Positions 1 through 64,000 of a DNA stretch of 64,000 nucleotides are shown one piece after another. The notes under the pieces were generated by a model that was not told where the DNA came from, searched no databases, and was given only the letters and a program-made list of their open reading frames with translations. This DNA comes from Actinernus sp. WN-2022 (Eukaryota; Cnidaria; Anthozoa; Actiniaria; Actinernidae), in the NCBI GenBank assembly GCA_030867875.1, contig JAOWCC010000019.1:108938047-109002046 (forward strand). The letters run 5' to 3'. How positions within the stretch are numbered: position 1 is the stretch's first letter; each line of letters opens with the position of its first letter. The translations under genes were made by a program, and so were the position numbers.

Positions 1-2
1 AG

Positions 3-832
3 TTGAATTGCTTACTTTATGCTGACGACGTAGTACTTTTATCTGAATCCGAATCTGGGTTGCAATATTGTCTTCGTAGACTTGATTCTTATACTCATAG
101 GTGGAAGTTACGAGTTAATTTGAAAAAATCTAAAATTTTAGTTTTTGGAACACAGGCCCAGAGACGTTTATTTGCGACATCTAAATGGTATTTTGGCAAT
201 GATCAGTTAGTTTGTGTAGATGAGTATACTTATCTAGGGATAACGTTTCATTTTGCCGGTAGTTTTAAACTTGCCCAAAAGGCTTTGTATAATAAAGCTC
301 TACGGGCTTACCACAGTCTGTTTAAAATCTTCTCTAATGTTGAGAATGTTCCGGTTAAAGTACTGTTGAAGCTCTTCTCCTCGGTTGTAGCTCCGGTGTT
401 GTTGTATGGCTGTGAAATTTGGGGAGTATATATGTTGGGGAAAATATCTAGTATTGATCTTTTTAAACAGAAACTTTTAATGTTGTTAATGATTTAGAGA
501 GGCTTCATTTGAAATTTTGCAAGCGTGTTTTAGGTGTTCATTCTAAAGCTACTAATTTAGCAGTCTATGCGGAGTTAGGCAGAGTACCTATGATTGTACA
601 TATTTCCGTATTAGTGGTGAAGTATTGGTTACACACGAAGGACCCTTTTTATAGTGATACCCTCGTAGGGAAAGCCACATACCAGTGTATACAATCAAAT
701 TTTCAGGGTGTAATGTTCACAAATTATACCCTAAAGTTATGTGGTTTGAAATCTCTTCAGGAACTTTCTGTAACTTCTAAGCAAATTGGAACTTTGGCCA
801 AATACTTAAAATCGAAATTGTATGATTATTAA
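3..832 (+). pseudogene. Non-LTR retrotransposon reverse transcriptase, C-terminal part (fragment 1)
   Basis: The reading frame begins at the window edge inside a reverse transcriptase. The catalytic YADD box is visible at residues 6-10 (LLYADDVVLL), followed by the thumb-type segments VNLKKSKILVFG, YTYLGITF and APVLLYGCEIWG, which are typical of LINE-type RTs. The frame stops at 497 and resumes in another frame from about 509 (KFCKRVLGVHSKATNLAVYAE), so there is a frameshift near 484-508. The second frame ends at 832 only because a DNA element was inserted at 829; coding sequence continues at 2575. This is a decayed mobile-element copy, not a host gene. The clade is not resolved. Confidence 0.85.
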
Positions 833-2574
833 TCGGGCTGCCTGTGGCAGCACCGAGTCTTAAAATGCAAGTCGTTATTTATTTTTTGTTGGGTGTCGCA
901 AAATTTCTGCGCATGCGTTAAAGGTCAAGTTCACCACCAATCAGATCGCACTGTGCTGGTCACGTAACACTCGCCAGGTTACTTTGTTTACATAATTTAA
1001 TACAGTAAATCAAAATGGTCGACCCGCGAGGGAGAAAGCCTTCCAACAGGCTCAGAATATTGCAACTGGCGCTCTTGTTGACCATAAAAATACATGAACA
1101 ACGTAATACATTCGATCAGCGCTGTCTGGACAGATCCAATGTACATTTAGAAACGTAAGCGAAATACAATATCCAAACACGTTTGGATATCAACGGGTAT
1201 CGAATTATAATCAAAGGTTAGATTTCGTCAGGCGGGCTCAGATAAGAAAGTTCAAAGCTCTCAGACTAGGCGAGACAAGGAGATATCAATTTCAATGAGT
1301 CATTGTCAGAAATCTATTCCATCGTGGGCAATTATGCAATACAACCTAAATTTGGGTCACGTATTGTACAGCTAAGGCATGTTTACGACAGAATAACCAG
1401 AGCCTTTCTACTGGATTGAGAGCTCGAGACATTATACATGTCTGCTAATATGGGGAAAACTGAAACAAAAATGAACTTTGACGGCAGAAACCCTCATTGA
1501 GCCAAGCGGAATATTTACATGATCCGCTAAGATTTTTACAAATCTTAGTTCAGTGTATGCCAACTGAAATGCTGTGCTCGTTTTCTGGTAACGGCTCAGT
1601 GGGGAAACTACACGAACAAGAAGCATGAACTGCCAGCAAAGAGAGAGGAAAAAGTACTTGAAATGCACAGCGCTAGCTGAAGTAAGGAATATATATATAA
1701 TATCTGAGACGTTAAATTACGTTACTGTGAAGAGGATCACAATTCAAGTTTTGTAGCTTGATACTGTCTTCTGCCGTGACTCGTGAGAGAAATTGGAAAA
1801 GATCTAGCTGTTTCATTCAGACACTGGCAAATTTATTGAAAGCTATGGGCTTACTTTATGAGATTATTATTCATTGTGGAATGAAAGGAAACAGGTTAGC
1901 TGAAAGTTAAGTTCGAGGTAGGCTTCGACTTTCATTCCGATTCAGTGCATATGTGCACGAAGGTGGGATGCTGTCAACAACACTACCAAAAGGTCCAAAA
2001 CGAAATATTCAGTTACGTAAGTACTGTAAGTAAACTCTTTTGATTTGAATAAATTTCCTCTCAGTTTGGCTGTTAATGTACTTTTTCTCCTAATTATCGC
2101 TTTATTTAACATCTCTGTGATTTAGAGTATGCGTACCTCAGAATAAATTATTTGAAAGGTCAACTGAACTCTTGTGTCGATAAGCGCAAATGTTTTTGTA
2201 AAACAGTCTGTGAATTTGACAAGCGGACTTAGAAGAGCTTTCTCATTAGGAATTTTAAAAAAATTCTTGCTATGAAATTTATGTTTCATTTCACATTTAT
2301 TCATACAGTTTTAGCCGGACATTCCCCCGAGTTTTTGATCTATTTTCAATCAAATTCAAAGTCTGAATATGTCATTGTATTGCATTTATACACTTGAATT
2401 GCCAGTATTCTGTTTATCATAGTCATGTGATAAAAGCAATTAATAGACCAGACGTTTTTATGACATTCTCACTGGCGAATTAAAGCACGACTTGTTACTA
2501 AGAGGATTTCAAATGAAAGTGTATTTCATCTTCAATCTCATGTGGCCCGAGTGAAAGCCCAGATGGGCTCTTGT
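829..2574. mobile_element. Non-autonomous element inserted in the retrotransposon, 8-bp TSD TATGATTA
   Basis: Flanked by perfect direct repeats TATGATTA at 821-828 and 2575-2582. Removing the element and one repeat puts the retrotransposon frame back in register, so the boundaries are secure. The left end has a hairpin (GCTGCC-TGT-GGCAGC) followed by CCGAGT. The right end has CCGAGT followed by a second hairpin (AGCCCAGATGGGCT). A shorter relative with the same two ends lies at 56332-57380. No credible ORF is present. The 8-bp TSD suggests a hAT-like cut-and-paste element, but the terminal hairpins are unusual and the ends are not clear TIRs, so I leave it unclassified. Confidence 0.8.
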
Positions 2575-3153
2575 TATGATTACGTTTGGAAAGGTCAAGT
2601 TCAACAGGGTGGTTTACCACATTGTAGGGCCGGGAAATTACGCACATTTAAACAAGTTAAGTTTAATTTAGGTTTTGAAAAGTATCTCTCTCATATTTCA
2701 AACATTAAATATCGTCAGGTGGTGACTAAGCTAAGGATTTATGCGCACAAATTGCCTGTTGAGTCTGGCCGATATAAAAAAATTCCACATGACGAACGTG
2801 TTTGTACAATGTGCGATTTGGGTGAAGTAGGAGACGAATTTCACTATTTAATGACTTGTAATAACAGGAATTTTATAACTCTTAGGGAAGATTTCATTAA
2901 TAACCTGTTGGATGTAAACAGTTCATTTCGATATTTTAGTAAGCGGGCTTTGTTTTTATATATAATGTCAATGAAGGACGATTCGATTATGAAGTTTTCA
3001 GCCAAATATTGCTATGATATCATTGTCTTGTTCAATGCTTGTAATACTTCTTAGTTTTGTATTTAGGTGTTTATACAGTTGTACTGTTATTACCGTAATT
3101 CCAATGTAGCGTTGTTGGTATAAGGATTAAAGTTATTATTATTATTATTATTT
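2575..3153 (+). pseudogene. Non-LTR retrotransposon C-terminus and 3' end (fragment 2)
   Basis: Continuation of the frame interrupted at 829; the codons for YDY-VWKG join exactly across the insertion. The protein part (to the stop at 3055-3057) ends with a zinc-knuckle-like C-x2-C-x10-H-x4-C (CTMCDLGEVGDEFHYLMTC), common at the C terminus of several LINE clades. A short 3' UTR follows, ending in an ATT microsatellite at about 3132-3153 that serves as the element's 3' tail. Together with 3-832 it is one 5'-truncated (by the window edge), frameshifted copy. Confidence 0.85.
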
Positions 3154-3325
3154 TGTGAAGTAATTTATGCGTGCGCTACTATTTGATTCTTTCGCGCGAA
3201 TACATATCCGCCGGTCCTACAGCGGTCCTAGGCCTGCCGGCCGGTTTGTAGTTATATATAGAGTTTTTCTTTACGAAATAAAAAAACATCAAATACACTG
3301 TAGAATGCCTCCCATGTAAAAATGA

Positions 3326-3693
3326 AAGGCGGGATCCCACCTATCCCACCTGGGATCCCGCCTTTTTTACAGCTGGGATCCCAGGTGGGATCTTGTGAGA
3401 TCCCGGCCGGGATTATTAGACAATTCCCGCCTCAGACAATCCCACCTGGGATCCCGCCTTCCCACCCGGGATCCCGCCTTCCCACCCGGGATCCCGCCCG
3501 GGATCCCACCATCCCGCCCGGGATCCCACCATCCCGCCCGGGATTATTAGACATATCCCACCTGGGATTCTGCCATCCCATGCAAATGCTGGATCCCACC
3601 TGGGATTGGCGGGATCCCAGCTATCCCACCTGGGATTGGCGGGATCCCAGCTATCCCGCCTGGGATGTAACAAATCCCACCCGGGATCCTACC
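3326..3693. repeat. Palindromic minisatellite, left arm (GGGATCCC units)
   Basis: About twenty copies of short units such as ATCCCACCTGGGATCCC. The unit is self-complementary around GGGATCCC, so the array can fold on itself on either strand. Long open frames here are translations of the repeat and not genes. Confidence 0.85.
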
Positions 3694-5944
3694 TCTATAA
3701 AGCCAGTATATTCCATGAAATGTTTTGTTTACATACTATGATTTTTTTTCATTTCAGGAAAGTCAACCTATGAAAATATTCCATTGAAATAAACACATTT
3801 TCTCACTTGCAATATAATATACGTTGTACTGGTATGTATAAAACTTTAATTTATAGAAAAAATATACATACCGGGTATATCCTATTGAGATAGCAGATAC
3901 TTAACATGATTGGCAGGTAATAAATTATATAGTGAATGACATAGGACCTTCTATAGCTATGTACATGTATACTAGGGTTGCTGGGTCCTATAAAAAAAAG
4001 CTTAATAGGAAAGCTTTTACAGTAGCCAGTGTTTCAATCAATTTAATAAAGAGATGAGGGCTCAGAAAAGCTGAAATGGTTGTTATGCCTATACCATAAA
4101 ATCCTGTTTATACTCTATTCTGGTATGATTAAACCCCTGGCTATAGACTGGTAACATAAAATCTAATAAAAGTCCTCTACCAAAAAAACATGGCAGAATT
4201 TTAATTGCAAACTACCAAACTTGCTGTTATAAATTACATTGTATTTAATGTCCATTATATTTCATGGTCTCTTACTGCACTGCTCACTAAAACTTAATCC
4301 TTACAATTTCTAGCTAATGTACTTGATCTGATCTGAAAATCGATAGACCTCTCCTTCTTCAAGTACTTGCACGAGATCAAGTGACAAAGTGCTGTTCCGA
4401 ATCCGCTCTGCCTATGATGGAAGAAAGTAGAGTGTTATAAGTTATTGAATACGAGATGTACGTAGTATGAGTTATTTTCCAAAATTGTAGTACAGTGTTC
4501 TATTTATGCACATACTGTTAAACAAAATGTATTTCCCCTAGGCCTACATGTAGCTATAAAGTGAACTTTCACATGCACAATGTCCACTAATTCACAGAAG
4601 AACTTAAAGTATTGACTGAATTGAATTTGTTTGAATTGCAATGTATAAACACGTGCAATTTCACTTATAAAAAGCAATATTATACCTTTGTTGTATAAAC
4701 TCAGTATAAATTAAAAGTGAGACATTTCACTCTCTTCGAACAGTAGTACTCCATGACTACAAGATTTCGATCAATCCTTAATTTAACTAAAAGATTCACT
4801 CTACATAATCTTGGTAAACTTTTTGTATGGATTTCGTCATTGAAAATGGATATTAAGAAACATTACTACAAGCAGACCACGTGCACGAGACATGATAGAA
4901 ACCGTTCAAACATTACAGCTGAACTAAAAGTATGATAACCAAGCGCTATATTCCCTTTTCTTGTTACAATCCACAACAATTGAATGATCACATCTTACCT
5001 TTATAGTTTTCTTATCTCCCATGTGTTTTGAAAACCCTTTGCTCAGTCTGGAAGCCATATTATACAAGAAATCGCATGTCTTGCCGCCAAGTTTTGAAAA
5101 TGGCGTGATGTGCCCGCACAATTCAGGTCAGTGGTCTTTAGATAAGCAATGCATCCTGGGATCAGTTCACAGCCGCCATCTTTGTTTGTTGTTGAGAACT
5201 TTACCAAAGCTGAGCTGGCGGGAGTGCTTCATCTGAGGATTAATTTGCGAAATGGTCTGGCTATATATTCAAGGAATCTAAACGCTAATGAACTGGTCAA
5301 CTAACTCCTCATCTGTTTTGCTGTGTCTGCCTGGAAAGTATGTAAGTCGTTAGCTGGGACTGAACTGGTTCTCACAGTTTTCATGGTTTCGTTTTCATAT
5401 TAGTTTTACGCAAACACCAACTTATATATTTTCTTCTCCTTTTCTGGTTGCATGAAGCCTTGACCTATAGTGCAACCAGCAATGAGTTGTATCAGGACTT
5501 TGCTGTTTCTAACGAAATTATTATACATGTATTAGTCGAGTCCACTCGATCGATTGCTGAGCATGTACCTCGTAGACATCAAGTTTAAATAAACTGCCAA
5601 CTCATGCAACTTGTACTTCATTTCTGTATAAATCTTGTAATGTTTCAGCCAGTCATCAACGTTCCTATTTCTCGGAGAAAGTTATGAAATCTGCGCTTCT
5701 GTAAGTAACTTTAGATCGTTTGAAAGCCAATTTATTATTGGTTGGAGTTCCAATTTGTTCTGTCAAGAATTGTTTGGGCGTATATGTTTCCTCTGGACAT
5801 GGATCTGTCAGGTGGTATAAGGTGCCAAACAAACTTTGCCTTGTGAAATACACAACAATATTTTTTTACCATTAATATTAGGGTGTTCATGAATGTTCTA
5901 GCTTCATGCAAATTTGGAAGCAAGTGCTGCATATAACTTTCCAC

Positions 5945-6270
5945 ATCCTATGAAAAGATTTAGTATTTTCATAGTATTTTCATAGTACCTTAATTTCATA
6001 GCCTCCCGTCTTGTTATACTAATTTCTAAGTTTCATAGGATGTAAAATTCAAAGCCAAACAATTCATAGGGTACTATATTCATAGGATAATATTTCCCTT
6101 TATAAAATTTTATAGCCTTTGAGTCTTTCATAGGTCTATGAAAAGAAACCTTCATAATACATGTAAGTGCTATGAAAATATTTCATGGGATATTTCATAC
6201 ATGTAGGTTGGCCTATAGTTTCATAGCCTTTTCATGTGGTCTTCATATGATATTGCACTATAGTAGTGTA
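5945..6270. repeat. Dispersed CTATGAAA/TTTCATAG motif cluster
   Basis: More than ten occurrences of TTTCATAG or its complement within about 330 bases, in both orientations and with irregular spacing. It lies just inside the right GGGATCCC array of the foldback-like element, mirroring a smaller cluster at 3711-3790. This could be a subterminal protein-binding region of the element. Confidence 0.6.
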
Positions 6271-6339
6271 TATACACTGGTATTTCATTGGAAATTATAT
6301 ATTAAAATATATGTACTGATTGCTGTAATTTACTTTCCA

Positions 6340-6715
6340 GGTGGGATTTTGTTGTCATATATATCCCAGACAGATAGCTGCATGGGAATGCCAGGATCCT
6401 ATCAGCTATCTCAGCTTTAGAGGTGGGATCCCAGGTGGGATAGTTGGGATCCCTCCATCCCACCTGGGATCCCGGCTTTAGAGTAAGGATCCCAGGTGGG
6501 ATTTTGTTTTCATACCAGGCGGGATAGGTGGGATCCCACCATCCCACCTGGGATCCCATATGTCCCACCTGGGATCCCGGCTTTAGAGGTGGGATCCCGG
6601 GTGGGATTTCTTACCATCCCAGGCGGGATAGCTGGGATCCCACCAGATGACATGGGATCCCGCCAATCCCACCTGGGATCCCACCTGGGATTGGCGGGAT
6701 CCCACCTCTGTCCCG
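6340..6715. repeat. Palindromic minisatellite, right arm (GGGATCCC units)
   Basis: Same GGGATCCC-centred units as at 3326-3693, with intervening words such as GGCTTTAGAG. Together with the left array it forms the inverted ends of the foldback-like element. Confidence 0.85.
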
Positions 6716-6764
6716 CCTCTATTTTGACATGGGCTGAACCCAGAGTTAATAATCAAATACACTG

Positions 6765-7879
6765 AAGAGGTACAGGCCAGATATAAATAGACCCGAGAAA
6801 TAGAACAAAATAAAAAGGCAATAATTGTACATGTGTCACTGTTAGGTGGTAACTGTCCCTTTGTCTTGTGCTTAGGAAAGATTGGTTTTTACCAGTGTCA
6901 ATAACACGCCACAGATAAATATGCGATTTCCACATGAGTCATGTATCGTTCGTTTGAAAAATTCTTCATTTCGGATTACTTACTCAGTTTATACTCACTC
7001 ACTGCATGCTGGATTTTCGTTCCCGAATTTATAAACGTTTAAATACATGTGCATGGGGGGCGAAACGACTGTAATTCTTTTAAAAGGCCCCTGTCAGACA
7101 GAGAACTGTGAAATCGGGTCATTTCTACTACACTTTCGAGAGGTTAATAACAATAAATAACAACACAACGACAGTCAATTGGTATAAAGGTTATCATGTT
7201 CAGATTCTACTTTTCGCTGTACATACAGATACCGAAACTACAAACAGTAAGATGACCTGGCTGAAGAGAAATCAATGTCCGAGTTTTCTAGATACCCGTA
7301 ATCGCCGTATCTTGTGTGAGTTGCGACACTGTGTCATCTTGGTTATACAATTGCAAATTAACGGATTCAAATTAACACTACAGTCTACATTCAGGCAGAG
7401 AGTTAATCTATAACGACACTTTGATATGCCAAGGAACTGGAATATCAACACAGTACAAGGTGAGGGAAATTTAAAGTACTGAGTTCATTGCTGTGTTCCC
7501 TAAATCCTAATTAATTAATCTATACTGAATTTCTAACGGACTGATCAAAGCCAGGACCCGGCTATCAACGTTCTGGAACGAACAATGGCGATCAATATTC
7601 TGCAGCCAACCTTGTTCTCACTTCAGTAAAAAACTGCATGAGGTGTACTTTATACACATGCATATATAGTTTATGTTCTAGGAACTGGAATGCAGTTTAT
7701 ACACATCTTAATAGCCGTAGCTTGTAATATTTATTTATACTTACTTTATATATCCTGTAATATAGTGTATTTTAGATATCCTGTAATATAGTGTCCCCAA
7801 TTAGCTTTACGGATTGACACTCAAATAAAGTTCATGTATGCATGTAAATGTATGTAGCTATAGGGTTGATTTGTGTTCT
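6765..7879. other. Intergenic sequence without recognisable gene
   Basis: AT-rich, short open frames only. A small tandem duplication of ATATCCTGTAATATAGTGT is present near 7748-7793. A segment near 7528-7560 (gaatttctaacgg, then tgatcaaagccaggacc) matches the tail region of the SINE at 46833-47101, so a SINE remnant is likely here. Confidence 0.5.
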
Positions 7880-8690
7880 ACACTAACTTCAATTATTGCT
7901 TTACACTGTATACCACACAGCAAAATGTGCTTATGTTAGCCAGAGGAGTTCTTATGCTCTTCGAACTAGGAATAACTTGTACTTACCCTCTATACGCACT
8001 GAAAAAATGAAGAATTCTTTTCTTTATTCAACTACAAAACAGTGGAATACTCTGCTGAAATCATCCCGTGATTGTACTTCTGTAGCTTCTTTTAAAAACG
8101 ACTTGCTGCGTAACTTCTTTTACGTATCTCCTGTTAATAAACTTTTTTATTTAGGGGATCGATATTTATCTATTTTACATACTAGACTGAGACTCAAGAA
8201 TTGTGGTTTGAATTATTATCTTTATTTAATTAATTGTGTACCGTCACCTTCTTGTGCTTGCGGTGCATCCAAGGAGGATGTTATACATTTTTTGATGATT
8301 TGCCCTCGTTTTGCTGCTCTACGTGAGATAATGCTTACCTCCGTTATGCAGAGTGCCGGCAACGCCTGGTCATCACTTAATTTATCTAAAAGAGTAGATG
8401 TTTTACTGAACGGTTTAACAATTTTGAATTTCAAAGCTAATGCTGTTATCTTTATTGCTGTAAGGACTTTCATATGCCAATCTGGACGTTTTAATTAAGA
8501 GATGTAATTTGTTATCTTAGTTTCTATTTATTTCTATTTCCTTTCTCGTTGTGTTTGTTCTGTGCTTCTTCGTGGTCAACATTGTATAAATTAATTCACG
8601 TGAGCCCCCACGATGAGCTTAGAGCTCTTGGGGCAAACGTAAAGCCCAAATATTGTTTAAAAAAATAAAAAAATAAAAAAATAAAATTCG
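7880..8690 (+). pseudogene. 5'-truncated non-LTR retrotransposon, C-terminal ORF and 3' end
   Basis: An ORF of about 200 codons (7896-8498) has the usual C-terminal layout of LINE polyproteins: YALRTRNNLYLPSIRTEKMKNSF, then KQWNTLL, F-K-x-DLL, HTRLRLKNCGL and a zinc-binding-like C-x-CG-x7-H-x4-CP (CACGASKEDVIHFLMICP). The RT and endonuclease domains are missing, so this is a typical 5'-truncated insertion. The 3' UTR has a GC-rich stem (GAGCCCC near 8602 and TTGGGGC near 8628) and ends in repeated ATAAAAA near 8660-8685. The ORF is open but lacks its catalytic domains. Confidence 0.8.
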
Positions 8691-8693
8691 CTA

Positions 8694-9974
8694 CGAATTC
8701 TCGAACAATGCCATAACCATATAAAACACACATGTATACATATAGCCACATAAGCATCGCATCCAATGATTTAATGTTACACAAAAATAATATTAGTTTA
8801 TACCCAGATGCATCCCCTTGTATATTAACTTATAAGTCAAGACATCAAATTGTTCACATTAGTTAAAAACAAGCATTTTTGATCAGGATTACGTATACCG
8901 TCCACATCATTGCAGCAATTTTCAGTCTTTTCTGTTACCTCCCTTTCTCTTTCAAAAAATATGTCGAACGCACTTTGCTAATCAATGATTACTTCTAGTC
9001 ATAGTACATTAGATACACGACGCATGCTCAGTAAACGACCTTTCACGCATGCGCTCTCAAACCGGAAGCATAAAATCCTGCTTCCGGTTATGGATTATCC
9101 CAGAGCTCTCGTATCTTGGCGCTGGCGAAAAGATCGCGGGCTCTGGGAACGAGATTGTCAAGGTGCGTGAAGAGTTTTAACTTTTTGAACTTGGCGCAGT
9201 TGTTGTTCAACAGCCAATCACAATCTTGCCCCATTTGTGTCTTACCAGAGCCTCCGATTTTTCAGTTAAATTGAGGAGGCACTGGGAACGACAATGCAAC
9301 ACATCCAAAACAAATTCAAAGCGAGCCGGTGGCCGTCGTTGTTCACACACCCGTTTTCAAACCTTGAGAATTTTTTTGTTAAAGTATGAAAAAAATTAGT
9401 AAACTCACAGTTTGAAGTTTGTTCAATTTCCCGTCGAATGTGAAAATAAAAAGCTTAACTTTCACGTATTTTTCTTAACTTTTGGGGGTAGAAGTTCACA
9501 AACCGAGTTCACAAGCCGGGTTGCTGTAATATGTTTTAAGGTAAATTTTGCTCGGGAAATTCGCGCGGCCGCCCACCAGACTAACATATCTTGAAGAACA
9601 ACCGTCATTTTGGATTCATCATCGCTGCAGAACGGTTAGCGGATAAAGTGTGATCCCAAAGAATTCCATTCGTACATTGTTATACTTGTACCCAGTTGCG
9701 AAGTGTGTATTAAAAAAGGCAAAAACGCTAAGTTTTGATGAATTTGTTGTTGTTTTCAACGAATTTTGAACGCGCAATGCGAAAGACGACATTACCAGTT
9801 TATTTTTCAAATAAAAAATGCACGCGCTATTCGCGCGAAAAGTCTACCCAATCAGTGGCCGAATTCGACGCCTGGGAACGAGGTTGGGTTTTTCCAAGAA
9901 CTAAATCCCACAGCTTGCGAAGCACGACGGACCAGATTCAGCAAGGAATTGCTCGCTTCTTCTTCGCTCTTGGG
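8694..9974 (+). promoter_or_regulatory. Upstream region and probable promoter/5' UTR of the PARP14-like gene
   Basis: No gene is visible in 8694-9974. At 9045-9090 there is an NRF1-like GCATGCGC and two head-to-head ETS-type CCGGAAGC sites forming an inverted pair (AACCGGAAGCA and TGCTTCCGGTT). ETS and NRF1 sites cluster in CpG-type metazoan promoters. CpG-rich patches continue to about 9980. The transcription start cannot be placed from sequence alone. An upstream in-frame ATG at 9735 exists, but the homologous protein start is better placed at 9975. Confidence 0.4.
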
Positions 9975-10140
9975 ATGTGTGAACGCACAGTTTATGTGAC
10001 AGACATTCCTAGCGGAACTACAATAGACGATATTCGTATTTACTTCCAAACTCGGAAGAAATCGAGAGGAGGGGACATAGCATCAATTGATCTCGACAAA
10101 GAACGGAATGAATACAAGATTGTGTTCAAGGAAGAACAAG
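9975..10140 (+). CDS. PARP14-like: PARP14-like gene, exon A: start codon and first RRM
   Basis: The frame opens MCERTVYVTDIPSG, giving an RNP2-like strand (TVYVTDIP), helix (TTIDDIRIYFQ), and the glycine-rich turn plus RNP1-like strand (KSRGGDIASIDL, NEYKIVF). This is the N-terminal RRM layout of PARP14-type mono-ADP-ribosyltransferases, which bind RNA and modify proteins in innate immune pathways. The exon ends EEQ-G at a consensus donor (caag|GTAAGC), leaving one base of a codon (phase 1). That phase matches the acceptor of every exon B copy and joins to give FKEEQ-V-AKRV, the normal last strand of an RRM. The ORF extends upstream to an ATG at 9735; I chose 9975 because the domain begins directly after it. 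The link to exons more than 12 kb away is inferred from phase and domain order. Confidence 0.75.
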
Positions 10141-10967
10141 GTAAGCTAGGAGTTGAACATAAAATGGTAACTTTCAAGGGAGAGTGCACGAGTTTGTCCT
10201 ATAAAAAACAGAGGCTGTTGAGTCAGTTGCAACCTTGATTCAGTATCCACAGAGATCAGAAGATCAGTTATGGGATTTAGTTTGCATCAGTGGTTGTAAT
10301 GAGTATTATCTTGAATGCGTTAGCTGCGTTCTTGCATATGCACACACACGGTTCGATCACATTCAGGAACAATTAAAGTCGACGAACACTCGTGCTGCCA
10401 GCATTCAGCCGTAACATGTAGAGGTTAACTTCCAATTTATTATTTTGTAATCAAATTTTCTTCTACTGCTGAATGTTGTGGGAATTACATGATATGTAGA
10501 AACCGAAAACACTGCCATGCATAATGACCCACCACTTCCGGCTTTTATGTAAATTAGTCTGATCATGTATTAATTTTCTTCGGGGACGTTTTAATATCGC
10601 TTTTGGACGCTTTTTGTTTTTTAATCCAGTAAATGCCTCACCTTATTGGAAAATAAATAAATATTAAAGTAAGCATTTAACAGCACAAAAGCTTTCAGGT
10701 CAATTAACATACAGCGAAGAGTCCGGCCTTCGATTCCGTCTCGATTTCAAGCCAGTTCAGTTCTTTGATTATTATTTTGACATATTTTACTGGTTATTTG
10801 CTTAGATGGTTTCACTCTTATCAAGTTTCAAGAGCAAGGCATAGCTGAAATTGCCACTCGATATAAAAATGTATAGATAACTGATGACATTGAACTATAC
10901 ATTAGGCAAATTTCCTCTAAATCCTAATCTTTCTTTGTTTTTATAGTTATCTGCAGTTATGTCTCTA

Positions 10968-11240
10968 TCAATTCCAAACCTGCTCATCCCTCCATCATTT
11001 GTGGGGCATTTGACATTTTTGAATCAGAGCATTTCAAATGCCCATTCGTACCATGGGGTCAGCTAAGCTATGCAAATAATACATGTATGTCCCACCGTGG
11101 GGCTAATTGGAGCAAATGCAAATCTCTCAAACATTGAAATACAATTCACAATTTTGACAGTCTTTGACCAATTCCCCATAATACCTCTGGGATAGAAACT
11201 CAGTCAAATGCCCCATGCATACTGGTTTGCCCCAGGTTTG
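10968..11240. repeat. Degenerate MITE copy (CAATTCCAAACCTGC family)
   Basis: Starts CAATTCCAAACCTGCTCATC as does the better copy at 11567-11839, and carries the same internal words (GGGGCATTTG, CCCACCGTGGGGC). The right terminal repeat is not recognisable, so this copy is degraded. Confidence 0.55.
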
Positions 11241-11566
11241 TTGAGGCTTTATTTGTAACATTTACACACATAAAATATACATAATTACATTAAGAAAGTA
11301 CATGAATAGGTTACTGGCAATCTGAAAATAGATAAACTAATCGAGTCAGATTGCCACAATGAGTATAACTTACAATGTTCGGTCAGGATAATGTAGAGAT
11401 ACACATTCTTTTGACAGTCCTACATTTGTCTTCTTTCTTCAGTATTTCAAGTTGACTTTTTCGACATATTTTTCAGGGCAACAGTGTTCGCTTGGTAAAT
11501 AAATCTACAAACCCAATTCTATTTATGATTGTTCTAATCAGTTCCAGTATCTGTGTATAGCTCTAC

Positions 11567-11839
11567 CAATTCCAAACCTGCCCATCCCCCAAGGGTGGGT
11601 GGCATAAGTGGGGCATTTGACTGAGTTTTAGTCCCAGGGGTGAGACATTTTGGAGCAAACAAAAGTTGGCAGGGTGGGGAATTCATTAATTGTAGAAAGA
11701 GAGTCAAAATAGCGAATTTGATAAGAGATTTGCACCCGTACAAAAGCCCCACCGTGGAGCATTTGACCCCACAGTGGGGCATTTGCAACGTTCTGATGCC
11801 CCACAAATATCCAGGGGGGAAGGGGCAGGTTTGGAATTG
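11567..11839. mobile_element. MITE with TIR CAATTCCAAACCTGCCC
   Basis: Left end CAATTCCAAACCTGCCCATC is matched by the inverted right end (GGGGCAGGTTTGGAATTG). Internal GGGGCATTTG words occur repeatedly in both orientations. It is about 273 bp, non-coding, and lies in intron 1. The superfamily is not determined. Confidence 0.7.
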
Positions 11840-12144
11840 ATAAAGCCATAACTTATATAATTGTACTCTCCAGTATGGCTTTACACAACAAATCCTGCTC
11901 TTCTTTTGACAGTTTCACATCCAATTCAATTTTAATTCGGTATTCTCGGTTTGTAAGTCATATCCAGTTCTGTTTATGGGTATAATTCGTAGTAAATTCG
12001 AATGCCTCTCTGTATCTTCCGAGTTCTGTTATTGTTTTGACGATCGATTTTTTACTTTTTCTTCTTGGTCTCTATAAAGCCACATACAATTCAACTTACG
12101 GACGATTTCATTTCCAATTCGAATTACAGTCACCATTACACTTA

Positions 12145-12685
12145 AAGTACCCCTCAACCCTTTTGCAATTTTTATATATATGAAACTTTGAAAGGCTTTG
12201 AGTACTTCTGCGAAGAAATTTTTGGCTTACAGAGAATACTCTATGTTCTATGCTGGTTTGAAATGGTGAAAATGTGACCTTTCCTGACCCATGACCGCGT
12301 AAGAAAAAGACTGGGTCGATTCCCTATCTGACGTCATCCAGTTCATTCGACTTTGCAATAACTTGAATAAATATTTAGCATTTTGTATAAAATAACTGTT
12401 TTCTTTACTAAAAACTCACAGACTGTGTATATTCTCTGTATATTGATGCTGTTGTGATAGAAAGGCGTCATGGACAATAATGCATTAATGAGGTGACGTA
12501 AGATAGGGAATCGACCCAGGCTTTTTCTTACAAGGTCATGGGTCAGGAGAGGTCACATTTTCACCATTTCAAACAAGCATAAAACATAGAGTATTCTATG
12601 TAAGCCAAATATTTCTTCGCAGAAGTACTCAAAGCCTTTCAGAGTTTCATATATAAAAAAAATGCAAAAAGGTTGAGGGGCACTT
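12145..12685. mobile_element. TA-flanked MITE with very long TIRs (copy 1)
   Basis: Begins AAGTACCCCTCAACC after TA (12143-12144) and ends GGTTGAGGGGCACTT before TA (12686-12687). The two halves are inverted copies of one another for roughly 240 bp, including CTTTGAAAGGCTTTGAGTAC and the GGGTCGATTCCCTATCT segment near the centre. The TA target duplication and long TIRs fit a Tc1/mariner-type foldback MITE. A second, interrupted copy lies at 59985-60918. Confidence 0.75.
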
Positions 12686-13794
12686 TAATAAAATTTTAAA
12701 AGTAGGGAACAAGCAAGATTTGTGCGCGCATATATAAACACATAATTTCAACCTCACCATTTCTGATTTCCGTTCGCGTTCAAAGCAGGGTCAATCACTG
12801 TTCACTTCCAGCTTTTGCGACTCTTGAATTGAAGTCTTAGTAAAGTTCGGCATTGGTTGACTGGTTTAGTCAAGACTTCCCAGTTGTATAATCTCAAGAG
12901 TATTTCATTTTCAGGAGAGGCCTTCGCAGTAAACAATTACAGCCAACATTGCAAACAATCAATCCCTCATTTGACCTCCTCACAGTGTGTGATGGTAATG
13001 AAGAGCATTTCAACAATATCAACAACGCAACACTGCGATCGTATGGCACTTAGATGCATCAGTACAGGCATTTTCTTTCAGTTTCCGTGGATTATTGGAC
13101 CAAAACCATCACTCCTCCGGCCGGCTAGACTAGCTTACTGTGCGATATTTGGATCGCCACATCCCTTTCGTAAATGCGAGAATTATCCATCGAAAGCCCC
13201 TAAAAGTCCTGTCAGCCTTAGAATAACTGAATATCTTGATATTTCATTCGAAGAAACCTTTGGTTTCAGCAAAATAATAGTTATTCGCTACGTTGCTGGT
13301 TTTACCGAGCTTCCACAACCAAGATCTGGCGGGTGCCGGATCTGATTGGTTGATCCTGTCACGTGTTGGGAATCGAACAATGGGCTCCTGTGTAATCTGA
13401 TTGGTTACTGGCGCCAAACAGCGACACACAAAAAAAAATATAATAATAAACCACGCAATTCAATTCTATTGCAGCCTTAATGTAAAAGTATTTTTCACAA
13501 ATTTTTACTCTAAATATTTTACTCTAAATATTTTAGGTAAATAAAAAATAAAATGCAAAAGGGGGGAGGGGGGGTAGAATGAACATCATTTAACCAATAA
13601 TGATTACAGTTATATACTAGCTTAAGACATATTTTTATACTCAATATTCAAAGAAATTATTTCCATAATATACTTTTCCCCTACATAATTTATTCACATA
13701 TCATATTTTATCAAATCATATCCATGGCATAATCACATTAATCAATTTTCATACCACTATTTATATATTTCATATTAACCCACTCTTCAAATTA
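12686..13794. other. Intron 1 sequence, no recognised gene
   Basis: A 162-codon open frame at 12857-13345 has no recognisable domain and I do not call it. The rest is AT-rich with a short G-rich run near 13560. Confidence 0.4.
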
Positions 13795-14451
13795 TCACTC
13801 AACATTTTTAGAATAATTATGAATTGGTGGTGCTTGCTTACACAAGCACACTAACGCATGTTGAGGGATGCCAAATGCATTCCAAACACCATAATATAAA
13901 ACGACCGAAACAACTTCTTTGGAAAATGAGTAATTAATTTGGCATGGTTTCCCAGCCTTGACAACGACGGAAGCGAAGTCCTGATTCTTGAATGTTTTGC
14001 TGAGTGCTGTTGATTCTTTAGGCTTGATATGCTCGAACATGGCAGTCAATTTCTCCACAGAAGTGAACATGATCCGGCAGACTCTCCTGGTCCCAGCTAC
14101 CGTCGCATTCATCCTGACACATTTACATTTCAAAACATCGAACACCTCAAATGGCAGGTTTCTCTTGAAATGTATTCGCCATGGACTTCGGCCATTTGGC
14201 TGCTGCCTCAGTCTTCTGATGACCGTGGAGTTCCACTGGCATAGCTCGCGAGCGAGCATACGATGAGGTTGAGCCAAGTAGTATTTGACATTTGTGTCCC
14301 CACCAAGCGTGTGTTTTTTCAGAACAGCTCTTGTCAACTCCAGCAGTTCTTTTCTGATTTCGGTTGCTTTCTGTTTCTCCCCAAAACTGCTCTCCCTCTC
14401 AAATTCTTCCAACGCAGTGTACACTTTGCCGTAGGCTAAAGCAGCCGCCAT
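13795..14451 (-). CDS. Unknown protein, minus-strand ORF inside intron 1
   Basis: An uninterrupted minus-strand frame of 218 codons. I place the start at 14451 because the ATG there sits in a good context (ACAATGGCG) and gives MAAALAYGKVYTALEEFE; an upstream in-frame ATG at 14496 is possible. The N-terminal third is charged and helical (EFERESSFGEKQKATEIRKELLELTRAVLKK). The middle is basic (NSTVIRRLRQQPNGRSPWRIHFKR) with KCKC, and the C terminus ends HNYSKNVE. I recognise no family. It lies antisense within the PARP14-like intron and abuts the broken end of a minus-strand retrotransposon (14597), so it may be a captured exon, a retrogene or a mobile-element ORF. Confidence 0.4.
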   Translation of the reverse strand: MAAALAYGKVYTALEEFERESSFGEKQKATEIRKELLELTRAVLKKHTLGGDTNVKYYLAQPHRMLARELCQWNSTVIRRLRQQPNGRSPWRIHFKRNLPFEVFDVLKCKCVRMNATVAGTRRVCRIMFTSVEKLTAMFEHIKPKESTALSKTFKNQDFASVVVKAGKPCQINYSFSKEVVSVVLYYGVWNAFGIPQHALVCLCKQAPPIHNYSKNVE

Positions 14452-14596
14452 TGTGATAAATTGAAGCGGTTTTCCGCTGCCGTGACGCGGGCTCAATAAA
14501 ATTAAAAACGCCGATTCGCTTTGTCTCCCAGCCCGGCGTTAACGGCTTGCATTTTCTGACTCGTGCCTCGGCCGAAGGCCTGGCCCGAGTAATAAC

Positions 14597-15816
14597 AGTA
14601 TACCAGTCAACAGTGGAAATGTCATTAATGAATGATTGTTGATTGAAATTAGAGTAATTTATTTTATAGAACTTCATCTTAGAGGGAAGATTACAACATT
14701 TATTGATAATGAGGAAGTTGGGGAGATGGTCTGAGGCATCATTATAATATATTGCCACTAAAAGTATGATGCTCTGCAGAATTAAAAAACATATTATCAA
14801 TCAACGTTGCAGATTGGTTAGTAATTCGTGTGGGTTTAAGAATCTGAGGGTGAAAATAGTAAGTCCCAAGGGAATTAATAAATTGTTCTGTGGCAGGGTG
14901 TGAATCAAAATTCAAAAGATTGATGTTAAAATCACCCATCAGAATACAAAGCTTGTTCTCCTGGTTTATGATTTCGATTATACCATATATATAGTCCAAG
15001 AAAGACTCTAGATTACCATTAGGATGCCTATAAATCACTCCACAGATAATATTCCGTTGTAGGCGATTGTCTAATTCAATCCACAGACCTTCATAGTCTA
15101 TTGTAGAGGTTGAAAACGTCTCTCTTGTTATATATAAGAAAGGTTCTGCTTGACGTAAAAACCGACACCACCAGCATTGGAAAGACTAGGTTGTGAAATG
15201 AATATTCGACCCTCTAAATCAATATTAGTAATTTGCTCCTTATTGCAAATCATTTTGGTTTCAGAAATACCAATTAATGAAAATGTTTGGTTAAGTTCAG
15301 ATAATAAATTATGTAAATTATCTAAGTTTGCAGAGAGACTTCTAATATTCCAATGGAGAGCAGAAAATGTTTGATTGGACTGAAACATATTTTGTATGTC
15401 CAGTTGTCACTAGAGTGAAACTCATGTACAAAATAATATTTGAAGTTAGTAAAGGAGGGAAGGCAAAGATCAGCATCAATGTTATTAAGGCAAGGAATAT
15501 TATTTACGCTGTTAGATAATTCAAGGCAAGGCAAGGAATCAAGCCGTAAATCACAAATATGTGTAGAACACAGACAGTCACTATTGGAATTAAATGACCA
15601 TTCGATTAATTCTGTTTTGCTTAGACTACTGAATGGAAGTACTTCACTCAAGCAAATATTACAATACCATAGATCATTTGTAATAGAATAGTGATGGTAA
15701 ATTTTAAAGGATAACATTGAGCATTTCAAATGGAACCACATATCACATATATCACATTGTATTGCTCTCACGTTATCTTTAACAAGTTTTAGACATTTTG
15801 GGCATTTATCTACCAT
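14597..15816 (-). pseudogene. Non-LTR retrotransposon ORF2: PHD-type finger and endonuclease, RT missing
   Basis: Minus strand. The start MVDKCPKCLKLV leads into a PHD-like finger (C-x2-C, C-x2-C, WFHLKC, WYC-x2-C). It is followed after a frame break by an apurinic-type endonuclease: LHWNIRSL, IGISETK and GGVGFYV (15128-15388), then GDFNINLL and LIDNMFF (14742-15038), and finally SDHLPNF near 14720. At least two frame changes separate these parts. The element stops at about 14597, before any RT motif. LINE copies usually lose their 5' end, so loss of the 3' half points to a later deletion or rearrangement. Confidence 0.8.
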
Positions 15817-16035
15817 TTAATTATGAATGTCACGGTATAAGTGATCGAAATAAGCTTAAGTGTCGAGGAAATAAAGCTATATTTGAATAAACAGACAAAC
15901 CGGTAAGTCCTATCATTGCTATTTACTCTTGTTCTCCATCTGAAGAGTCTGAGTTCATGGTCTTTACTGTGGTAATAACCACTGGCTGCTCCTCCACCGA
16001 CTGCTAGAACAGGTGCATGTCGGCCCGGCCTAGAT

Positions 16036-16796
16036 CTAGGCCTTTAGATAGAGACGATCCAGAGACCTATGGTCCTTGATCAGTTTGGCAGCGGCATGCT
16101 CATCTTTCCTTACGAATATCTTTCCCGCTTGAGTCCATACGAATTTGATATTGAGATCTTTGCGGGCTTTCAAACAGTTGTTAAACAAGTCACGGTTTCT
16201 TTTTGTTAAACTCTCCGAAATGTATACACTGTTCTCGGTCACACGACTGAGTCCAATGTCCTTGGTCGTTTTGTCCCGAAGATTCTTCCTTCCCTTGTAG
16301 AATTTGTCACGTACATCGCGCAGTACGGCAAATTTTACGATAATAACAGAATCCCAAGAAGATTCCAATTTAGAAGGTTTAATCCCTGCTAGTCGACGAC
16401 TAACTGAGATGTCACCCAAGATCAACAGGAACACCAATACACTCGCCTATGATTTGCACGATGGAGTTTGTGTCCTCTCCGTCTTGCATCGGCACCCCCC
16501 TGACTTCTAGGCAGTCTGCGCGAGTATTGTTCCAAATAATCTGAACTAATCTCTTGCGTATTCATCTTTCCTTGTATCTGTCGAATATCGGCTTTAAGCG
16601 AATCGTTTTCGAGGTTTAAATCTTGACTTTGCTTCCTTAGGGTTTACACGTTATTCTTGAGATCTTCGTACTGGGCGCTCAGAAACCCAATTGATTTCAC
16701 GAGGTCGGCGACCGTTGATTTCAATTCACGAACTTGATAAAACACAGGCTGAAGTTTCCTATCAAATAACTTCTCCAGGATTCCCTCTGATGCCAT
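16036..16796 (-). pseudogene. Non-LTR retrotransposon ORF1 (coiled coil plus C-terminal domain)
   Basis: Minus strand, upstream of the ORF2 remnant and part of the same element. The ATG at 16796 gives MASEGILEKLFDRKLQPV, then a heptad-like coiled coil interrupted by a stop (NNV-stop-TLRKQSQ). After a frameshift comes the segment DISVSRRLAGIKPSK, VRDKFYKGRKNL and FVWTQAGKIFVRKDE, which matches the RNA-binding C-terminal layout of L1-like ORF1 proteins. The 5' UTR extends to about 16915. ORF1 is dead because of the stop and the frameshift. Confidence 0.75.
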
Positions 16797-16915
16797 AGCT
16801 AATTACTAAACATAATATATAACTAAAAGCACATGTAAAACTATAGCCGGAAAACGTACATTCAAACGGAGAGAGAAAAAATCACCTCCGCCATCTTCTC
16901 TGACCCAGGCCACCA

Positions 16916-17380
16916 CCTTTTACCACTTTACCACTATTTCATTTCAGAGAAAAGGGTTAAAAAGGGCTCATACAAAGAAATGTTTTGCTCCTAAGAATCA
17001 AAATGTTCTTACAAAAATACATATTTCACATAATATAGCAACAACAACTGCTTAGCTTGGTCCTGTAGAAGACTAGTTTTATTCGTCAAAACAATGACTT
17101 AAATTAAATCGACCTCATATCTTTGACATAGTATATTGGCCCTGCAGTTTGAAATGCCTTATTAGAGTTTAATGTTTGCACCAATAACCTCAATGTCTGT
17201 CTCTAAATTAAACACTGTTAAAAACTTGCCCAGCATCAAGCAGTTAAATGCAAACACTGTGACTGCAAAGCATGCTGGGAAACTGAACCATATGGCGGCA
17301 TGGGTCTCCCCTCATCTCTATTTAAAATGAATATATATGACCCTCCATGCGAAAACCCGGCTTAATCAAACTGGCGTTTG
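16916..17380. other. Intron 1, nothing recognised
   Basis: AT-rich, short frames only; no repeat structure noticed. Confidence 0.4.
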
Positions 17381-17382
17381 AA

Positions 17383-17690
17383 TGGATTTCAACGCATTCT
17401 CAATGCGTTTTCAATGCGTTCTCAATGCATTGCAATGCATCGGAAATGTTTCTCAACGCGTTGTCAACTTTTCACAACGATCTGAAATAACGTTGAAATG
17501 TTTTCCTAAAGTTGTGGAATGCATTGTCAACGTTTCACAACAATCTGATAGAACATTGAAACGCATTCGTAATGTTTGAGAATGCTTTGTCAACTTTCCA
17601 TAACGATCCGATAAAACGTTAATTTAGAATTCGTAATGTTTGACAACGTGCCTTTTTGTGATCACGTTTTCACAACGATCTGATAGAATG
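17383..17690. repeat. Degenerate satellite, about 66-70 bp period
   Basis: Begins with short CAATGCGTTCT-type repeats, then about four diverged copies of a unit containing TTTTCACAACGATCTGA, a variant of AACGTTGAAACG, and ATTCGTAATGTTTG. The open frame at 17382-17579 is a by-product of the repeat. A short GATACGG-type repeat follows near 17740-17790. Confidence 0.6.
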
Positions 17691-18104
17691 TTCAAAACCT
17701 TTCGCATTCGGCTTGGTATATAACGTGTTACGCAATACAATGATACGGAGATACCAAGATACAGTGGTATAGTGATACGGTGATACGAAGATCTCAAAAT
17801 TTCCTTCAAAATTTAAAAAAATATAGAAAAAATATTTTCCCACAGAAATGTAGTTTTGGCTAGCAGCAATTGTTCACATACCAACAACTGTTTTAAAAAA
17901 TAGGTACCCAAGGGGTACATGTGTCTACTGTATTTTTGTCTTCTTAAATTTGGGAGTTACAGGCCTGAAATATTCAACGATACAGTAGTTATAATCACAG
18001 ATCATAGTAGTTGAATACTGAAATAAGTTTTTTTCAAAGTGTACCTATGTGGCAAGCTAAAAAATCAGCCTAGGAATCTTTTGTCTTGTTTACATCCTTT
18101 TTTT

Positions 18105-18127
18105 GGGGGGGGGGGGGGGGGGGGGGG
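18105..18127. repeat. Poly-G tract, 23 nt
   Basis: Uninterrupted run of 23 G on the + strand; a strong quadruplex or slippage site. Compare the C runs at 18672-18690 and 20033-20052. Confidence 0.9.
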
Positions 18128-18136
18128 TGGTCAACG

Positions 18137-18335
18137 ATTAAGAAATAGAAAACATTTCCTGTGTTTCTAGAGTTATAGAAATACGAGTGGAAGTTTGGGA
18201 GAATGAGAAATGGCAGTGAGAACATGAGCCCAAAGGGCGGGTGTTTCCACAGCTATTTCGAGTTCCTCCAAACTTCCACAAGTGTTTCTATAATCTATAA
18301 AAACAAGGGGAAAATGTTTTCTATTTCCTTTATAT
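18137..18335. mobile_element. Short MITE with about 60 bp inverted ends
   Basis: The left arm AAGAAATAGAAAACATTT... continues to GAGTGGAAGTTTGGGAG. Its inverted copy runs from CTCCAAACTTCCACAAG to GTTTTCTATTTCC. The arms are imperfect. The centre is about 60 bp without coding content. Confidence 0.55.
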
Positions 18336-18671
18336 TAAATAACCCACAGAAAATAAGTACAATAATGGCAAATCACGCATTTATTAGTATTACAAAAATG
18401 TAAATTCTCCTAACCACGCAATCAAAACGTCATCAACTGATCACTAGCTCAAGTGCGCACTCAACTTATAGAGTTATAGAAACACAGCTTTCAGCCAATC
18501 AGAGCGCATGTACATGTACTATTGACTCTAATTTATAAAGTTTTGTACTGGGAGGCTCCGCCCCGAGGTCCAAACCCTTACCCCTTTTATATACCAATTT
18601 TTTTCCTACTTTACAAGTTAGCAAAACGATTTATTTTAAGTTTGCAGCCTGTTTCAATATTTCTGATTCCA

Positions 18672-18716
18672 CCCCCCCCCCCCCCCCCCCTCCAAAAAAC
18701 AATGGTCCGTCCCTAA
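18672..18716. repeat. Poly-C tract with AATGGTCCGTCCCTAA end
   Basis: Nineteen C followed by a short A-rich spacer and AATGGTCCGTCCCTAA (18701-18716). The same terminal word follows another C run at 20033-20052 (word at 20079-20094), so both are probably ends of one interspersed family. Confidence 0.6.
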
Positions 18717-18856
18717 TAAGAAATAGAAAGGTGTTGGGCAAAGCATTAACAAAAGTAAATTGATATACAATTGGGTGTATAGTTTACTCCTTTTTTTCAA
18801 AGAAATTAAGGCTTATTATTATGCATGTTCCAGTAAACAAAGTAAATAATTGAATT

Positions 18857-19310
18857 GAGGTTATTTTAGTTTTATTAGCATTTCAACTTTTGAATAACAT
18901 CTTTTTTTACTTCGATAATTTATGTTCCTGAAATAATTACATAAATTGTATAACTGATCAGAACAAGGCGCCTTCAATACAGTGATTGCAATAAACTTGT
19001 ATAAGTATTAGTCGACTAATAGACACTGCATGATGCGCTGATTCTATTTTCATTCAGACAGATTTATTGCAATCACTGTACTGGAACTGACTGTAACAAT
19101 GCATAAGTATCTGTGAACTGTATGTAATAACCTTTACCATTTCAAATTCTGAATAAAATCTTTTTTAACTTCGATAATTTATGTTCCTGAAATAATTACG
19201 TAAATTGTATAGCTAATCACTGAGAACAAGGTGACTTCAATACAGTGATTGCAATAAACTTGCAAAAGTATTACTTGACTAATAGACACTGCATGATGCG
19301 TTGATTTTTT
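18857..19310. repeat. Two tandem copies of a roughly 265 bp sequence
   Basis: Segments 18857-19060 and 19127-19310 share ACTTCGATAATTTATGTTCC, AATACAGTGATTGCAATAAA and AATAGACACTGCATGATGCG with scattered substitutions. An inverted copy of the CAGTGATTGCAATAAA segment lies between them (near 19065-19085), so the region can also form a hairpin. Confidence 0.65.
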
Positions 19311-19319
19311 TCCCCAGAC

Positions 19320-20450
19320 ATATTCATATTTGCCGTGCTGTTTCAGGACCTTTCAGACTCCTGCAAATCGCTGTCACTGGCATTTAAGGCCTTTGATTCC
19401 TGTGCTCTTCCTTTGTCATTTATAGGTGTTCGCTTTGGCTTTGTCCCTCAAGGACTTTTCGTCTTTTCCATTTTCCAAGTCATAAGAAAACTAGAACCGG
19501 CTATACAATGTTCTCGATGTGGCGCGTAGCTTTGATCGGAAATCCGACATTGCATTGTCGGGAAATCTTGTGCTATTTTCTACGCTTTCGATCTTCAACC
19601 AAAATAGAATTTTTAAAAAGCTCTATTTATTCGATTTGTCTGCATTTTTTACAAAATGTCAATAGACCAGTTCGCGGTAAATTCTGACATTTGGAAAGGG
19701 TGCAAACATGGCGCGAAATACAGTGTTTGTATGGGAGTCGATGGGAATACGATGCCAAATAAAATCCGTAAAATCGAATTTCTGAAAATGTATTCAGATA
19801 CAAACTTAAGATACCAGGTAAAAGATTAACATATCAAAATTTGAGGAATGTAGCTGTGCTGGGAAGCGTGCAATCGTGTTTTCAGTTTTCCATACATTGT
19901 CTGTAAAAACGAGTCAAATTCCACGTGAAAATTTACAACTTAAAAAAAATCGTGCAAGGTTCTGATGCCAGAAAAAAGTTCTTGTAGCAACTGAGAAGTC
20001 GTAAAAAAAAATTCGAGCAAAACAAACCGCCTCCCCCCCCCCCCCCCCCCCCACCCCCCACCCCTCCATCAATGTTCAAATGGTCCGTCCCTAAATCTAG
20101 TTGCCAATGAGAATAGAGCTTTCAGCGTTAATTTCGAATTTGTGTTGCAAAAACGTTTCTTCAACAAGGGCAATAAAGTGGTTCAATGTTAAAAGCGTAA
20201 CGTTTAAAAGTTAAAATTAAATAACAAAATAGTCAGACAAAGCATTCATGCTGAAAGATAATACCGTTAAATTAGCGTCACGCCACGGCTGCAAGAGCTC
20301 AAGTGACCCATACAACAGTCCGTTTCAAACTGAAACCTGTATTTAGCGGGGCCATTTCGCGTCCGCTTAAAAAAAAGGAAATTTGAATGTTCGTATCACT
20401 GTCAGGAGAGTAGCTAGCCATTTTTTCCCTTTAAGCTCCGAAGGTACATG
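19320..20450. other. Intron 1, no gene; contains a 20-nt poly-C tract
   Basis: No recognisable coding sequence. The C run at 20033-20052 and the AATGGTCCGTCCCTAA word at 20079-20094 repeat the structure at 18672-18716. Confidence 0.45.
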
Positions 20451-20822
20451 TCACTGGTTAGCTCAGTTGGTAGAGCACGGTCTAGAGTGCGGGAGGTCGG
20501 GGGTTCGAATCCCGGCCGCGTCCTTGGGCAGGGACATTTATAAGCCGTTGGCCTTGTCTCCTTCTACTTCTAATCAGTATTTGAAGGGGACGTGAAAGAA
20601 CCTGTTGTACTACTCGAAAAAGAGCAGGGGATTGTCACCCGGTATAGCAGCCTGGCCATTGCACTAACCACACTCAACATTGTAAACTGTGTGGCAGCTA
20701 TTAGCGCCGTGAAGCAGTCCGAAAACATTCACTGACGGGATGTGTCAGTCATATGTAAAGCGCCATGAAACTGTGGTTGATATGGCGCTATATAAATGTG
20801 GCCATTATTATTATTATTATTA
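20451..20822 (+). mobile_element. tRNA-derived SINE with ATT tail
   Basis: The head is tRNA-like with an A box (TTAGCTCAGTTGG, 20458-20470) and a B box (GGTTCGAATCC, 20502-20512), spaced as in a pol III promoter. The body contains CACTGACGGGATGTGTCAGT and GGCGCTATATAAATG and ends in an ATT microsatellite near 20804-20822. It is a SINE and not a functional tRNA, because the acceptor stem does not close and a long unrelated body follows. Confidence 0.8.
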
Positions 20823-20825
20823 CAA

Positions 20826-21608
20826 ACCGAACGAGCGCTGAAGGCGCGAGTCCCTATGGGTCTCCCCAAGTAATTTTTGAAATCTACAAGCTCTGAAATG
20901 CTATTCCTCGTTAATGAACCTTAAATCAAGAGAAAATGTTACAAATGGACAAAATCTCGCCGTATTCGCCATACTCATTCAAGGGTTAGAGTTGAGTTTA
21001 TAATAAAAGTTATAGAAAATAGAAAAATTCCTGCTACATCAAAAAAAAATCAAATACAAACCTTTCAAACCAGTATTTTTGACCCGTAAGGTTATAATGA
21101 GTATTTAGTAGCATTGATCAGGTTGCATATCATGTAACATAAGCTGGCGTAGTTTTAGTGTTAACGAACTAATTTTCCAAACGACACTTGAAACTTTTCA
21201 GTCGCACTTACGTGGAAACCGTAATAAACAACGTGTAATTATGATGGGAAAGACTTGCTGGTGTGAAACAACGATTCTAATTTTGTTGTCTGCTTGCATG
21301 TTCGTGATCAGAAGATCTTGTTTAATACGCTTGTGTAAGAAGTTCGTAATTTGAAAAACATGATCTTTGAAGTCCGTGAACATTCTGACTGCTCAGAAAA
21401 TAAATATGTGCGAGACGGCAGAATTGTAGTGCTGATGCGCGTAAATTGTGCCATAGCCAGAACTAATCTCATAACGATCGACGCTTTTGCTGCCCTGGTC
21501 CCAGTGGCTTTCACCAAAGCACTTCGCGGCGTCCTACTAATTAGCGTGATATCATTTTCTCCTGATTGGTCAACCCATTCAAGCGTGACTAAAGTGTTTC
21601 CGGTATTG
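20826..21608. other. Intron 1, nothing recognised
   Basis: Open frames of about 100 codons exist on both strands at 21308-21662, overlapping each other and running into the MITE at 21609; no domain is seen. Confidence 0.4.
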
Positions 21609-22022
21609 GCCGGTAACAAAACGAGCAGGGGACTGGAACCTAGTTTATCAGAATTACTCTAATTCTAAAATGAAGTTCAACACATGATAGAGCACGTTGA
21701 AATTAGCATGTGTGCTAAGTTTGACGTGATTGAAGTAAATCTTGTCTGAATTATAAGCCATTGAAATTTATTTGTCCCTCCAAAATTTTACAATGATTGT
21801 ATGGTTTGGAGGGACAACGTTAAAAAATAAGAGAGTTTGTATGGGAAAATTGACATATTTGAAGCCTTCTAGCAATGTCAATATTGAACCAAAGTTCACC
21901 AAACTTTCCAGACTAGCTAAGATTGATCTGTTCTTTTGGAAAATAATGCTCACTTTGACTAGTTATTAATTGAATTAGTTTTACTGACTCGGTTCCAGTC
22001 CCCTGCTCGTTTTGTTACTGGC
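21609..22022. mobile_element. MITE with TIR GCCRGTAACAAAACGAGC (copy 1)
   Basis: Left end GCCGGTAACAAAACGAGCAG, right end the inverted GTTTTGTTACTGGC; inner parts (GGGGACTGGAACC) also match. It is 414 bp and non-coding. A second copy of the same size is nested inside another MITE at 60080-60490. Confidence 0.75.
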
Positions 22023-22747
22023 TAATTGAGACCTAGGCTCGGTTTCATCCGTTGGGGTGTCGTTTCTCCAACCCCTCCCCCTTAACGGCTGGGCCGTGAC
22101 GTCATCTGATTAACTTCAATGTTATTCATTTATTTGCGTGTAGAGTTGGTTCGATTCCGCGTAAACTTTCAAAACACATTGGAATTCTTTAAACTAAAAC
22201 TCCAAGTGTGAAATTAATTCGACGTACAACCCCTCCCATTTAAGTCGGACCTCATCAGCAATTTCCGGCTATTTTTAACACAACCCCCCTCCCCCATTTC
22301 AATGTTGGTTTTCGAGAAGACCGAAATATTGCATTTCTATCCCGACATTGTGAAGGGGGAGGGGGACAAGCGAAGTCATAAAAAATATGACATATCGTTC
22401 ACGGTTGCTTGCTTGAACAATTCATAAAAAATACCGACGATCTGTCAGAGGAGTTAATTCAGTGTTCTAAATGGCCCTATTTTGTCAGGCGGTCCGTACT
22501 TGAATGGCGAAGGTTGTCTGAGGCGAGATTCTAGGTAGCTCACATGGTATAATTGTTGATAACAATTTAACGAAAACAGCTCAAAATGAGAGGCGGTAGT
22601 AAGCACTTGGTGGAAATACGGGTGGGCTTGTCAATTGGAAATTTTATGAAAAAGCCCGATACCCCGGGAGAAAAAAAATATCCGAGGGCGTATCCAAATA
22701 TTTTACTTGCAATTACAATAAATAATTCAGTCAAATAATTCAGTCAA
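22023..22747. other. Intron 1 end, no acceptor found
   Basis: No exon recognised. The normal exon B acceptor and its microsatellite tract are missing here; the sequence before the broken exon copy is AT-rich with a short duplicated word (AATTCAGTCAAAT). Confidence 0.5.
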
Positions 22748-23014
22748 ATCATGCTCTTGACGAGTGTCCGCTAACCGTATGTCTTGTACAGCCGTCTATT
22801 GCAGAAGAAGCTCCAGAGCTATCTCGACCCCTAGATGCATCCACCGAGAACGAGTCCAGAGTTGTCCTCGTATCAGGATTGGCTGCGGTCACAGCACAAG
22901 ACGCTGTGTTGAACTTCTTTGAGAACACGCAGCGATCGGGAGGTGGAGAGATAGAGGACCTTCAGATGAACAAAGAAAGTAGAACGGCAGAGATTACATT
23001 TTGTAGTGCTGATG
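22748..23014 (+). pseudogene. PARP14-like: PARP14-like exon B, broken copy B0
   Basis: Matches the intact exon B copies over their last 267 bases without an indel, and keeps the donor (GCTGATG|GTGGGC). The first 27 bases of the exon and its acceptor are replaced by unrelated AT-rich sequence. The two nearby CAG trinucleotides would give the wrong phase (4 or 17 bases before the homologous part, where a multiple of 3 is needed). Its substitutions relative to the others (EEAPELSR, VTAQDA, ENTQRS) make it the most diverged copy. Probably not spliced as a normal coding exon. Confidence 0.75.
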
Positions 23015-23161
23015 GTGGGCTAACATTTCTGTTTTTGGTTTTGATTTGGTAAAATAGACTCTCAATAGCTTAAAAATATTAACTTAATGCTACCTTAAGG
23101 GCCCATTGACATATTCCGTTGCTACCCAACACCTTTGCTATGCTCGCAGTAGCAGATCCGA

Positions 23162-23402
23162 GTGAGCCAAGGTTTTTACTTTTTGACTGCAACGTATAAC
23201 CCCACGGGGAACGACGGGACATGCCTTACAATATCCTAGAAGGGAGATACGTCACGCGACATTTTTCGCGACTCATAAAGACTCAACCCCTTAGAAACCC
23301 CGAAGGTTTTTTTTTGTCAAACTAAATGTTCCTGGTACCTCCCCTACTGAGTCGTTTTTTGGTCAACAACGTTGCAGCGAAAAAGTAAACACCTCGGCTC
23401 AC
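23162..23402. mobile_element. MITE with TIR GTGAGCCRAGGT (also at 31288-31527, inverted)
   Basis: Left GTGAGCCAAGGTTTTTACTT and right inverted GTGAGCCGAGGTGTTTACTT bound 241 bp. The same element occurs in U2 at 31288-31527 in the opposite orientation together with its flanks, and is absent from U3-U5. Confidence 0.65.
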
Positions 23403-23980
23403 AAAAACGAAAATGAAATGTGTTCAAATGTTGTCCTAAACTATAAGGCTTGCCAAAAAAATCACATCAGGAGTGAGAAAATACTTAAACAACTCACATA
23501 TGTGAATTGAATTAGACGGATTATGAAATTTGCAAAGAAATTCTGGGCGGTTTTCCCTTTCAATACTTTATAGCAAGGCGATCGTCAGCGAAAATCAGCG
23601 AACTGGTGTCAGTGAACTCAAACGCTTAAATCTCGTTCAAAACGTTCTCCAATGTCTTCAAACTAATACAGGCTACAGAATAATAAATAAGCAAACACAT
23701 TTAGCGGGTTTGTTTTACAGCTAGATAACTTTATTGTCCATTTTTCGGATGAGAAAGTACAATCAGTTTGGATCAGATAACGAAAATCAGCGAACAGGTA
23801 TCGGTGAACTCAAACGCTTAAATCTCGCTCAAAACATTATCCGGTGTCTTAAAACTAATGAAAACTACAGAATAATAAATAAGCTACACATTTAGCTGGT
23901 TCATTTCACAGCCAGATAACTTTATTGTCCGAATTTTAGGCTGCGAATGAACAATTTTGGGATAAAAACAAACAGACTAA

Positions 23981-24201
23981 GGGTGCGTTCGATTGACCGT
24001 ATTCCGGAATAGGAATAGATGGAATAGTCTCTGGAAATCACTGGTTCGGGCATATTTTGCACTGTAAGCTACAAATGCTTGCTGATATATGATATTCAGG
24101 ATACATTTAGTATTCCAGTGGCTAAAAACTCCCAGTAAACGTGATTTGTAGTGATCATTCTGTTTATTCTTATTCCGGAATACGGTCAATCGAACGCACC
24201 C
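23981..24201. mobile_element. Harbinger-type MITE, 221 bp, TSD TAA
   Basis: Both ends are GGGTGCGTTCGATTGACCGT in inverted orientation (31 bases perfect). Flanked by TAA at 23978-23980 and 24202-24204. The sister units read CAGACTAAGATAAATTC at this point, which is the exact empty site with a single TAA. A 3-bp TWA-type target and G-rich end fit the PIF/Harbinger superfamily. Confidence 0.85.
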
Positions 24202-24667
24202 TAAGATAAATTCACAACCACTCTCGCGCGGCAAATAAACCACAGGCAACCCACACGCATCAAAACTAACGTTTCGATCCAATCTTCCAATATTCTACTA
24301 TCGGTTAGGGACTCCCTGTGGTTTATCGTGTGAAAGAAAATAATACTTGACAAGAAACTCAATCCGATAATTTTGAAGGAATCGTTCAGGTACGAAAGGC
24401 GCCTAACTGTACTTGAACCTAGAGAAAGGGAAGTAATTAATAATTTGTACCGAGCAAAAAGGAAACAGCAAGCGTACAGCGCCGCCAACACAGTGATGAG
24501 TGAAAGCCGATGAATGGGAAAGCAAACTTGTATTGGACTATCCCGAGCTCTTCCCGCTGTTGATAGATTGAAAGAACATCTAGTAAATAGCCGATCTATA
24601 GTTGTCAAATATATAGAAGCTAAATTGGCTGCTTCCAGGGAGAACATGGCCTCTAAAACACGAAGAT

Positions 24668-24850
24668 GAATCAGTCAAAGTAGTCAATAAGAGACTGAAG
24701 AAGTTTTGTAATCAAAACGGTTGGAAGTTAATCGAACACAAGAATATCAGCACAAAAGACCTAAATAACAGCGGATTGCACTTAAACGAAGCAGGTAATG
24801 ATACAATTTATAATAATTTCGTAAAATGTCTAGACGGTTGCTTTACTTGA
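24668..24850 (+). pseudogene. CR1-like ORF1, C-terminal end (esterase-type motif)
   Basis: Open frame ending at the stop at 24848-24850. It contains LKKFCNQNGWKLIEH and GLHLNEAGN, the D/G-LH-x-N-x-x-G pattern that closes the SGNH esterase domain found in ORF1 of many CR1 elements. The 5' part of ORF1 is missing because the insertion is truncated. Confidence 0.65.
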
Positions 24851-25085
24851 TCTCTTGCAAACCTGAACAGGGGGGAAGGACACAACAGCCTAGGTCATCA
24901 AATTATCCAACCAAATTGCTCTTATACTTCGGACACTTGCATTCCTAATGTAAGTGAATCTTATTCTCAAAGCCAGAAGCCACCTACATGTACCTTTGGC
25001 ATTCCTAGCACCAGAGGTTTTAAGATAGCTTCTATTAATCTACTGAGCTAGTTTATATAAACATATTGATCAGCTTAGGATCTAT

Positions 25086-27842
25086 ATGTTGTCTAAATCT
25101 GTTGATATTTTGGCTATAAATGAGACACGACTTGACCATACTATTTCAAACGGTGAAGTTAATATTCCTGGATACGTCATTGAGAGGAAGGATCGAAATA
25201 GATCTGGAGGTGGTGTGGCTCTCTGCATTAGGAATACAATTAACTATAAACGCCTGACAAACCTCCGAGAAGACAATCTTGAGTTAATTTGCATTCAAAT
25301 AACCAAACCCAAGACCAAGCCCTTTATTATAGGAACTTGGTATAGACCTCCGGGGTCTGCCATTGAAATCATGAACAAATTCGAATTAACTCTGGAAGAT
25401 CTGGAAACCTATAATATGGAGGTTAATATTATTGGAGATTTAAACTGTGATGTAGGAGCCACGCCACCAGACCATAAAACTCAAAAATTATTAGATATGT
25501 GCAATGTGTACCAATATGACCAATTAATTAACCAGCCTACACGTGTAACACGGGATACATCCTCTACGATTGATTTGTTCTTAACAAATGATCCCTTAAA
25601 ATGTTCTCATGTTGGTGTTTCGGATATTGGTTTGAGTGATCACTACCTTGTATATGCTATAAGGAAAATTTGTACACCTAAGTCCAGCCCTAAGTTAGTA
25701 ACAAGCAGATGCTTCAAAAACTTTGACCCTGTCAGTTTCAGAAACGATCTTTTGATGGCCCCATGGCATCTTGTTGAGACTGAAAATGAACCAAACAGGG
25801 CATGGGAAATATGGCAACGAATGTTTCTACACATTGCTAATATTCATGCTCCCCTAAAGAAAAAGAGAGTAAGGGGTAATTCGGCCCTGGATCACACCAG
25901 AACTTAAAAAGCTAATGTTTGAAAGGGATAAATATAAGAAAATTGCTTCAAAATTTCCAACTGATGCCAACTGGACTAATTATAAGTTTTTAAAAAAACA
26001 ATGTAAATTATGCATTCAAAGCAGCTAAAATAGAATACTATAACAGCTATTTTAAAGAAAACTATGGCAATATCAAAAATACTTGGAAAGGAATAAACAA
26101 GATTTTGGGGAATGAATCACGATAATAAATAAACTTGAGGTAGGGGATAGCACATATAATACCCCCAGGGATATCAGTGCTACCTTAAATAAACATTTCT
26201 CAGAAATCGGGCCATCTCTAGCTTCAGAGATCCCAGACACGCCTTCCAAGTTCACAGATTACATCACTCCTACAGAACATACTTTCAATTTAGAACATAT
26301 TTCGAGTGATGAAATATTGAGATTAATTAATAAACTAGCATCAAACAAAGCCAGCGGGCTTGACAACATATCATCACGTCTTCTGAAGGAGGCTGCGCCG
26401 GTAGTTACCCACTCTTTAACTTTTATAATCAATTCTTCAATCGCTAGTGGAATTTTTCCAAGTGAATGGAAGCTTGCCAGAGTTTCCCCAATATTCAAAG
26501 ACGATAGTAAGACCGATCCTAACAATTATAGACCAATTTCGGTTTTACCTATCGTGAGTAAACTAATTGAAAGAATTGTTTTTAATCAATTTTATACATA
26601 CTTAAATGATAACAATCTATTAACTGAATCACAATCAGGTTTCAGACCCCTGTTCTCTACAGAAACTACTTTATTGGAAGCCACAAATGACTGGTTTAGA
26701 ACTATTGATAATAATCTCTTAAATGGTGTAATATTCCTAGACCTAAAGAAGGCTTTCGACACCATGAACCACTCTATTCTACTACAAAAACTTGAGCTTT
26801 ATGGTGTCAATTCTACATCTTTAGGTTGGTTTAGATCCTATCTCACAGAACGCAAGCAGAAAATCTTAGTTAATGGAGTGTTATCAGATTATTGTACCTT
26901 GAGCTATGGAATCCCACATGATCAATATTAGGTCCTCTATTATTTATCCTATATATTAATGATCTCCCGTCTTGTAATTTGTTCTCTAAAACAAGAATGT
27001 ATGCTGGTGATACCACCTTAACCACCACAGCTGAGGATCCTAATCTCCTCCAACTTCAAATGAATCATGATATGAACATTATTCAATCATGGTTACAAGC
27101 AAATAAATTAACACTAAATATTAAGAAAACTAAATACATGCTAATAGGGAGTCATTCTAAACTTTCTCAAGTACAAAATAACTTTAAAGTTGAGATAAAC
27201 AATATTCCGCTAAAAAGGGAGGTAGTCTATAAATCCCTTGGACTCCTTATAGATGAAAACCTAATCTGGGACTCGCATATTGATGCAGTTTCAAAGAAAA
27301 TATCTGCGGGTCTTGCAGTTTTAAAGCGTATAGGTCCTGCTATACCTTTTGAAACTCGATTAAGCATGTACAAGGCATTGATTTTACCATACTTTGATCA
27401 TTGTAGCTCTGTTTGGGGAAATATTGGCAAAGGACTATCTAATAGACTCCAACAACTACATAACAGAGCAGCAAGGATTATTACGCTCTCAAATTACGAA
27501 ACGCGATCTAGTGACTTATTGGATGAACTAGGCTGGGAAAAACTGGAACATAGGAGAACTAGACAACTTGCTATATTAATGTATAAAATCCACAACAATC
27601 TTTCTCCATTATATCTGAGAAAGATTTTTAATAATACTTCTATTGTCCACTCCTACAATCTGAGAAATTCTGAAATTAACTTGCATATTCCAAGACCTAA
27701 GTCAGAAGCAGCAAAATGTGGCCTTCACTACAGGGGGTCTGTCCTCTGGAATAAAATCCCTGTGGAAGCAAGAGATCAAACTAGTCTAAATGGTTTTAAA
27801 TCACGCCTATTAAATAAGACAATATTTGATAAATTACTGTAA
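25086..27842 (+). pseudogene. CR1-like ORF2: endonuclease and reverse transcriptase, frameshifted
   Basis: Endonuclease (25086-25907): LAINETRLD, SGGGVALCIR, TWYRPPGS, GDLNCDVG, STIDLFLTN and SDHYLVYA. The frame then breaks near 25880. RT palm and fingers (26317-26931): NKASGLDNISSRLLK, NYRPISVLPIVSKLIERIV, QSGFRPLFST, GVIFLDLKKAFDTMNH and SYGIP, followed by a second break near 26925. The catalytic box reads MYAGDTTL instead of YADD, so one metal-binding aspartate is lost. Thumb and C-terminal parts (26979-27842) end at TAA. Although structurally rather complete, this copy cannot encode an active enzyme. Confidence 0.9.
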
Positions 27843-28915
27843 ATTAAGTTATTCTAGGAAATTTATTGTAGGAAATTTATTGTAGGACTAATAGTAGTAG
27901 GTTTTGAATGTATACATAGTAATAATCATAATGATTCTTATGTAAATTTTACTTTTTATTTCATTTAGTACTGTAATTAAGCTTAACTCACGGCTCTCTG
28001 GAAGACCATATTTGTGAAATGACTCCGTGTTAAAATAAAGATTATGATGATGATTATGATGATGATGAAGAAAAGTACGGCCTCTCAAGAAGTCGAGTGA
28101 TTTTCGACCGGCAGGTTTTCAGTTCAAATCGTCCACAAACATGCACACGTTTGTCTCCAGATAATGCTTCCGGGTTTCTGGTAAAGTTGTGGTTGAACCT
28201 TAGTGCCACTAATTAAAGTTCAGGTTAGTTTTCATCCTTAAAAAGGTATTTTTGATGTCGGAAAACAAACTGTTGTGAACGCCACGAGATCAAGTGAAAG
28301 TGAAAGTTGTCGAATCTCGGTCTAATTTTAACTTCATATCTATTGGCTCTTCGGTTTGTCGCGAAATGGGTTCCTGGCATGTGCCACAAAGTCCAAAGCT
28401 CATTGCAGACAATCAAGCTGTAGCTCATTGCAGACTGGAGTATTCCGCCAAGCCCAAAAACTGGCCATTGTCGGAGGAAATAGGAGAAAATGCACATCCT
28501 GTTCGATCAATTATTGTAGACCTTACTGCAACAATAGTTCTGCGACTATTTCACGACCACAAAACAGGCACTTTTGCGCATGCGTTAATTTCTTCAGTTC
28601 CGGTTTCTAAAAATTCTAAACATTTAGCGCGCTTTCACTAAACACCAAACGTTTTCCCGCTAAAATGTTGTTGACCACGTTCTCTACAAATCGGGCATGG
28701 ATTTTGGAAACCGACAATAAATACCAAAGTTATGGCTTTTCATTCGCCAAAAATGCTTAAAATTGGACTGAAAAGTGTGGTAAAATCTTCATTTTTTGTT
28801 GTAATGGCAAACGCATGCTCGGTTTTATGCGCCTTTATTCGTAGGTTCGGAAAATATTCATAAATTACTTGTACATCAAAAATCCTTGGAGAGTTTAGAA
28901 ATTTTCTGATTTTCA

Positions 28916-28950
28916 TGACGTCATCGTGACGTCACTTGATGGACGTCATC
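28916..28950. promoter_or_regulatory. CRE/ATF-like site cluster in U1
   Basis: TGACGTCA, three bases, TGACGTCA, then GGACGTCA within 35 bases. TGACGTCA is the consensus site for CREB/ATF bZIP factors. The same cluster is in all five units, inside the TTAA element. Activity is untested. Confidence 0.5.
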
Positions 28951-29337
28951 AGACTACAAGACTTTACCCTAGGCGTCACCTTGACAATAATTATTGCCCA
29001 CTCTTTAATTTTCCGGGTTTTACGAGGTTTCAAACCTTTCCCTAGCAACGAATTTATGCACGCAATTAAATACGATCGTCAGTCAAACTATCTTATTATA
29101 ATGTCAGAAATATGTGTGTATTCTACATATAGGTACATTCTATTGTTTTACTATTTACGTTACTATTAGTTGCTTGACATTATGTACGAGGGACAGAGGA
29201 GGCCATTATTAGTTTAGTATTTTTGTTGTTGTTATCATCATTACTATTATTTTAGTTGTTACACCTTATATATTATTATTATTGTTATTATTATTAGTAG
29301 TAGTAGTAGTAGTAGTATTACTAGTAGTATTACTATT

Positions 29338-29882
29338 CAAGGGCACCCAACGAAGTTTTCGGTTAAAAAGCTGTTCGGGAGAGTAAGTTAGCCTAAAACT
29401 TTCGGATTTGAAAAAATTGTCTCTAGAAAATTGTTTTCTGAAATACTGGCTAGAAAATATGTTTTCAATCCCTAGAAAATTATAGAAGAAAAGGGAGACT
29501 AAAATGTTTCCCCTAAAATATTCGTACGTCCCAATTCGTCTGATCAATAGAGTCAGAACAACACATTTTCATTCCCTAAGAATTGCCTAAAGGAAAAAAG
29601 AATCCCTAAAAAATTCGTACCTCCACAAAACTTTGCAACATGTATATGTAGTTACTTGGGCTAGAAAATTCTTGTTTCTGTTCTAGACTACTAACAAATT
29701 CGTAGGCCGGAAATATTTTGCCATAGTATTTTCGGTTGACGCGATTTCCACCTAGAAAATCCGAACAGCTAATAGCTTTCTAGAATACGCCAAAAGACAT
29801 AGTAGGCGCCTTAAAATGGCTAGATAAGCTGCACACAACTGGTTTCAAACGAATTTCAAAAAGTACTCGTTGGGTGCCCTTG
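29338..29882. mobile_element. MITE with TIR CAAGGGCACCCAACGA, copy in U1
   Basis: The ends CAAGGGCACCCAACGA and TCGTTGGGTGCCCTTG bound 545 bp, with a repeated ACTATT at both flanks that may be target duplication within a microsatellite. The inside carries about eight CTAGAAAA-type words, which resemble subterminal transposase-binding repeats. It sits about 135 bp before the exon B1 acceptor, and the microsatellite next to it provides that exon's pyrimidine-rich tract. Probably hAT-like; not proven. Confidence 0.75.
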
Positions 29883-30016
29883 ACTATTACTAGTATTGCT
29901 ATTACTAGTATTACTATTACTAGTATTACTATTACTAGTATTACTATTACTAGTATTACTACTATTACTATTACTACTATTACTATTACCATTACTATTA
30001 TTATTTTTATTTTTAG

Positions 30017-30310
30017 TTGCTAAAAGAGTTCTGGAGAAGACAGATCATGCTCTTGACGAGTGTCCGCTGACCGTATGTCTTGTACAGCCGTCCATTGCAG
30101 AAGACGCTCCAGAGCTATCTCAACCCCTAGATGCATCCACCGAGAACGAGTCCAGAGTTGTCCTCGTATCAGGATTGGCTGCGGTCACAACACAAGACGC
30201 TGTGTTGAACTTCTTTGAGAACACGCGGCGATCGGGAGGTGGAGAGATAGAGGACCTTCAGATGAACAAAGAAAGTAGAACGGCAGAGATTACATTTTGT
30301 AGTGCTGATG
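30017..30310 (+). CDS. PARP14-like: PARP14-like gene, exon B1 (RRM module)
   Basis: A 294-base exon with acceptor TTTTTAG|TT and donor GATG|GTGGGC, phase 1 at both ends. It encodes the last strand of the preceding RRM (VAKRVLEKTDHALDECPLTV), a linker (PSIAEDAPELSQPLDAS) and most of the next RRM: VVLVSGLAAV as the RNP2-like strand, helix TTQDAVLNFFENT, turn RRSGGGEIEDL, and SRTAEITF as the RNP1-like strand. Joined after exon A, to another B, or before exon C it always completes an RRM, because B and C start with the same structural element. The variant residue here is Q in TTQDAV. Whether all copies are spliced in is unknown. Confidence 0.75.
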
Positions 30311-30761
30311 GTGGGCTAACATTTCTGTTTTTGGTTTTGATTTGGTAAAAATAATAGTCTCTCATGATCAATAGCTTTAAAATATTATTTTTTAATATTC
30401 CCCATGAAATTAGTTTTGCTATTTTAATGTAATAGTTTTGTTTTTGGTATCTTTAGTTTTAAAACCATTGCCGAAATCATAATAGATTGACATATTCCGT
30501 TGCTACGCAGCACCGTTGCTATGCTCGCAGGAGCAGATCCATTTTGACTTGCGGTTCAGTTATGCTTGCATAAGAAAACAGCCGAATCGGGCGATATGAG
30601 TCGGCTGTCAGTTTTCTCAGGTTTGTTTTATGCGTGTCCACCAGCCACAATAACTTGTTTGTAAGTTTTAATCGTGGTTTGCATGAAAGGTTTTCATGAA
30701 TGAATGAAGTAAAGTGTTCAAAAGTCGGAACAAGCCTTTTGTCGCTGGAAAATGAATAGCT

Positions 30762-32075
30762 TGGTTTATCGCACAGGGAGTCCCTAACCGATAGTAGAAT
30801 ATTGGAAGATTGGATCGAAACGTTAGTTTTGATGCGTGTGGGTTGCCTGTGGTTTATTTGCCGCGCGAGAGTGGTTGTGAATTTATCTTAGTCTGTTTGT
30901 TTTTATCCCAAAATCGTTCATTCGCAGCCTAAAATTCGGACAATAAAGTTATCTGGCTGTGAAATGAACCAGCTAAATGTGTAGCTTATTTATTATTCTG
31001 TAGTTTTCATTAGTTTTAAGACACCGGATAATGTTTTGAGCGAGATTTAAGCGTTTGAGTTCACCGATACCTGTTCGCTGATTTTCGCTGACCATCGCCT
31101 TGCAATAAAGTATTGAAAGGGAAGACACACCGTTCAGAAAACCGACCAGAATTCCTTAGCAAATTTCATAATCTCTAATTTAATTCACATATGTGAGTTG
31201 TTTAAGTATTTTCTCACTCCTGATGCGAATTTTTTGGCAAGCCTTATAGTTTAGGACAACATTTGAACACATTTTATTTTCGTTTTTGTGAGCCGAGGTG
31301 TTTACTTTTTCGCTGCAACGTTGTTGACCAAAAAACGACTCAGTAGGGAAGGTACCAGGAACATTTAGTTTGACAAAAAAATCCGTTCGGGGTTACTAAG
31401 GGTTGAGTCTTTATGAGTCGCGAAAAATGTCGCGTGACGTATCTCCCTTCTAGGATATGGTAAGGCATGTCCCGTCGTTCCCCGTAGGGTTATACGTTGC
31501 AGTCAAAAAGTAAAAACCTTGGCTCACCGTGTCTTCCCTTTCTAATACTTATACAGTAGTGAAAATGAGCGAACTGGTGTCAGTGAACTCAAACGCTTAA
31601 ATCTCGTTCAAAACGTTCTCCAATGTCTTCAAACTAATACAGGCTACAGAATAATAAATAAGCTACACATTTAGCGGGTTTGTTTTACAGCTAGATAACT
31701 TTATTGTCCATTTTTCGGATGAGAAAGTACAATTTTTGGATCAAATAACGAAAATCAGCGAACAGGTATCGGTGAACTCACACGCTTAAATCTCGCTCAA
31801 AACATTATCCGGTGTCTTAAAACTAATGAAAACTACAGAATAATAAATAAGCTATACATTTAGCTGGTTCATTTCACAGCCAGATAACTTTATTGTCCGA
31901 ATTTTAGGCTGCGAATGAACAATTTTGGGATAAAAACAAACAGACTAAGATAAATTCACAACCACTCTCGCGCGGCAAATAAACCACAGGCAACCTACAC
32001 GCATCAAAACTAACGTTTCGATACAATCTTCCAATATTCTACTATCGGTTAGGGACTCCCTGTGGTTTATCGTGT
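30762..32075. repeat. Large inverted repeat in U2, arms about 326 bp
   Basis: Arm 30762-31087 is the near-perfect inverse of 31748-32075 (for example CACAGGGAGTCCCTAACCG against the complement of GGTTAGGGACTCCCTGTGG). The spacer holds the GTGAGCC MITE and a second diverged copy of the loop sequence (31560-31690). Confidence 0.8.
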
Positions 32076-32321
32076 GAAAGAAAATAATACATGACAAGAA
32101 ACTCAATCCGATAATTTTGAAGGAATCGTTCAGGTACGAAAGGCGCCTAACTGTACTTGAACCGAGAGAAAGGGAAGTAATTAATAATTTGTACCGAACA
32201 AAAAGGTAACAGCAAGCGTACAGCGCCGCCAACACAGTGATGAGTGAAAGCCGATGAATGGGAAAGCAAACTTGTATTGGACTATCCCGAGCTCTTCCCG
32301 CTGTTGATAGATTGAAAGAAC

Positions 32322-32632
32322 TACTAGATCCTCTTCAGAGAGATCCACATTGCTATAGCGCTTGTTCACATCTCTAGCTCCCACACGTGTAGCGTGGTGG
32401 CTGGGGTTTAAAGCAGCTTTCGAGCTCGCCGCTAGAGTAACCAGATTCTGAGGCCTTTGATCTAAAGTGAGGCTGACGGTCTTGGGGGCTATGCCATGCT
32501 GATGAGTCCCTAACAAGGACGAAACAGCTGTACATGGTTGCCACTCTACCGGTAATAAGATGTGAGCATGCGTATTAGACGCTAGCTACGTCATAGCGTG
32601 TGTTGTGTAGTGCCATGCAACGAGTTTGGTAT
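32322..32632 (+). mobile_element. Ribozyme-bearing insertion, retrozyme-like, about 310 bp
   Basis: U3-U5 read GAAAGAACATCTAGTAAATAG then TATCTATAG at this point. U2 has about 310 extra bases and has lost the short ATCTAGTAAATAG word. The insert is non-coding and contains a complete hammerhead core (32494-32537). Size, lack of ORF and a single type I hammerhead fit metazoan retrozymes, which are known to spread as small circular RNAs; a terminal piece of a Penelope-like element is the main alternative. Clear target duplications are not seen. Confidence 0.6.
32494..32537 (+). ncRNA. Hammerhead ribozyme, type I, short helix III
   Basis: All conserved core parts are present in order: CTGATGA (32499-32505), helix II GTCC/GGAC closed by a CTAACAA loop (32506-32520), GAAA (32521-32524), and helix III formed by ACAG/CTGT with no loop (32524-32531), followed by A at 32532 as the cleavage residue. 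Helix I pairs CCATG (32494-32498) with CATGG (32533-32537); a further GGC/GCC pairing outside is possible. The self-complementary ACAGCTGT helix III is typical of hammerheads that cleave better as dimers. Predicted cut after 32532. Confidence 0.85.
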
Positions 32633-33556
32633 TATCTATAGTTGTCAAATATATAGAAGCTAAATTGGCTGCTTCCAGGGCCGGGAGAACATGGCCTCTG
32701 AAACACGAAGAAAAGTACGGCCTCTCAAGAAGTCGAGTGATTTTCGACCGGCGGCTTTTCAATTCAAATCGTCCACAAACATGCACACGTTTGTCTCCAG
32801 ATAATGCTTCCGTGTTTCTGGTACAGTTGTGGTTGAACCTTAGTGCCACTAATTAAAGTTCAGGTTAGTTTTCATCCTTAAAAAGGTATTTTTGATGTCG
32901 GAAAACAAACTGTTGTGAACGCCACGAGATCAACTTCAAGTGAAAGTTGTCGAATCTCGGTCTAATTTTAGCTTCATTTCTATTGGCCCTTCGGTTTGTC
33001 GCTAAATGGGTTCCTGGCATGTGCCACAAAGTCCAAAGCTCATTGCAGACAATCAAGCTGTAGCTCATTGCAGACTGGAGTATTCCGCCAAGCCCCAAAA
33101 CTGGCCATTGTCGGAGGAAATAGGAGAAAATGCACATCCTGTTCGATCAATTATTGTAGACCTTACTGCAACAATAGTTCTGCGACTATTTCACGACCAC
33201 AAAACAGGCACTTTTGCGCATGCGTTAATTTCTTCAGTTCCGGTTTCTAAAAATTCTAAACATTTAGCGCGCTTTCACTAAACACCAAACGTTTTCCCGC
33301 TAAAATGTTGTTGACCACGTTCTCTACAAATCGGGCATGGATTTTGGAAACCGACAATAAATACCAAAGTTATGGCTTTTCATTCGCCAAAAATGCTTAA
33401 AATTGGACTGAAAAGTGTGGGTAAAATCTTCATTTTTTGTTGTAATGGCAAACGCATGCTCGGTTTTATGCGCCTTTATTCGTAGGTTCGGAAAATATTC
33501 ATAAATTACTTGTACATCAAAAATCCTTGGAGAGTTAAAAAAATTTCTGATTTTCA

Positions 33557-33591
33557 TGACGTCATCGTGACGTCACATGATGGACGTCATC
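33557..33591. promoter_or_regulatory. CRE/ATF-like site cluster in U2
   Basis: Same TGACGTCA pair plus GGACGTCA as in the other units; the base after the second site differs slightly (TGACGTCACATG here). Confidence 0.5.
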
Positions 33592-34024
33592 AGACAACAA
33601 GACTTTACCCTAGGCGTCACCTTGACAATAATTATTGCCCACTCTTTAATTTTCCGGGTTTTACGAGGCTTCAAACCTTTCCCTAGCAACGGCCGATTTA
33701 AATATGTCAATGGGCCCTTACCGTAGTAAATTTATGCACGCAATTAAATACGATCGTCAGTCAAACTATCTTATTATAATGTCAGAAATATGTGTGTATT
33801 CTACATATAGGTACATTCTATTGTTTTACTATTTACGTTACTATTAGTTGCTTGACATTATGTACGAGGGACAGAGGAGGCCATTATTAGTTTAGTATTT
33901 TTGTTGTTGTTATCATCATTACTATTATTTTAGTTGTTACACCTTATATATTATTATTATTGTTATTATTATTAGTAGTAGTAGTAGTAGTATTACTAGT
34001 AGTATTACTAGTAGTATTACTATT

Positions 34025-34569
34025 CAAGGGCACCCAACGAAGTTTTCGGTTAAAAAGCTGTTCGGGAGAGTAAGTTAGCCTAAAACTTTCGGATTTGAAA
34101 AAATTGTCTCTAGAAAATTGTTTTCTGAAATACTGGCTAGAAAATATGTTTTCAATCCCTAGAAAATTATAGAAGAAAAGGGAGACTAAAATGTTTTCCC
34201 TAAAATATTCGTACGTCCCAATTCGTCTGATCAATAGAGTCAGAACAACACATTTTCATTCCCTAAGAATTGCCTAAAGGAAAAAAGAATCCCTAAAAAA
34301 TTCGTACCTCCACAAAACTTTGCAACATGTATATGTAGTTACTTGGGCTAGAAAATTCTTGTTTCTGTTCTAGACTACTAACAAATTCGTAGACCGGGAA
34401 TATTTTGCCTTAGTATTTTCGGTTGACGCGATTTCCACCTAGAAAATCCGAACAGCTAATAGCTTTCTAGAATACGCCAAAAGACATAGTAGGCGCCTTA
34501 AAATGGCTAGATAAGCTGCACACAACTGGTTTCAAACGAATTTCAAAAAGTACTCGTTGGGTGCCCTTG
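34025..34569. mobile_element. CAAGGGCACCC MITE, copy in U2
   Basis: 545 bp with the same ends and internal CTAGAAAA words as the U1 copy; it lies about 80 bp before the exon B2 acceptor. Confidence 0.75.
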
Positions 34570-34649
34570 ACTATTACTAGTATTGCTATTACTACTATTA
34601 CTATTACTACTATTACTATTACCATTACTATTATTATTTTTATTTTTAG

Positions 34650-34943
34650 TTGCTAAAAGAGTTCTGGAGAAGACAGATCATGCTCTTGACGAGTGTCCGC
34701 TGACCGTATGTCTTGTACAGCCGTCCATTGCAGAAGACGCTCCAGAGCTATCTCAACCCCTAGATGCATCCACCGAGAACGAGTCCAGAGTTGTCCTCGT
34801 ATCGGGGTTGGCTGCGGTCACGACACGAGACGCTGTGTTGAACTTCTTTGAGAACACGCGGCGATCGGGAGGTGGAGAGATAGAGGACCTTCAGATGAAC
34901 AAAGAAAGTAGAACGGCAGAGATTACATTTTGTAGTGCTGATG
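34650..34943 (+). CDS. PARP14-like: PARP14-like gene, exon B2 (RRM module)
   Basis: Same 294-base phase 1-1 exon, with acceptor TTTTTAG|TT and donor GATG|GTGGGC. The protein differs from B1 at TTRDAV (R for Q) and is identical to B3. The upstream microsatellite is shorter than in B1 (fewer ACTAGT steps), so the pyrimidine tract length differs between copies. Confidence 0.75.
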
Positions 34944-35391
34944 GTGGGCTAACATTTCTGTTTTTGGTTTTGATTTGGTAAAAATAATAGTCTCTCGTGA
35001 TCAATAGCTTTAAAATAATATTTTTTAATATTCCCCATGAAATTAGTTTTGCTATTTTAATGTAATAGTTTTGTTTTTTGGTATCTTTAGTTTTAAAACC
35101 TTTGCCGAAATCATAATAGATTGACATATTCCGTTGCTACGCAACACCGTTGCTATGCTCGCAGGAGCAGATCGATTTTGACTTCCGGTTTATGCTTGAA
35201 TAAGAAAACAGCCGAATCGGGCGATATGAGTCGGCTGTCAGTTTTCTCAGGTTAGTTTTATGCGTGTCCACCAGCCACAATAACTTGTTTGTAAGTTTTA
35301 ATCGTGGTTTGCATGAAAGGTTTTCATGAATGAATGAAGTAAAGTGTTCAAAAGTCGGAACAAGCCTTTTGTCGCTGGAAAATGAATAGCT

Positions 35392-35900
35392 TGGTTTATC
35401 GCACAGGGAGTCCCTAACCGATAGTAGAATATTGGAAGATTGGATCGAAACGTTACTTTTGATGCGTGTGGGTTGCCTGTGGTTTATTTGCCGCGCGAGA
35501 GTGGTTGTGAATTTATGGTTGGTTTTCTGAACGGTGTGTCTTCACTTTCAATACTTTATAGCAAGGCGATCGTCAGCGAAAATCAGCGAACAGGTATCGG
35601 TGAACTCACACGCTTAAATCTCGCTCAAAACATTATCCGGTGTCTTAAAACTAATGAAAACTACAGAATAATAAATAAGCTATACATTTAGCTGGTTCAT
35701 TTCACAGCCAGATAACTTTATTGTCCGAATTTTAGGCTGCGAATGAACAATTTTGGGATAAAAACAAACAGACTAAGATAAATTCACAACCACTCTCGCG
35801 CGGCAAATAAACCACAGGCAACCTACACGCATCAAAACTAACGTTTCGATACAATCTTCCAATATTCTACTATCGGTTAGGGACTCCCTGTGGTTTATCG
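35392..35900. repeat. Hairpin in U3 with loop in orientation 1
   Basis: Arms 35392-35516 and 35778-35900 are inverted copies (GTGAATTTAT / ATAAATTCAC at the inner edges). The 261-base loop begins GGTTGGTTTTCTGAACGG and ends AACAAACAGACTAAG, the reverse of the order in U4 and U5. Confidence 0.85.
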
Positions 35901-37085
35901 TGTGAAAGAAAATAATACATGACAAGAAACTCAATCCGATAATTTTGAAGGAATCGTTCAGGTACGAAAGGCGCCTAACTGTACTTGAACCGAGAGAAAG
36001 GGAAGTAATTAATAATTTGTACCGAACAAAAAGGTAACAGCAAGCGTACAGCGCCGCCAACACAGTGATGAGTGAAAGCCGATGAATGGGAAAGCAAACT
36101 TGTATTGGACTATCCCGAGCTCTTCCCGCTGTTGATAGATTGAAAGAACATCTAGTAAATAGTATCTATAGTTGTCAAATATATAGAAGCTAAATTGGCT
36201 GCTTCCAGGGCCGGGAGAACATGGCCTCTAAAACACGAAGAAAAGTACGGCCTCTCAAGAAGTCGAGTGATTTTCGACCGGCAGCTTTTCAATTCAAATC
36301 GTCCACAAACATGCACACGTTTGTCTCCAGATAATGCTTCCGGGTTTCTGGTAAAGTTGTGGTTGAACCTTAGTGCCACTAATTAAAGTTCAGGTCAGTT
36401 TTCATCCTTAAAAAGATATTTTTGATGTCGGAAAACAAACTGTTGTGAACGCCACGAGATCAACTTCAAGTGAAAGTTGTCGAATCTCGGTCTAATTTTA
36501 GCTTCATTTCTATTGGCCCTTCGGTTTGTCGCTAAATGGGTTCCTGGCATGTGCCACAAAGTCCAAAGCTCATTGCAGACAATCAAGCTGTAGCTCATTG
36601 CAGACTGGAGTATTCCGCCAAGCCCCAAAACTGGCCATTGTCGGAGGAAATAGGAGAAAATGCACATCCTGTTCGATCAATTATTGTAGACCTTACTGCA
36701 ACAATAGTTCTGCGACTATTTCACGACCACAAAACAGGCACTTTTGCGCATGCGTTAATTTCTTCAGTTCCGGTTTCTAAAAATTCTAAACATTTAGCGC
36801 GCTTTCACTAAACACCAAACGTTTTCCCGCTAAAATGTTGTTGACCACGTTCTCTACAAATTGGGCATGGATTTTGGAAACCGACAATAAATACCAAAGT
36901 TATGGCTTTTCATTCGCCAAAAATGCTTAAAATTGGACTGAAAAGTGTGGTAAAATCTTCATTTTTTGTTGTAATGGCAAACGCATGCTCGGTTTTATGC
37001 GCCTTTATTCGTAGGTTCGGAAAATATTCATAAATTACTTGTACATCAAAAATCCTTGGAGAGTTTAGAAATTTTCTGATTTTCA

Positions 37086-37120
37086 TGACGTCATCGTGAC
37101 GTCACTTGATGGACGTCATC
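37086..37120. promoter_or_regulatory. CRE/ATF-like site cluster in U3
   Basis: Two TGACGTCA sites three bases apart plus GGACGTCA. Confidence 0.5.
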
Positions 37121-37522
37121 AGACTACAAGACTTTACCCTAGGCGTCACCTTGACAATAATTATTGCCCACTCTTTAATTTTCCGGGTTTTACGAGGCTT
37201 CAAACCTTTCCCTAGCAACGAATTTATGCACGCAATTAAATACGATCGTCAGTCAAACTATCTTATTATAATGTCAGAAATATGTGTGTATTCTACATAT
37301 AGGTACATTCTATTGTTTTACTATTCACATTACTATTAGTTGCTTGACATTATGTACGAGGGACAGAGGAGGCCATTATTAGTTTAGTATTTTTGTTGTT
37401 GTTATCATCATTACTATTATTTTAGTTGTTACACCTTATATATTATTATTATTGTTATTATTATTATTAGTAGTAGTAGTAGTAGTAGTATTACTAGTAG
37501 TATTACTAGTAGTATTACTATT

Positions 37523-38066
37523 CAAGGGCACCCAACGAAGTTTTCGGTTAAAAAGCTGTTCGGGAGAGTAAGTTAGCCTAAAACTTTCGGATTTGAAAAA
37601 ATTGTCTCTAGAAAATTGTTTTCTGAAATACTGGCTAGAAAATATGTTTTCAATCCCTAGAAAATTATAGAAGAAAAGGGAGACTAAAATGTTTCCCCTA
37701 AAATATTCGTACGTCCCAATTCGTCTGATCAATAGAGTCAGAACAACACATTTTCATTCCCTAAGAATTGCCTAAAGGAAAAAAGAATCCCTAAAAAATT
37801 CGTACCTCCACAAAACTTTGCAACATGTATATGTAGTTACTTGGGCTAGAAAATTCTTGTTTCTGTTCTAGACTACTAACAAATTCGTAGGCCGGAAATA
37901 TTTTGCCATAGTATTTTCGGTTGACGCGATTTCCACCTAGAAAATCCGAACAGCTAATAGCTTTCTAGAATACGCCAAAAGACATAGTAGGCGCCTTAAA
38001 ATGGCTAGATAAGCTGCACACAACTGGTTTCAAACGAATTTCAAAAAGTACTCGTTGGGTGCCCTT
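37523..38066. mobile_element. CAAGGGCACCC MITE, copy in U3
   Basis: 544 bp, same ends and internal words as the other copies. Confidence 0.75.
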
Positions 38067-38147
38067 GACTATTACTAGTATTGCTATTACTACTATTACT
38101 ATTACTACTATTACTATTACCATTACTATTATTATTTTTATTTTTAG

Positions 38148-38441
38148 TTGCTAAAAGAGTTCTGGAGAAGACAGATCATGCTCTTGACGAGTGTCCGCTG
38201 ACCGTATGTCTTGTACAGCCGTCCATTGCAGAAGACGCTCCAGAGCTATCTCAACCCCTAGATGCATCCACCGAGAACGAGTCCAGAGTTGTCCTCGTAT
38301 CGGGGTTGGCTGCGGTCACGACACGAGACGCTGTGTTGAACTTCTTTGAGAACACGCGGCGATCGGGAGGTGGAGAGATAGAGGACCTTCAGATGAACAA
38401 AGAAAGTAGAACGGCAGAGATTACATTTTGTAGTGCTGATG
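38148..38441 (+). CDS. PARP14-like: PARP14-like gene, exon B3 (RRM module)
   Basis: 294 bases, phase 1-1, TTTTTAG|TT acceptor and GATG|GTGGGC donor. Carries the TTRDAV variant shared only with B2; I saw no base difference between B2 and B3, so they are a very recent duplication or have been homogenised by gene conversion. Confidence 0.75.
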
Positions 38442-38891
38442 GTGGGCTAACATTTCTGTTTTTGGTTTTGATTTGGTAAAAATAATAGTCTCTCATGATC
38501 AATAGCTTTAAAATATTATTTTTTAATATTCCCCATGAAATTAGTTTTGCTATTTTAATGTAATAGTTTTGTTTTTGGTATCTTTAGTTTTAAAACCTTT
38601 GCCGAAATCATAATAGATTGACATATTCCGTTGCTACGCAGCACCGTTGCTATGCTCGCAGGAGCAGATCGATTTTGACTTCCGGTTCAGTTATGCTTGC
38701 ATAAGAAAACAGCCGAATCGGGCGATATGAGTCGGCTGTCAGTTTTCTCAGGTTAGTTTTATGCGTGTCCACCAGCCACAATAACTTGTTTGTAAGTTTT
38801 AATCGTGGTTTGCATGAAAGGTTTTCATGAATGAATGAAGTAAAGTGTTCAAAAGTCGGAACAAGCCTTTTGTCGCTGGAAAATGAATAGC

Positions 38892-39391
38892 TTGGTTTAT
38901 CGCACAGGGAGTCCCTAACCGATAGTAGAATATTGGAAGATTGGATCGAAACGTTAGTTTTGATGCGTGTGGGTTGCCTGTGGTTTATTTGCCGCGCGAG
39001 AGTGGTTGTGAATTTATCTTAGTCTGTTTGTTTTTATCCCAAAATTGTTCATTCGCAGCCTAAACTTCGGACAATAAAGTTATCTGGCTGTGAAATGAAC
39101 CAGCTAAATGTGTAGCTCATTTATTATTCTGTAGTTTTAAGACACCGGATAATGTTTTGAGCGAGATTTAAGCGTGTGAGTTCACCGATACCTGTTCGCT
39201 GATTTTCGCTGACGATCGCCTTGCTATAAAGTATTGAAAGGGAAGTCACACCGTTCAGAAAACCGACCATAAATTCACAACCACTCTCGCGCGGCAAATA
39301 AACCACAGGCAACCCACACGCATCAAAATTAACGTTTCGATCCAATCTTCCAATATTCTACTATCGGTTAGGGACTCCGTGTGGTTTATCG
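38892..39391. repeat. Hairpin in U4 with loop in orientation 2
   Basis: Arms 38892-39017 and 39269-39391. The loop begins CTTAGTCTGTTTG and ends TTCAGAAAACCGACC, inverted relative to U3. Confidence 0.85.
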
Positions 39392-40573
39392 TGTGAAAGA
39401 AAATAATACGTGACAAGAAACTCAATCCGATAATTTTGAAGGAATCGTTCAGGTTCGAAAGGCGCCTAACTGTACTTGAACCGAGAGAAAGGGAAGTAAT
39501 TAATAATTTGTACCGAACAAAAAGGTAACAGCAAGCGTACAGCGCCGCCAACACAGTGATGAGTGAAAGCCGATGAATGGGAAAGCAAACTTGTATTGGG
39601 CTATCCCGAGCTCTTCCCGCTGTTGATAGATTGAAAGAACATCTAGTAAATAGTATCTATAGTTGTCAAATATATAGAAGCTAAATTGGCTGCTTCCAGG
39701 GAGAACATGGCCTCTAAAACACGAAGAAAAGTACGGCCTCTCAAGAAGTCGAGTGATTTTCGACCGGCAGGTTTTCAATTCAAATCGTCCACAAACATGC
39801 ACACGTTTGTCTCCAGATAATGCTTCCGGGCTTCTGGTAAAGTTGTGGTTGAACCTTAGTGCCACTAATTAAAGTTCAGGTCAGTTTTCATCCTTAAAAA
39901 GGTATTTAGTTGATGTCGGAAAACAAACTGTTGTGAATGCCACGAGATCAACTTCAAGTGAAAGTTGTCGAATCTCGGTCTAATTTTAGCTTCATTTCTA
40001 TTGGCTCTTCCGTTTGTCGCGAAATGGGTTCCTGGCATGTGCCACAAAGTCCAAAGCTCATTGCAGACAATCAAGCTGTAGCTCATTGCAGACTGGAGTA
40101 TTCCGCCAAGCCCAAAAACTGGCCATTGTCGGAGGAAATAGGAGAAAATGCACATCCTGTTCGATCAATTATTGTAGACCTTACTGCAACAATAGTTCTG
40201 CGACTATTTCACGACCACAAAACAGGCACTTTTGCGCATGCGTTAATTTCTTCAGTTCCGGTTTCTAAAAATTCTAAACATTTAGCGCGCTTTCACCAAA
40301 CACCAAACGTTTTCCCGCTAAAATGTTGTTGACCACGTTCTCTACAAATCGGGCATGGATTTTGGAAACCGACAATAAATACCAAAGTTATGGCTTTTCA
40401 TTCGCCAAAAATGCTTAAAATTGGACTGAAAAGTGTGGTAAAATCTTCATTTTTTGTTGTAATGGCAAACGCATGCTCGGTTTTATGCGCCTTTATTCGT
40501 AGGTTCGGAAAATATTCATAAATTACTTGTACATCAAAAATCCTTGGAGAGTTTAAAAAATTTCTGATTTTCA

Positions 40574-40608
40574 TGACGTCATCGTGACGTCACTTGATGG
40601 ACGTCATC
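40574..40608. promoter_or_regulatory. CRE/ATF-like site cluster in U4
   Basis: Two TGACGTCA sites three bases apart plus GGACGTCA. Confidence 0.5.
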
Positions 40609-41050
40609 AGACAACAAGACTTTACCCTAGGCGTCACCTTGACAATAATTATTGCCCACTCTTTAATTTTCCGGGTTTTACGAGGCTTCAAACCTTTCCC
40701 TAGCAACGGCCGATTTAAATATGTCAATGGGCCCTTACCGTAGTAAATTTATGCACGCAATTAAATACGATCGTCAGTCAAACTATCTTATTATAATGTC
40801 AGAAATATGTGTGTATTCTACATATAGGTACATTCTATTGTTTTACTATTTACGTTACTATTAGTTGCTTGACATTATGTACGAGGGACAGAGGAGGCCA
40901 TTATTAGTTTAGTATTTTTGTTGTTGTTATCATCATTACTATTATTTTAGTTGTTACACCTTATATATTATTATTATTGTTATTATTATTATTAGTAGTA
41001 GTAGTAGTAGTAGTAGTATTACTAGTAGTATTACTAGTAGTATTACTATT

Positions 41051-41589
41051 CAAGGGCACCCAACGAAGTTTTCGGTTAAAAAACTGTTCGGGAGAGTAAG
41101 TTAGCCTAAAACTTTCGGATTTGAAAAAAATGTCTCTAGAAAATTGTTTTCTTAAATACTGGCTAGAAAATATGTTTTCAATCCCTAGAAAATTATAGAA
41201 GAAAAGGGAGACTAAAATGTTTCCCCTAAAATATTCGTACGTCCCAATTCGTCTGATCAATAGAGTCAGAACAACACATTTTCATTCCCTAAGAATTGCC
41301 TAAAGGAAAAAAGAATCCCTAAAAAATTCGTACCTCCACAAAACTTTACAACATGTAGTTACTTGGGCTAGAAAATTCTTGTTTCTGTTCTAGACTACTA
41401 ACAAATCCGTAGCCCGGGAATATTTTGCCATAGTATTTTCGGTTGACGCGATTTCCACCTAGAAAATCCGAACAGCTAATAGCTTTCTAGAATACGCCAA
41501 AAGACATAGTAGGCGCCTTAAAATGGCTAGATAAGCTGCACACAACTGGTTTCAAACGAATTTCAAAAAGTACTCGTTGGGTGCCCTTG
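41051..41589. mobile_element. CAAGGGCACCC MITE, copy in U4
   Basis: 539 bp; shares with the U5 copy the loss of a short ATGTAT step near ACATGTAGTTACTTGG. Confidence 0.75.
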
Positions 41590-41744
41590 ACTATTACTAG
41601 TATTGCTATTACTAGTATTACTATTACTAGTATTACTATTACTAGTATTACTACTATTACTATTACTACTATTACTACTATTACTACTATTACTACTATT
41701 ACTACTATTACTATTACCATTACTATTATTATTTTTATTTTTAG

Positions 41745-42038
41745 TTGCTAAAAGAGTTCCGGAGAAGGCAGATCATGCTCTTGACGAGTGTCCGCTGACC
41801 GTATGTCTTGTACAGCCGTCCATTGCAGAAGACGCTCCAGAGCTATCTCAACCCCTAGATGCATCCACCGAGAACGAGTCCAGAGTTGTCCTCGTATCAG
41901 GATTGGCTGCGGTCACAACACAAGACGCTGTGTTGAACTTCTTTGAGAACACGCGGCGATCGGGAGGTGGAGAGATAGAGGACCTTCAGATGAACAAAGA
42001 AAGTAGAACGGCAGAGATTACATTTTGTAGTGCTGATG
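41745..42038 (+). CDS. PARP14-like: PARP14-like gene, exon B4 (RRM module)
   Basis: 294 bases, phase 1-1. The protein starts VAKRVPEKADHALDE, with two substitutions (P, A) relative to the other copies, and carries TTQDAV. It is preceded by the longest ACT/ATT microsatellite of the array (about 41595-41735). Confidence 0.75.
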
Positions 42039-42478
42039 GTGGGCTAACATTTTTGTTTTTGGTTTTGATTTGGTAAAAATAATAGTCTCTCATGATCAAA
42101 AGCTTTGAAATATTATTTTTTAATATTCCCCATGAAATTAGTTTTTCTATTTTAATGTAATAGTTTTGTTTTTGGTATCTTTAGTTTTAAAACCTTTGCC
42201 GAAATCATAATAGATTGACATATTCCGTTGCTACGCAACACCGTTGCTATGCTCGCAGGAGCAGATCGATTTTGACTTCCGGTTCAGTTATGCTTGCATA
42301 AGAAAACAGCCGAATCGGGCGATATGAGTCGGCTGTCAGTTTTCTCAGGTTAGTTTTATGCGTGTCCACCAGCCACAATAACTTGTTTGTAAGTTTTAAT
42401 CGTGGTTTGCATGAAATGAATGAAGTAAAGTGTTCAAAAGTCGGAACAAGCCTTTTGTCGCTGGAAAATGAATAGCTT

Positions 42479-42986
42479 GGTTTATCGCACAGGGAGTCCC
42501 TAACCGATAGTAGAATATTGGAAGATTGGATCGAAACGTTAGTTTTGATGCGTGTGGGTTGCCTGTGGTTTATTTGCCGCGCGAGAGTGGTTGTGAATTT
42601 ATCTTAGTCTGTTTGTTTTTATCCCAAAATTGTTCATTCGCAGCCTAAACTTCGGACAATAAAGTTATCTGGCTGTGAAATGAACCAGCTAAATGTGTAG
42701 CTCATTTATTATTCTGTAGTTTTCATTAGTTTTAAGACACCGGATAATGTTTTGAGCGAGATTTAAGCGTGTGAGTTCACCGATACCTGTTCGCTGATTT
42801 TCGCTGACGATCGCCTTGCTATAAAGTATTGAAAGGGAAGTCACACCGTTCAGAAAACCGACCATAAATTCACAACCACTCTCGCGCGGCAAATAAACCA
42901 CAGGCAACCCACACGCATCAAAATTAACGTTTCGATCCAATCTTCCAATATTCTACTATCGGTTAGGGTCTCCGTGTGGTTTATCG
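42479..42986. repeat. Hairpin in U5 with loop in orientation 2
   Basis: Arms 42479-42602 and 42864-42986; loop order as in U4. Confidence 0.85.
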
Positions 42987-44161
42987 TGTGAAAGAAAATA
43001 ATACGTGACAAGAAACTCAATCCGATAATTTTGAAGGAATCGTTCAGGTTCGAAAGGCGCCTAACTGTACTTGAACCGAGAGAAAGGGAAGTAATTAATA
43101 ATTTGTACCGAACAAAAAGGTAACAGCAAGCGTACAGCGCCGCCAACACAGTGATGAGTGAAAGCCGATGAATGGGAAAGCAAACTTGTATTGGGCTATC
43201 CCGAGCTCTTCCCGCTGTTGATAGATTGAAAGAACATCTAGTAAATAGTATCTATAGTTGTCAAATATATAGAAGCTAAATTGGCTGCTTCCAGGGAGAA
43301 CATGGCCTCTAAAACACGAAGAAAAGTACGGCCTCTCAAGAAGTCGAGTGATTTTCGACCGGCAGGTTTTCAATTCAAATCGTCCACAAACATGCACACG
43401 TTTGTCTCCAGATAATGCTTCCGGGCTTCTGGTAAAGTTGTGGTTGAACCTTAGTGCCACTAATTAAAGTTCAGGTCAGTTTTCATCCTTAAAAAGGTAT
43501 TTAGTTGATGTCGGAAAACAAACTGTTGTGAATGCCACGAGATCAACTTCAAGTGAAAGTTGTCGAATCTCGGTCTAATTTTAGCTTCATTTCTATTGGC
43601 TCTTCCGTTTGTCGCGAAATGGGTTCCTGGCATGTGCCACAAAGTCCAAAGCTCATTGCAGACAATCAAGCTGTAGCTCATTGCAGACTGGAGTATTCCG
43701 CCAAGCCCAAAAACTGGCCATTGTCGGAGGAAATAGGAGAAAATGCACATCCTGTTCGATCAATTATTGTAGACCTTACTGCAACAATAGTTCTGCGACT
43801 ATTTCACGACCACAAAACAGGCACTTTTGCGCATGCGTTAATTTCTTCAGTTCCGGTTTCTAAAAATTCTAAACATTTAGCGCGCTTTCACCAAACGTTT
43901 TCCCGCTAAAATGTTGTTGACCACGTTCTCTACAAATCGGGCATGGATTTTGGAAACCGACAATAAATACCAAAGTTATGGCTTTTCATTCGCCAAAAAT
44001 GCTTAAAATTGGACTGAAAAGTGTGGTAAAATCTTCATTTTTTGTTGTAATGGCAAACGCATGCTCGGTTTTATGCGCCTTTATTCGTAGGTTCGGAAAA
44101 TATTCATAAATTACTTGTACATCAAAAATCCTTGGAGAGTTTAAAAAAATTCTGATTTTCA

Positions 44162-44196
44162 TGACGTCATCGTGACGTCACTTGATGGACGTCATC
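44162..44196. promoter_or_regulatory. CRE/ATF-like site cluster in U5
   Basis: Two TGACGTCA sites three bases apart plus GGACGTCA. Confidence 0.5.
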
Positions 44197-44638
44197 AGAC
44201 AACAAGACTTTACCCTAGGCGTCACCTTGACAATAATTATTGCCCACTCTTTAATTTTCCGGGTTTTACGAGGCTTCAAACCTTTCCCTAGCAACGGCCG
44301 ATTTAAATATGTCAATGGGCCCTTACCGTAGTAAATTTATGCACGCAATTAAATACGATCGTCAGTCAAACTATCTTATTATAATGTCAGAAATATGTGT
44401 GTATTCTACATATAGGTACATTCTATTGTTTTACTATTTACGTTACTATTAGTTGCTTGACATTATGTACGAGGGACAGAGGAGGCCATTATTAGTTTAG
44501 TATTTTTGTTGTTGTTATCATCATTACTATTATTTTAGTTGTTACACCTTATATATTATTATTATTGTTATTATTATTATTAGTAGTAGTAGTAGTAGTA
44601 GTAGTATTACTAGTAGTATTACTAGTAGTATTACTATT

Positions 44639-45176
44639 CAAGGGCACCCAACGAAGTTTTCGGTTAAAAAACTGTTCGGGAGAGTAAGTTAGCCTAAAAC
44701 TTTCGGATTTGAAAAAAATGTCTCTAGAAAATTGTTTTCTTAAATACTGGCTAGAAAATATGTTTTCAATCCCTAGAAAATTATAGAAGAAAAGGGAGAC
44801 TAAAATGTTTCCCCTAAAATATTCGTACGTCCCAATTCGTCTGATCAATAGAGTCAGAACAACACATTTTCATTCCCTAAGAATTGCCTAAAGGAAAAAA
44901 GAATCCCTAAAAAATTCGTACCTCCACAAAACTTTACAACATGTAGTTACTTGGGCTAGAAAATTCTTGTTTCTGTTCTAGACTACTAACAAATTCGTAG
45001 CCCGGGAATATTTTGCCATAGTATTTTCGGTTGACGCGATTTCCACCTAGAAAATCCGAACAGCTAATAGCTTTCTAGAATACGCCAAAAGACATAGTAG
45101 GCGCCTTAAAATGGCTAGATAAGCTGCACACAACTGGTTTCAAACGAATTTCAAGAAGTACTCGTTGGGTGCCCTT
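44639..45176. mobile_element. CAAGGGCACCC MITE, copy in U5
   Basis: 538 bp, same ends and internal CTAGAAAA words; nearest to the U4 copy. Confidence 0.75.
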
Positions 45177-45311
45177 GACTATTACTAGTATTGCTATTAC
45201 TAGTATTACTATTACTAGTATTACTATTACTAGTATTACTATTACTAGTATTACTACTATTACTATTACTACTATTACTATTACCATTACTATTATTATT
45301 TTTATTTTTAG

Positions 45312-45605
45312 TTGCTAAAAGAGTTCTGGAGAAGACAGATCATGCTCTTGACGAGTGTCCGCTGACCGTATGTCTTGTACAGCCGTCCATTGCAGAAGAC
45401 GCTCCAGAGCTATCTCAACCCTTAGATGCATCCACCGAGAACGAGTCCAGAGTTGTCCTCGTATCAGGATTGGCTGCGGTCACAACACAAGACGCTGTGT
45501 TGAACTTCTTTGAGAACACGCGGCGATCGGGAGGTGGAGAGATAGAGGACCTTCAGATGAACAAAGAAAGTAGAACGGCAGAGATTACATTTTGTAGTGC
45601 TGATG
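45312..45605 (+). CDS. PARP14-like: PARP14-like gene, exon B5 (RRM module)
   Basis: 294 bases, phase 1-1, with TTTTTAG|TT acceptor and GATG|GTGGGC donor; protein as B1. It is only 229 bases from exon C, in the shortest intron of the gene. That intron lacks the TTAA element and keeps what looks like its unoccupied target (TTAATTAACG near 45701). As the copy next to C, it may be the original second exon from which the array grew. Confidence 0.85.
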
Positions 45606-45834
45606 GTGGGCTAACATTTCTGTTTTTGGTTTTGATTTGGTAAAAATAAGTTTTAAAACCTTTGCCGAAATCATAATAGTCATTTTTTTATTTTGCTACC
45701 TTAATTAACGTAGTAAACGTATGCACGCATTTTAATACGATCGTCAGTCAAACTATCTTATTATAATGTCATGCATATGTGTGTATTCTACATGTAGGTA
45801 CATTCTATTGTTTTACTATTTACGTTACTATTAG

Positions 45835-46077
45835 TTGCTCGACGAGTGGTCGGAAAGGAATCCCTCGTCCTAGACGGAGCTTCAGTGACTGTCAGACTTA
45901 AAGAAATTCCACGAGCCCAGCCCATAGACCCGTCCAGGCTTCATGTTACAGGACTTAGTGACAAAACTAGCACTGACGGACTCCAGTCCTACTTGGAAGT
46001 GGTCAGCGGACAAGTGGTGGCGAGCATGCTCTTTGGTAGCAATTCGAATGTTTTGGTAACGTTCAAAGAGCTGCCTG
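45835..46077 (+). CDS. PARP14-like: PARP14-like gene, exon C (RRM module)
   Basis: 243 bases with acceptor TATTAG|TT and donor CCTG|GTGAGT, phase 1-1. Starts VARRVVGKESLVLDGASVTV (end of the previous RRM, as in exon B), then a linker and a new RRM (RLHVTGLSDKTSTDGLQSYLE, GQVVASMLF, NVLVTFKEL). It is clearly paralogous to exon B in its first third. The splice with B5 and with D keeps the frame. Confidence 0.85.
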
Positions 46078-46285
46078 GTGAGTTGAAGTTTGTAGAAATT
46101 AGTTACTAGCGACTTAGTTATCTCTCAATTTACTAAACGAAAGCCATACATGCACTCCACCCCCTCAGACTCTGCTGAACCCGTCTCGCAGATGAGCATA
46201 TAAAATTCAGATGTCAGTCAGATAAAAACAAATCCCAGCGTAGCAGCACCCTAGCCAACTCAGTGATATGGTGTTCTTTTATCAG

Positions 46286-46519
46286 ATTTTGGACGAGTTG
46301 AGCAAAAATGTCGCAAGCGAAGCCTAGACGATTGCTTCCTAAAGATCGAGAAAGTCCACGTGTGTGACTGCATTAAAGTGACTGGCATCGCCAAGGGGAC
46401 CACGTACGATACCGTTCTCTATCATTTTGAGAACCCTAAAAATGGTGGAGGAGATGTCCACAAATGTGAACTGTTGGATGACGAGATCTGTGCCTTTGTG
46501 TACTTCGAGGACCCCAGTG
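46286..46519 (+). CDS. PARP14-like: PARP14-like gene, exon D (RRM module)
   Basis: 234 bases with acceptor TTTTATCAG|AT and donor CAGTG|GTGGGT, phase 1-1. It reads DFGRVEQKCRKRSLDDCFLKI, then the RRM CIKVTGIAKGTTYDTVLYHFE, the turn NPKNGGGDVHKCEL and the strand ICAFVYFEDP. It is too interrupted for simple ORF detection but reads cleanly between the two splice sites. Confidence 0.85.
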
Positions 46520-46557
46520 GTGGGTAGCCATAGCTTTATTTTTCATTCTTTTCGTTT

Positions 46558-47138
46558 TTACAGTGCGACTACTGTAATCGGGGCCACCTAAACAACGAGA
46601 ACCAATCACATTGCAGAACGAAAACAAAGCATTCCAACTTACGGTTATTTGATCCAATCAGTGTCGAGTAGAAGACGATAGCATTTCAACTTGCTCGAGC
46701 TTCGATCTGGTAAAAGGCAAATTTCGTGGACTAGTTCTGAAGTCAGTCTTTTGAATGAAGAGAATCGCGTGGATATGCTAAGATCGATAAGTTGGAATAC
46801 TTTATTTTCGTTCTGCACTGTGTCTAGTTCTCACTGAATAAAACACTGAATTTCTAACGGGACCTGAAACAACCATAGAGGCTGATCAAAGCCAGGACCC
46901 AGTAATTCACAGATCGAATTGGAATTTAGCGTGTTGGATTTTATGGAGGGAGGAAAACCGGAGAACTCGGAGAAAAAAACCCTCGGAGCAAGGGCGAGAT
47001 CCCAACAAACTCGACTTACATACGACGCCGCGTCCGGGAATCGAACCTGGGCCACAGAGGTGAGAGGCGATCCGCTTAACCACTGAGCCACCCCGGCTCT
47101 CGTCGTCTAAGTAGCCCCGATTACAGTAGTCGCATGCA
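46558..47138. mobile_element. MITE with inverted arms, right arm split by a SINE
   Basis: GCGACTACTGTAATCGGGGC at 46562-46581 is exactly inverted at 47115-47134. The next inner part of the arm (CAACGAGAACC) matches 47102-47115 in inverse, and the still deeper part (CAGAACGAAAACAAAGC, 46613-46630) matches 46790-46820. The right arm is thus cut between 46832 and 47102 by a SINE. It lies in the D-E intron. Confidence 0.75.
46833..47101 (-). mobile_element. tRNA-derived SINE, minus strand
   Basis: On the minus strand the head reads GCCGGGGTGGCTCAGTGG. A box TGGCTCAGTGG is at 47090-47080 and B box GGTTCGATTCC at 47047-47037. The body contains TTGTTGGGATCTCGCCCTTG and TCCTCCCTCCATAAAATCC. The tail region (gctgatcaaag...) recurs at 7528-7560. 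The flanking short GTTCTC / GCTCTC words are a possible but weak target duplication. Confidence 0.8.
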
Positions 47139-47714
47139 GCGTAACAAACATCGCGATGGAACTAGAAAAATAAAAATGGTCGTAGTAGATATACATGCAG
47201 CCATCCAGAAAACAATGTCGACATATACGTTTTCATGAAGTTTGGATAAATCTGACAGTGGTAAAACACTAACGTTCAATTTGGCTACTCTCAACTTGGT
47301 GTTTGGTGCAATGAAATTATGGGATCATGTGATCGTTTTGTGCATTATTTAGAATACAATAACAAATACAATAACTAATACACATGCAATAACATACATA
47401 GCGAATTCTGCCAGACAGCGAGTGGAAGGTCGTTGTGTTGTCATTGATATTTTAAAACTCGGCGTTTCTAGAACGTTTATAAATTAAGTCCAATAATATA
47501 ATGTGACCGTTTCAAGAGCTCTTCACTCGTAATATTCATGATAGTTCAACGAGTTGATTCCATCCGACCATCTCGATTCCACTTTTGATTTCAAATGTTC
47601 CGACATACCAACATGAAACTTTAATTATTATTTTTTGTGTCTACTTTTGTTACACTGATATGAGTTCTCCAAAAATCTATGTGACAACTTCCTTATGTTA
47701 ACTTTGCTTTGCAG
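47139..47714. other. D-E intron, right part
   Basis: AT-rich, no repeat or exon recognised; ends at the exon E acceptor TTTGCTTTGCAG. Confidence 0.5.
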
Positions 47715-50041
47715 TTGTCGACCGAGTCGCTAAAAATACGCAAACACTCAACGACGCTAAGCTCGTAGTTACACCATACTACCCATTCCTAGGAGAAACA
47801 TCCCTTACGCCTGGGGGTGGGAAGAGAGAGAAGACCATAGAAGTAGAGGCAGATGTGATGGAGTTCTTACACGAATTCTTTGAAAATGAATTCCAAGAAA
47901 TAACTCTTACAAACCAGGTGAAAACCACGTGGGAGCCGGGTTCAAAAGAAGTCTACTTGCAATCGACAGCAGAAACGATTGACAAAGCACAGTGGGAAGG
48001 TTGCTATGGCAACGTTGTGTCATATATCACCCAGGTTGTCAAGGAGACCATCAATGTGACATCAAATATCTGGCAGATGTTTCGTGACAAGTCAAGTGCT
48101 ATCTGTGTTGAACACAAAGACAGAGTGAAGGTTATCTTCGCCAATGAAAACAACGTGGTCACGCTTTTAGGTAAAAGCAAGGAGTTGCGTGACTTAGTTG
48201 AAAGCCTCAGTGACTTAAACACAGAGATAAAGAAGGAAATTGAACTTGAGAACGCCAAGGTCACCAAAAGTATTGACGTTCCTGAAAGTTCTTTCCGATT
48301 AATGGAATTTTCCGGATTCGCTAAGGAACTTGAAGCCAGGCATAACAATCTCAAAATTACGATGCAAGAAGACACAAGGCAAATCCACTTCAGAGGTCCA
48401 GATGACACGGTCAAGGAGGGTAACATTGCTGTTTGGCAGATTCTATCAAAGGAGAAAGAGGTGGAGGTGGAGCTTCCCAAGACCATCCTCTCAGTCCTGA
48501 GAGCAGGAGCAGGACATACCTTTATACTGGATAAGTTTCAGGATATGTCTATTGAAGCCGTCCTTACGTTTGATGATGATACAAAAAATGAGGTGGTGGT
48601 AACAGGAAAGGACAGAGCTCACGTTAACAGAGCGGCTGCCACTCTTAAGGAATTAACAGCAGAAGAAAGTATTACCATTGACGAAGATCAGGCCCAATTA
48701 CTCCGCACCGAAAAATGGCGAAAAGAGAAAGGTAACCTCCTAAAATCCATGCTTATAAGTATTTCAGAGGAGCCAGCTTCACGTACGTTGTGGGTGGCCG
48801 GAATTAAAGCTCATGTCAGAGATGCCAGAACTGAAGTTCTTCAGTTCTTCAAGGAAAACACCATTGTTACCAATCACCTTAAACTTGAGACCGGTGCTAG
48901 GCGATTTCTTTTCAAGTTCTTTGCAGATGAAGTTAAGAGTATTGCGGAGACATTGAGGAGCCACTCTGTTGAGATAAAGGACTTTCAACAGGAAGACAGT
49001 ACGGACGAAGGTGCCATGGTTACCGGTACAGAAGAAGGCACAGAAAAAGCGTTGGAAAAACTACAAGAACTCGTGTCTTCCATTAAGGACCGACATGTCC
49101 AACTCGATAAACCGGGAATGAAAAAGATCTTCACTGATAAGAAAGGGGCCATGCTTATTAGCAACATAGAGAACAAGGAAAAGTGCATCATTGAACAATG
49201 CTACGAAATGGCAGTAAAAATATCACCAGCAGTAGTACCCGTAGATATGGCCGACAAAGGCTCCTCCAAGTGCATCTGCAGTTATGTCACCGCAGAAGGA
49301 AAGATCATCTCTATATACAAAGGTGACCTTACGAAGTACACAGCAGATGTACTGGTTAATGCAGCGAACAAAAACCTTCAACATTTAGCAGGACTTGCAA
49401 TGGCCATGGTACGTGCAGGAGGAAAGGAAATACAGGACGAATGTGACAAGTATATTTACGAACATGGTCCTCTATTAGACGGAGAAGTGGCTGCTTTAAG
49501 CGGATTTAAGCTGCCTTGCAAGAGCTTAGTCCATGCAGTTGGACCAAATTGGGGCCCTGAAGCAACCAAACAAAGAAATATGGGAAAACAGACAAAAGAA
49601 GAACGATTACTCAGATATGCTGTGAAATGTTCTCTGGAAGAATCAAAGGATTTCTCAAGTATTGCACTGCCAACACTAAGCGCTGGTGTCTTCGGGTTTC
49701 CAACTGACTTGTGTACAAAGATTCTCATTGATGCTGCATTGGAATTTTCTAAAGAGAACAGCAAAAGCAAACTCTCTGAGATCCACTTTGTTGACAGTAA
49801 GGATAGTATCATCCAAGCTTTCATGGGCGAAATGAAGGGTAGGTTTGGTAAAGAGCCTTCGTTTACAGATTTCTCGAAAGCTAAGGCTTCTGATTCCAAG
49901 AAGAAGGCATCTAAAGGGAAATGGAAAAGTGCAAATATTGTGAAGACATCTCTACCTTCAGCTTTTGATGACCCCATCTCTCATACTACAGCACAGGGGA
50001 TGAAAATCTCCATTGTTGTTGATGATCTGTCAAAGCAACAG
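47715..50041 (+). CDS. PARP14-like: PARP14-like gene, exon E: KH-like region and macro domain 1
   Basis: 2327-base exon with acceptor TTGCAG|TT (phase 1) and donor CAACAG|GTACGT (phase 0). It opens VVDRVAKNTQTLNDAKLVV, the end of the RRM begun in exon D, then about 500 residues of alternating helix and strand segments that in PARP14 form KH-like repeats (for example GFAKELEARHNNLKIT, ILSVLRAGAGHTFILDKF). Macro domain 1 occupies about 49296-49850: KGDLTKYTADVLVNAANKNL, LVHAVGPNWGP and LSAGVFGFP. The usual GGG-V loop is HLAGLA here, so ADP-ribose binding may be altered. A Ser/Lys-rich linker follows, then GMKISIVVDDLSKQQ, the first strand of macro domain 2, which continues in exon F. The ATG at 47855 is internal and not the start. 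Confidence 0.9.
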
Positions 50042-51110
50042 GTACGTACATGTATATATCGCCGTATATGTGGTCAGTTTTATATAACGACATGATGCTA
50101 TATTAAGATTGTGATAAACAACATGACAATCGTTTGCCCGCCATGTTAATTAATCATTTACAACAACAGCAACAACAACAAATTGTATTCACCCTTACGC
50201 TACTTTAAATTACATTATTTTGGCTATAAATAATTAAGAAGACATACATTGTTACTAAAGTGAAAGAAATATAAGTGCCTAGAAGCCAAATAAACCGTTA
50301 GGTTTTCTAGTTGGCTCCTAGCTACTATTTATATGAATTGTTTTTAAACATACAACTATGCATCTAAACAGGGAGAGGGGAGAAAAATGAGTCTGGAAGA
50401 ACATTTACTAATTAATTACTTTGGTATTGACCAGCCAATAAGTATTCTTTTTTTTTTCCGAAAAGGAATATATATTAAGGGATTTAAGAGTTTTTGCCAA
50501 CTAATTTAAGACTTGAGCCCATGTGTACATCGGGATTGTGTCAAGCATACGTGACTTCGACAAAAAATGGTATTAAAAGTGAAACAAATCAGTTCATAAT
50601 TGGTAAATTTGTTTCCTTTGCTGCCGACGCTGCTTCGCGGCTTACAACTCACAAATGTTGTCCACCTCCCTGGCCAAACATTTTTTGCGAACCTAGCGCT
50701 AATCCGTTTCGCTTTTGAGGGTTGAATGCACGAAGTGCCAGCTTGAGCTGCGACGCGGTGTCGGCGAGCTGTGAAGCAGCAAGAATGGAAATAACTCGTT
50801 TTCTTTCACTCTGATCTGAGATGTTTCGCAGCTCGCTATAAAAGGCATGCCATCGGGGTGTTTCTTTGCTTGTGAGAAGGAGTTGGTTGCAATGTGGGAG
50901 GGGATACTTTTCACATAATTATTAATAAAAGGGTGAAATACATTTTATTAGATTTTATTATAAATTTTAATAGAATATTTATACACATATATATATTATT
51001 ATTTTATTATTATTTTTAAGTTCACGTTCAAGTTTTAACGAGTTATATAGCTCCTAGTTGACACCTGGGTAAATAAAGTATTGTATTATTGTATCGTATT
51101 GTATTGTATG
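50042..51110. other. Intron E-F, left part, with a truncated non-LTR tail
   Basis: 50042-50930 shows only a CAACAACAG repeat near 50160 and no gene. 50930-51110 ends TTTTAACGAG...TAGCTCCTAG...AATAAAGTATTGTATTATTG, the same 3' UTR as the LINE fragment at 51485-52497, so it is an extremely 5'-truncated copy of that family with a TTGTA tail. Confidence 0.55.
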
Positions 51111-52974
51111 TAAGTCTTTTGCCACCAGTAGATCTCTCCACCTCCATAGCTTCTCATAGGGAACGTATAGTTAAGGCGCTTGAAATATCACAGAAAATTG
51201 CGCAGGAAAATACATCTAGGGCACAACAGAAAATGAAGTCTTTGTATGATAGGAATGCACGTGATCCCACCGTTATAGTAGGATACCGTATTTGGGTTTT
51301 TCTAGGAAACTACAACATTTGTGGCATGGACCATATAGAATTATTGAGAAACTTTCACCCGTGCATTTTCTTTTACGAACCTGTGGCAACCGCAGTCTCC
51401 ACCACGGTACACGCGAATCGAATAAAGCCGTATTTCGATCCTGATTCACGACCAATTGGTCAACCAGACAATGACAATACAGATTATATGCCGACGACAC
51501 AACAGAGTACTTTGCTGACCATTCCCCTATGGTGTTGGAGTTTACAATCAATAATGAACTGAACATTCTCGCAGAATGGTTTACATCGAACAACTTATCA
51601 ATTAATGCCACCAAAACACAAGCTCTGGCAATCGGACCCACAATATATAATTATAATTTTCAGTTGAACGACTCTTCTATTGAGGTGAAGGACACGCTGA
51701 AAATTCTCGGACTAACCATCGATCCAATGCTTACGTTTAAGAAGCACATCAAAGAACAGCTGACGAAGGCTTACGCAAAAACTTCAGCGCTACGTAGAAT
51801 AAGACGATTCCTACCACCGGACGTGATGACAAGGCTGTATAAGGCGTTTGTTCTACCGCACTTAGAGGACTGTAGCCCAGTCCTTGTCGGCATTGCAAAG
51901 ACTGAAACTAATAAATTGGAGGACGCCAATTTTTATATTATAAGATCAATTCTAGGATTAGCTAAATCGAATGCTTATGAAAGGGCCCTTCGGTTAGTCA
52001 AAATGCGAACGTTGAAGCAGCGAAGGTATTTTCAATCACTAGTTTTATTTTTTAAATGCATCACAGAGCAAGGTCCATTATATATCCAAGAATTTTTTAA
52101 ACTACGGTTAGCTCACTATAACTTACGTGGCTCTGGTACAAAACTGGAGCAATTTCGCTTTAACACTAACTGGCTAAAGAATTCGTACTCTTCCATTACT
52201 AGCCACTTATGGAACAATCTACCCACTAAAGTACGTGAAGCACCTAATTTAAAGACATTTAAGAAAATGCTCAATAAGGTAGAGCTTAACCCACACATAT
52301 ACAATACATAGATGTAATTTTAGCATTTTATCTTAGCTGTAAATAGATGTTTTAAAGTAGGGAATTTTTATAGTAGATTTTCAGACAGTCGTTTTAACAT
52401 ATTACATTTAATTTAATACATTTAGAAACACGTGCGCGTTTTAACGAGTCTTTTAGCTCCTAGGCGTTATGTGTATAAATAAATGATTGATTGATTGATA
52501 CAGATGTTCCTGATCTGATAGAAACTGATTTGCCTAATGATAGTTTCGAAGTAGGTGACATGCCACGCACGCAACAGTCAGTACTACAACCCACTGTAGA
52601 AAATCCTAAACCTCAGAATATGGACCAGCACCAAAACATCCTGTTCTTACGCAAAACCCTGGCATACTTTCTGACACCTCCAAAAACTCCCACCAGCAAT
52701 GACAATATTTTTTCGGGTAGAGAAAATACTAGATTCACGCACAAGAAAGGGGAAACATGAATTTCTTGCTAAATGGGAGGGATATTCAGATAAAGCAGCC
52801 TCTTGGGAGCCAGAAGAAAACATTCTGGACAAAAATCTTATATCAAATTTTAACAATTATTTTCCACAGGAAAATCATGCACCAGTACCGTCTTCAATCG
52901 ACCTTTACCCTCTGCATTATTTGTGGCGGAAGGGGAATAATGTATACAGACACGGCTCCGACCGATCTCAATAG
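51111..52974 (+). pseudogene. Ty3/gypsy integrase C-terminus with chromodomain (split)
   Basis: The left part (about 51115-51476) reads RAQQKMKSLYDRNARDP, then a G-x-R-I-W-V-F motif, the standard end of a gypsy integrase; frame and stop damage are visible. The reading resumes after a LINE insertion at 52506 (VPDLIETDLPNDSF) and, after a frameshift, gives a chromodomain at about 52705-52845 (VEKILDSRTRKGKHEFLAKW, GYSDKAASWEPEENIL). Chromodomains mark chromovirus-type integrases and guide insertion to modified histones. Gag, protease, RT and the 5' LTR are absent. Confidence 0.8.
51485..52497 (+). mobile_element. 5'-truncated non-LTR retrotransposon inside the gypsy remnant, TSD ATACAGAT
   Basis: Flanked by ATACAGAT at 51477-51484 and 52498-52505. 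The insertion begins exactly at the RT catalytic box (ADDTTEYFADHSP in the frame of the 51529-52311 ORF) and runs through FTSNNLSINATKTQALAIG, LKILGLTIDP, VLPHLEDCSPV and WNNLPTKVREAPNLKTFKK to the stop. The tail is a TGAT repeat (52482-52497). Everything upstream of the RT palm is missing. Confidence 0.9.
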
Positions 52975-52979
52975 TGTAG

Positions 52980-54945
52980 GCCAAAAGGTGACCTTCTATC
53001 CCTCTTCGCTAATGTTTGCTCGCCAACCTAACGCGCTAATATTTTTCCAAAATTCAAAACTTCTAAACATCCGCCTATTGCTTCGACCTTTTCCACTAGG
53101 CCACGAACCCATAATTAATGATAGCTGTTCCCCCACTCAACAAAAAATTCTAAATGAAGTTCTACATTCTATAAATTCAACGCAACGTATGGCTTGACGC
53201 CTAATTTTTCTACCGGGATTTTCAAACTTAATTGAGTGTGATACATATCTCAAATGCTATTTCCGTTATGCAACAGGTTTACGATCCCGTATGATGTGTT
53301 CTCGTGTGTACCAAACATCATTGGCAAAATGTAAAGTTTGGGCTCTCAAACACTGTCAGGGTTTCTCCCCCGCGGAGAAACGATGGTCGAATGACGGTTT
53401 TTCTCGCCGACAAAAGCGCTCGAGCTGGATGTGTCATGCAGGCGCCTTAGGTATTTTTCGAAAAATATACGAGTCAATGGGGCTGTGTACCCAATCATAT
53501 ATCACACCTAAAAGATACACTTAATGAACTTACTGACTCCCTTGAAATAGAACAATCAATGATACACACAATAAATGGCAAAACTACCTATTTAATTAAG
53601 ACATCTGATCAGATGAACACAAAAATTACCGGTCTTTCGTCCAATTTAAAACTCGTTGATGCAACCCTTAAAGCATGGAAAACTGATCTATCCCAATTCT
53701 CAAACAAAGAGATGTGTCATTTCAACAAGTTTTTAGAGTTTATTTCATTGTATTCCGCCAAAGTTAATCGAGCCTTTGCATCACTGTTATGTCTATCTGA
53801 ATTACAAGACACTGTTAATCAGGTTTCCCATCTTAATGAAAGACGTTAATCGGATTCCACAATTTACCAAGTTTTGCCACACATGAAATTCAGCGCCAAT
53901 TAGAAACTTCAGATTCAATTATAATTACTGTAGGAGCACTTAAGGAAGGTTTCCAGTTGTTAGTTAACCCAATGGTGGACTATGAGCATGGGAAAAGGAA
54001 TACCTTGGACATTAACATTCTGGTCACAGTTCCAGAGATAACCAATCATAACGCATTCTGCACTCTTGAAACTTTAACCCCGCTAAAATATAAACGATAA
54101 TAACAGATAACCTTGCCTTACTAACCTGCCCTAACTCCCAAACAATTTTACGAGCTGACGCACTCACTCACTGCTTTCAAGAAGGTACTACCTTCTTGTG
54201 TCCCGAAGTGCTATTGGACAGGGTCGAAGACACCGAGTGGCTAAGACTACCCTGGAGCCCTTCTTCGAAACTAACGTTTCCACGGCAGCACAAGAAAACC
54301 CAGGATTGCAGCAACCTCCACAGTCTACTCCATCTAGGTGGTCGCTATTACTTGGCCACATCCTCGGGAATACTGCACACCTCCAACGGCAGTGTCCAAC
54401 TCTCCCCGCTTAGTATTCACCATTTTCCTTGTTCCACATCGTTCCAAACGGAGGTGACCGGCCTAGGAAGACTCACAGTAACGGTACCCATCTTTGGAAC
54501 AGAAGTACTGAACTACATACCCTGGACTACTGCGCAAAATCATGATCAATTGAAACTGCATTATGATTCCCTAAAAATATCACCGCCACTCAAGTTCAAC
54601 AAAACCGTGCTGCATTCTCTTGACCAAACCTACAACCTCCTGGATGGCCAATTAAATAAACAGCTGAAAGAAGTCCGGAGGAATATAAACAAAATCACAG
54701 AGGTATCAGCATCTTCCATGCTGGAGATTATGACATGTATAACCCTTGGACTTACAATTATTAATACATTGACGGTTATAGTACTTCTTCGGTTCTTCTG
54801 GCTACGCAATACACGGGGCCTACTCGAGGAGAAACAGTCAGCCCCCACATGCAGCTGCACAGACCCCGCGCCCAGCTGTATCGACCCTACGCCTATGCCC
54901 AGCTGCACAGATTGTGAGCGACAAATCAAAACGGAAGAGGCTTAG
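52980..54945 (+). pseudogene. Env-like region of the gypsy element, heavily damaged
   Basis: Downstream of the integrase lie several broken frames on the + strand (about 52980-53197, 53291-53524, 53559-53849, 53930-54100 and 54120-54945). They show a layout seen in envelope-like ORFs of some gypsy elements: a basic R-x-K-R type cleavage site near 53405-53418 followed by a hydrophobic stretch, a helical segment in the middle, and in the last frame a single membrane segment (about 54720-54800) with a short cysteine-rich tail. At least four frame breaks or stops separate the parts, so it cannot be expressed intact. Assignment rests on layout only; it could be another structural ORF. Confidence 0.55.
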
Positions 54946-55263
54946 AAAAAAGTCACAACAACAAAAAAGGACGTGCAGGCGATTGAGGAAAACAAACGAA
55001 AAAAACAAATTAAGCAAAGGAACATTTAATCCACAACCGCCAGTAAAAAAGACCAACAGGAACATTGAACATTGAATCTACAACAATAACAAAACAATAT
55101 ATAAAAAGTTTTGGCATGCTATCATAGTGTTGCATTATTATACTGTATTATTATTGCTATTAGTCCTCGTATTATTATCATTATTATTATTATTAGTGTT
55201 ATTATCAGTATTGTTTTTTTTCCTATAAATTTTCGCGGGAGCTCAAAGTAAGGTTAGGGGAGT

Positions 55264-55400
55264 TGTTACGAAGCACTTACGGGTACCAGCTGTATGCTCC
55301 TTTGGGTTTTGGAAGTCAGAGGAGTTATCAAGTTTACTCTTAGTTTCCAAGACTACAAGAATATTTAAGCTTTAGCGGGTACCTGTTATACACTCCCCTG
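55264..55400 (+). repeat. Possible start of the gypsy 3' LTR
   Basis: TGTTACGAAGCACTTACGGG follows a purine-rich stretch (AAGGTTAGGGGAG), the usual order of polypurine tract and LTR. The end of the LTR and a 5' partner were not found, so this is tentative. Confidence 0.35.
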
Positions 55401-56200
55401 ATTTTTCAGTGTCACGCTAATAATCCATGATCTCAATATGCCAACAAAGAAAAGCTAACAGAAAGACCAGGTACCAGTACGGTTAGTGTTAAATACCAGG
55501 TACCGTAGAATATTGGTGTTTCCAACAAAGGGTAACTATTGGAAACATTAAGTAATCTACTATTTTAGATCAGTGCACACTGAGGTAATGGATTATATCA
55601 TGATTTTATCATTGTCTAATTTACTACAAATAAGACTCGAATAGTGAAATAAAATATATGAGAGCTACGGCTTAAAACACTACGTCTGTCGCCATTAAAG
55701 TCTCTACCAATCACCCCCGTCACGCCGACAACAAAGGGACCATGACTTCATTTGAATGACCACGTTATTAGGTAGTTAATGAATTCACTATGAACTGTGT
55801 GGGTGCATGAGAAATGCTGTCTATATCAGTTTCTTGCCAGTAGGCCATATTGAGACTAGTTCACGAAATACAATTCAGCTGATGCAAGACCATTATACAT
55901 GCTTTGCTTGAGTAAACATGACGTTGCGTAACTTATTAGAGGAGGACGATTTCTGCTAACTTTATAACCGCCTTTAATTTGCGGCTTTCCAATACAATAC
56001 GATACGATAACTGTTATTTAAACACGATAGGAATTAAAGCGATACCGCTTGTGGGGTCGTGTAACTAAAATTAATTAAAAAATTACAGAATTAATGATTA
56101 ATTATAATACGATAATAATTTAAATTTATAATTAAAAATGTTTTTACAATTAAGAATACTATAATATCCTATAATACTATCAATCGCCCCTATCGTTTCA
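55401..56200. other. Intron E-F, no gene
   Basis: AT-rich; a duplicated CCAGGTACC word near 55473-55502; no recognisable feature. Confidence 0.4.
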
Positions 56201-56204
56201 CGTG

Positions 56205-56320
56205 TCTCATTCTTAGCTAATATAACATTTAGCTTTTCTAAGCCAGTATAACGTTTAATGACTTTTCTAAGCTAGTATAATTAACTTTTCTAAGCTAGTA
56301 TAATTAAATTTTCTCAATCA
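56205..56320. repeat. CTTTTCTAAGCTAGTATAA tandem repeat, left array
   Basis: About four diverged copies of TTTTCTAAGCTAGTATAA. The same motif forms a larger array at 58760-59083, in the same orientation. Confidence 0.7.
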
Positions 56321-56331
56321 GCCAATCTTTA

Positions 56332-57380
56332 TTATTCGCGCTGCCTGTGGCAGGCCCGAGTTGAAATCTGCAGGCCGCTTTTGTTCGGTGCAACATCATA
56401 TCTGCACATGCGTTAAATTATGCACTAATTGACCTCGTGGCGCTAATAGATTTCGCCATCGGACGGTATTCTTGTTTGAGGTACGTTTCGTAGGTTTTAT
56501 GCCACATTTCATTTTACTCTCGGTCATAATACATACCAGTGCAAACACCGTGATCTGTAGGCCAACACTAAAATAATTTTGACCGTGTTTTTGGTTGGTT
56601 TACCGATGTCGTATCGAGACCTCTGTGCATTATACTATACAGGTATACTGAATTTATAGCGAAATATAGCGATTTACTAGCAAATATGTATATATCGGCT
56701 GTGGTTGAGCAGTTATGGGTTTCTCTCCTCTATCGAAGTCTGAAGACATCTGAACTCCTGAACTGTGAGAGCCGACACTGTCGCTCGCCAACACGAAGCC
56801 AGAAATACCCCGGAGAAATAAACACTCGGCACAGAATAATTTATGATGAGCGAAGCAACTCTCAAGGTAAAAGGGTAAAAGCTTTTAAATAGAGATAACC
56901 AACAGGCATTTCAGTTAATAATCTTTAATCCAACAAATACCAATATGGACGCGATCAGCGAACTGCGATAAAGAGCCGCAGGGTAGAAAGAACAGTAGAG
57001 AAATATAGTGATAGCTCCATCATAGGTGGACAGGATACAACTTATAATATGGGACAAATATAAACATACATTTGAGACACTCATCTATTAGTACTCTTAA
57101 CCTGCAGAACAACAGACTAAATTGTAAGCGTGCGGCGTTACATGAATAAGTAGAGGTCAACTTCTTTAATTTACATACACGAGAAAAACAAAAATATTAA
57201 ATTACATATATATACTAGGGGAGCAGAGAATGAATGTCACCGCGCTACCGGACACTCCTAAAGACTGCTAAATTCAGCTAATGATTCTTCCCTTCGGTTA
57301 TTACTAAGAGGATTTCAAATGAAAGTGTATTTCATCTTCAATCTCATGTGGCCCGAGTGAAAGCCCAGATGGGCTCTTGT
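56332..57380. mobile_element. Second copy of the hairpin-ended element seen at 829-2574
   Basis: Left end TTATTCGCGCTGCCTGTGGC matches the 829 copy with few changes. The last 100 bases (GAGGATTTCAAATGAAAGTG through GGGCTCTTGT) are nearly identical to 2490-2574. The interior differs and is shorter. No perfect target duplication was found here. Confidence 0.7.
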
Positions 57381-58009
57381 TGCTCTTATAATGACATATA
57401 CAATATAAAAAGAAAATAACTAATATATACACAATGTGATGGGCAATACAGATTTTAAAAGTAATATTTGAGCCTGGAGGCTAAACAGACTGTGAAGTTC
57501 TCGAGTTAGCCTCCAGCCTTGTTAATCAGCAATTATAATAGGAGAAAGGAACTTTAAAAACTAGTTTAGATTACTGGGGAAAGACTTAGGATTAGAATAC
57601 TATTTACGAAAATATAAATAACAATTTGAGCAATTATGTACTATTTACAATATAAGTGGCGATGTTGTATCGGATATACAATGGCAGCCGCTTCGTTTTA
57701 TGCACCACATACAATTTTTAGCTTTGATTTCTCGATGTGGGATGAATTAGTTTCTCACAGAAACATGTCCCACATCGAAGACAGTACAGTGTGTATGCAA
57801 TAAGATAGCAGAGCGTAGCGTGCAGAAAAATATGACTATGAACAAGCAAAGACTTTGATAGCCGATTAGATCACTGGTTTGATCCAACGTACACCAGCAG
57901 GAAAGGTTGCTTGCTTGAACAATTCGTCAGAAAAAAAATAGGTCCCACATGGAAGAGATAGTGTGTACATAATAAGAGAGCAGATGTACTTTGTCATTTC
58001 ACCCGGCCC
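57381..58009. other. Intron E-F, no gene; one small inverted repeat
   Basis: TCGATGTGGGA (near 57733) is inverted as TCCCACATCGA (near 57768), a possible stem of 11 bp. GGTTGCTTGCTTGAACAATTC near 57905 recurs at 22402. Confidence 0.45.
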
Positions 58010-58435
58010 GGGAAAGGGGAAGTCAGTGATAGGTCGTGAGTTCTCCTCATACTAACGCTAGCATGTTAGTATCCTGTATCATTCAACACAGGAGAGAGGA
58101 AGTCAGTGATATGTTGTGAGATCAACCTCCCTCATACTAACGCTAGCATGTTAGTAACCTGCAATTATCATTCAATACAGGATAGGGGAAGTCAGTGATA
58201 GGTTGTGCATGAGACCTCCCTCATACTAACGCTAGCATGTTAGTATCCTGTATCATTCAACACAGGATAGGGGAAGTCAGTGATTGGTTGTGAGACCTCC
58301 CTCATACTAACGCTAGCATGTTAGTAACCTGTATCATTCAACACAGGATAGGGGAAGTCAGTGATAGGTTGTGTGACCTCCCTCATACTAACGCTAGCAT
58401 AGTTAGTAACCTGTATCATTCCATACAGGATTCTA
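58010..58435. repeat. Minisatellite, five units of 79-89 bp, each with two hairpins
   Basis: Unit marker AAGTCAGTGA starts at 58021, 58100, 58189, 58274 and 58355. Each unit contains ACTAACGCTAGCATGTTAGT, nearly palindromic, and CCTGTATCATTCAACACAGG, a second stem. Confidence 0.85.
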
Positions 58436-58759
58436 GTTGGTTTACAGTTAGTACTCTGTATCAAATAAGCCTCCGGCTTCGGCCCTTCAAAATTGTAACT
58501 TTTATATTGTCAGAAATAAAATAATAAATAATAATTTGATACAGAATAATAGGGCTTATTAATATTCCGTATGTGATACAGAATACTAATCGGCTAACTA
58601 GAATTTTGTTTGCAGTGTATCCACGTGACCCGAATGCTGGGTCTGGATTGTCAAGTACCCTTATGAATTATTAATGAATATTATAAAGATAGTTATTTTG
58701 AATATTGGTCTAACAATAAATACTGTTTTATGCTTTTTGCGAAAGAAAATAGCTAATAA

Positions 58760-59083
58760 GCTAGTATGACGTATAACGTTTCTAAGCTAATATATGCGCT
58801 TTAACGTTTCTAAGCTAGTATGACGTATAACTTTTCTAAGCTAGTATATGCGCTTTACCTTTTCTAAGCTAGTATGACGTATAACTTTTCTAAGCTAGTA
58901 TATGCGCTTTAACTTTTCTAAGCTAGTATAATCGGTATAACTTTTCTTAGTATAACCGGTATAACTTTTCTAAGCTAGTATATGCGCTTTAACTTTTCTA
59001 AGCTAGTATGACGTACAACTTTTCTTGGTATAACCGGTATAACTTTTCTAAGCTAGTATATGCGCTTTAACTTTTCTAAGTTA
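58760..59083. repeat. CTTTTCTAAGCTAGTAT tandem repeat, right array
   Basis: A dozen copies of TTTTCTAAGCTAGTAT alternating with the spacers GACGTATAAC and ATGCGCTTTAAC, giving a higher-order period of about 54 bp. Confidence 0.85.
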
Positions 59084-59092
59084 GTATAACGT

Positions 59093-59501
59093 CATGCTCG
59101 AGAATCCCGAGTCTTTCGCTCAGACAAAAGAGACGCTGGAGAACTTTACTGCTAGGACGATTTCTGGGGCGTGATACGCTTCTGCCGTCTGATTGGCCCT
59201 CTTTTTTGTGGTAAAAAAATCGCATCACAAATAGCAGAGTTGATGTATTGTTTGGAAGACCTGAAGTCCGGCAGGAAGACCTGAAGTCCTGGCAGGAAGA
59301 GAAAAGTATCGTGAGCTTCTTTCCTTGTTTGATTCAAACTTTCGAAGCTTAAACGGATTATCTGGCCTGTCCTGTCTGCTTGTAATCATCAATATTTCTA
59401 CGCTTCAATGCGTATCACGCCTCAGATCTCGTCCTTCTCCAGCGACTATTTTGTTTGGGTACTTTAGGAACGCAGATGAATCCGCTGGATTTTCGAGCAT
59501 G
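59093..59501. mobile_element. MITE with 9-bp TSD GTATAACGT
   Basis: Ends CATGCTCGAGAATCC and GGATTTTCGAGCATG; the inverted arms continue imperfectly for about 90 bp (AGACGCTGGAGAA, GGCGTGATACGC and their complements). Flanked by GTATAACGT at 59084-59092 and 59502-59510. A 9-bp duplication suggests a Mutator-like origin; the left flank is inside a tandem repeat, which weakens this slightly. Confidence 0.7.
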
Positions 59502-59812
59502 GTATAACGTAAAGTTGGGCCGTTACTTTTCGAACTATAATATTATGTTTTAGCAGCCTTCTAATGTCATGAATTTCGGTGAGGAATCTTAAGAATATCC
59601 GTAGTTCACGCCATCGAGAACGAACGTTTTTCTTACTGATCTCGCAAACTTCCTGGCTATAGCTAGCGTTACCGTTACTTTGTTTGCAGGCAAAACTATC
59701 ATTTGAGAAATTAACATTAGGGAATCAAATGCCCCGTGTCGTTATAATTATAAACCAAAAGCTCTTTATAGATCGTTTGCACTCAATCCCCAGAGATTCA
59801 AATGACAAAGGG

Positions 59813-59893
59813 CATGGCGGCCATGTTGGTGTACAGAACAAAAGAAGCTAACGAATAATCTATTGTTAACTGTACACCAACATGGCGGCTATG
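59813..59893. repeat. Short hairpin, inverted CCAACATGGCGGC
   Basis: GGCGGCCATGTTGGTGTACAG is followed, after about 33 bases, by its inverse CTGTACACCAACATGGCGGC. A perfect stem of about 20 bp. The arms resemble YY1-type sites, but transposon origin is as likely. Confidence 0.65.
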
Positions 59894-59984
59894 ACATAAC
59901 GTGCAAAGGGTCTATTAGCACGAAAATGCGTTTGCGTACTTTTGAACTAGAGTATTTATTTAACTGAAGTTTCCCGCAGGATTA

Positions 59985-60918
59985 AAGTGCTTCTAACCTT
60001 TCTTGACACTTTTCTACCTATGAACCTTTGAAAGGTTTTGAGTACTTTTGCGAATACATTTTTGGTTTACAAAGAATTAGCCAGTAACAAAACGAGCGGG
60101 GGACTGGAGCCGAGTAAGTAAAACTAATTCAATTAATAACTAGTCAAAGTGAGCATTAATTTCCAAAAGAACAGATCAAATTTAGCTAGTCTGGAAAATT
60201 TGGTGAACTTTGGCTCAATATTGATGATGCTAGAAGACACCAAATATGTCAATTTTCCCATACAAACTCTCTAATTTGTTAACGTTGTCCCTCCAAACCA
60301 TACGTTCATTGTAAAATTTTGGAGGGAAAAGAAATTTCAATTGCTTATAATTCGGACAAGATTCACTTGAATCACGTCAAACTTGGCACACATACTAATT
60401 TCAACATGCTCTATCATGTGATGAACTTCATTTTAGAATTAGTAATTCTTATAAACTCGGTCCCAGTCCCCTGCTCGTTTTGTTACCGACCAATACTCTA
60501 TGTTCTACGCTTGTTTGAAAAGGTGAAAAATTGACCTTTCCTGATCCATGACCGCGTTAGAAAAAGCCTGGGTCATTAATTCGACTTTGCAATAATTTGA
60601 ATAAATACTTAGTTTTTTGTCTAAAATGACTTTTTTCTTTACTAACAATTCACAAACTGTGTATATTTTCTATAAATCGATGTTGTTGTGATAGAAAGGC
60701 GCCATGGAGGATAATGCATTAATGAGATGACGTCGACCCGGGAATCGACCCAGGCTTTTTCTAACGCGGTCATGGGTCAGGAAAGGTCAATTTTTCACCA
60801 TTTCAAACAAGCGTAGAACATAGAGTACTCTTTGTAAACAAACATTTATTCGCAGAAGTACTCAAAACCTTTCAAAGGTTCATAGGTAGAAAAATGTCAA
60901 GAAGGGTTAGAGGCACTT
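59985..60918. mobile_element. TA-flanked long-TIR MITE (copy 2), interrupted
   Basis: Begins AAGTGCTTCTAACC after TA (59983-59984) and ends GGTTAGAGGCACTT before TA (60919-60920). Same family as 12145-12685. Interrupted at 60080-60490 by another MITE. Confidence 0.75.
60080..60490. mobile_element. GCCRGTAACAAAACGAGC MITE (copy 2), nested
   Basis: 411 bp with ends GCCAGTAACAAAACGAGC and GCTCGTTTTGTTACCGAC; same family as 21609-22022. The host MITE resumes on both sides (CAAAGAA | TACTCTATG). Confidence 0.75.
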
Positions 60919-61235
60919 TAAACCCCAAGCGTGTGTAATCATTCACACCTCTTTTGCCTATTGTATTGTGCCGACACGCTTAAGTCGTTAAGCACTTATG
61001 AAGGGTAATTAAGGTGTTTGCTTAGGCTTTGCAACGTTTTGCTAATCCGTTTGAATTAACGTATAGAAATGATCATGAATTCTTAGCATGCTAGTTGGAG
61101 TGATGCGGGTTATAATTAGCCTGTAGGCTGTTAATAGTCTGAAGAATCAAACACGTGGTGGCTTCGTTTATTTAAACTTTAATCCTAATCCCAGAAGGTA
61201 TGAATCCTTTAAGAATTTACAAAATTGACCACCAG

Positions 61236-61472
61236 GTTGATGCAATCGTAAACACGGGATCGTCGACCCTAAATCTGGGTCAGAACGCATGCGCCAAATC
61301 ACTCAGTGATGCCGCTGGCCAGGGACTGCAGGAGGAGTGTAACGCTAAATTACAACCCAAGGGAGGCCAACTTGCTGCTGGTGGAATGTTGGTGACTGGG
61401 GCATATAATCTAAAGTGCAAGAATGTGTTTCATGTCGTGGTAGGAGAATGGAATGGCGGGAAAGGAGAACAG
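61236..61472 (+). CDS. PARP14-like: PARP14-like gene, exon F (macro domain 2, middle)
   Basis: 237 bases, phase 0-0. I place the acceptor at GACCACCAG|GTT because this joins DLSKQQ of exon E directly to VDAIVNTGSS, the normal macro-domain strand, and keeps phase 0; acceptors a little upstream would be out of frame. The donor is GAACAG|GTGAGG. The loop reads NLGQNACAKSLSDAAGQGLQ in place of the usual glycine-rich one, and the strand before VDAIVN lacks the GD pair, so macro 2 looks divergent. It ends VFHVVVGEWNGG. Confidence 0.85.
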
Positions 61473-61622
61473 GTGAGGAAAATGATGGGCTTGACTTCAG
61501 GCGGTCAGACATTCTTTAAAATTCTTTAAAATTGATTGGGTTCAGTCTATCGATATTTGCACAATATTGCTTTACACACCATTTACAAAATAATTCAAAA
61601 ATTCGGGCGTCAAAATTTGCTA

Positions 61623-61904
61623 GAGTCGCTCCAACATCGGTGTTATCGATTTAGTTTAACTAAATTTAGTACTAATTTAGCTGACGCCACCTAATTTGAA
61701 ATTTCATGTTCCAACGGTCTTCAGACTAGTATGCATTTGTAAGGGATCAACGGTTTTATTTTCACCTGAAGTTTATGTTCAGCACCCCTGATTTCGCTGT
61801 GATCGTTAGTCTTGCGGTTACACTAATTTAGGTGATATCACCTAAATAGTTAGCTAATTTACTTAAATGTATCTAAATCGTCAACACCGACGTTGGAGCG
61901 ACTC
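61623..61904. mobile_element. TA-flanked MITE with about 50 bp TIRs in intron F-G
   Basis: Ends GAGTCGCTCCAACATCGGTG and the inverse of GAGTCGCTCCAACGTCGGTG, flanked by TA at 61621-61622 and 61905-61906. 282 bp, non-coding; Tc1/mariner-like by target. Confidence 0.7.
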
Positions 61905-62253
61905 TAATGAGCTATCATGAAAGTCATGTGTACAATTAAACTGGTGTTTTCTTGATCTAAAAGAAATCAAAGTAATCAGTGAAACAAAATCGGGCTTTCG
62001 AATTTTCATATTTACCTTACCTGGTTACGGTCTTGGATTTAGTTAAACCTTGCAAGGAATAAATATACCGATTTGACTTCAAGGCTGTTGCCTTCATTTT
62101 TTCAACCTTTCTTGGATAGTTTTATTTGAATTGGCCATGGAAGCATTGAATTCCCCAAAAATAAGTAAGACAGTCCTTCCATATTTAGAAATCAACCTTG
62201 GAATAAAGTTAGACCTTTGATGCATCGAATAAATAAAGCTATTTCTGTTGCAG

Positions 62254-63129
62254 ACTTTGCGTTCCCTGCTTCAAACATGCCTCAAAGAAGCACACAGCCG
62301 AGGATTCTCAAGCATTGCATTCCCCGCCATTGGAACTGGAAATCTTCATTTCCCGCGCGATATCGTCGCCAAGGCATCCTTTGAAGAGGCCGACAACTTC
62401 AAACAGAAAAACCCTCTGAGCTCAGTTAATGATGTGAGGTTTGTCGTCTACCATAAGGACCACCCGTCAATACAAGCTTTTCAGAAAGAACTTCAGAACA
62501 AAAAGACTGGAGGTGTACCTCCGAAGAGTAAGAAAAAACGACGAAGCAGTCGCTTCACGTCAACGGAATTGGAAAAGGAAGAAGGCACCTCTGTCAGAGC
62601 CGATGATGAAGAAGGCTTCGTAGATGTCTCAGCTGATGTAGACTCCAGTTTACCATCTGAAGTGCAAATTGGACCTGTGAGTTTACAGATCATCATAGGA
62701 GACATCACAAAAGAGACAACCGATGCCATTGGGACACCATCCAACACAAATCTAGTGCTTGCACAGGGCGGAGGAGTTGGGGCAGCTATTGCTAAGGTTG
62801 GCGGTTCGTCGATCCAGACTGAGTGTAAAGATCATGGTCCTCAAACAGCAGGTTCCGTTGTGTGGACCACAGCTGGCAAACTAAGCGCTAAACGGATCTA
62901 CCATTTGGTACCTTCAAGTGCAAGCGGTGAGGCATTATGTGATATAGTGCTGAAGTGTCTGGCGATGGCTGATTCTCATAGGATGACCTCCATCGCTCTG
63001 CCTGCCATTGGGACTGGAAATGTGGGAATCAAACCAAAAGAAGCTGCCAAAGCTCTCCTCTCCGCCATTGCCAAGTTTAGCCAGGGACAGCTTACTAGTT
63101 TGGTACTAGTTCGTATTGTAGTCTTCCAG
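62254..63129 (+). CDS. PARP14-like: PARP14-like gene, exon G (end of macro 2, most of macro 3)
   Basis: 876 bases with acceptor TCTGTTGCAG and donor TTCCAG|GTAAGA, phase 0-0. It opens TLRSLLQTCLKEAHSRGFSS and PAIGTGNLHFP, completing macro 2. A basic Lys/Arg linker (KSKKKRRSSR) and an acidic stretch follow. Macro 3 then starts VSLQIIIGDITKETTDAIGT and has the canonical GGGVGAAIAKVGG loop and PAIGTGNVGI. Macro 3 keeps the GD and glycine-rich loops, so it is the best candidate ADP-ribose binder of the three. It ends VLVRIVVFQ. Confidence 0.9.
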
Positions 63130-63299
63130 GTAAGAACGATGTGAAATTTCTTCTATTTAACAAATATATATACAGATCGCACTCACAGATCGATGACGTC
63201 AAAATATGACGAGAAGAAATAAGTACGACAGGAGCTAGCTAATTCCACTAGAGACTAGATTCAACACAAGAGTGATTTATTGAATCATTCTATTTTCAG

Positions 63300-63476
63300 C
63301 CACACATGCTTCAAGATTTCTACGCTGCAATTGAAGATCTTTCCAATGTTGAATCTTCTGGGTTTTCTCCTTGGAAGTGGTTTAAAGGAGTGTTTGGGTT
63401 TTCCAGCGGCGCTACTGCAACGGCTACCTCCGTGCCTTTTTCGAAGCTCATGTTGAATACCAAACGATGGTTACAG
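63300..63476 (+). CDS. PARP14-like: PARP14-like gene, exon H (end of macro 3, linker)
   Basis: 177 bases with acceptor CTATTTTCAG and donor TTACAG|GTAGGT, phase 0-0. It reads PHMLQDFYAAIEDLSNVESS, which continues IVVFQ of exon G in the way macro domains end in PARP14 proteins. A linker with WKWFKGVFGF follows. The gene must continue beyond 64000 for WWE and catalytic domains. Confidence 0.85.
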
Positions 63477-64000
63477 GTAGGTTTTAAGTAAAGTAACGCA
63501 GAAAAAGATACACAGAGCAAACCAACATATAAAATAAATACATTATTACTACATTTCCCATCAGCATCAGCAATAGCTGGTATATGACCAGTTTTAGTTG
63601 CAGATGTATAAACATATTAAATGTTGTATTTATTTATGTCGGACCGTCAGCCGATTAGAAGATAATACCCTTTATTCTTTTCTAAAAAGCAAAGCAGGTT
63701 CTTGTACGTTTGTCACTAATAATTGCACTGGGAATATACTGACTAAAGAACACGTTTTATCTCAAAACTGGATAAGGATGAAAGTATCATTATCATCATT
63801 TTCTGAAATACATTATAACCTTTGCCATATTGTATCATAAATAGAAAATAGATGCAATAAGATACAAATAGAACATTCAATAACCGTTTTTTTCCCTGTC
63901 CTTTTCTTTAGAACTACAGAAGAGAAATTCGTGTTGATCAGTTATCAGTTTGATTTTGTTTATTAATCCATTAAAAAGGACATGTTTTTCTCTTTTCAAC
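63477..64000. other. Intron after exon H
   Basis: AT-rich; no further exon of the gene recognised before the window edge. Confidence 0.5.

What the first reader, a model, noticed from the sequence alone, without database searches (positions are those of the whole stretch)
22748..46077. Tandem array of near-identical RRM exons in a PARP14-like gene
Five intact copies and one broken copy of a 294-base exon, each with acceptor and donor and phase 1 at both ends, precede exon C. Any number of copies can be spliced in without a frameshift, and each B-to-B junction (CSAD-V-AKRV) rebuilds a normal RRM strand. The locus could therefore make PARP14-like proteins with variable RRM number, or choose among copies. 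PARP14-type genes act in antiviral and stress responses, so variable RNA-binding valency would be meaningful.
Basis: partly seen in the sequence, partly recalled or inferred. Interest (0 to 1): 0.88.

Follow-up and report, generated by a model that had tools for sequence, protein, structure and literature searches.

The report
Young five-copy RRM exon array
In one gene of an animal's PARP14-like family, a single RNA-binding exon has recently been copied into five in a row without breaking the reading frame, much like the kringle repeat of the human LPA gene; whether cells use the extra copies is not known.

Summary
Five intact 294-nt copies of exon B start at 30017, 34650, 38148, 41745 and 45312, with identical splice-site contexts and phase 1 at both ends; a sixth, at 22751-23014, is broken. 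The gene is PARP14-like, with RRM, macro, WWE and PARP catalytic exons. It is one of four paralogous genes on one contig; the other three each hold one B, so the array is specific to this gene. Its birth can be read: tandem duplication from about 100 bp before B to the start of exon C, then insertions, then exchange between units. Any number of B keeps the frame, and a B-B join scores as a full RRM (50.7 bits); but a single-copy paralogue's B joined to itself scores 49.6, so the fit is no evidence of use. Exon copies are as diverged as introns. Most likely: a coding VNTR like LPA KIV-2, all copies spliced in. Rival: skipping helped by inverted intronic repeats. Choice among copies is weak (proteins 97-100% identical). 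No transcript, read or population data were available.

The parts
9975..10140 (+). Exon A: first coding exon found (starts MCERTVYV), first RRM up to its third strand, donor G|GTAAGC, phase 1
   Evidence: Pfam RRM_PARP14_1 28.4 bits for the ORF alone, 45.4 bits when joined to B
22751..23014 (+). B0: broken copy of exon B, about the first 30 nt and the acceptor missing
   Evidence: shares the shorter form of the following intron with 3 of 3 single-copy paralogues
25047..27842 (+). LINE-like insertion between B0 and B1 (endonuclease and reverse transcriptase ORFs in separate frames)
   Evidence: Exo_endo_phos 8.3e-11, RVT_1 6.3e-16 for two of the ORFs
28067..31151 (+). Repeat unit 1 (intron part plus B1 and downstream intron), extent from pairwise matches
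30017..30310 (+). Exon B1, 294 nt, phase 1-1
32630..35516 (+). Repeat unit 2
34650..34943 (+). Exon B2 (Q to R at exon site 178; four A-to-G differences in 24 nt, shared with B3)
36160..39017 (+). Repeat unit 3
38148..38441 (+). Exon B3 (identical to B2)
39651..42602 (+). Repeat unit 4
41745..42038 (+). Exon B4 (L to P and T to A near its start)
43246..45649 (+). Repeat unit 5 (ends just after B5)
45312..45605 (+). Exon B5
29051..29178 (+). Relic in unit 1: end of the B-C intron with the C acceptor and first bases of C; marks the first duplication junction
33716..33856 (+). Same relic in unit 2
37221..37348 (+). Same relic in unit 3
40733..40873 (+). Same relic in unit 4
44321..44461 (+). Same relic in unit 5
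30772..31151 (-). Inverted-repeat (MITE-like, by its form) element, intron B1-B2, minus orientation
31749..32249 (+). Part of the same element in the same intron B1-B2, plus orientation
35402..35892 (+). Same element, intron B2-B3, plus orientation; 97-98% complementary to the minus copies in introns B1-B2 and B4-B5
38903..39383 (-). Same element, intron B3-B4, minus orientation (a partial plus copy adjoins)
42488..42978 (-). Same element, intron B4-B5, minus orientation (a partial plus copy adjoins)
45835..46077 (+). Exon C, 243 nt, phase 1-1
46286..46519 (+). Exon D, 234 nt, phase 1-1
   Evidence: Pfam RRM_PARP14_3 43 bits
47715..50095 (+). Exon E: KH-like region and a macro domain (right end is the ORF end; the donor was not placed)
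61176..61526 (+). Macro-domain ORF (exon ends not placed)
   Evidence: Pfam Macro 40 bits
62233..63141 (+). Macro-domain ORF, two stretches (exon ends not placed); WWE and PARP catalytic ORFs follow past the window
   Evidence: Pfam Macro 100.6 bits; L009:649-1062, 1555-1986, 2969-3274

Best explanation
A young coding tandem repeat (an intragenic VNTR of the LPA KIV-2 kind) inside a PARP14-like gene. One RRM exon with phase 1 at both ends was duplicated together with flanking intron, and the unit then grew and multiplied by unequal exchange and gene conversion. Because all five copies carry the same splice sites and each 294-nt exon keeps the frame, the likely product has all five copies spliced in: A, five B, C, D and the start of E building eight RRMs (four if only one B is used) ahead of the KH-like, macro, WWE and catalytic parts. 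RRM number would then be set mainly by genomic copy number and could differ between alleles. Shown: anatomy, frame, cluster, order of the early events. Inferred: inclusion of all copies, copy-number polymorphism, any effect on RNA binding.
For: Identical acceptor and donor contexts in 5 of 5 copies, exon lengths that are multiples of three. Both virtual transcripts tested are open. On RRM_PARP14_3: B-B join 50.7 bits, B-C 44.6, B read into its intron 34.7. WWE and PARP domains downstream, colinear with the next paralogue. 3 of 3 other genes that have a B have one B, each followed by C and D. The relic of the B-C intron plus C acceptor is in 5 of 5 units, followed in 5 of 5 by an 89-nt stretch 92% identical to the intron end before B in a paralogue. 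Conflicting site patterns among units (8 sites u2+u3, 4 sites u2+u4+u5) require exchange between units. LPA precedent: KIV-2 exons 98-100% identical, over 40 isoforms by copy number (PMC7613587, passages).
Against: No RNA evidence. Exon copies differ as much as introns do (pairs 0-2.0% against 0.16-1.25%), so nothing shows that the extra copies were kept by selection; with 7 variable exon sites in all, their being intact is weak evidence. The B-B fit is matched by a single-copy paralogue. B4 carries a proline where the others have leucine (48.2 against 50.2 bits). The donor ATG|GTGGGC is a weak match to consensus (recalled), though 3 of 3 single-copy paralogues have it too. Each unit holds a relic C acceptor that would open on a stop in the phase of B. 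The join C-D is below the RRM cut-off (16.3 bits). Assembly copy number is unverified.
Confidence: 0.55

Rival explanations
1. Variable RRM number by splicing: inverted copies of a MITE-like element in the introns pair across B exons in the pre-mRNA, loop them out, and give a mixture of mRNAs with one to five B (and perhaps circular B RNAs).
For: The element of intron B2-B3 is inverted relative to the main minus copies of introns B1-B2, B3-B4 and B4-B5. Predicted duplexes across B2 (378 nt, -676 kcal/mol), across B3 (491 nt, -883) and across B3+B4 (491 nt, -901). Papers seen only as a listing with abstract starts tie such repeats to circular RNAs. The products tested stay in frame.
Against: Intron B1-B2 also holds a plus copy that competes (-572 kcal/mol at 598 nt), and the element's own ends are complementary, so even same-way copies pair (-524). 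Energies of naked RNA say little about a nascent transcript. No RNA data.
Confidence: 0.28
2. Bystander array: transcripts use one B (for instance B5 next to C) and the other copies are skipped or lie in unused intron; the array is neutral debris of a TE-rich locus.
For: Introns of 3-4 kb with insertions; B0 already broken; no lower divergence in exons than introns; weak donor; exon E is frame-broken in 2 of 3 paralogues, so genes of this cluster do decay.
Against: Same splice signals in 5 of 5; to reach B5 alone, exon A must pass over four acceptors identical to that of B5.
Confidence: 0.12
3. Assembly artefact: fewer units in the genome, extra ones made by the assembler from alleles or stutter.
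For: Units 4 and 5 differ by only 0.16% in the intron; reads are not held.
Against: Units differ in private sites and indels, in spacing (4633, 3498, 3597, 3567) and in element orientation. The DNA searches found no copy of exon B or exon E on any other contig (9 and 4 matches). B0, in an older state, flanks the array.
Confidence: 0.05

Closest known systems
Human LPA kringle IV type 2 repeat (coding VNTR)
   Same: Near-identical multi-kb units (5.6 kb there, about 3.5 kb here) with short in-frame domain exons inside one gene, beside a related pseudogene (LPAL2 there, PMC7613587 passage; a frame-broken paralogue here).
   Different: LPA has 1-40 units per allele (PMC11462820, listing) with known protein isoforms; here neither polymorphism nor product is known. 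LPA uses two exons per kringle, this array one exon shifted against the domain.
Human PARP14 and PARP14-like genes of invertebrates
   Same: RRM, macro, WWE and catalytic domains (KH-like only below cut-off here); clustered duplicates (PMC4245714 passages; PMC13224862 section 9).
   Different: Human PARP14 has three RRMs (PMC13224862 passage); here up to eight could be built. No RRM exon array was seen in the listings.
Tandem exon duplications with mutually exclusive choice (recalled: Dscam; UGT1A in PMC9013439, section read)
   Same: Head-to-tail copies of one exon before shared exons.
   Different: There the copies encode different protein stretches; here they are 97-100% identical in protein.
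Obscurin repeated exons (PMC9013439, section read)
   Same: Exons multiplied by tandem duplication with repeats in the introns.
   Different: Those exons are much more diverged (about 79% identity is quoted for the regions shown) than the copies here.

Membership tests
PARP14-like gene | PARP14-type RRMs | tested here: met
   A-B, B-B, B-C and D-E joins score 43-78 bits on RRM_PARP14_3 (cut-off 24); the C-D join scores 16.3, below it
PARP14-like gene | macro domains | tested here: met
   Pfam Macro in exon E, 61176-61526 and 62233-63141
PARP14-like gene | KH-like domains | tested here: inconclusive
   KH_PARP14 and KH_1 models match exon E at 15-18 bits, below cut-off
PARP14-like gene | WWE and PARP catalytic domain downstream in the same gene | tested here: met
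   L009: WWE 41.3 bits, PARP 27.0 and 50.4 bits; same order in the next paralogue. That one transcript joins them is inferred; the exons between E and the catalytic part were not modelled
PARP14-like gene | catalytic activity, induction by infection | not testable with these tools
   needs experiments
Coding VNTR of the LPA KIV-2 kind | near-identical multi-kb units with in-frame exons in one gene | tested here: met
Coding VNTR of the LPA KIV-2 kind | copy number differs between alleles | not testable with these tools
   one assembly; no second haplotype of the locus found among its contigs
Coding VNTR of the LPA KIV-2 kind | all copies present in mRNA and protein | not testable with these tools
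   no RNA data
Mutually exclusive exon array | copies that differ in encoded protein | tested here: not met
   3 variable residues in 98; B2 and B3 identical, B1 and B5 identical in protein
Mutually exclusive exon array | exactly one copy per transcript | not testable with these tools
   no RNA data; joining several copies would not break the frame

The most novel reading that the evidence does not exclude
An antiviral-type ADP-ribosyltransferase whose RNA-binding valency is tunable: the number of RRMs varies between alleles through a coding exon VNTR, and within a cell through pairing of inverted intronic elements that skip B exons, so that one gene yields proteins with four to eight RRMs beside a cluster of paralogues with a single B.
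Probability: 0.2. Interest if true: 0.75.

Novelty: new member of a known kind. Interest (0 to 1): 0.45.

Why it matters
PARP14-type genes duplicate often and evolve fast, which is put down to conflict with viruses (PMC13224862 section 9); the duplications described there are of genes or large parts of genes. Here a single RNA-binding module has multiplied within one gene while three neighbours have one copy, which gives a natural comparison set for asking what RRM number does in this family. It is also a young LPA-like coding repeat whose first steps can be read.

Tried and rejected
Relatives elsewhere: a protein search with exon E scored the 7993 best candidates, none at E 0.001; a genome-contig scan with exon E gave 16 pattern matches, none confirmed; a viral-contig scan with exon B gave 599, none confirmed. 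The comparison therefore rests on the window's own genome, the PDB and Pfam. The species was not identified. Rfam and ARAGORN (bacterial setting) found nothing in the window.

Rejected: that the good B-B join shows adaptation (control with a single-copy paralogue). Rejected: that intact copies show selection (few changes). Left open: the four A-to-G differences of B2 and B3 in 24 nt (4 of the 8 u2+u3 sites fall that close in 0.03% of 200,000 uniform random placements on 2150 sites); two are shared with paralogue L028, two with none of the other copies, so gene conversion explains at most part. dN/dS between this gene and the next paralogue (few changes): A 0, macro ORFs 0.26-0.44, E 0.27 and 0.74, WWE 0.41, the ORF between macro and WWE 0.42, catalytic ORFs 0.82 and 1.07, B 0.39-1.14, C 1.77, D 0.53; this shows constraint on some parts only, and not clearly on B.

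Structure prediction was not used, since the spliced B-B protein is not contiguous in the DNA. A literature search of rare terms together found nothing, another a single irrelevant paper. Scripts that only waited; one search printed help text and waited, and built no tree; searches also waited.
Full report
WHAT IS THERE. The window lies at C888:108938047-109002046 of a 1.39-Gb, 1772-contig genome; C888 is 112 Mb long. That it is an animal is inferred from gene content; the species is not given. Seven of 294 sites vary among the five; three change a residue (L/P and T/A in B4, Q/R in B2 and B3); B2 and B3 are identical.

THE GENE. Exon A (9975-10140), the B copies, C (45835-46077), D (46286-46519) and E (from 47715) meet at phase 1; B, C and D are 294, 243 and 234 nt. 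By comparison with the PARP10 RRM and the known order of strands in an RRM, each exon starts after the third strand of one RRM and ends at the same point of the next, so every join completes one RRM. On Pfam RRM_PARP14_3 (cut-off 24 bits) the joins A-B, B-B, B-C and D-E score 43.3, 50.7, 44.6 and 77.8; C-D scores 16.3; B running into its own intron scores 34.7 over profile positions 2-50 instead of 2-71. Two B exons end to end match the PARP10 RRM 2dhx across the join (E 0.00029). Downstream come macro domains in the window, then WWE (41.3 bits) and the PARP catalytic domain in two ORFs (27.0 and 50.4 bits) in the next 10 kb (L009). KH models match exon E only below cut-off. The exons between E and the catalytic part were not modelled, so that one transcript joins all of this is inferred, helped by the same order in the next paralogue. 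With one B the gene would build four RRMs, with five eight, counting the weak C-D one.

THE CLUSTER. A 294-base query of exon B (shifted 13 nt into the acceptor) has 9 DNA matches in the genome, all on C888: the five, B0, and one each in three other genes. A 1586-base piece of exon E has 4 matches, all on C888. So four such genes lie within about 0.3 Mb, and the other three have a single B followed by C and D. The next gene downstream (79-102 kb in window coordinates) matches this one in long stretches at about 92-93%, introns included, with unalignable stretches between. Exon E is frame-broken in 2 of 3 paralogues (L031, L033), and free of stops in L032. All three paralogues carry another RRM-like piece, X, a few hundred bp before B; its status as an exon is uncertain, and no counterpart was found in the array gene. 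A search with RRM_PARP14_3 gave 37 matches in the genome (67 candidates, all scored): 13 in this cluster and 24 elsewhere, mostly a second group at C888:83.2-84.4 Mb and a few on C235 and C942. I looked at 6 of those 24: none resembles exon B beyond one weak 18-residue stretch, and two show short internal repeats that I did not study. Whether any other RRM exon of that group is arrayed was not tested further.

HOW IT AROSE. In 5 of 5 units, a relic of the end of the B-C intron with the C acceptor and the first bases of C stands upstream of B, followed after a short filler by an 89-nt stretch 92% identical to the end of the intron before B in a paralogue. The first event was therefore a tandem duplication from roughly 100 bp before B to just inside C. 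Insertions then enlarged the unit to about 3.5 kb, and exchange between units multiplied it: of 45 two-state sites, 8 join u2+u3 and 4 join u2+u4+u5, which no single tree explains. B0 shares the shorter form of the following intron with 3 of 3 paralogues, against B1-B4, so it branched first. The five units differ by 0.16-1.25% in introns and 0-2.0% in exons, against several percent between the genes: the array is young, and its exons are no more conserved than its introns.

HOW IT MOST LIKELY WORKS. The splice sites do not tell one copy from another, so the simplest expectation is that all five are spliced in and that genomic copy number sets RRM number, as in LPA KIV-2, a 5.6-kb coding repeat with 98-100% identical exons that gives over 40 isoforms (PMC7613587, passages; PMC11462820 and PMC6314250, search listing only). 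This is inference. A real rival is skipping: the element of intron B2-B3 is inverted relative to the main copies of the neighbouring introns, with long predicted duplexes across B2 and B3. Such repeats are linked to circular RNAs in papers that I saw only as a listing with abstract starts. A plus copy in intron B1-B2 and self-complementary element ends compete. Choice among copies is unlikely to matter, since they are 97-100% identical in protein.

CONTROLS AND RESULTS AGAINST THE EXCITING READING. A single-copy paralogue's B joined to itself scores 49.6 bits, as good as the array's 50.7: the fit comes from the shared exon phase, not from selection for an array. With 7 variable sites among five copies, intactness is expected about as often as not (my estimate, no call). 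B4's proline and alanine cost 2 bits (48.2 against 50.2). Relic C acceptors, if joined in the phase of B, open on a stop in 5 of 5 and could yield dead transcripts. dN/dS with the next paralogue shows no clear constraint on B, C or D (0.39-1.77).

NOVELTY. PARP14-like genes are known to be duplicated and clustered (PMC4245714 passages; PMC13224862 section 9), and human PARP14 has three RRMs (PMC13224862 passage). I saw no report of an RRM exon array in a PARP gene in the listings (20 of 113 papers shown; 20 of 75; 10 of 311; 5 of 6); these cover open-licence papers only. I file it as a new member of a known kind: a coding tandem exon repeat, in a gene family where I had not seen one.

Noticed in passing
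29160-29180, 33838-33858, 37330-37350, 40855-40875, 44443-44463: A ghost exon-C acceptor stands about 0.8 kb before each B; joined in the phase of B it reads V-A-stop. Possible poison acceptor.
   Followed up: partly
34804-34827 and 38302-38325: B2 and B3 carry four A-to-G differences within 24 nt; two are shared with paralogue L028, two with none of the other copies.
   Followed up: partly
51077-54945: Retroelement between exon E and the next macro ORF, with an integrase-end-like and an env-like ORF by eye (recalled motifs); the three pieces scanned gave no match over a Pfam cut-off. Observed only.
   Followed up: no
C888:108926286-108926450 (window -11760 to -11596): An orphan copy of exon A, identical in protein, in a 2.2-kb duplicate 94% identical to 9432-11561.
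   Followed up: no
C888:83.2-84.4 Mb: A second group of PARP14-type RRM matches on the same contig, by their spacing perhaps several paralogues with about three RRM exons each; only some loci were looked at.
   Followed up: partly
L011:2484-2759 and the same place in L027, L028: RRM-like piece X before B in all three single-B paralogues, not found in the array gene; a 67-nt stretch is missing in the copy of the next gene downstream.
   Followed up: partly
14742-15816 (-): LINE-like pair: an ORF with a PHD-finger match followed by an endonuclease-like ORF.
   Followed up: no
127613-127957 (window coordinates, beyond the window): A further fragment resembling the PARP catalytic exon, downstream of the next paralogue (by eye).
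   Followed up: no
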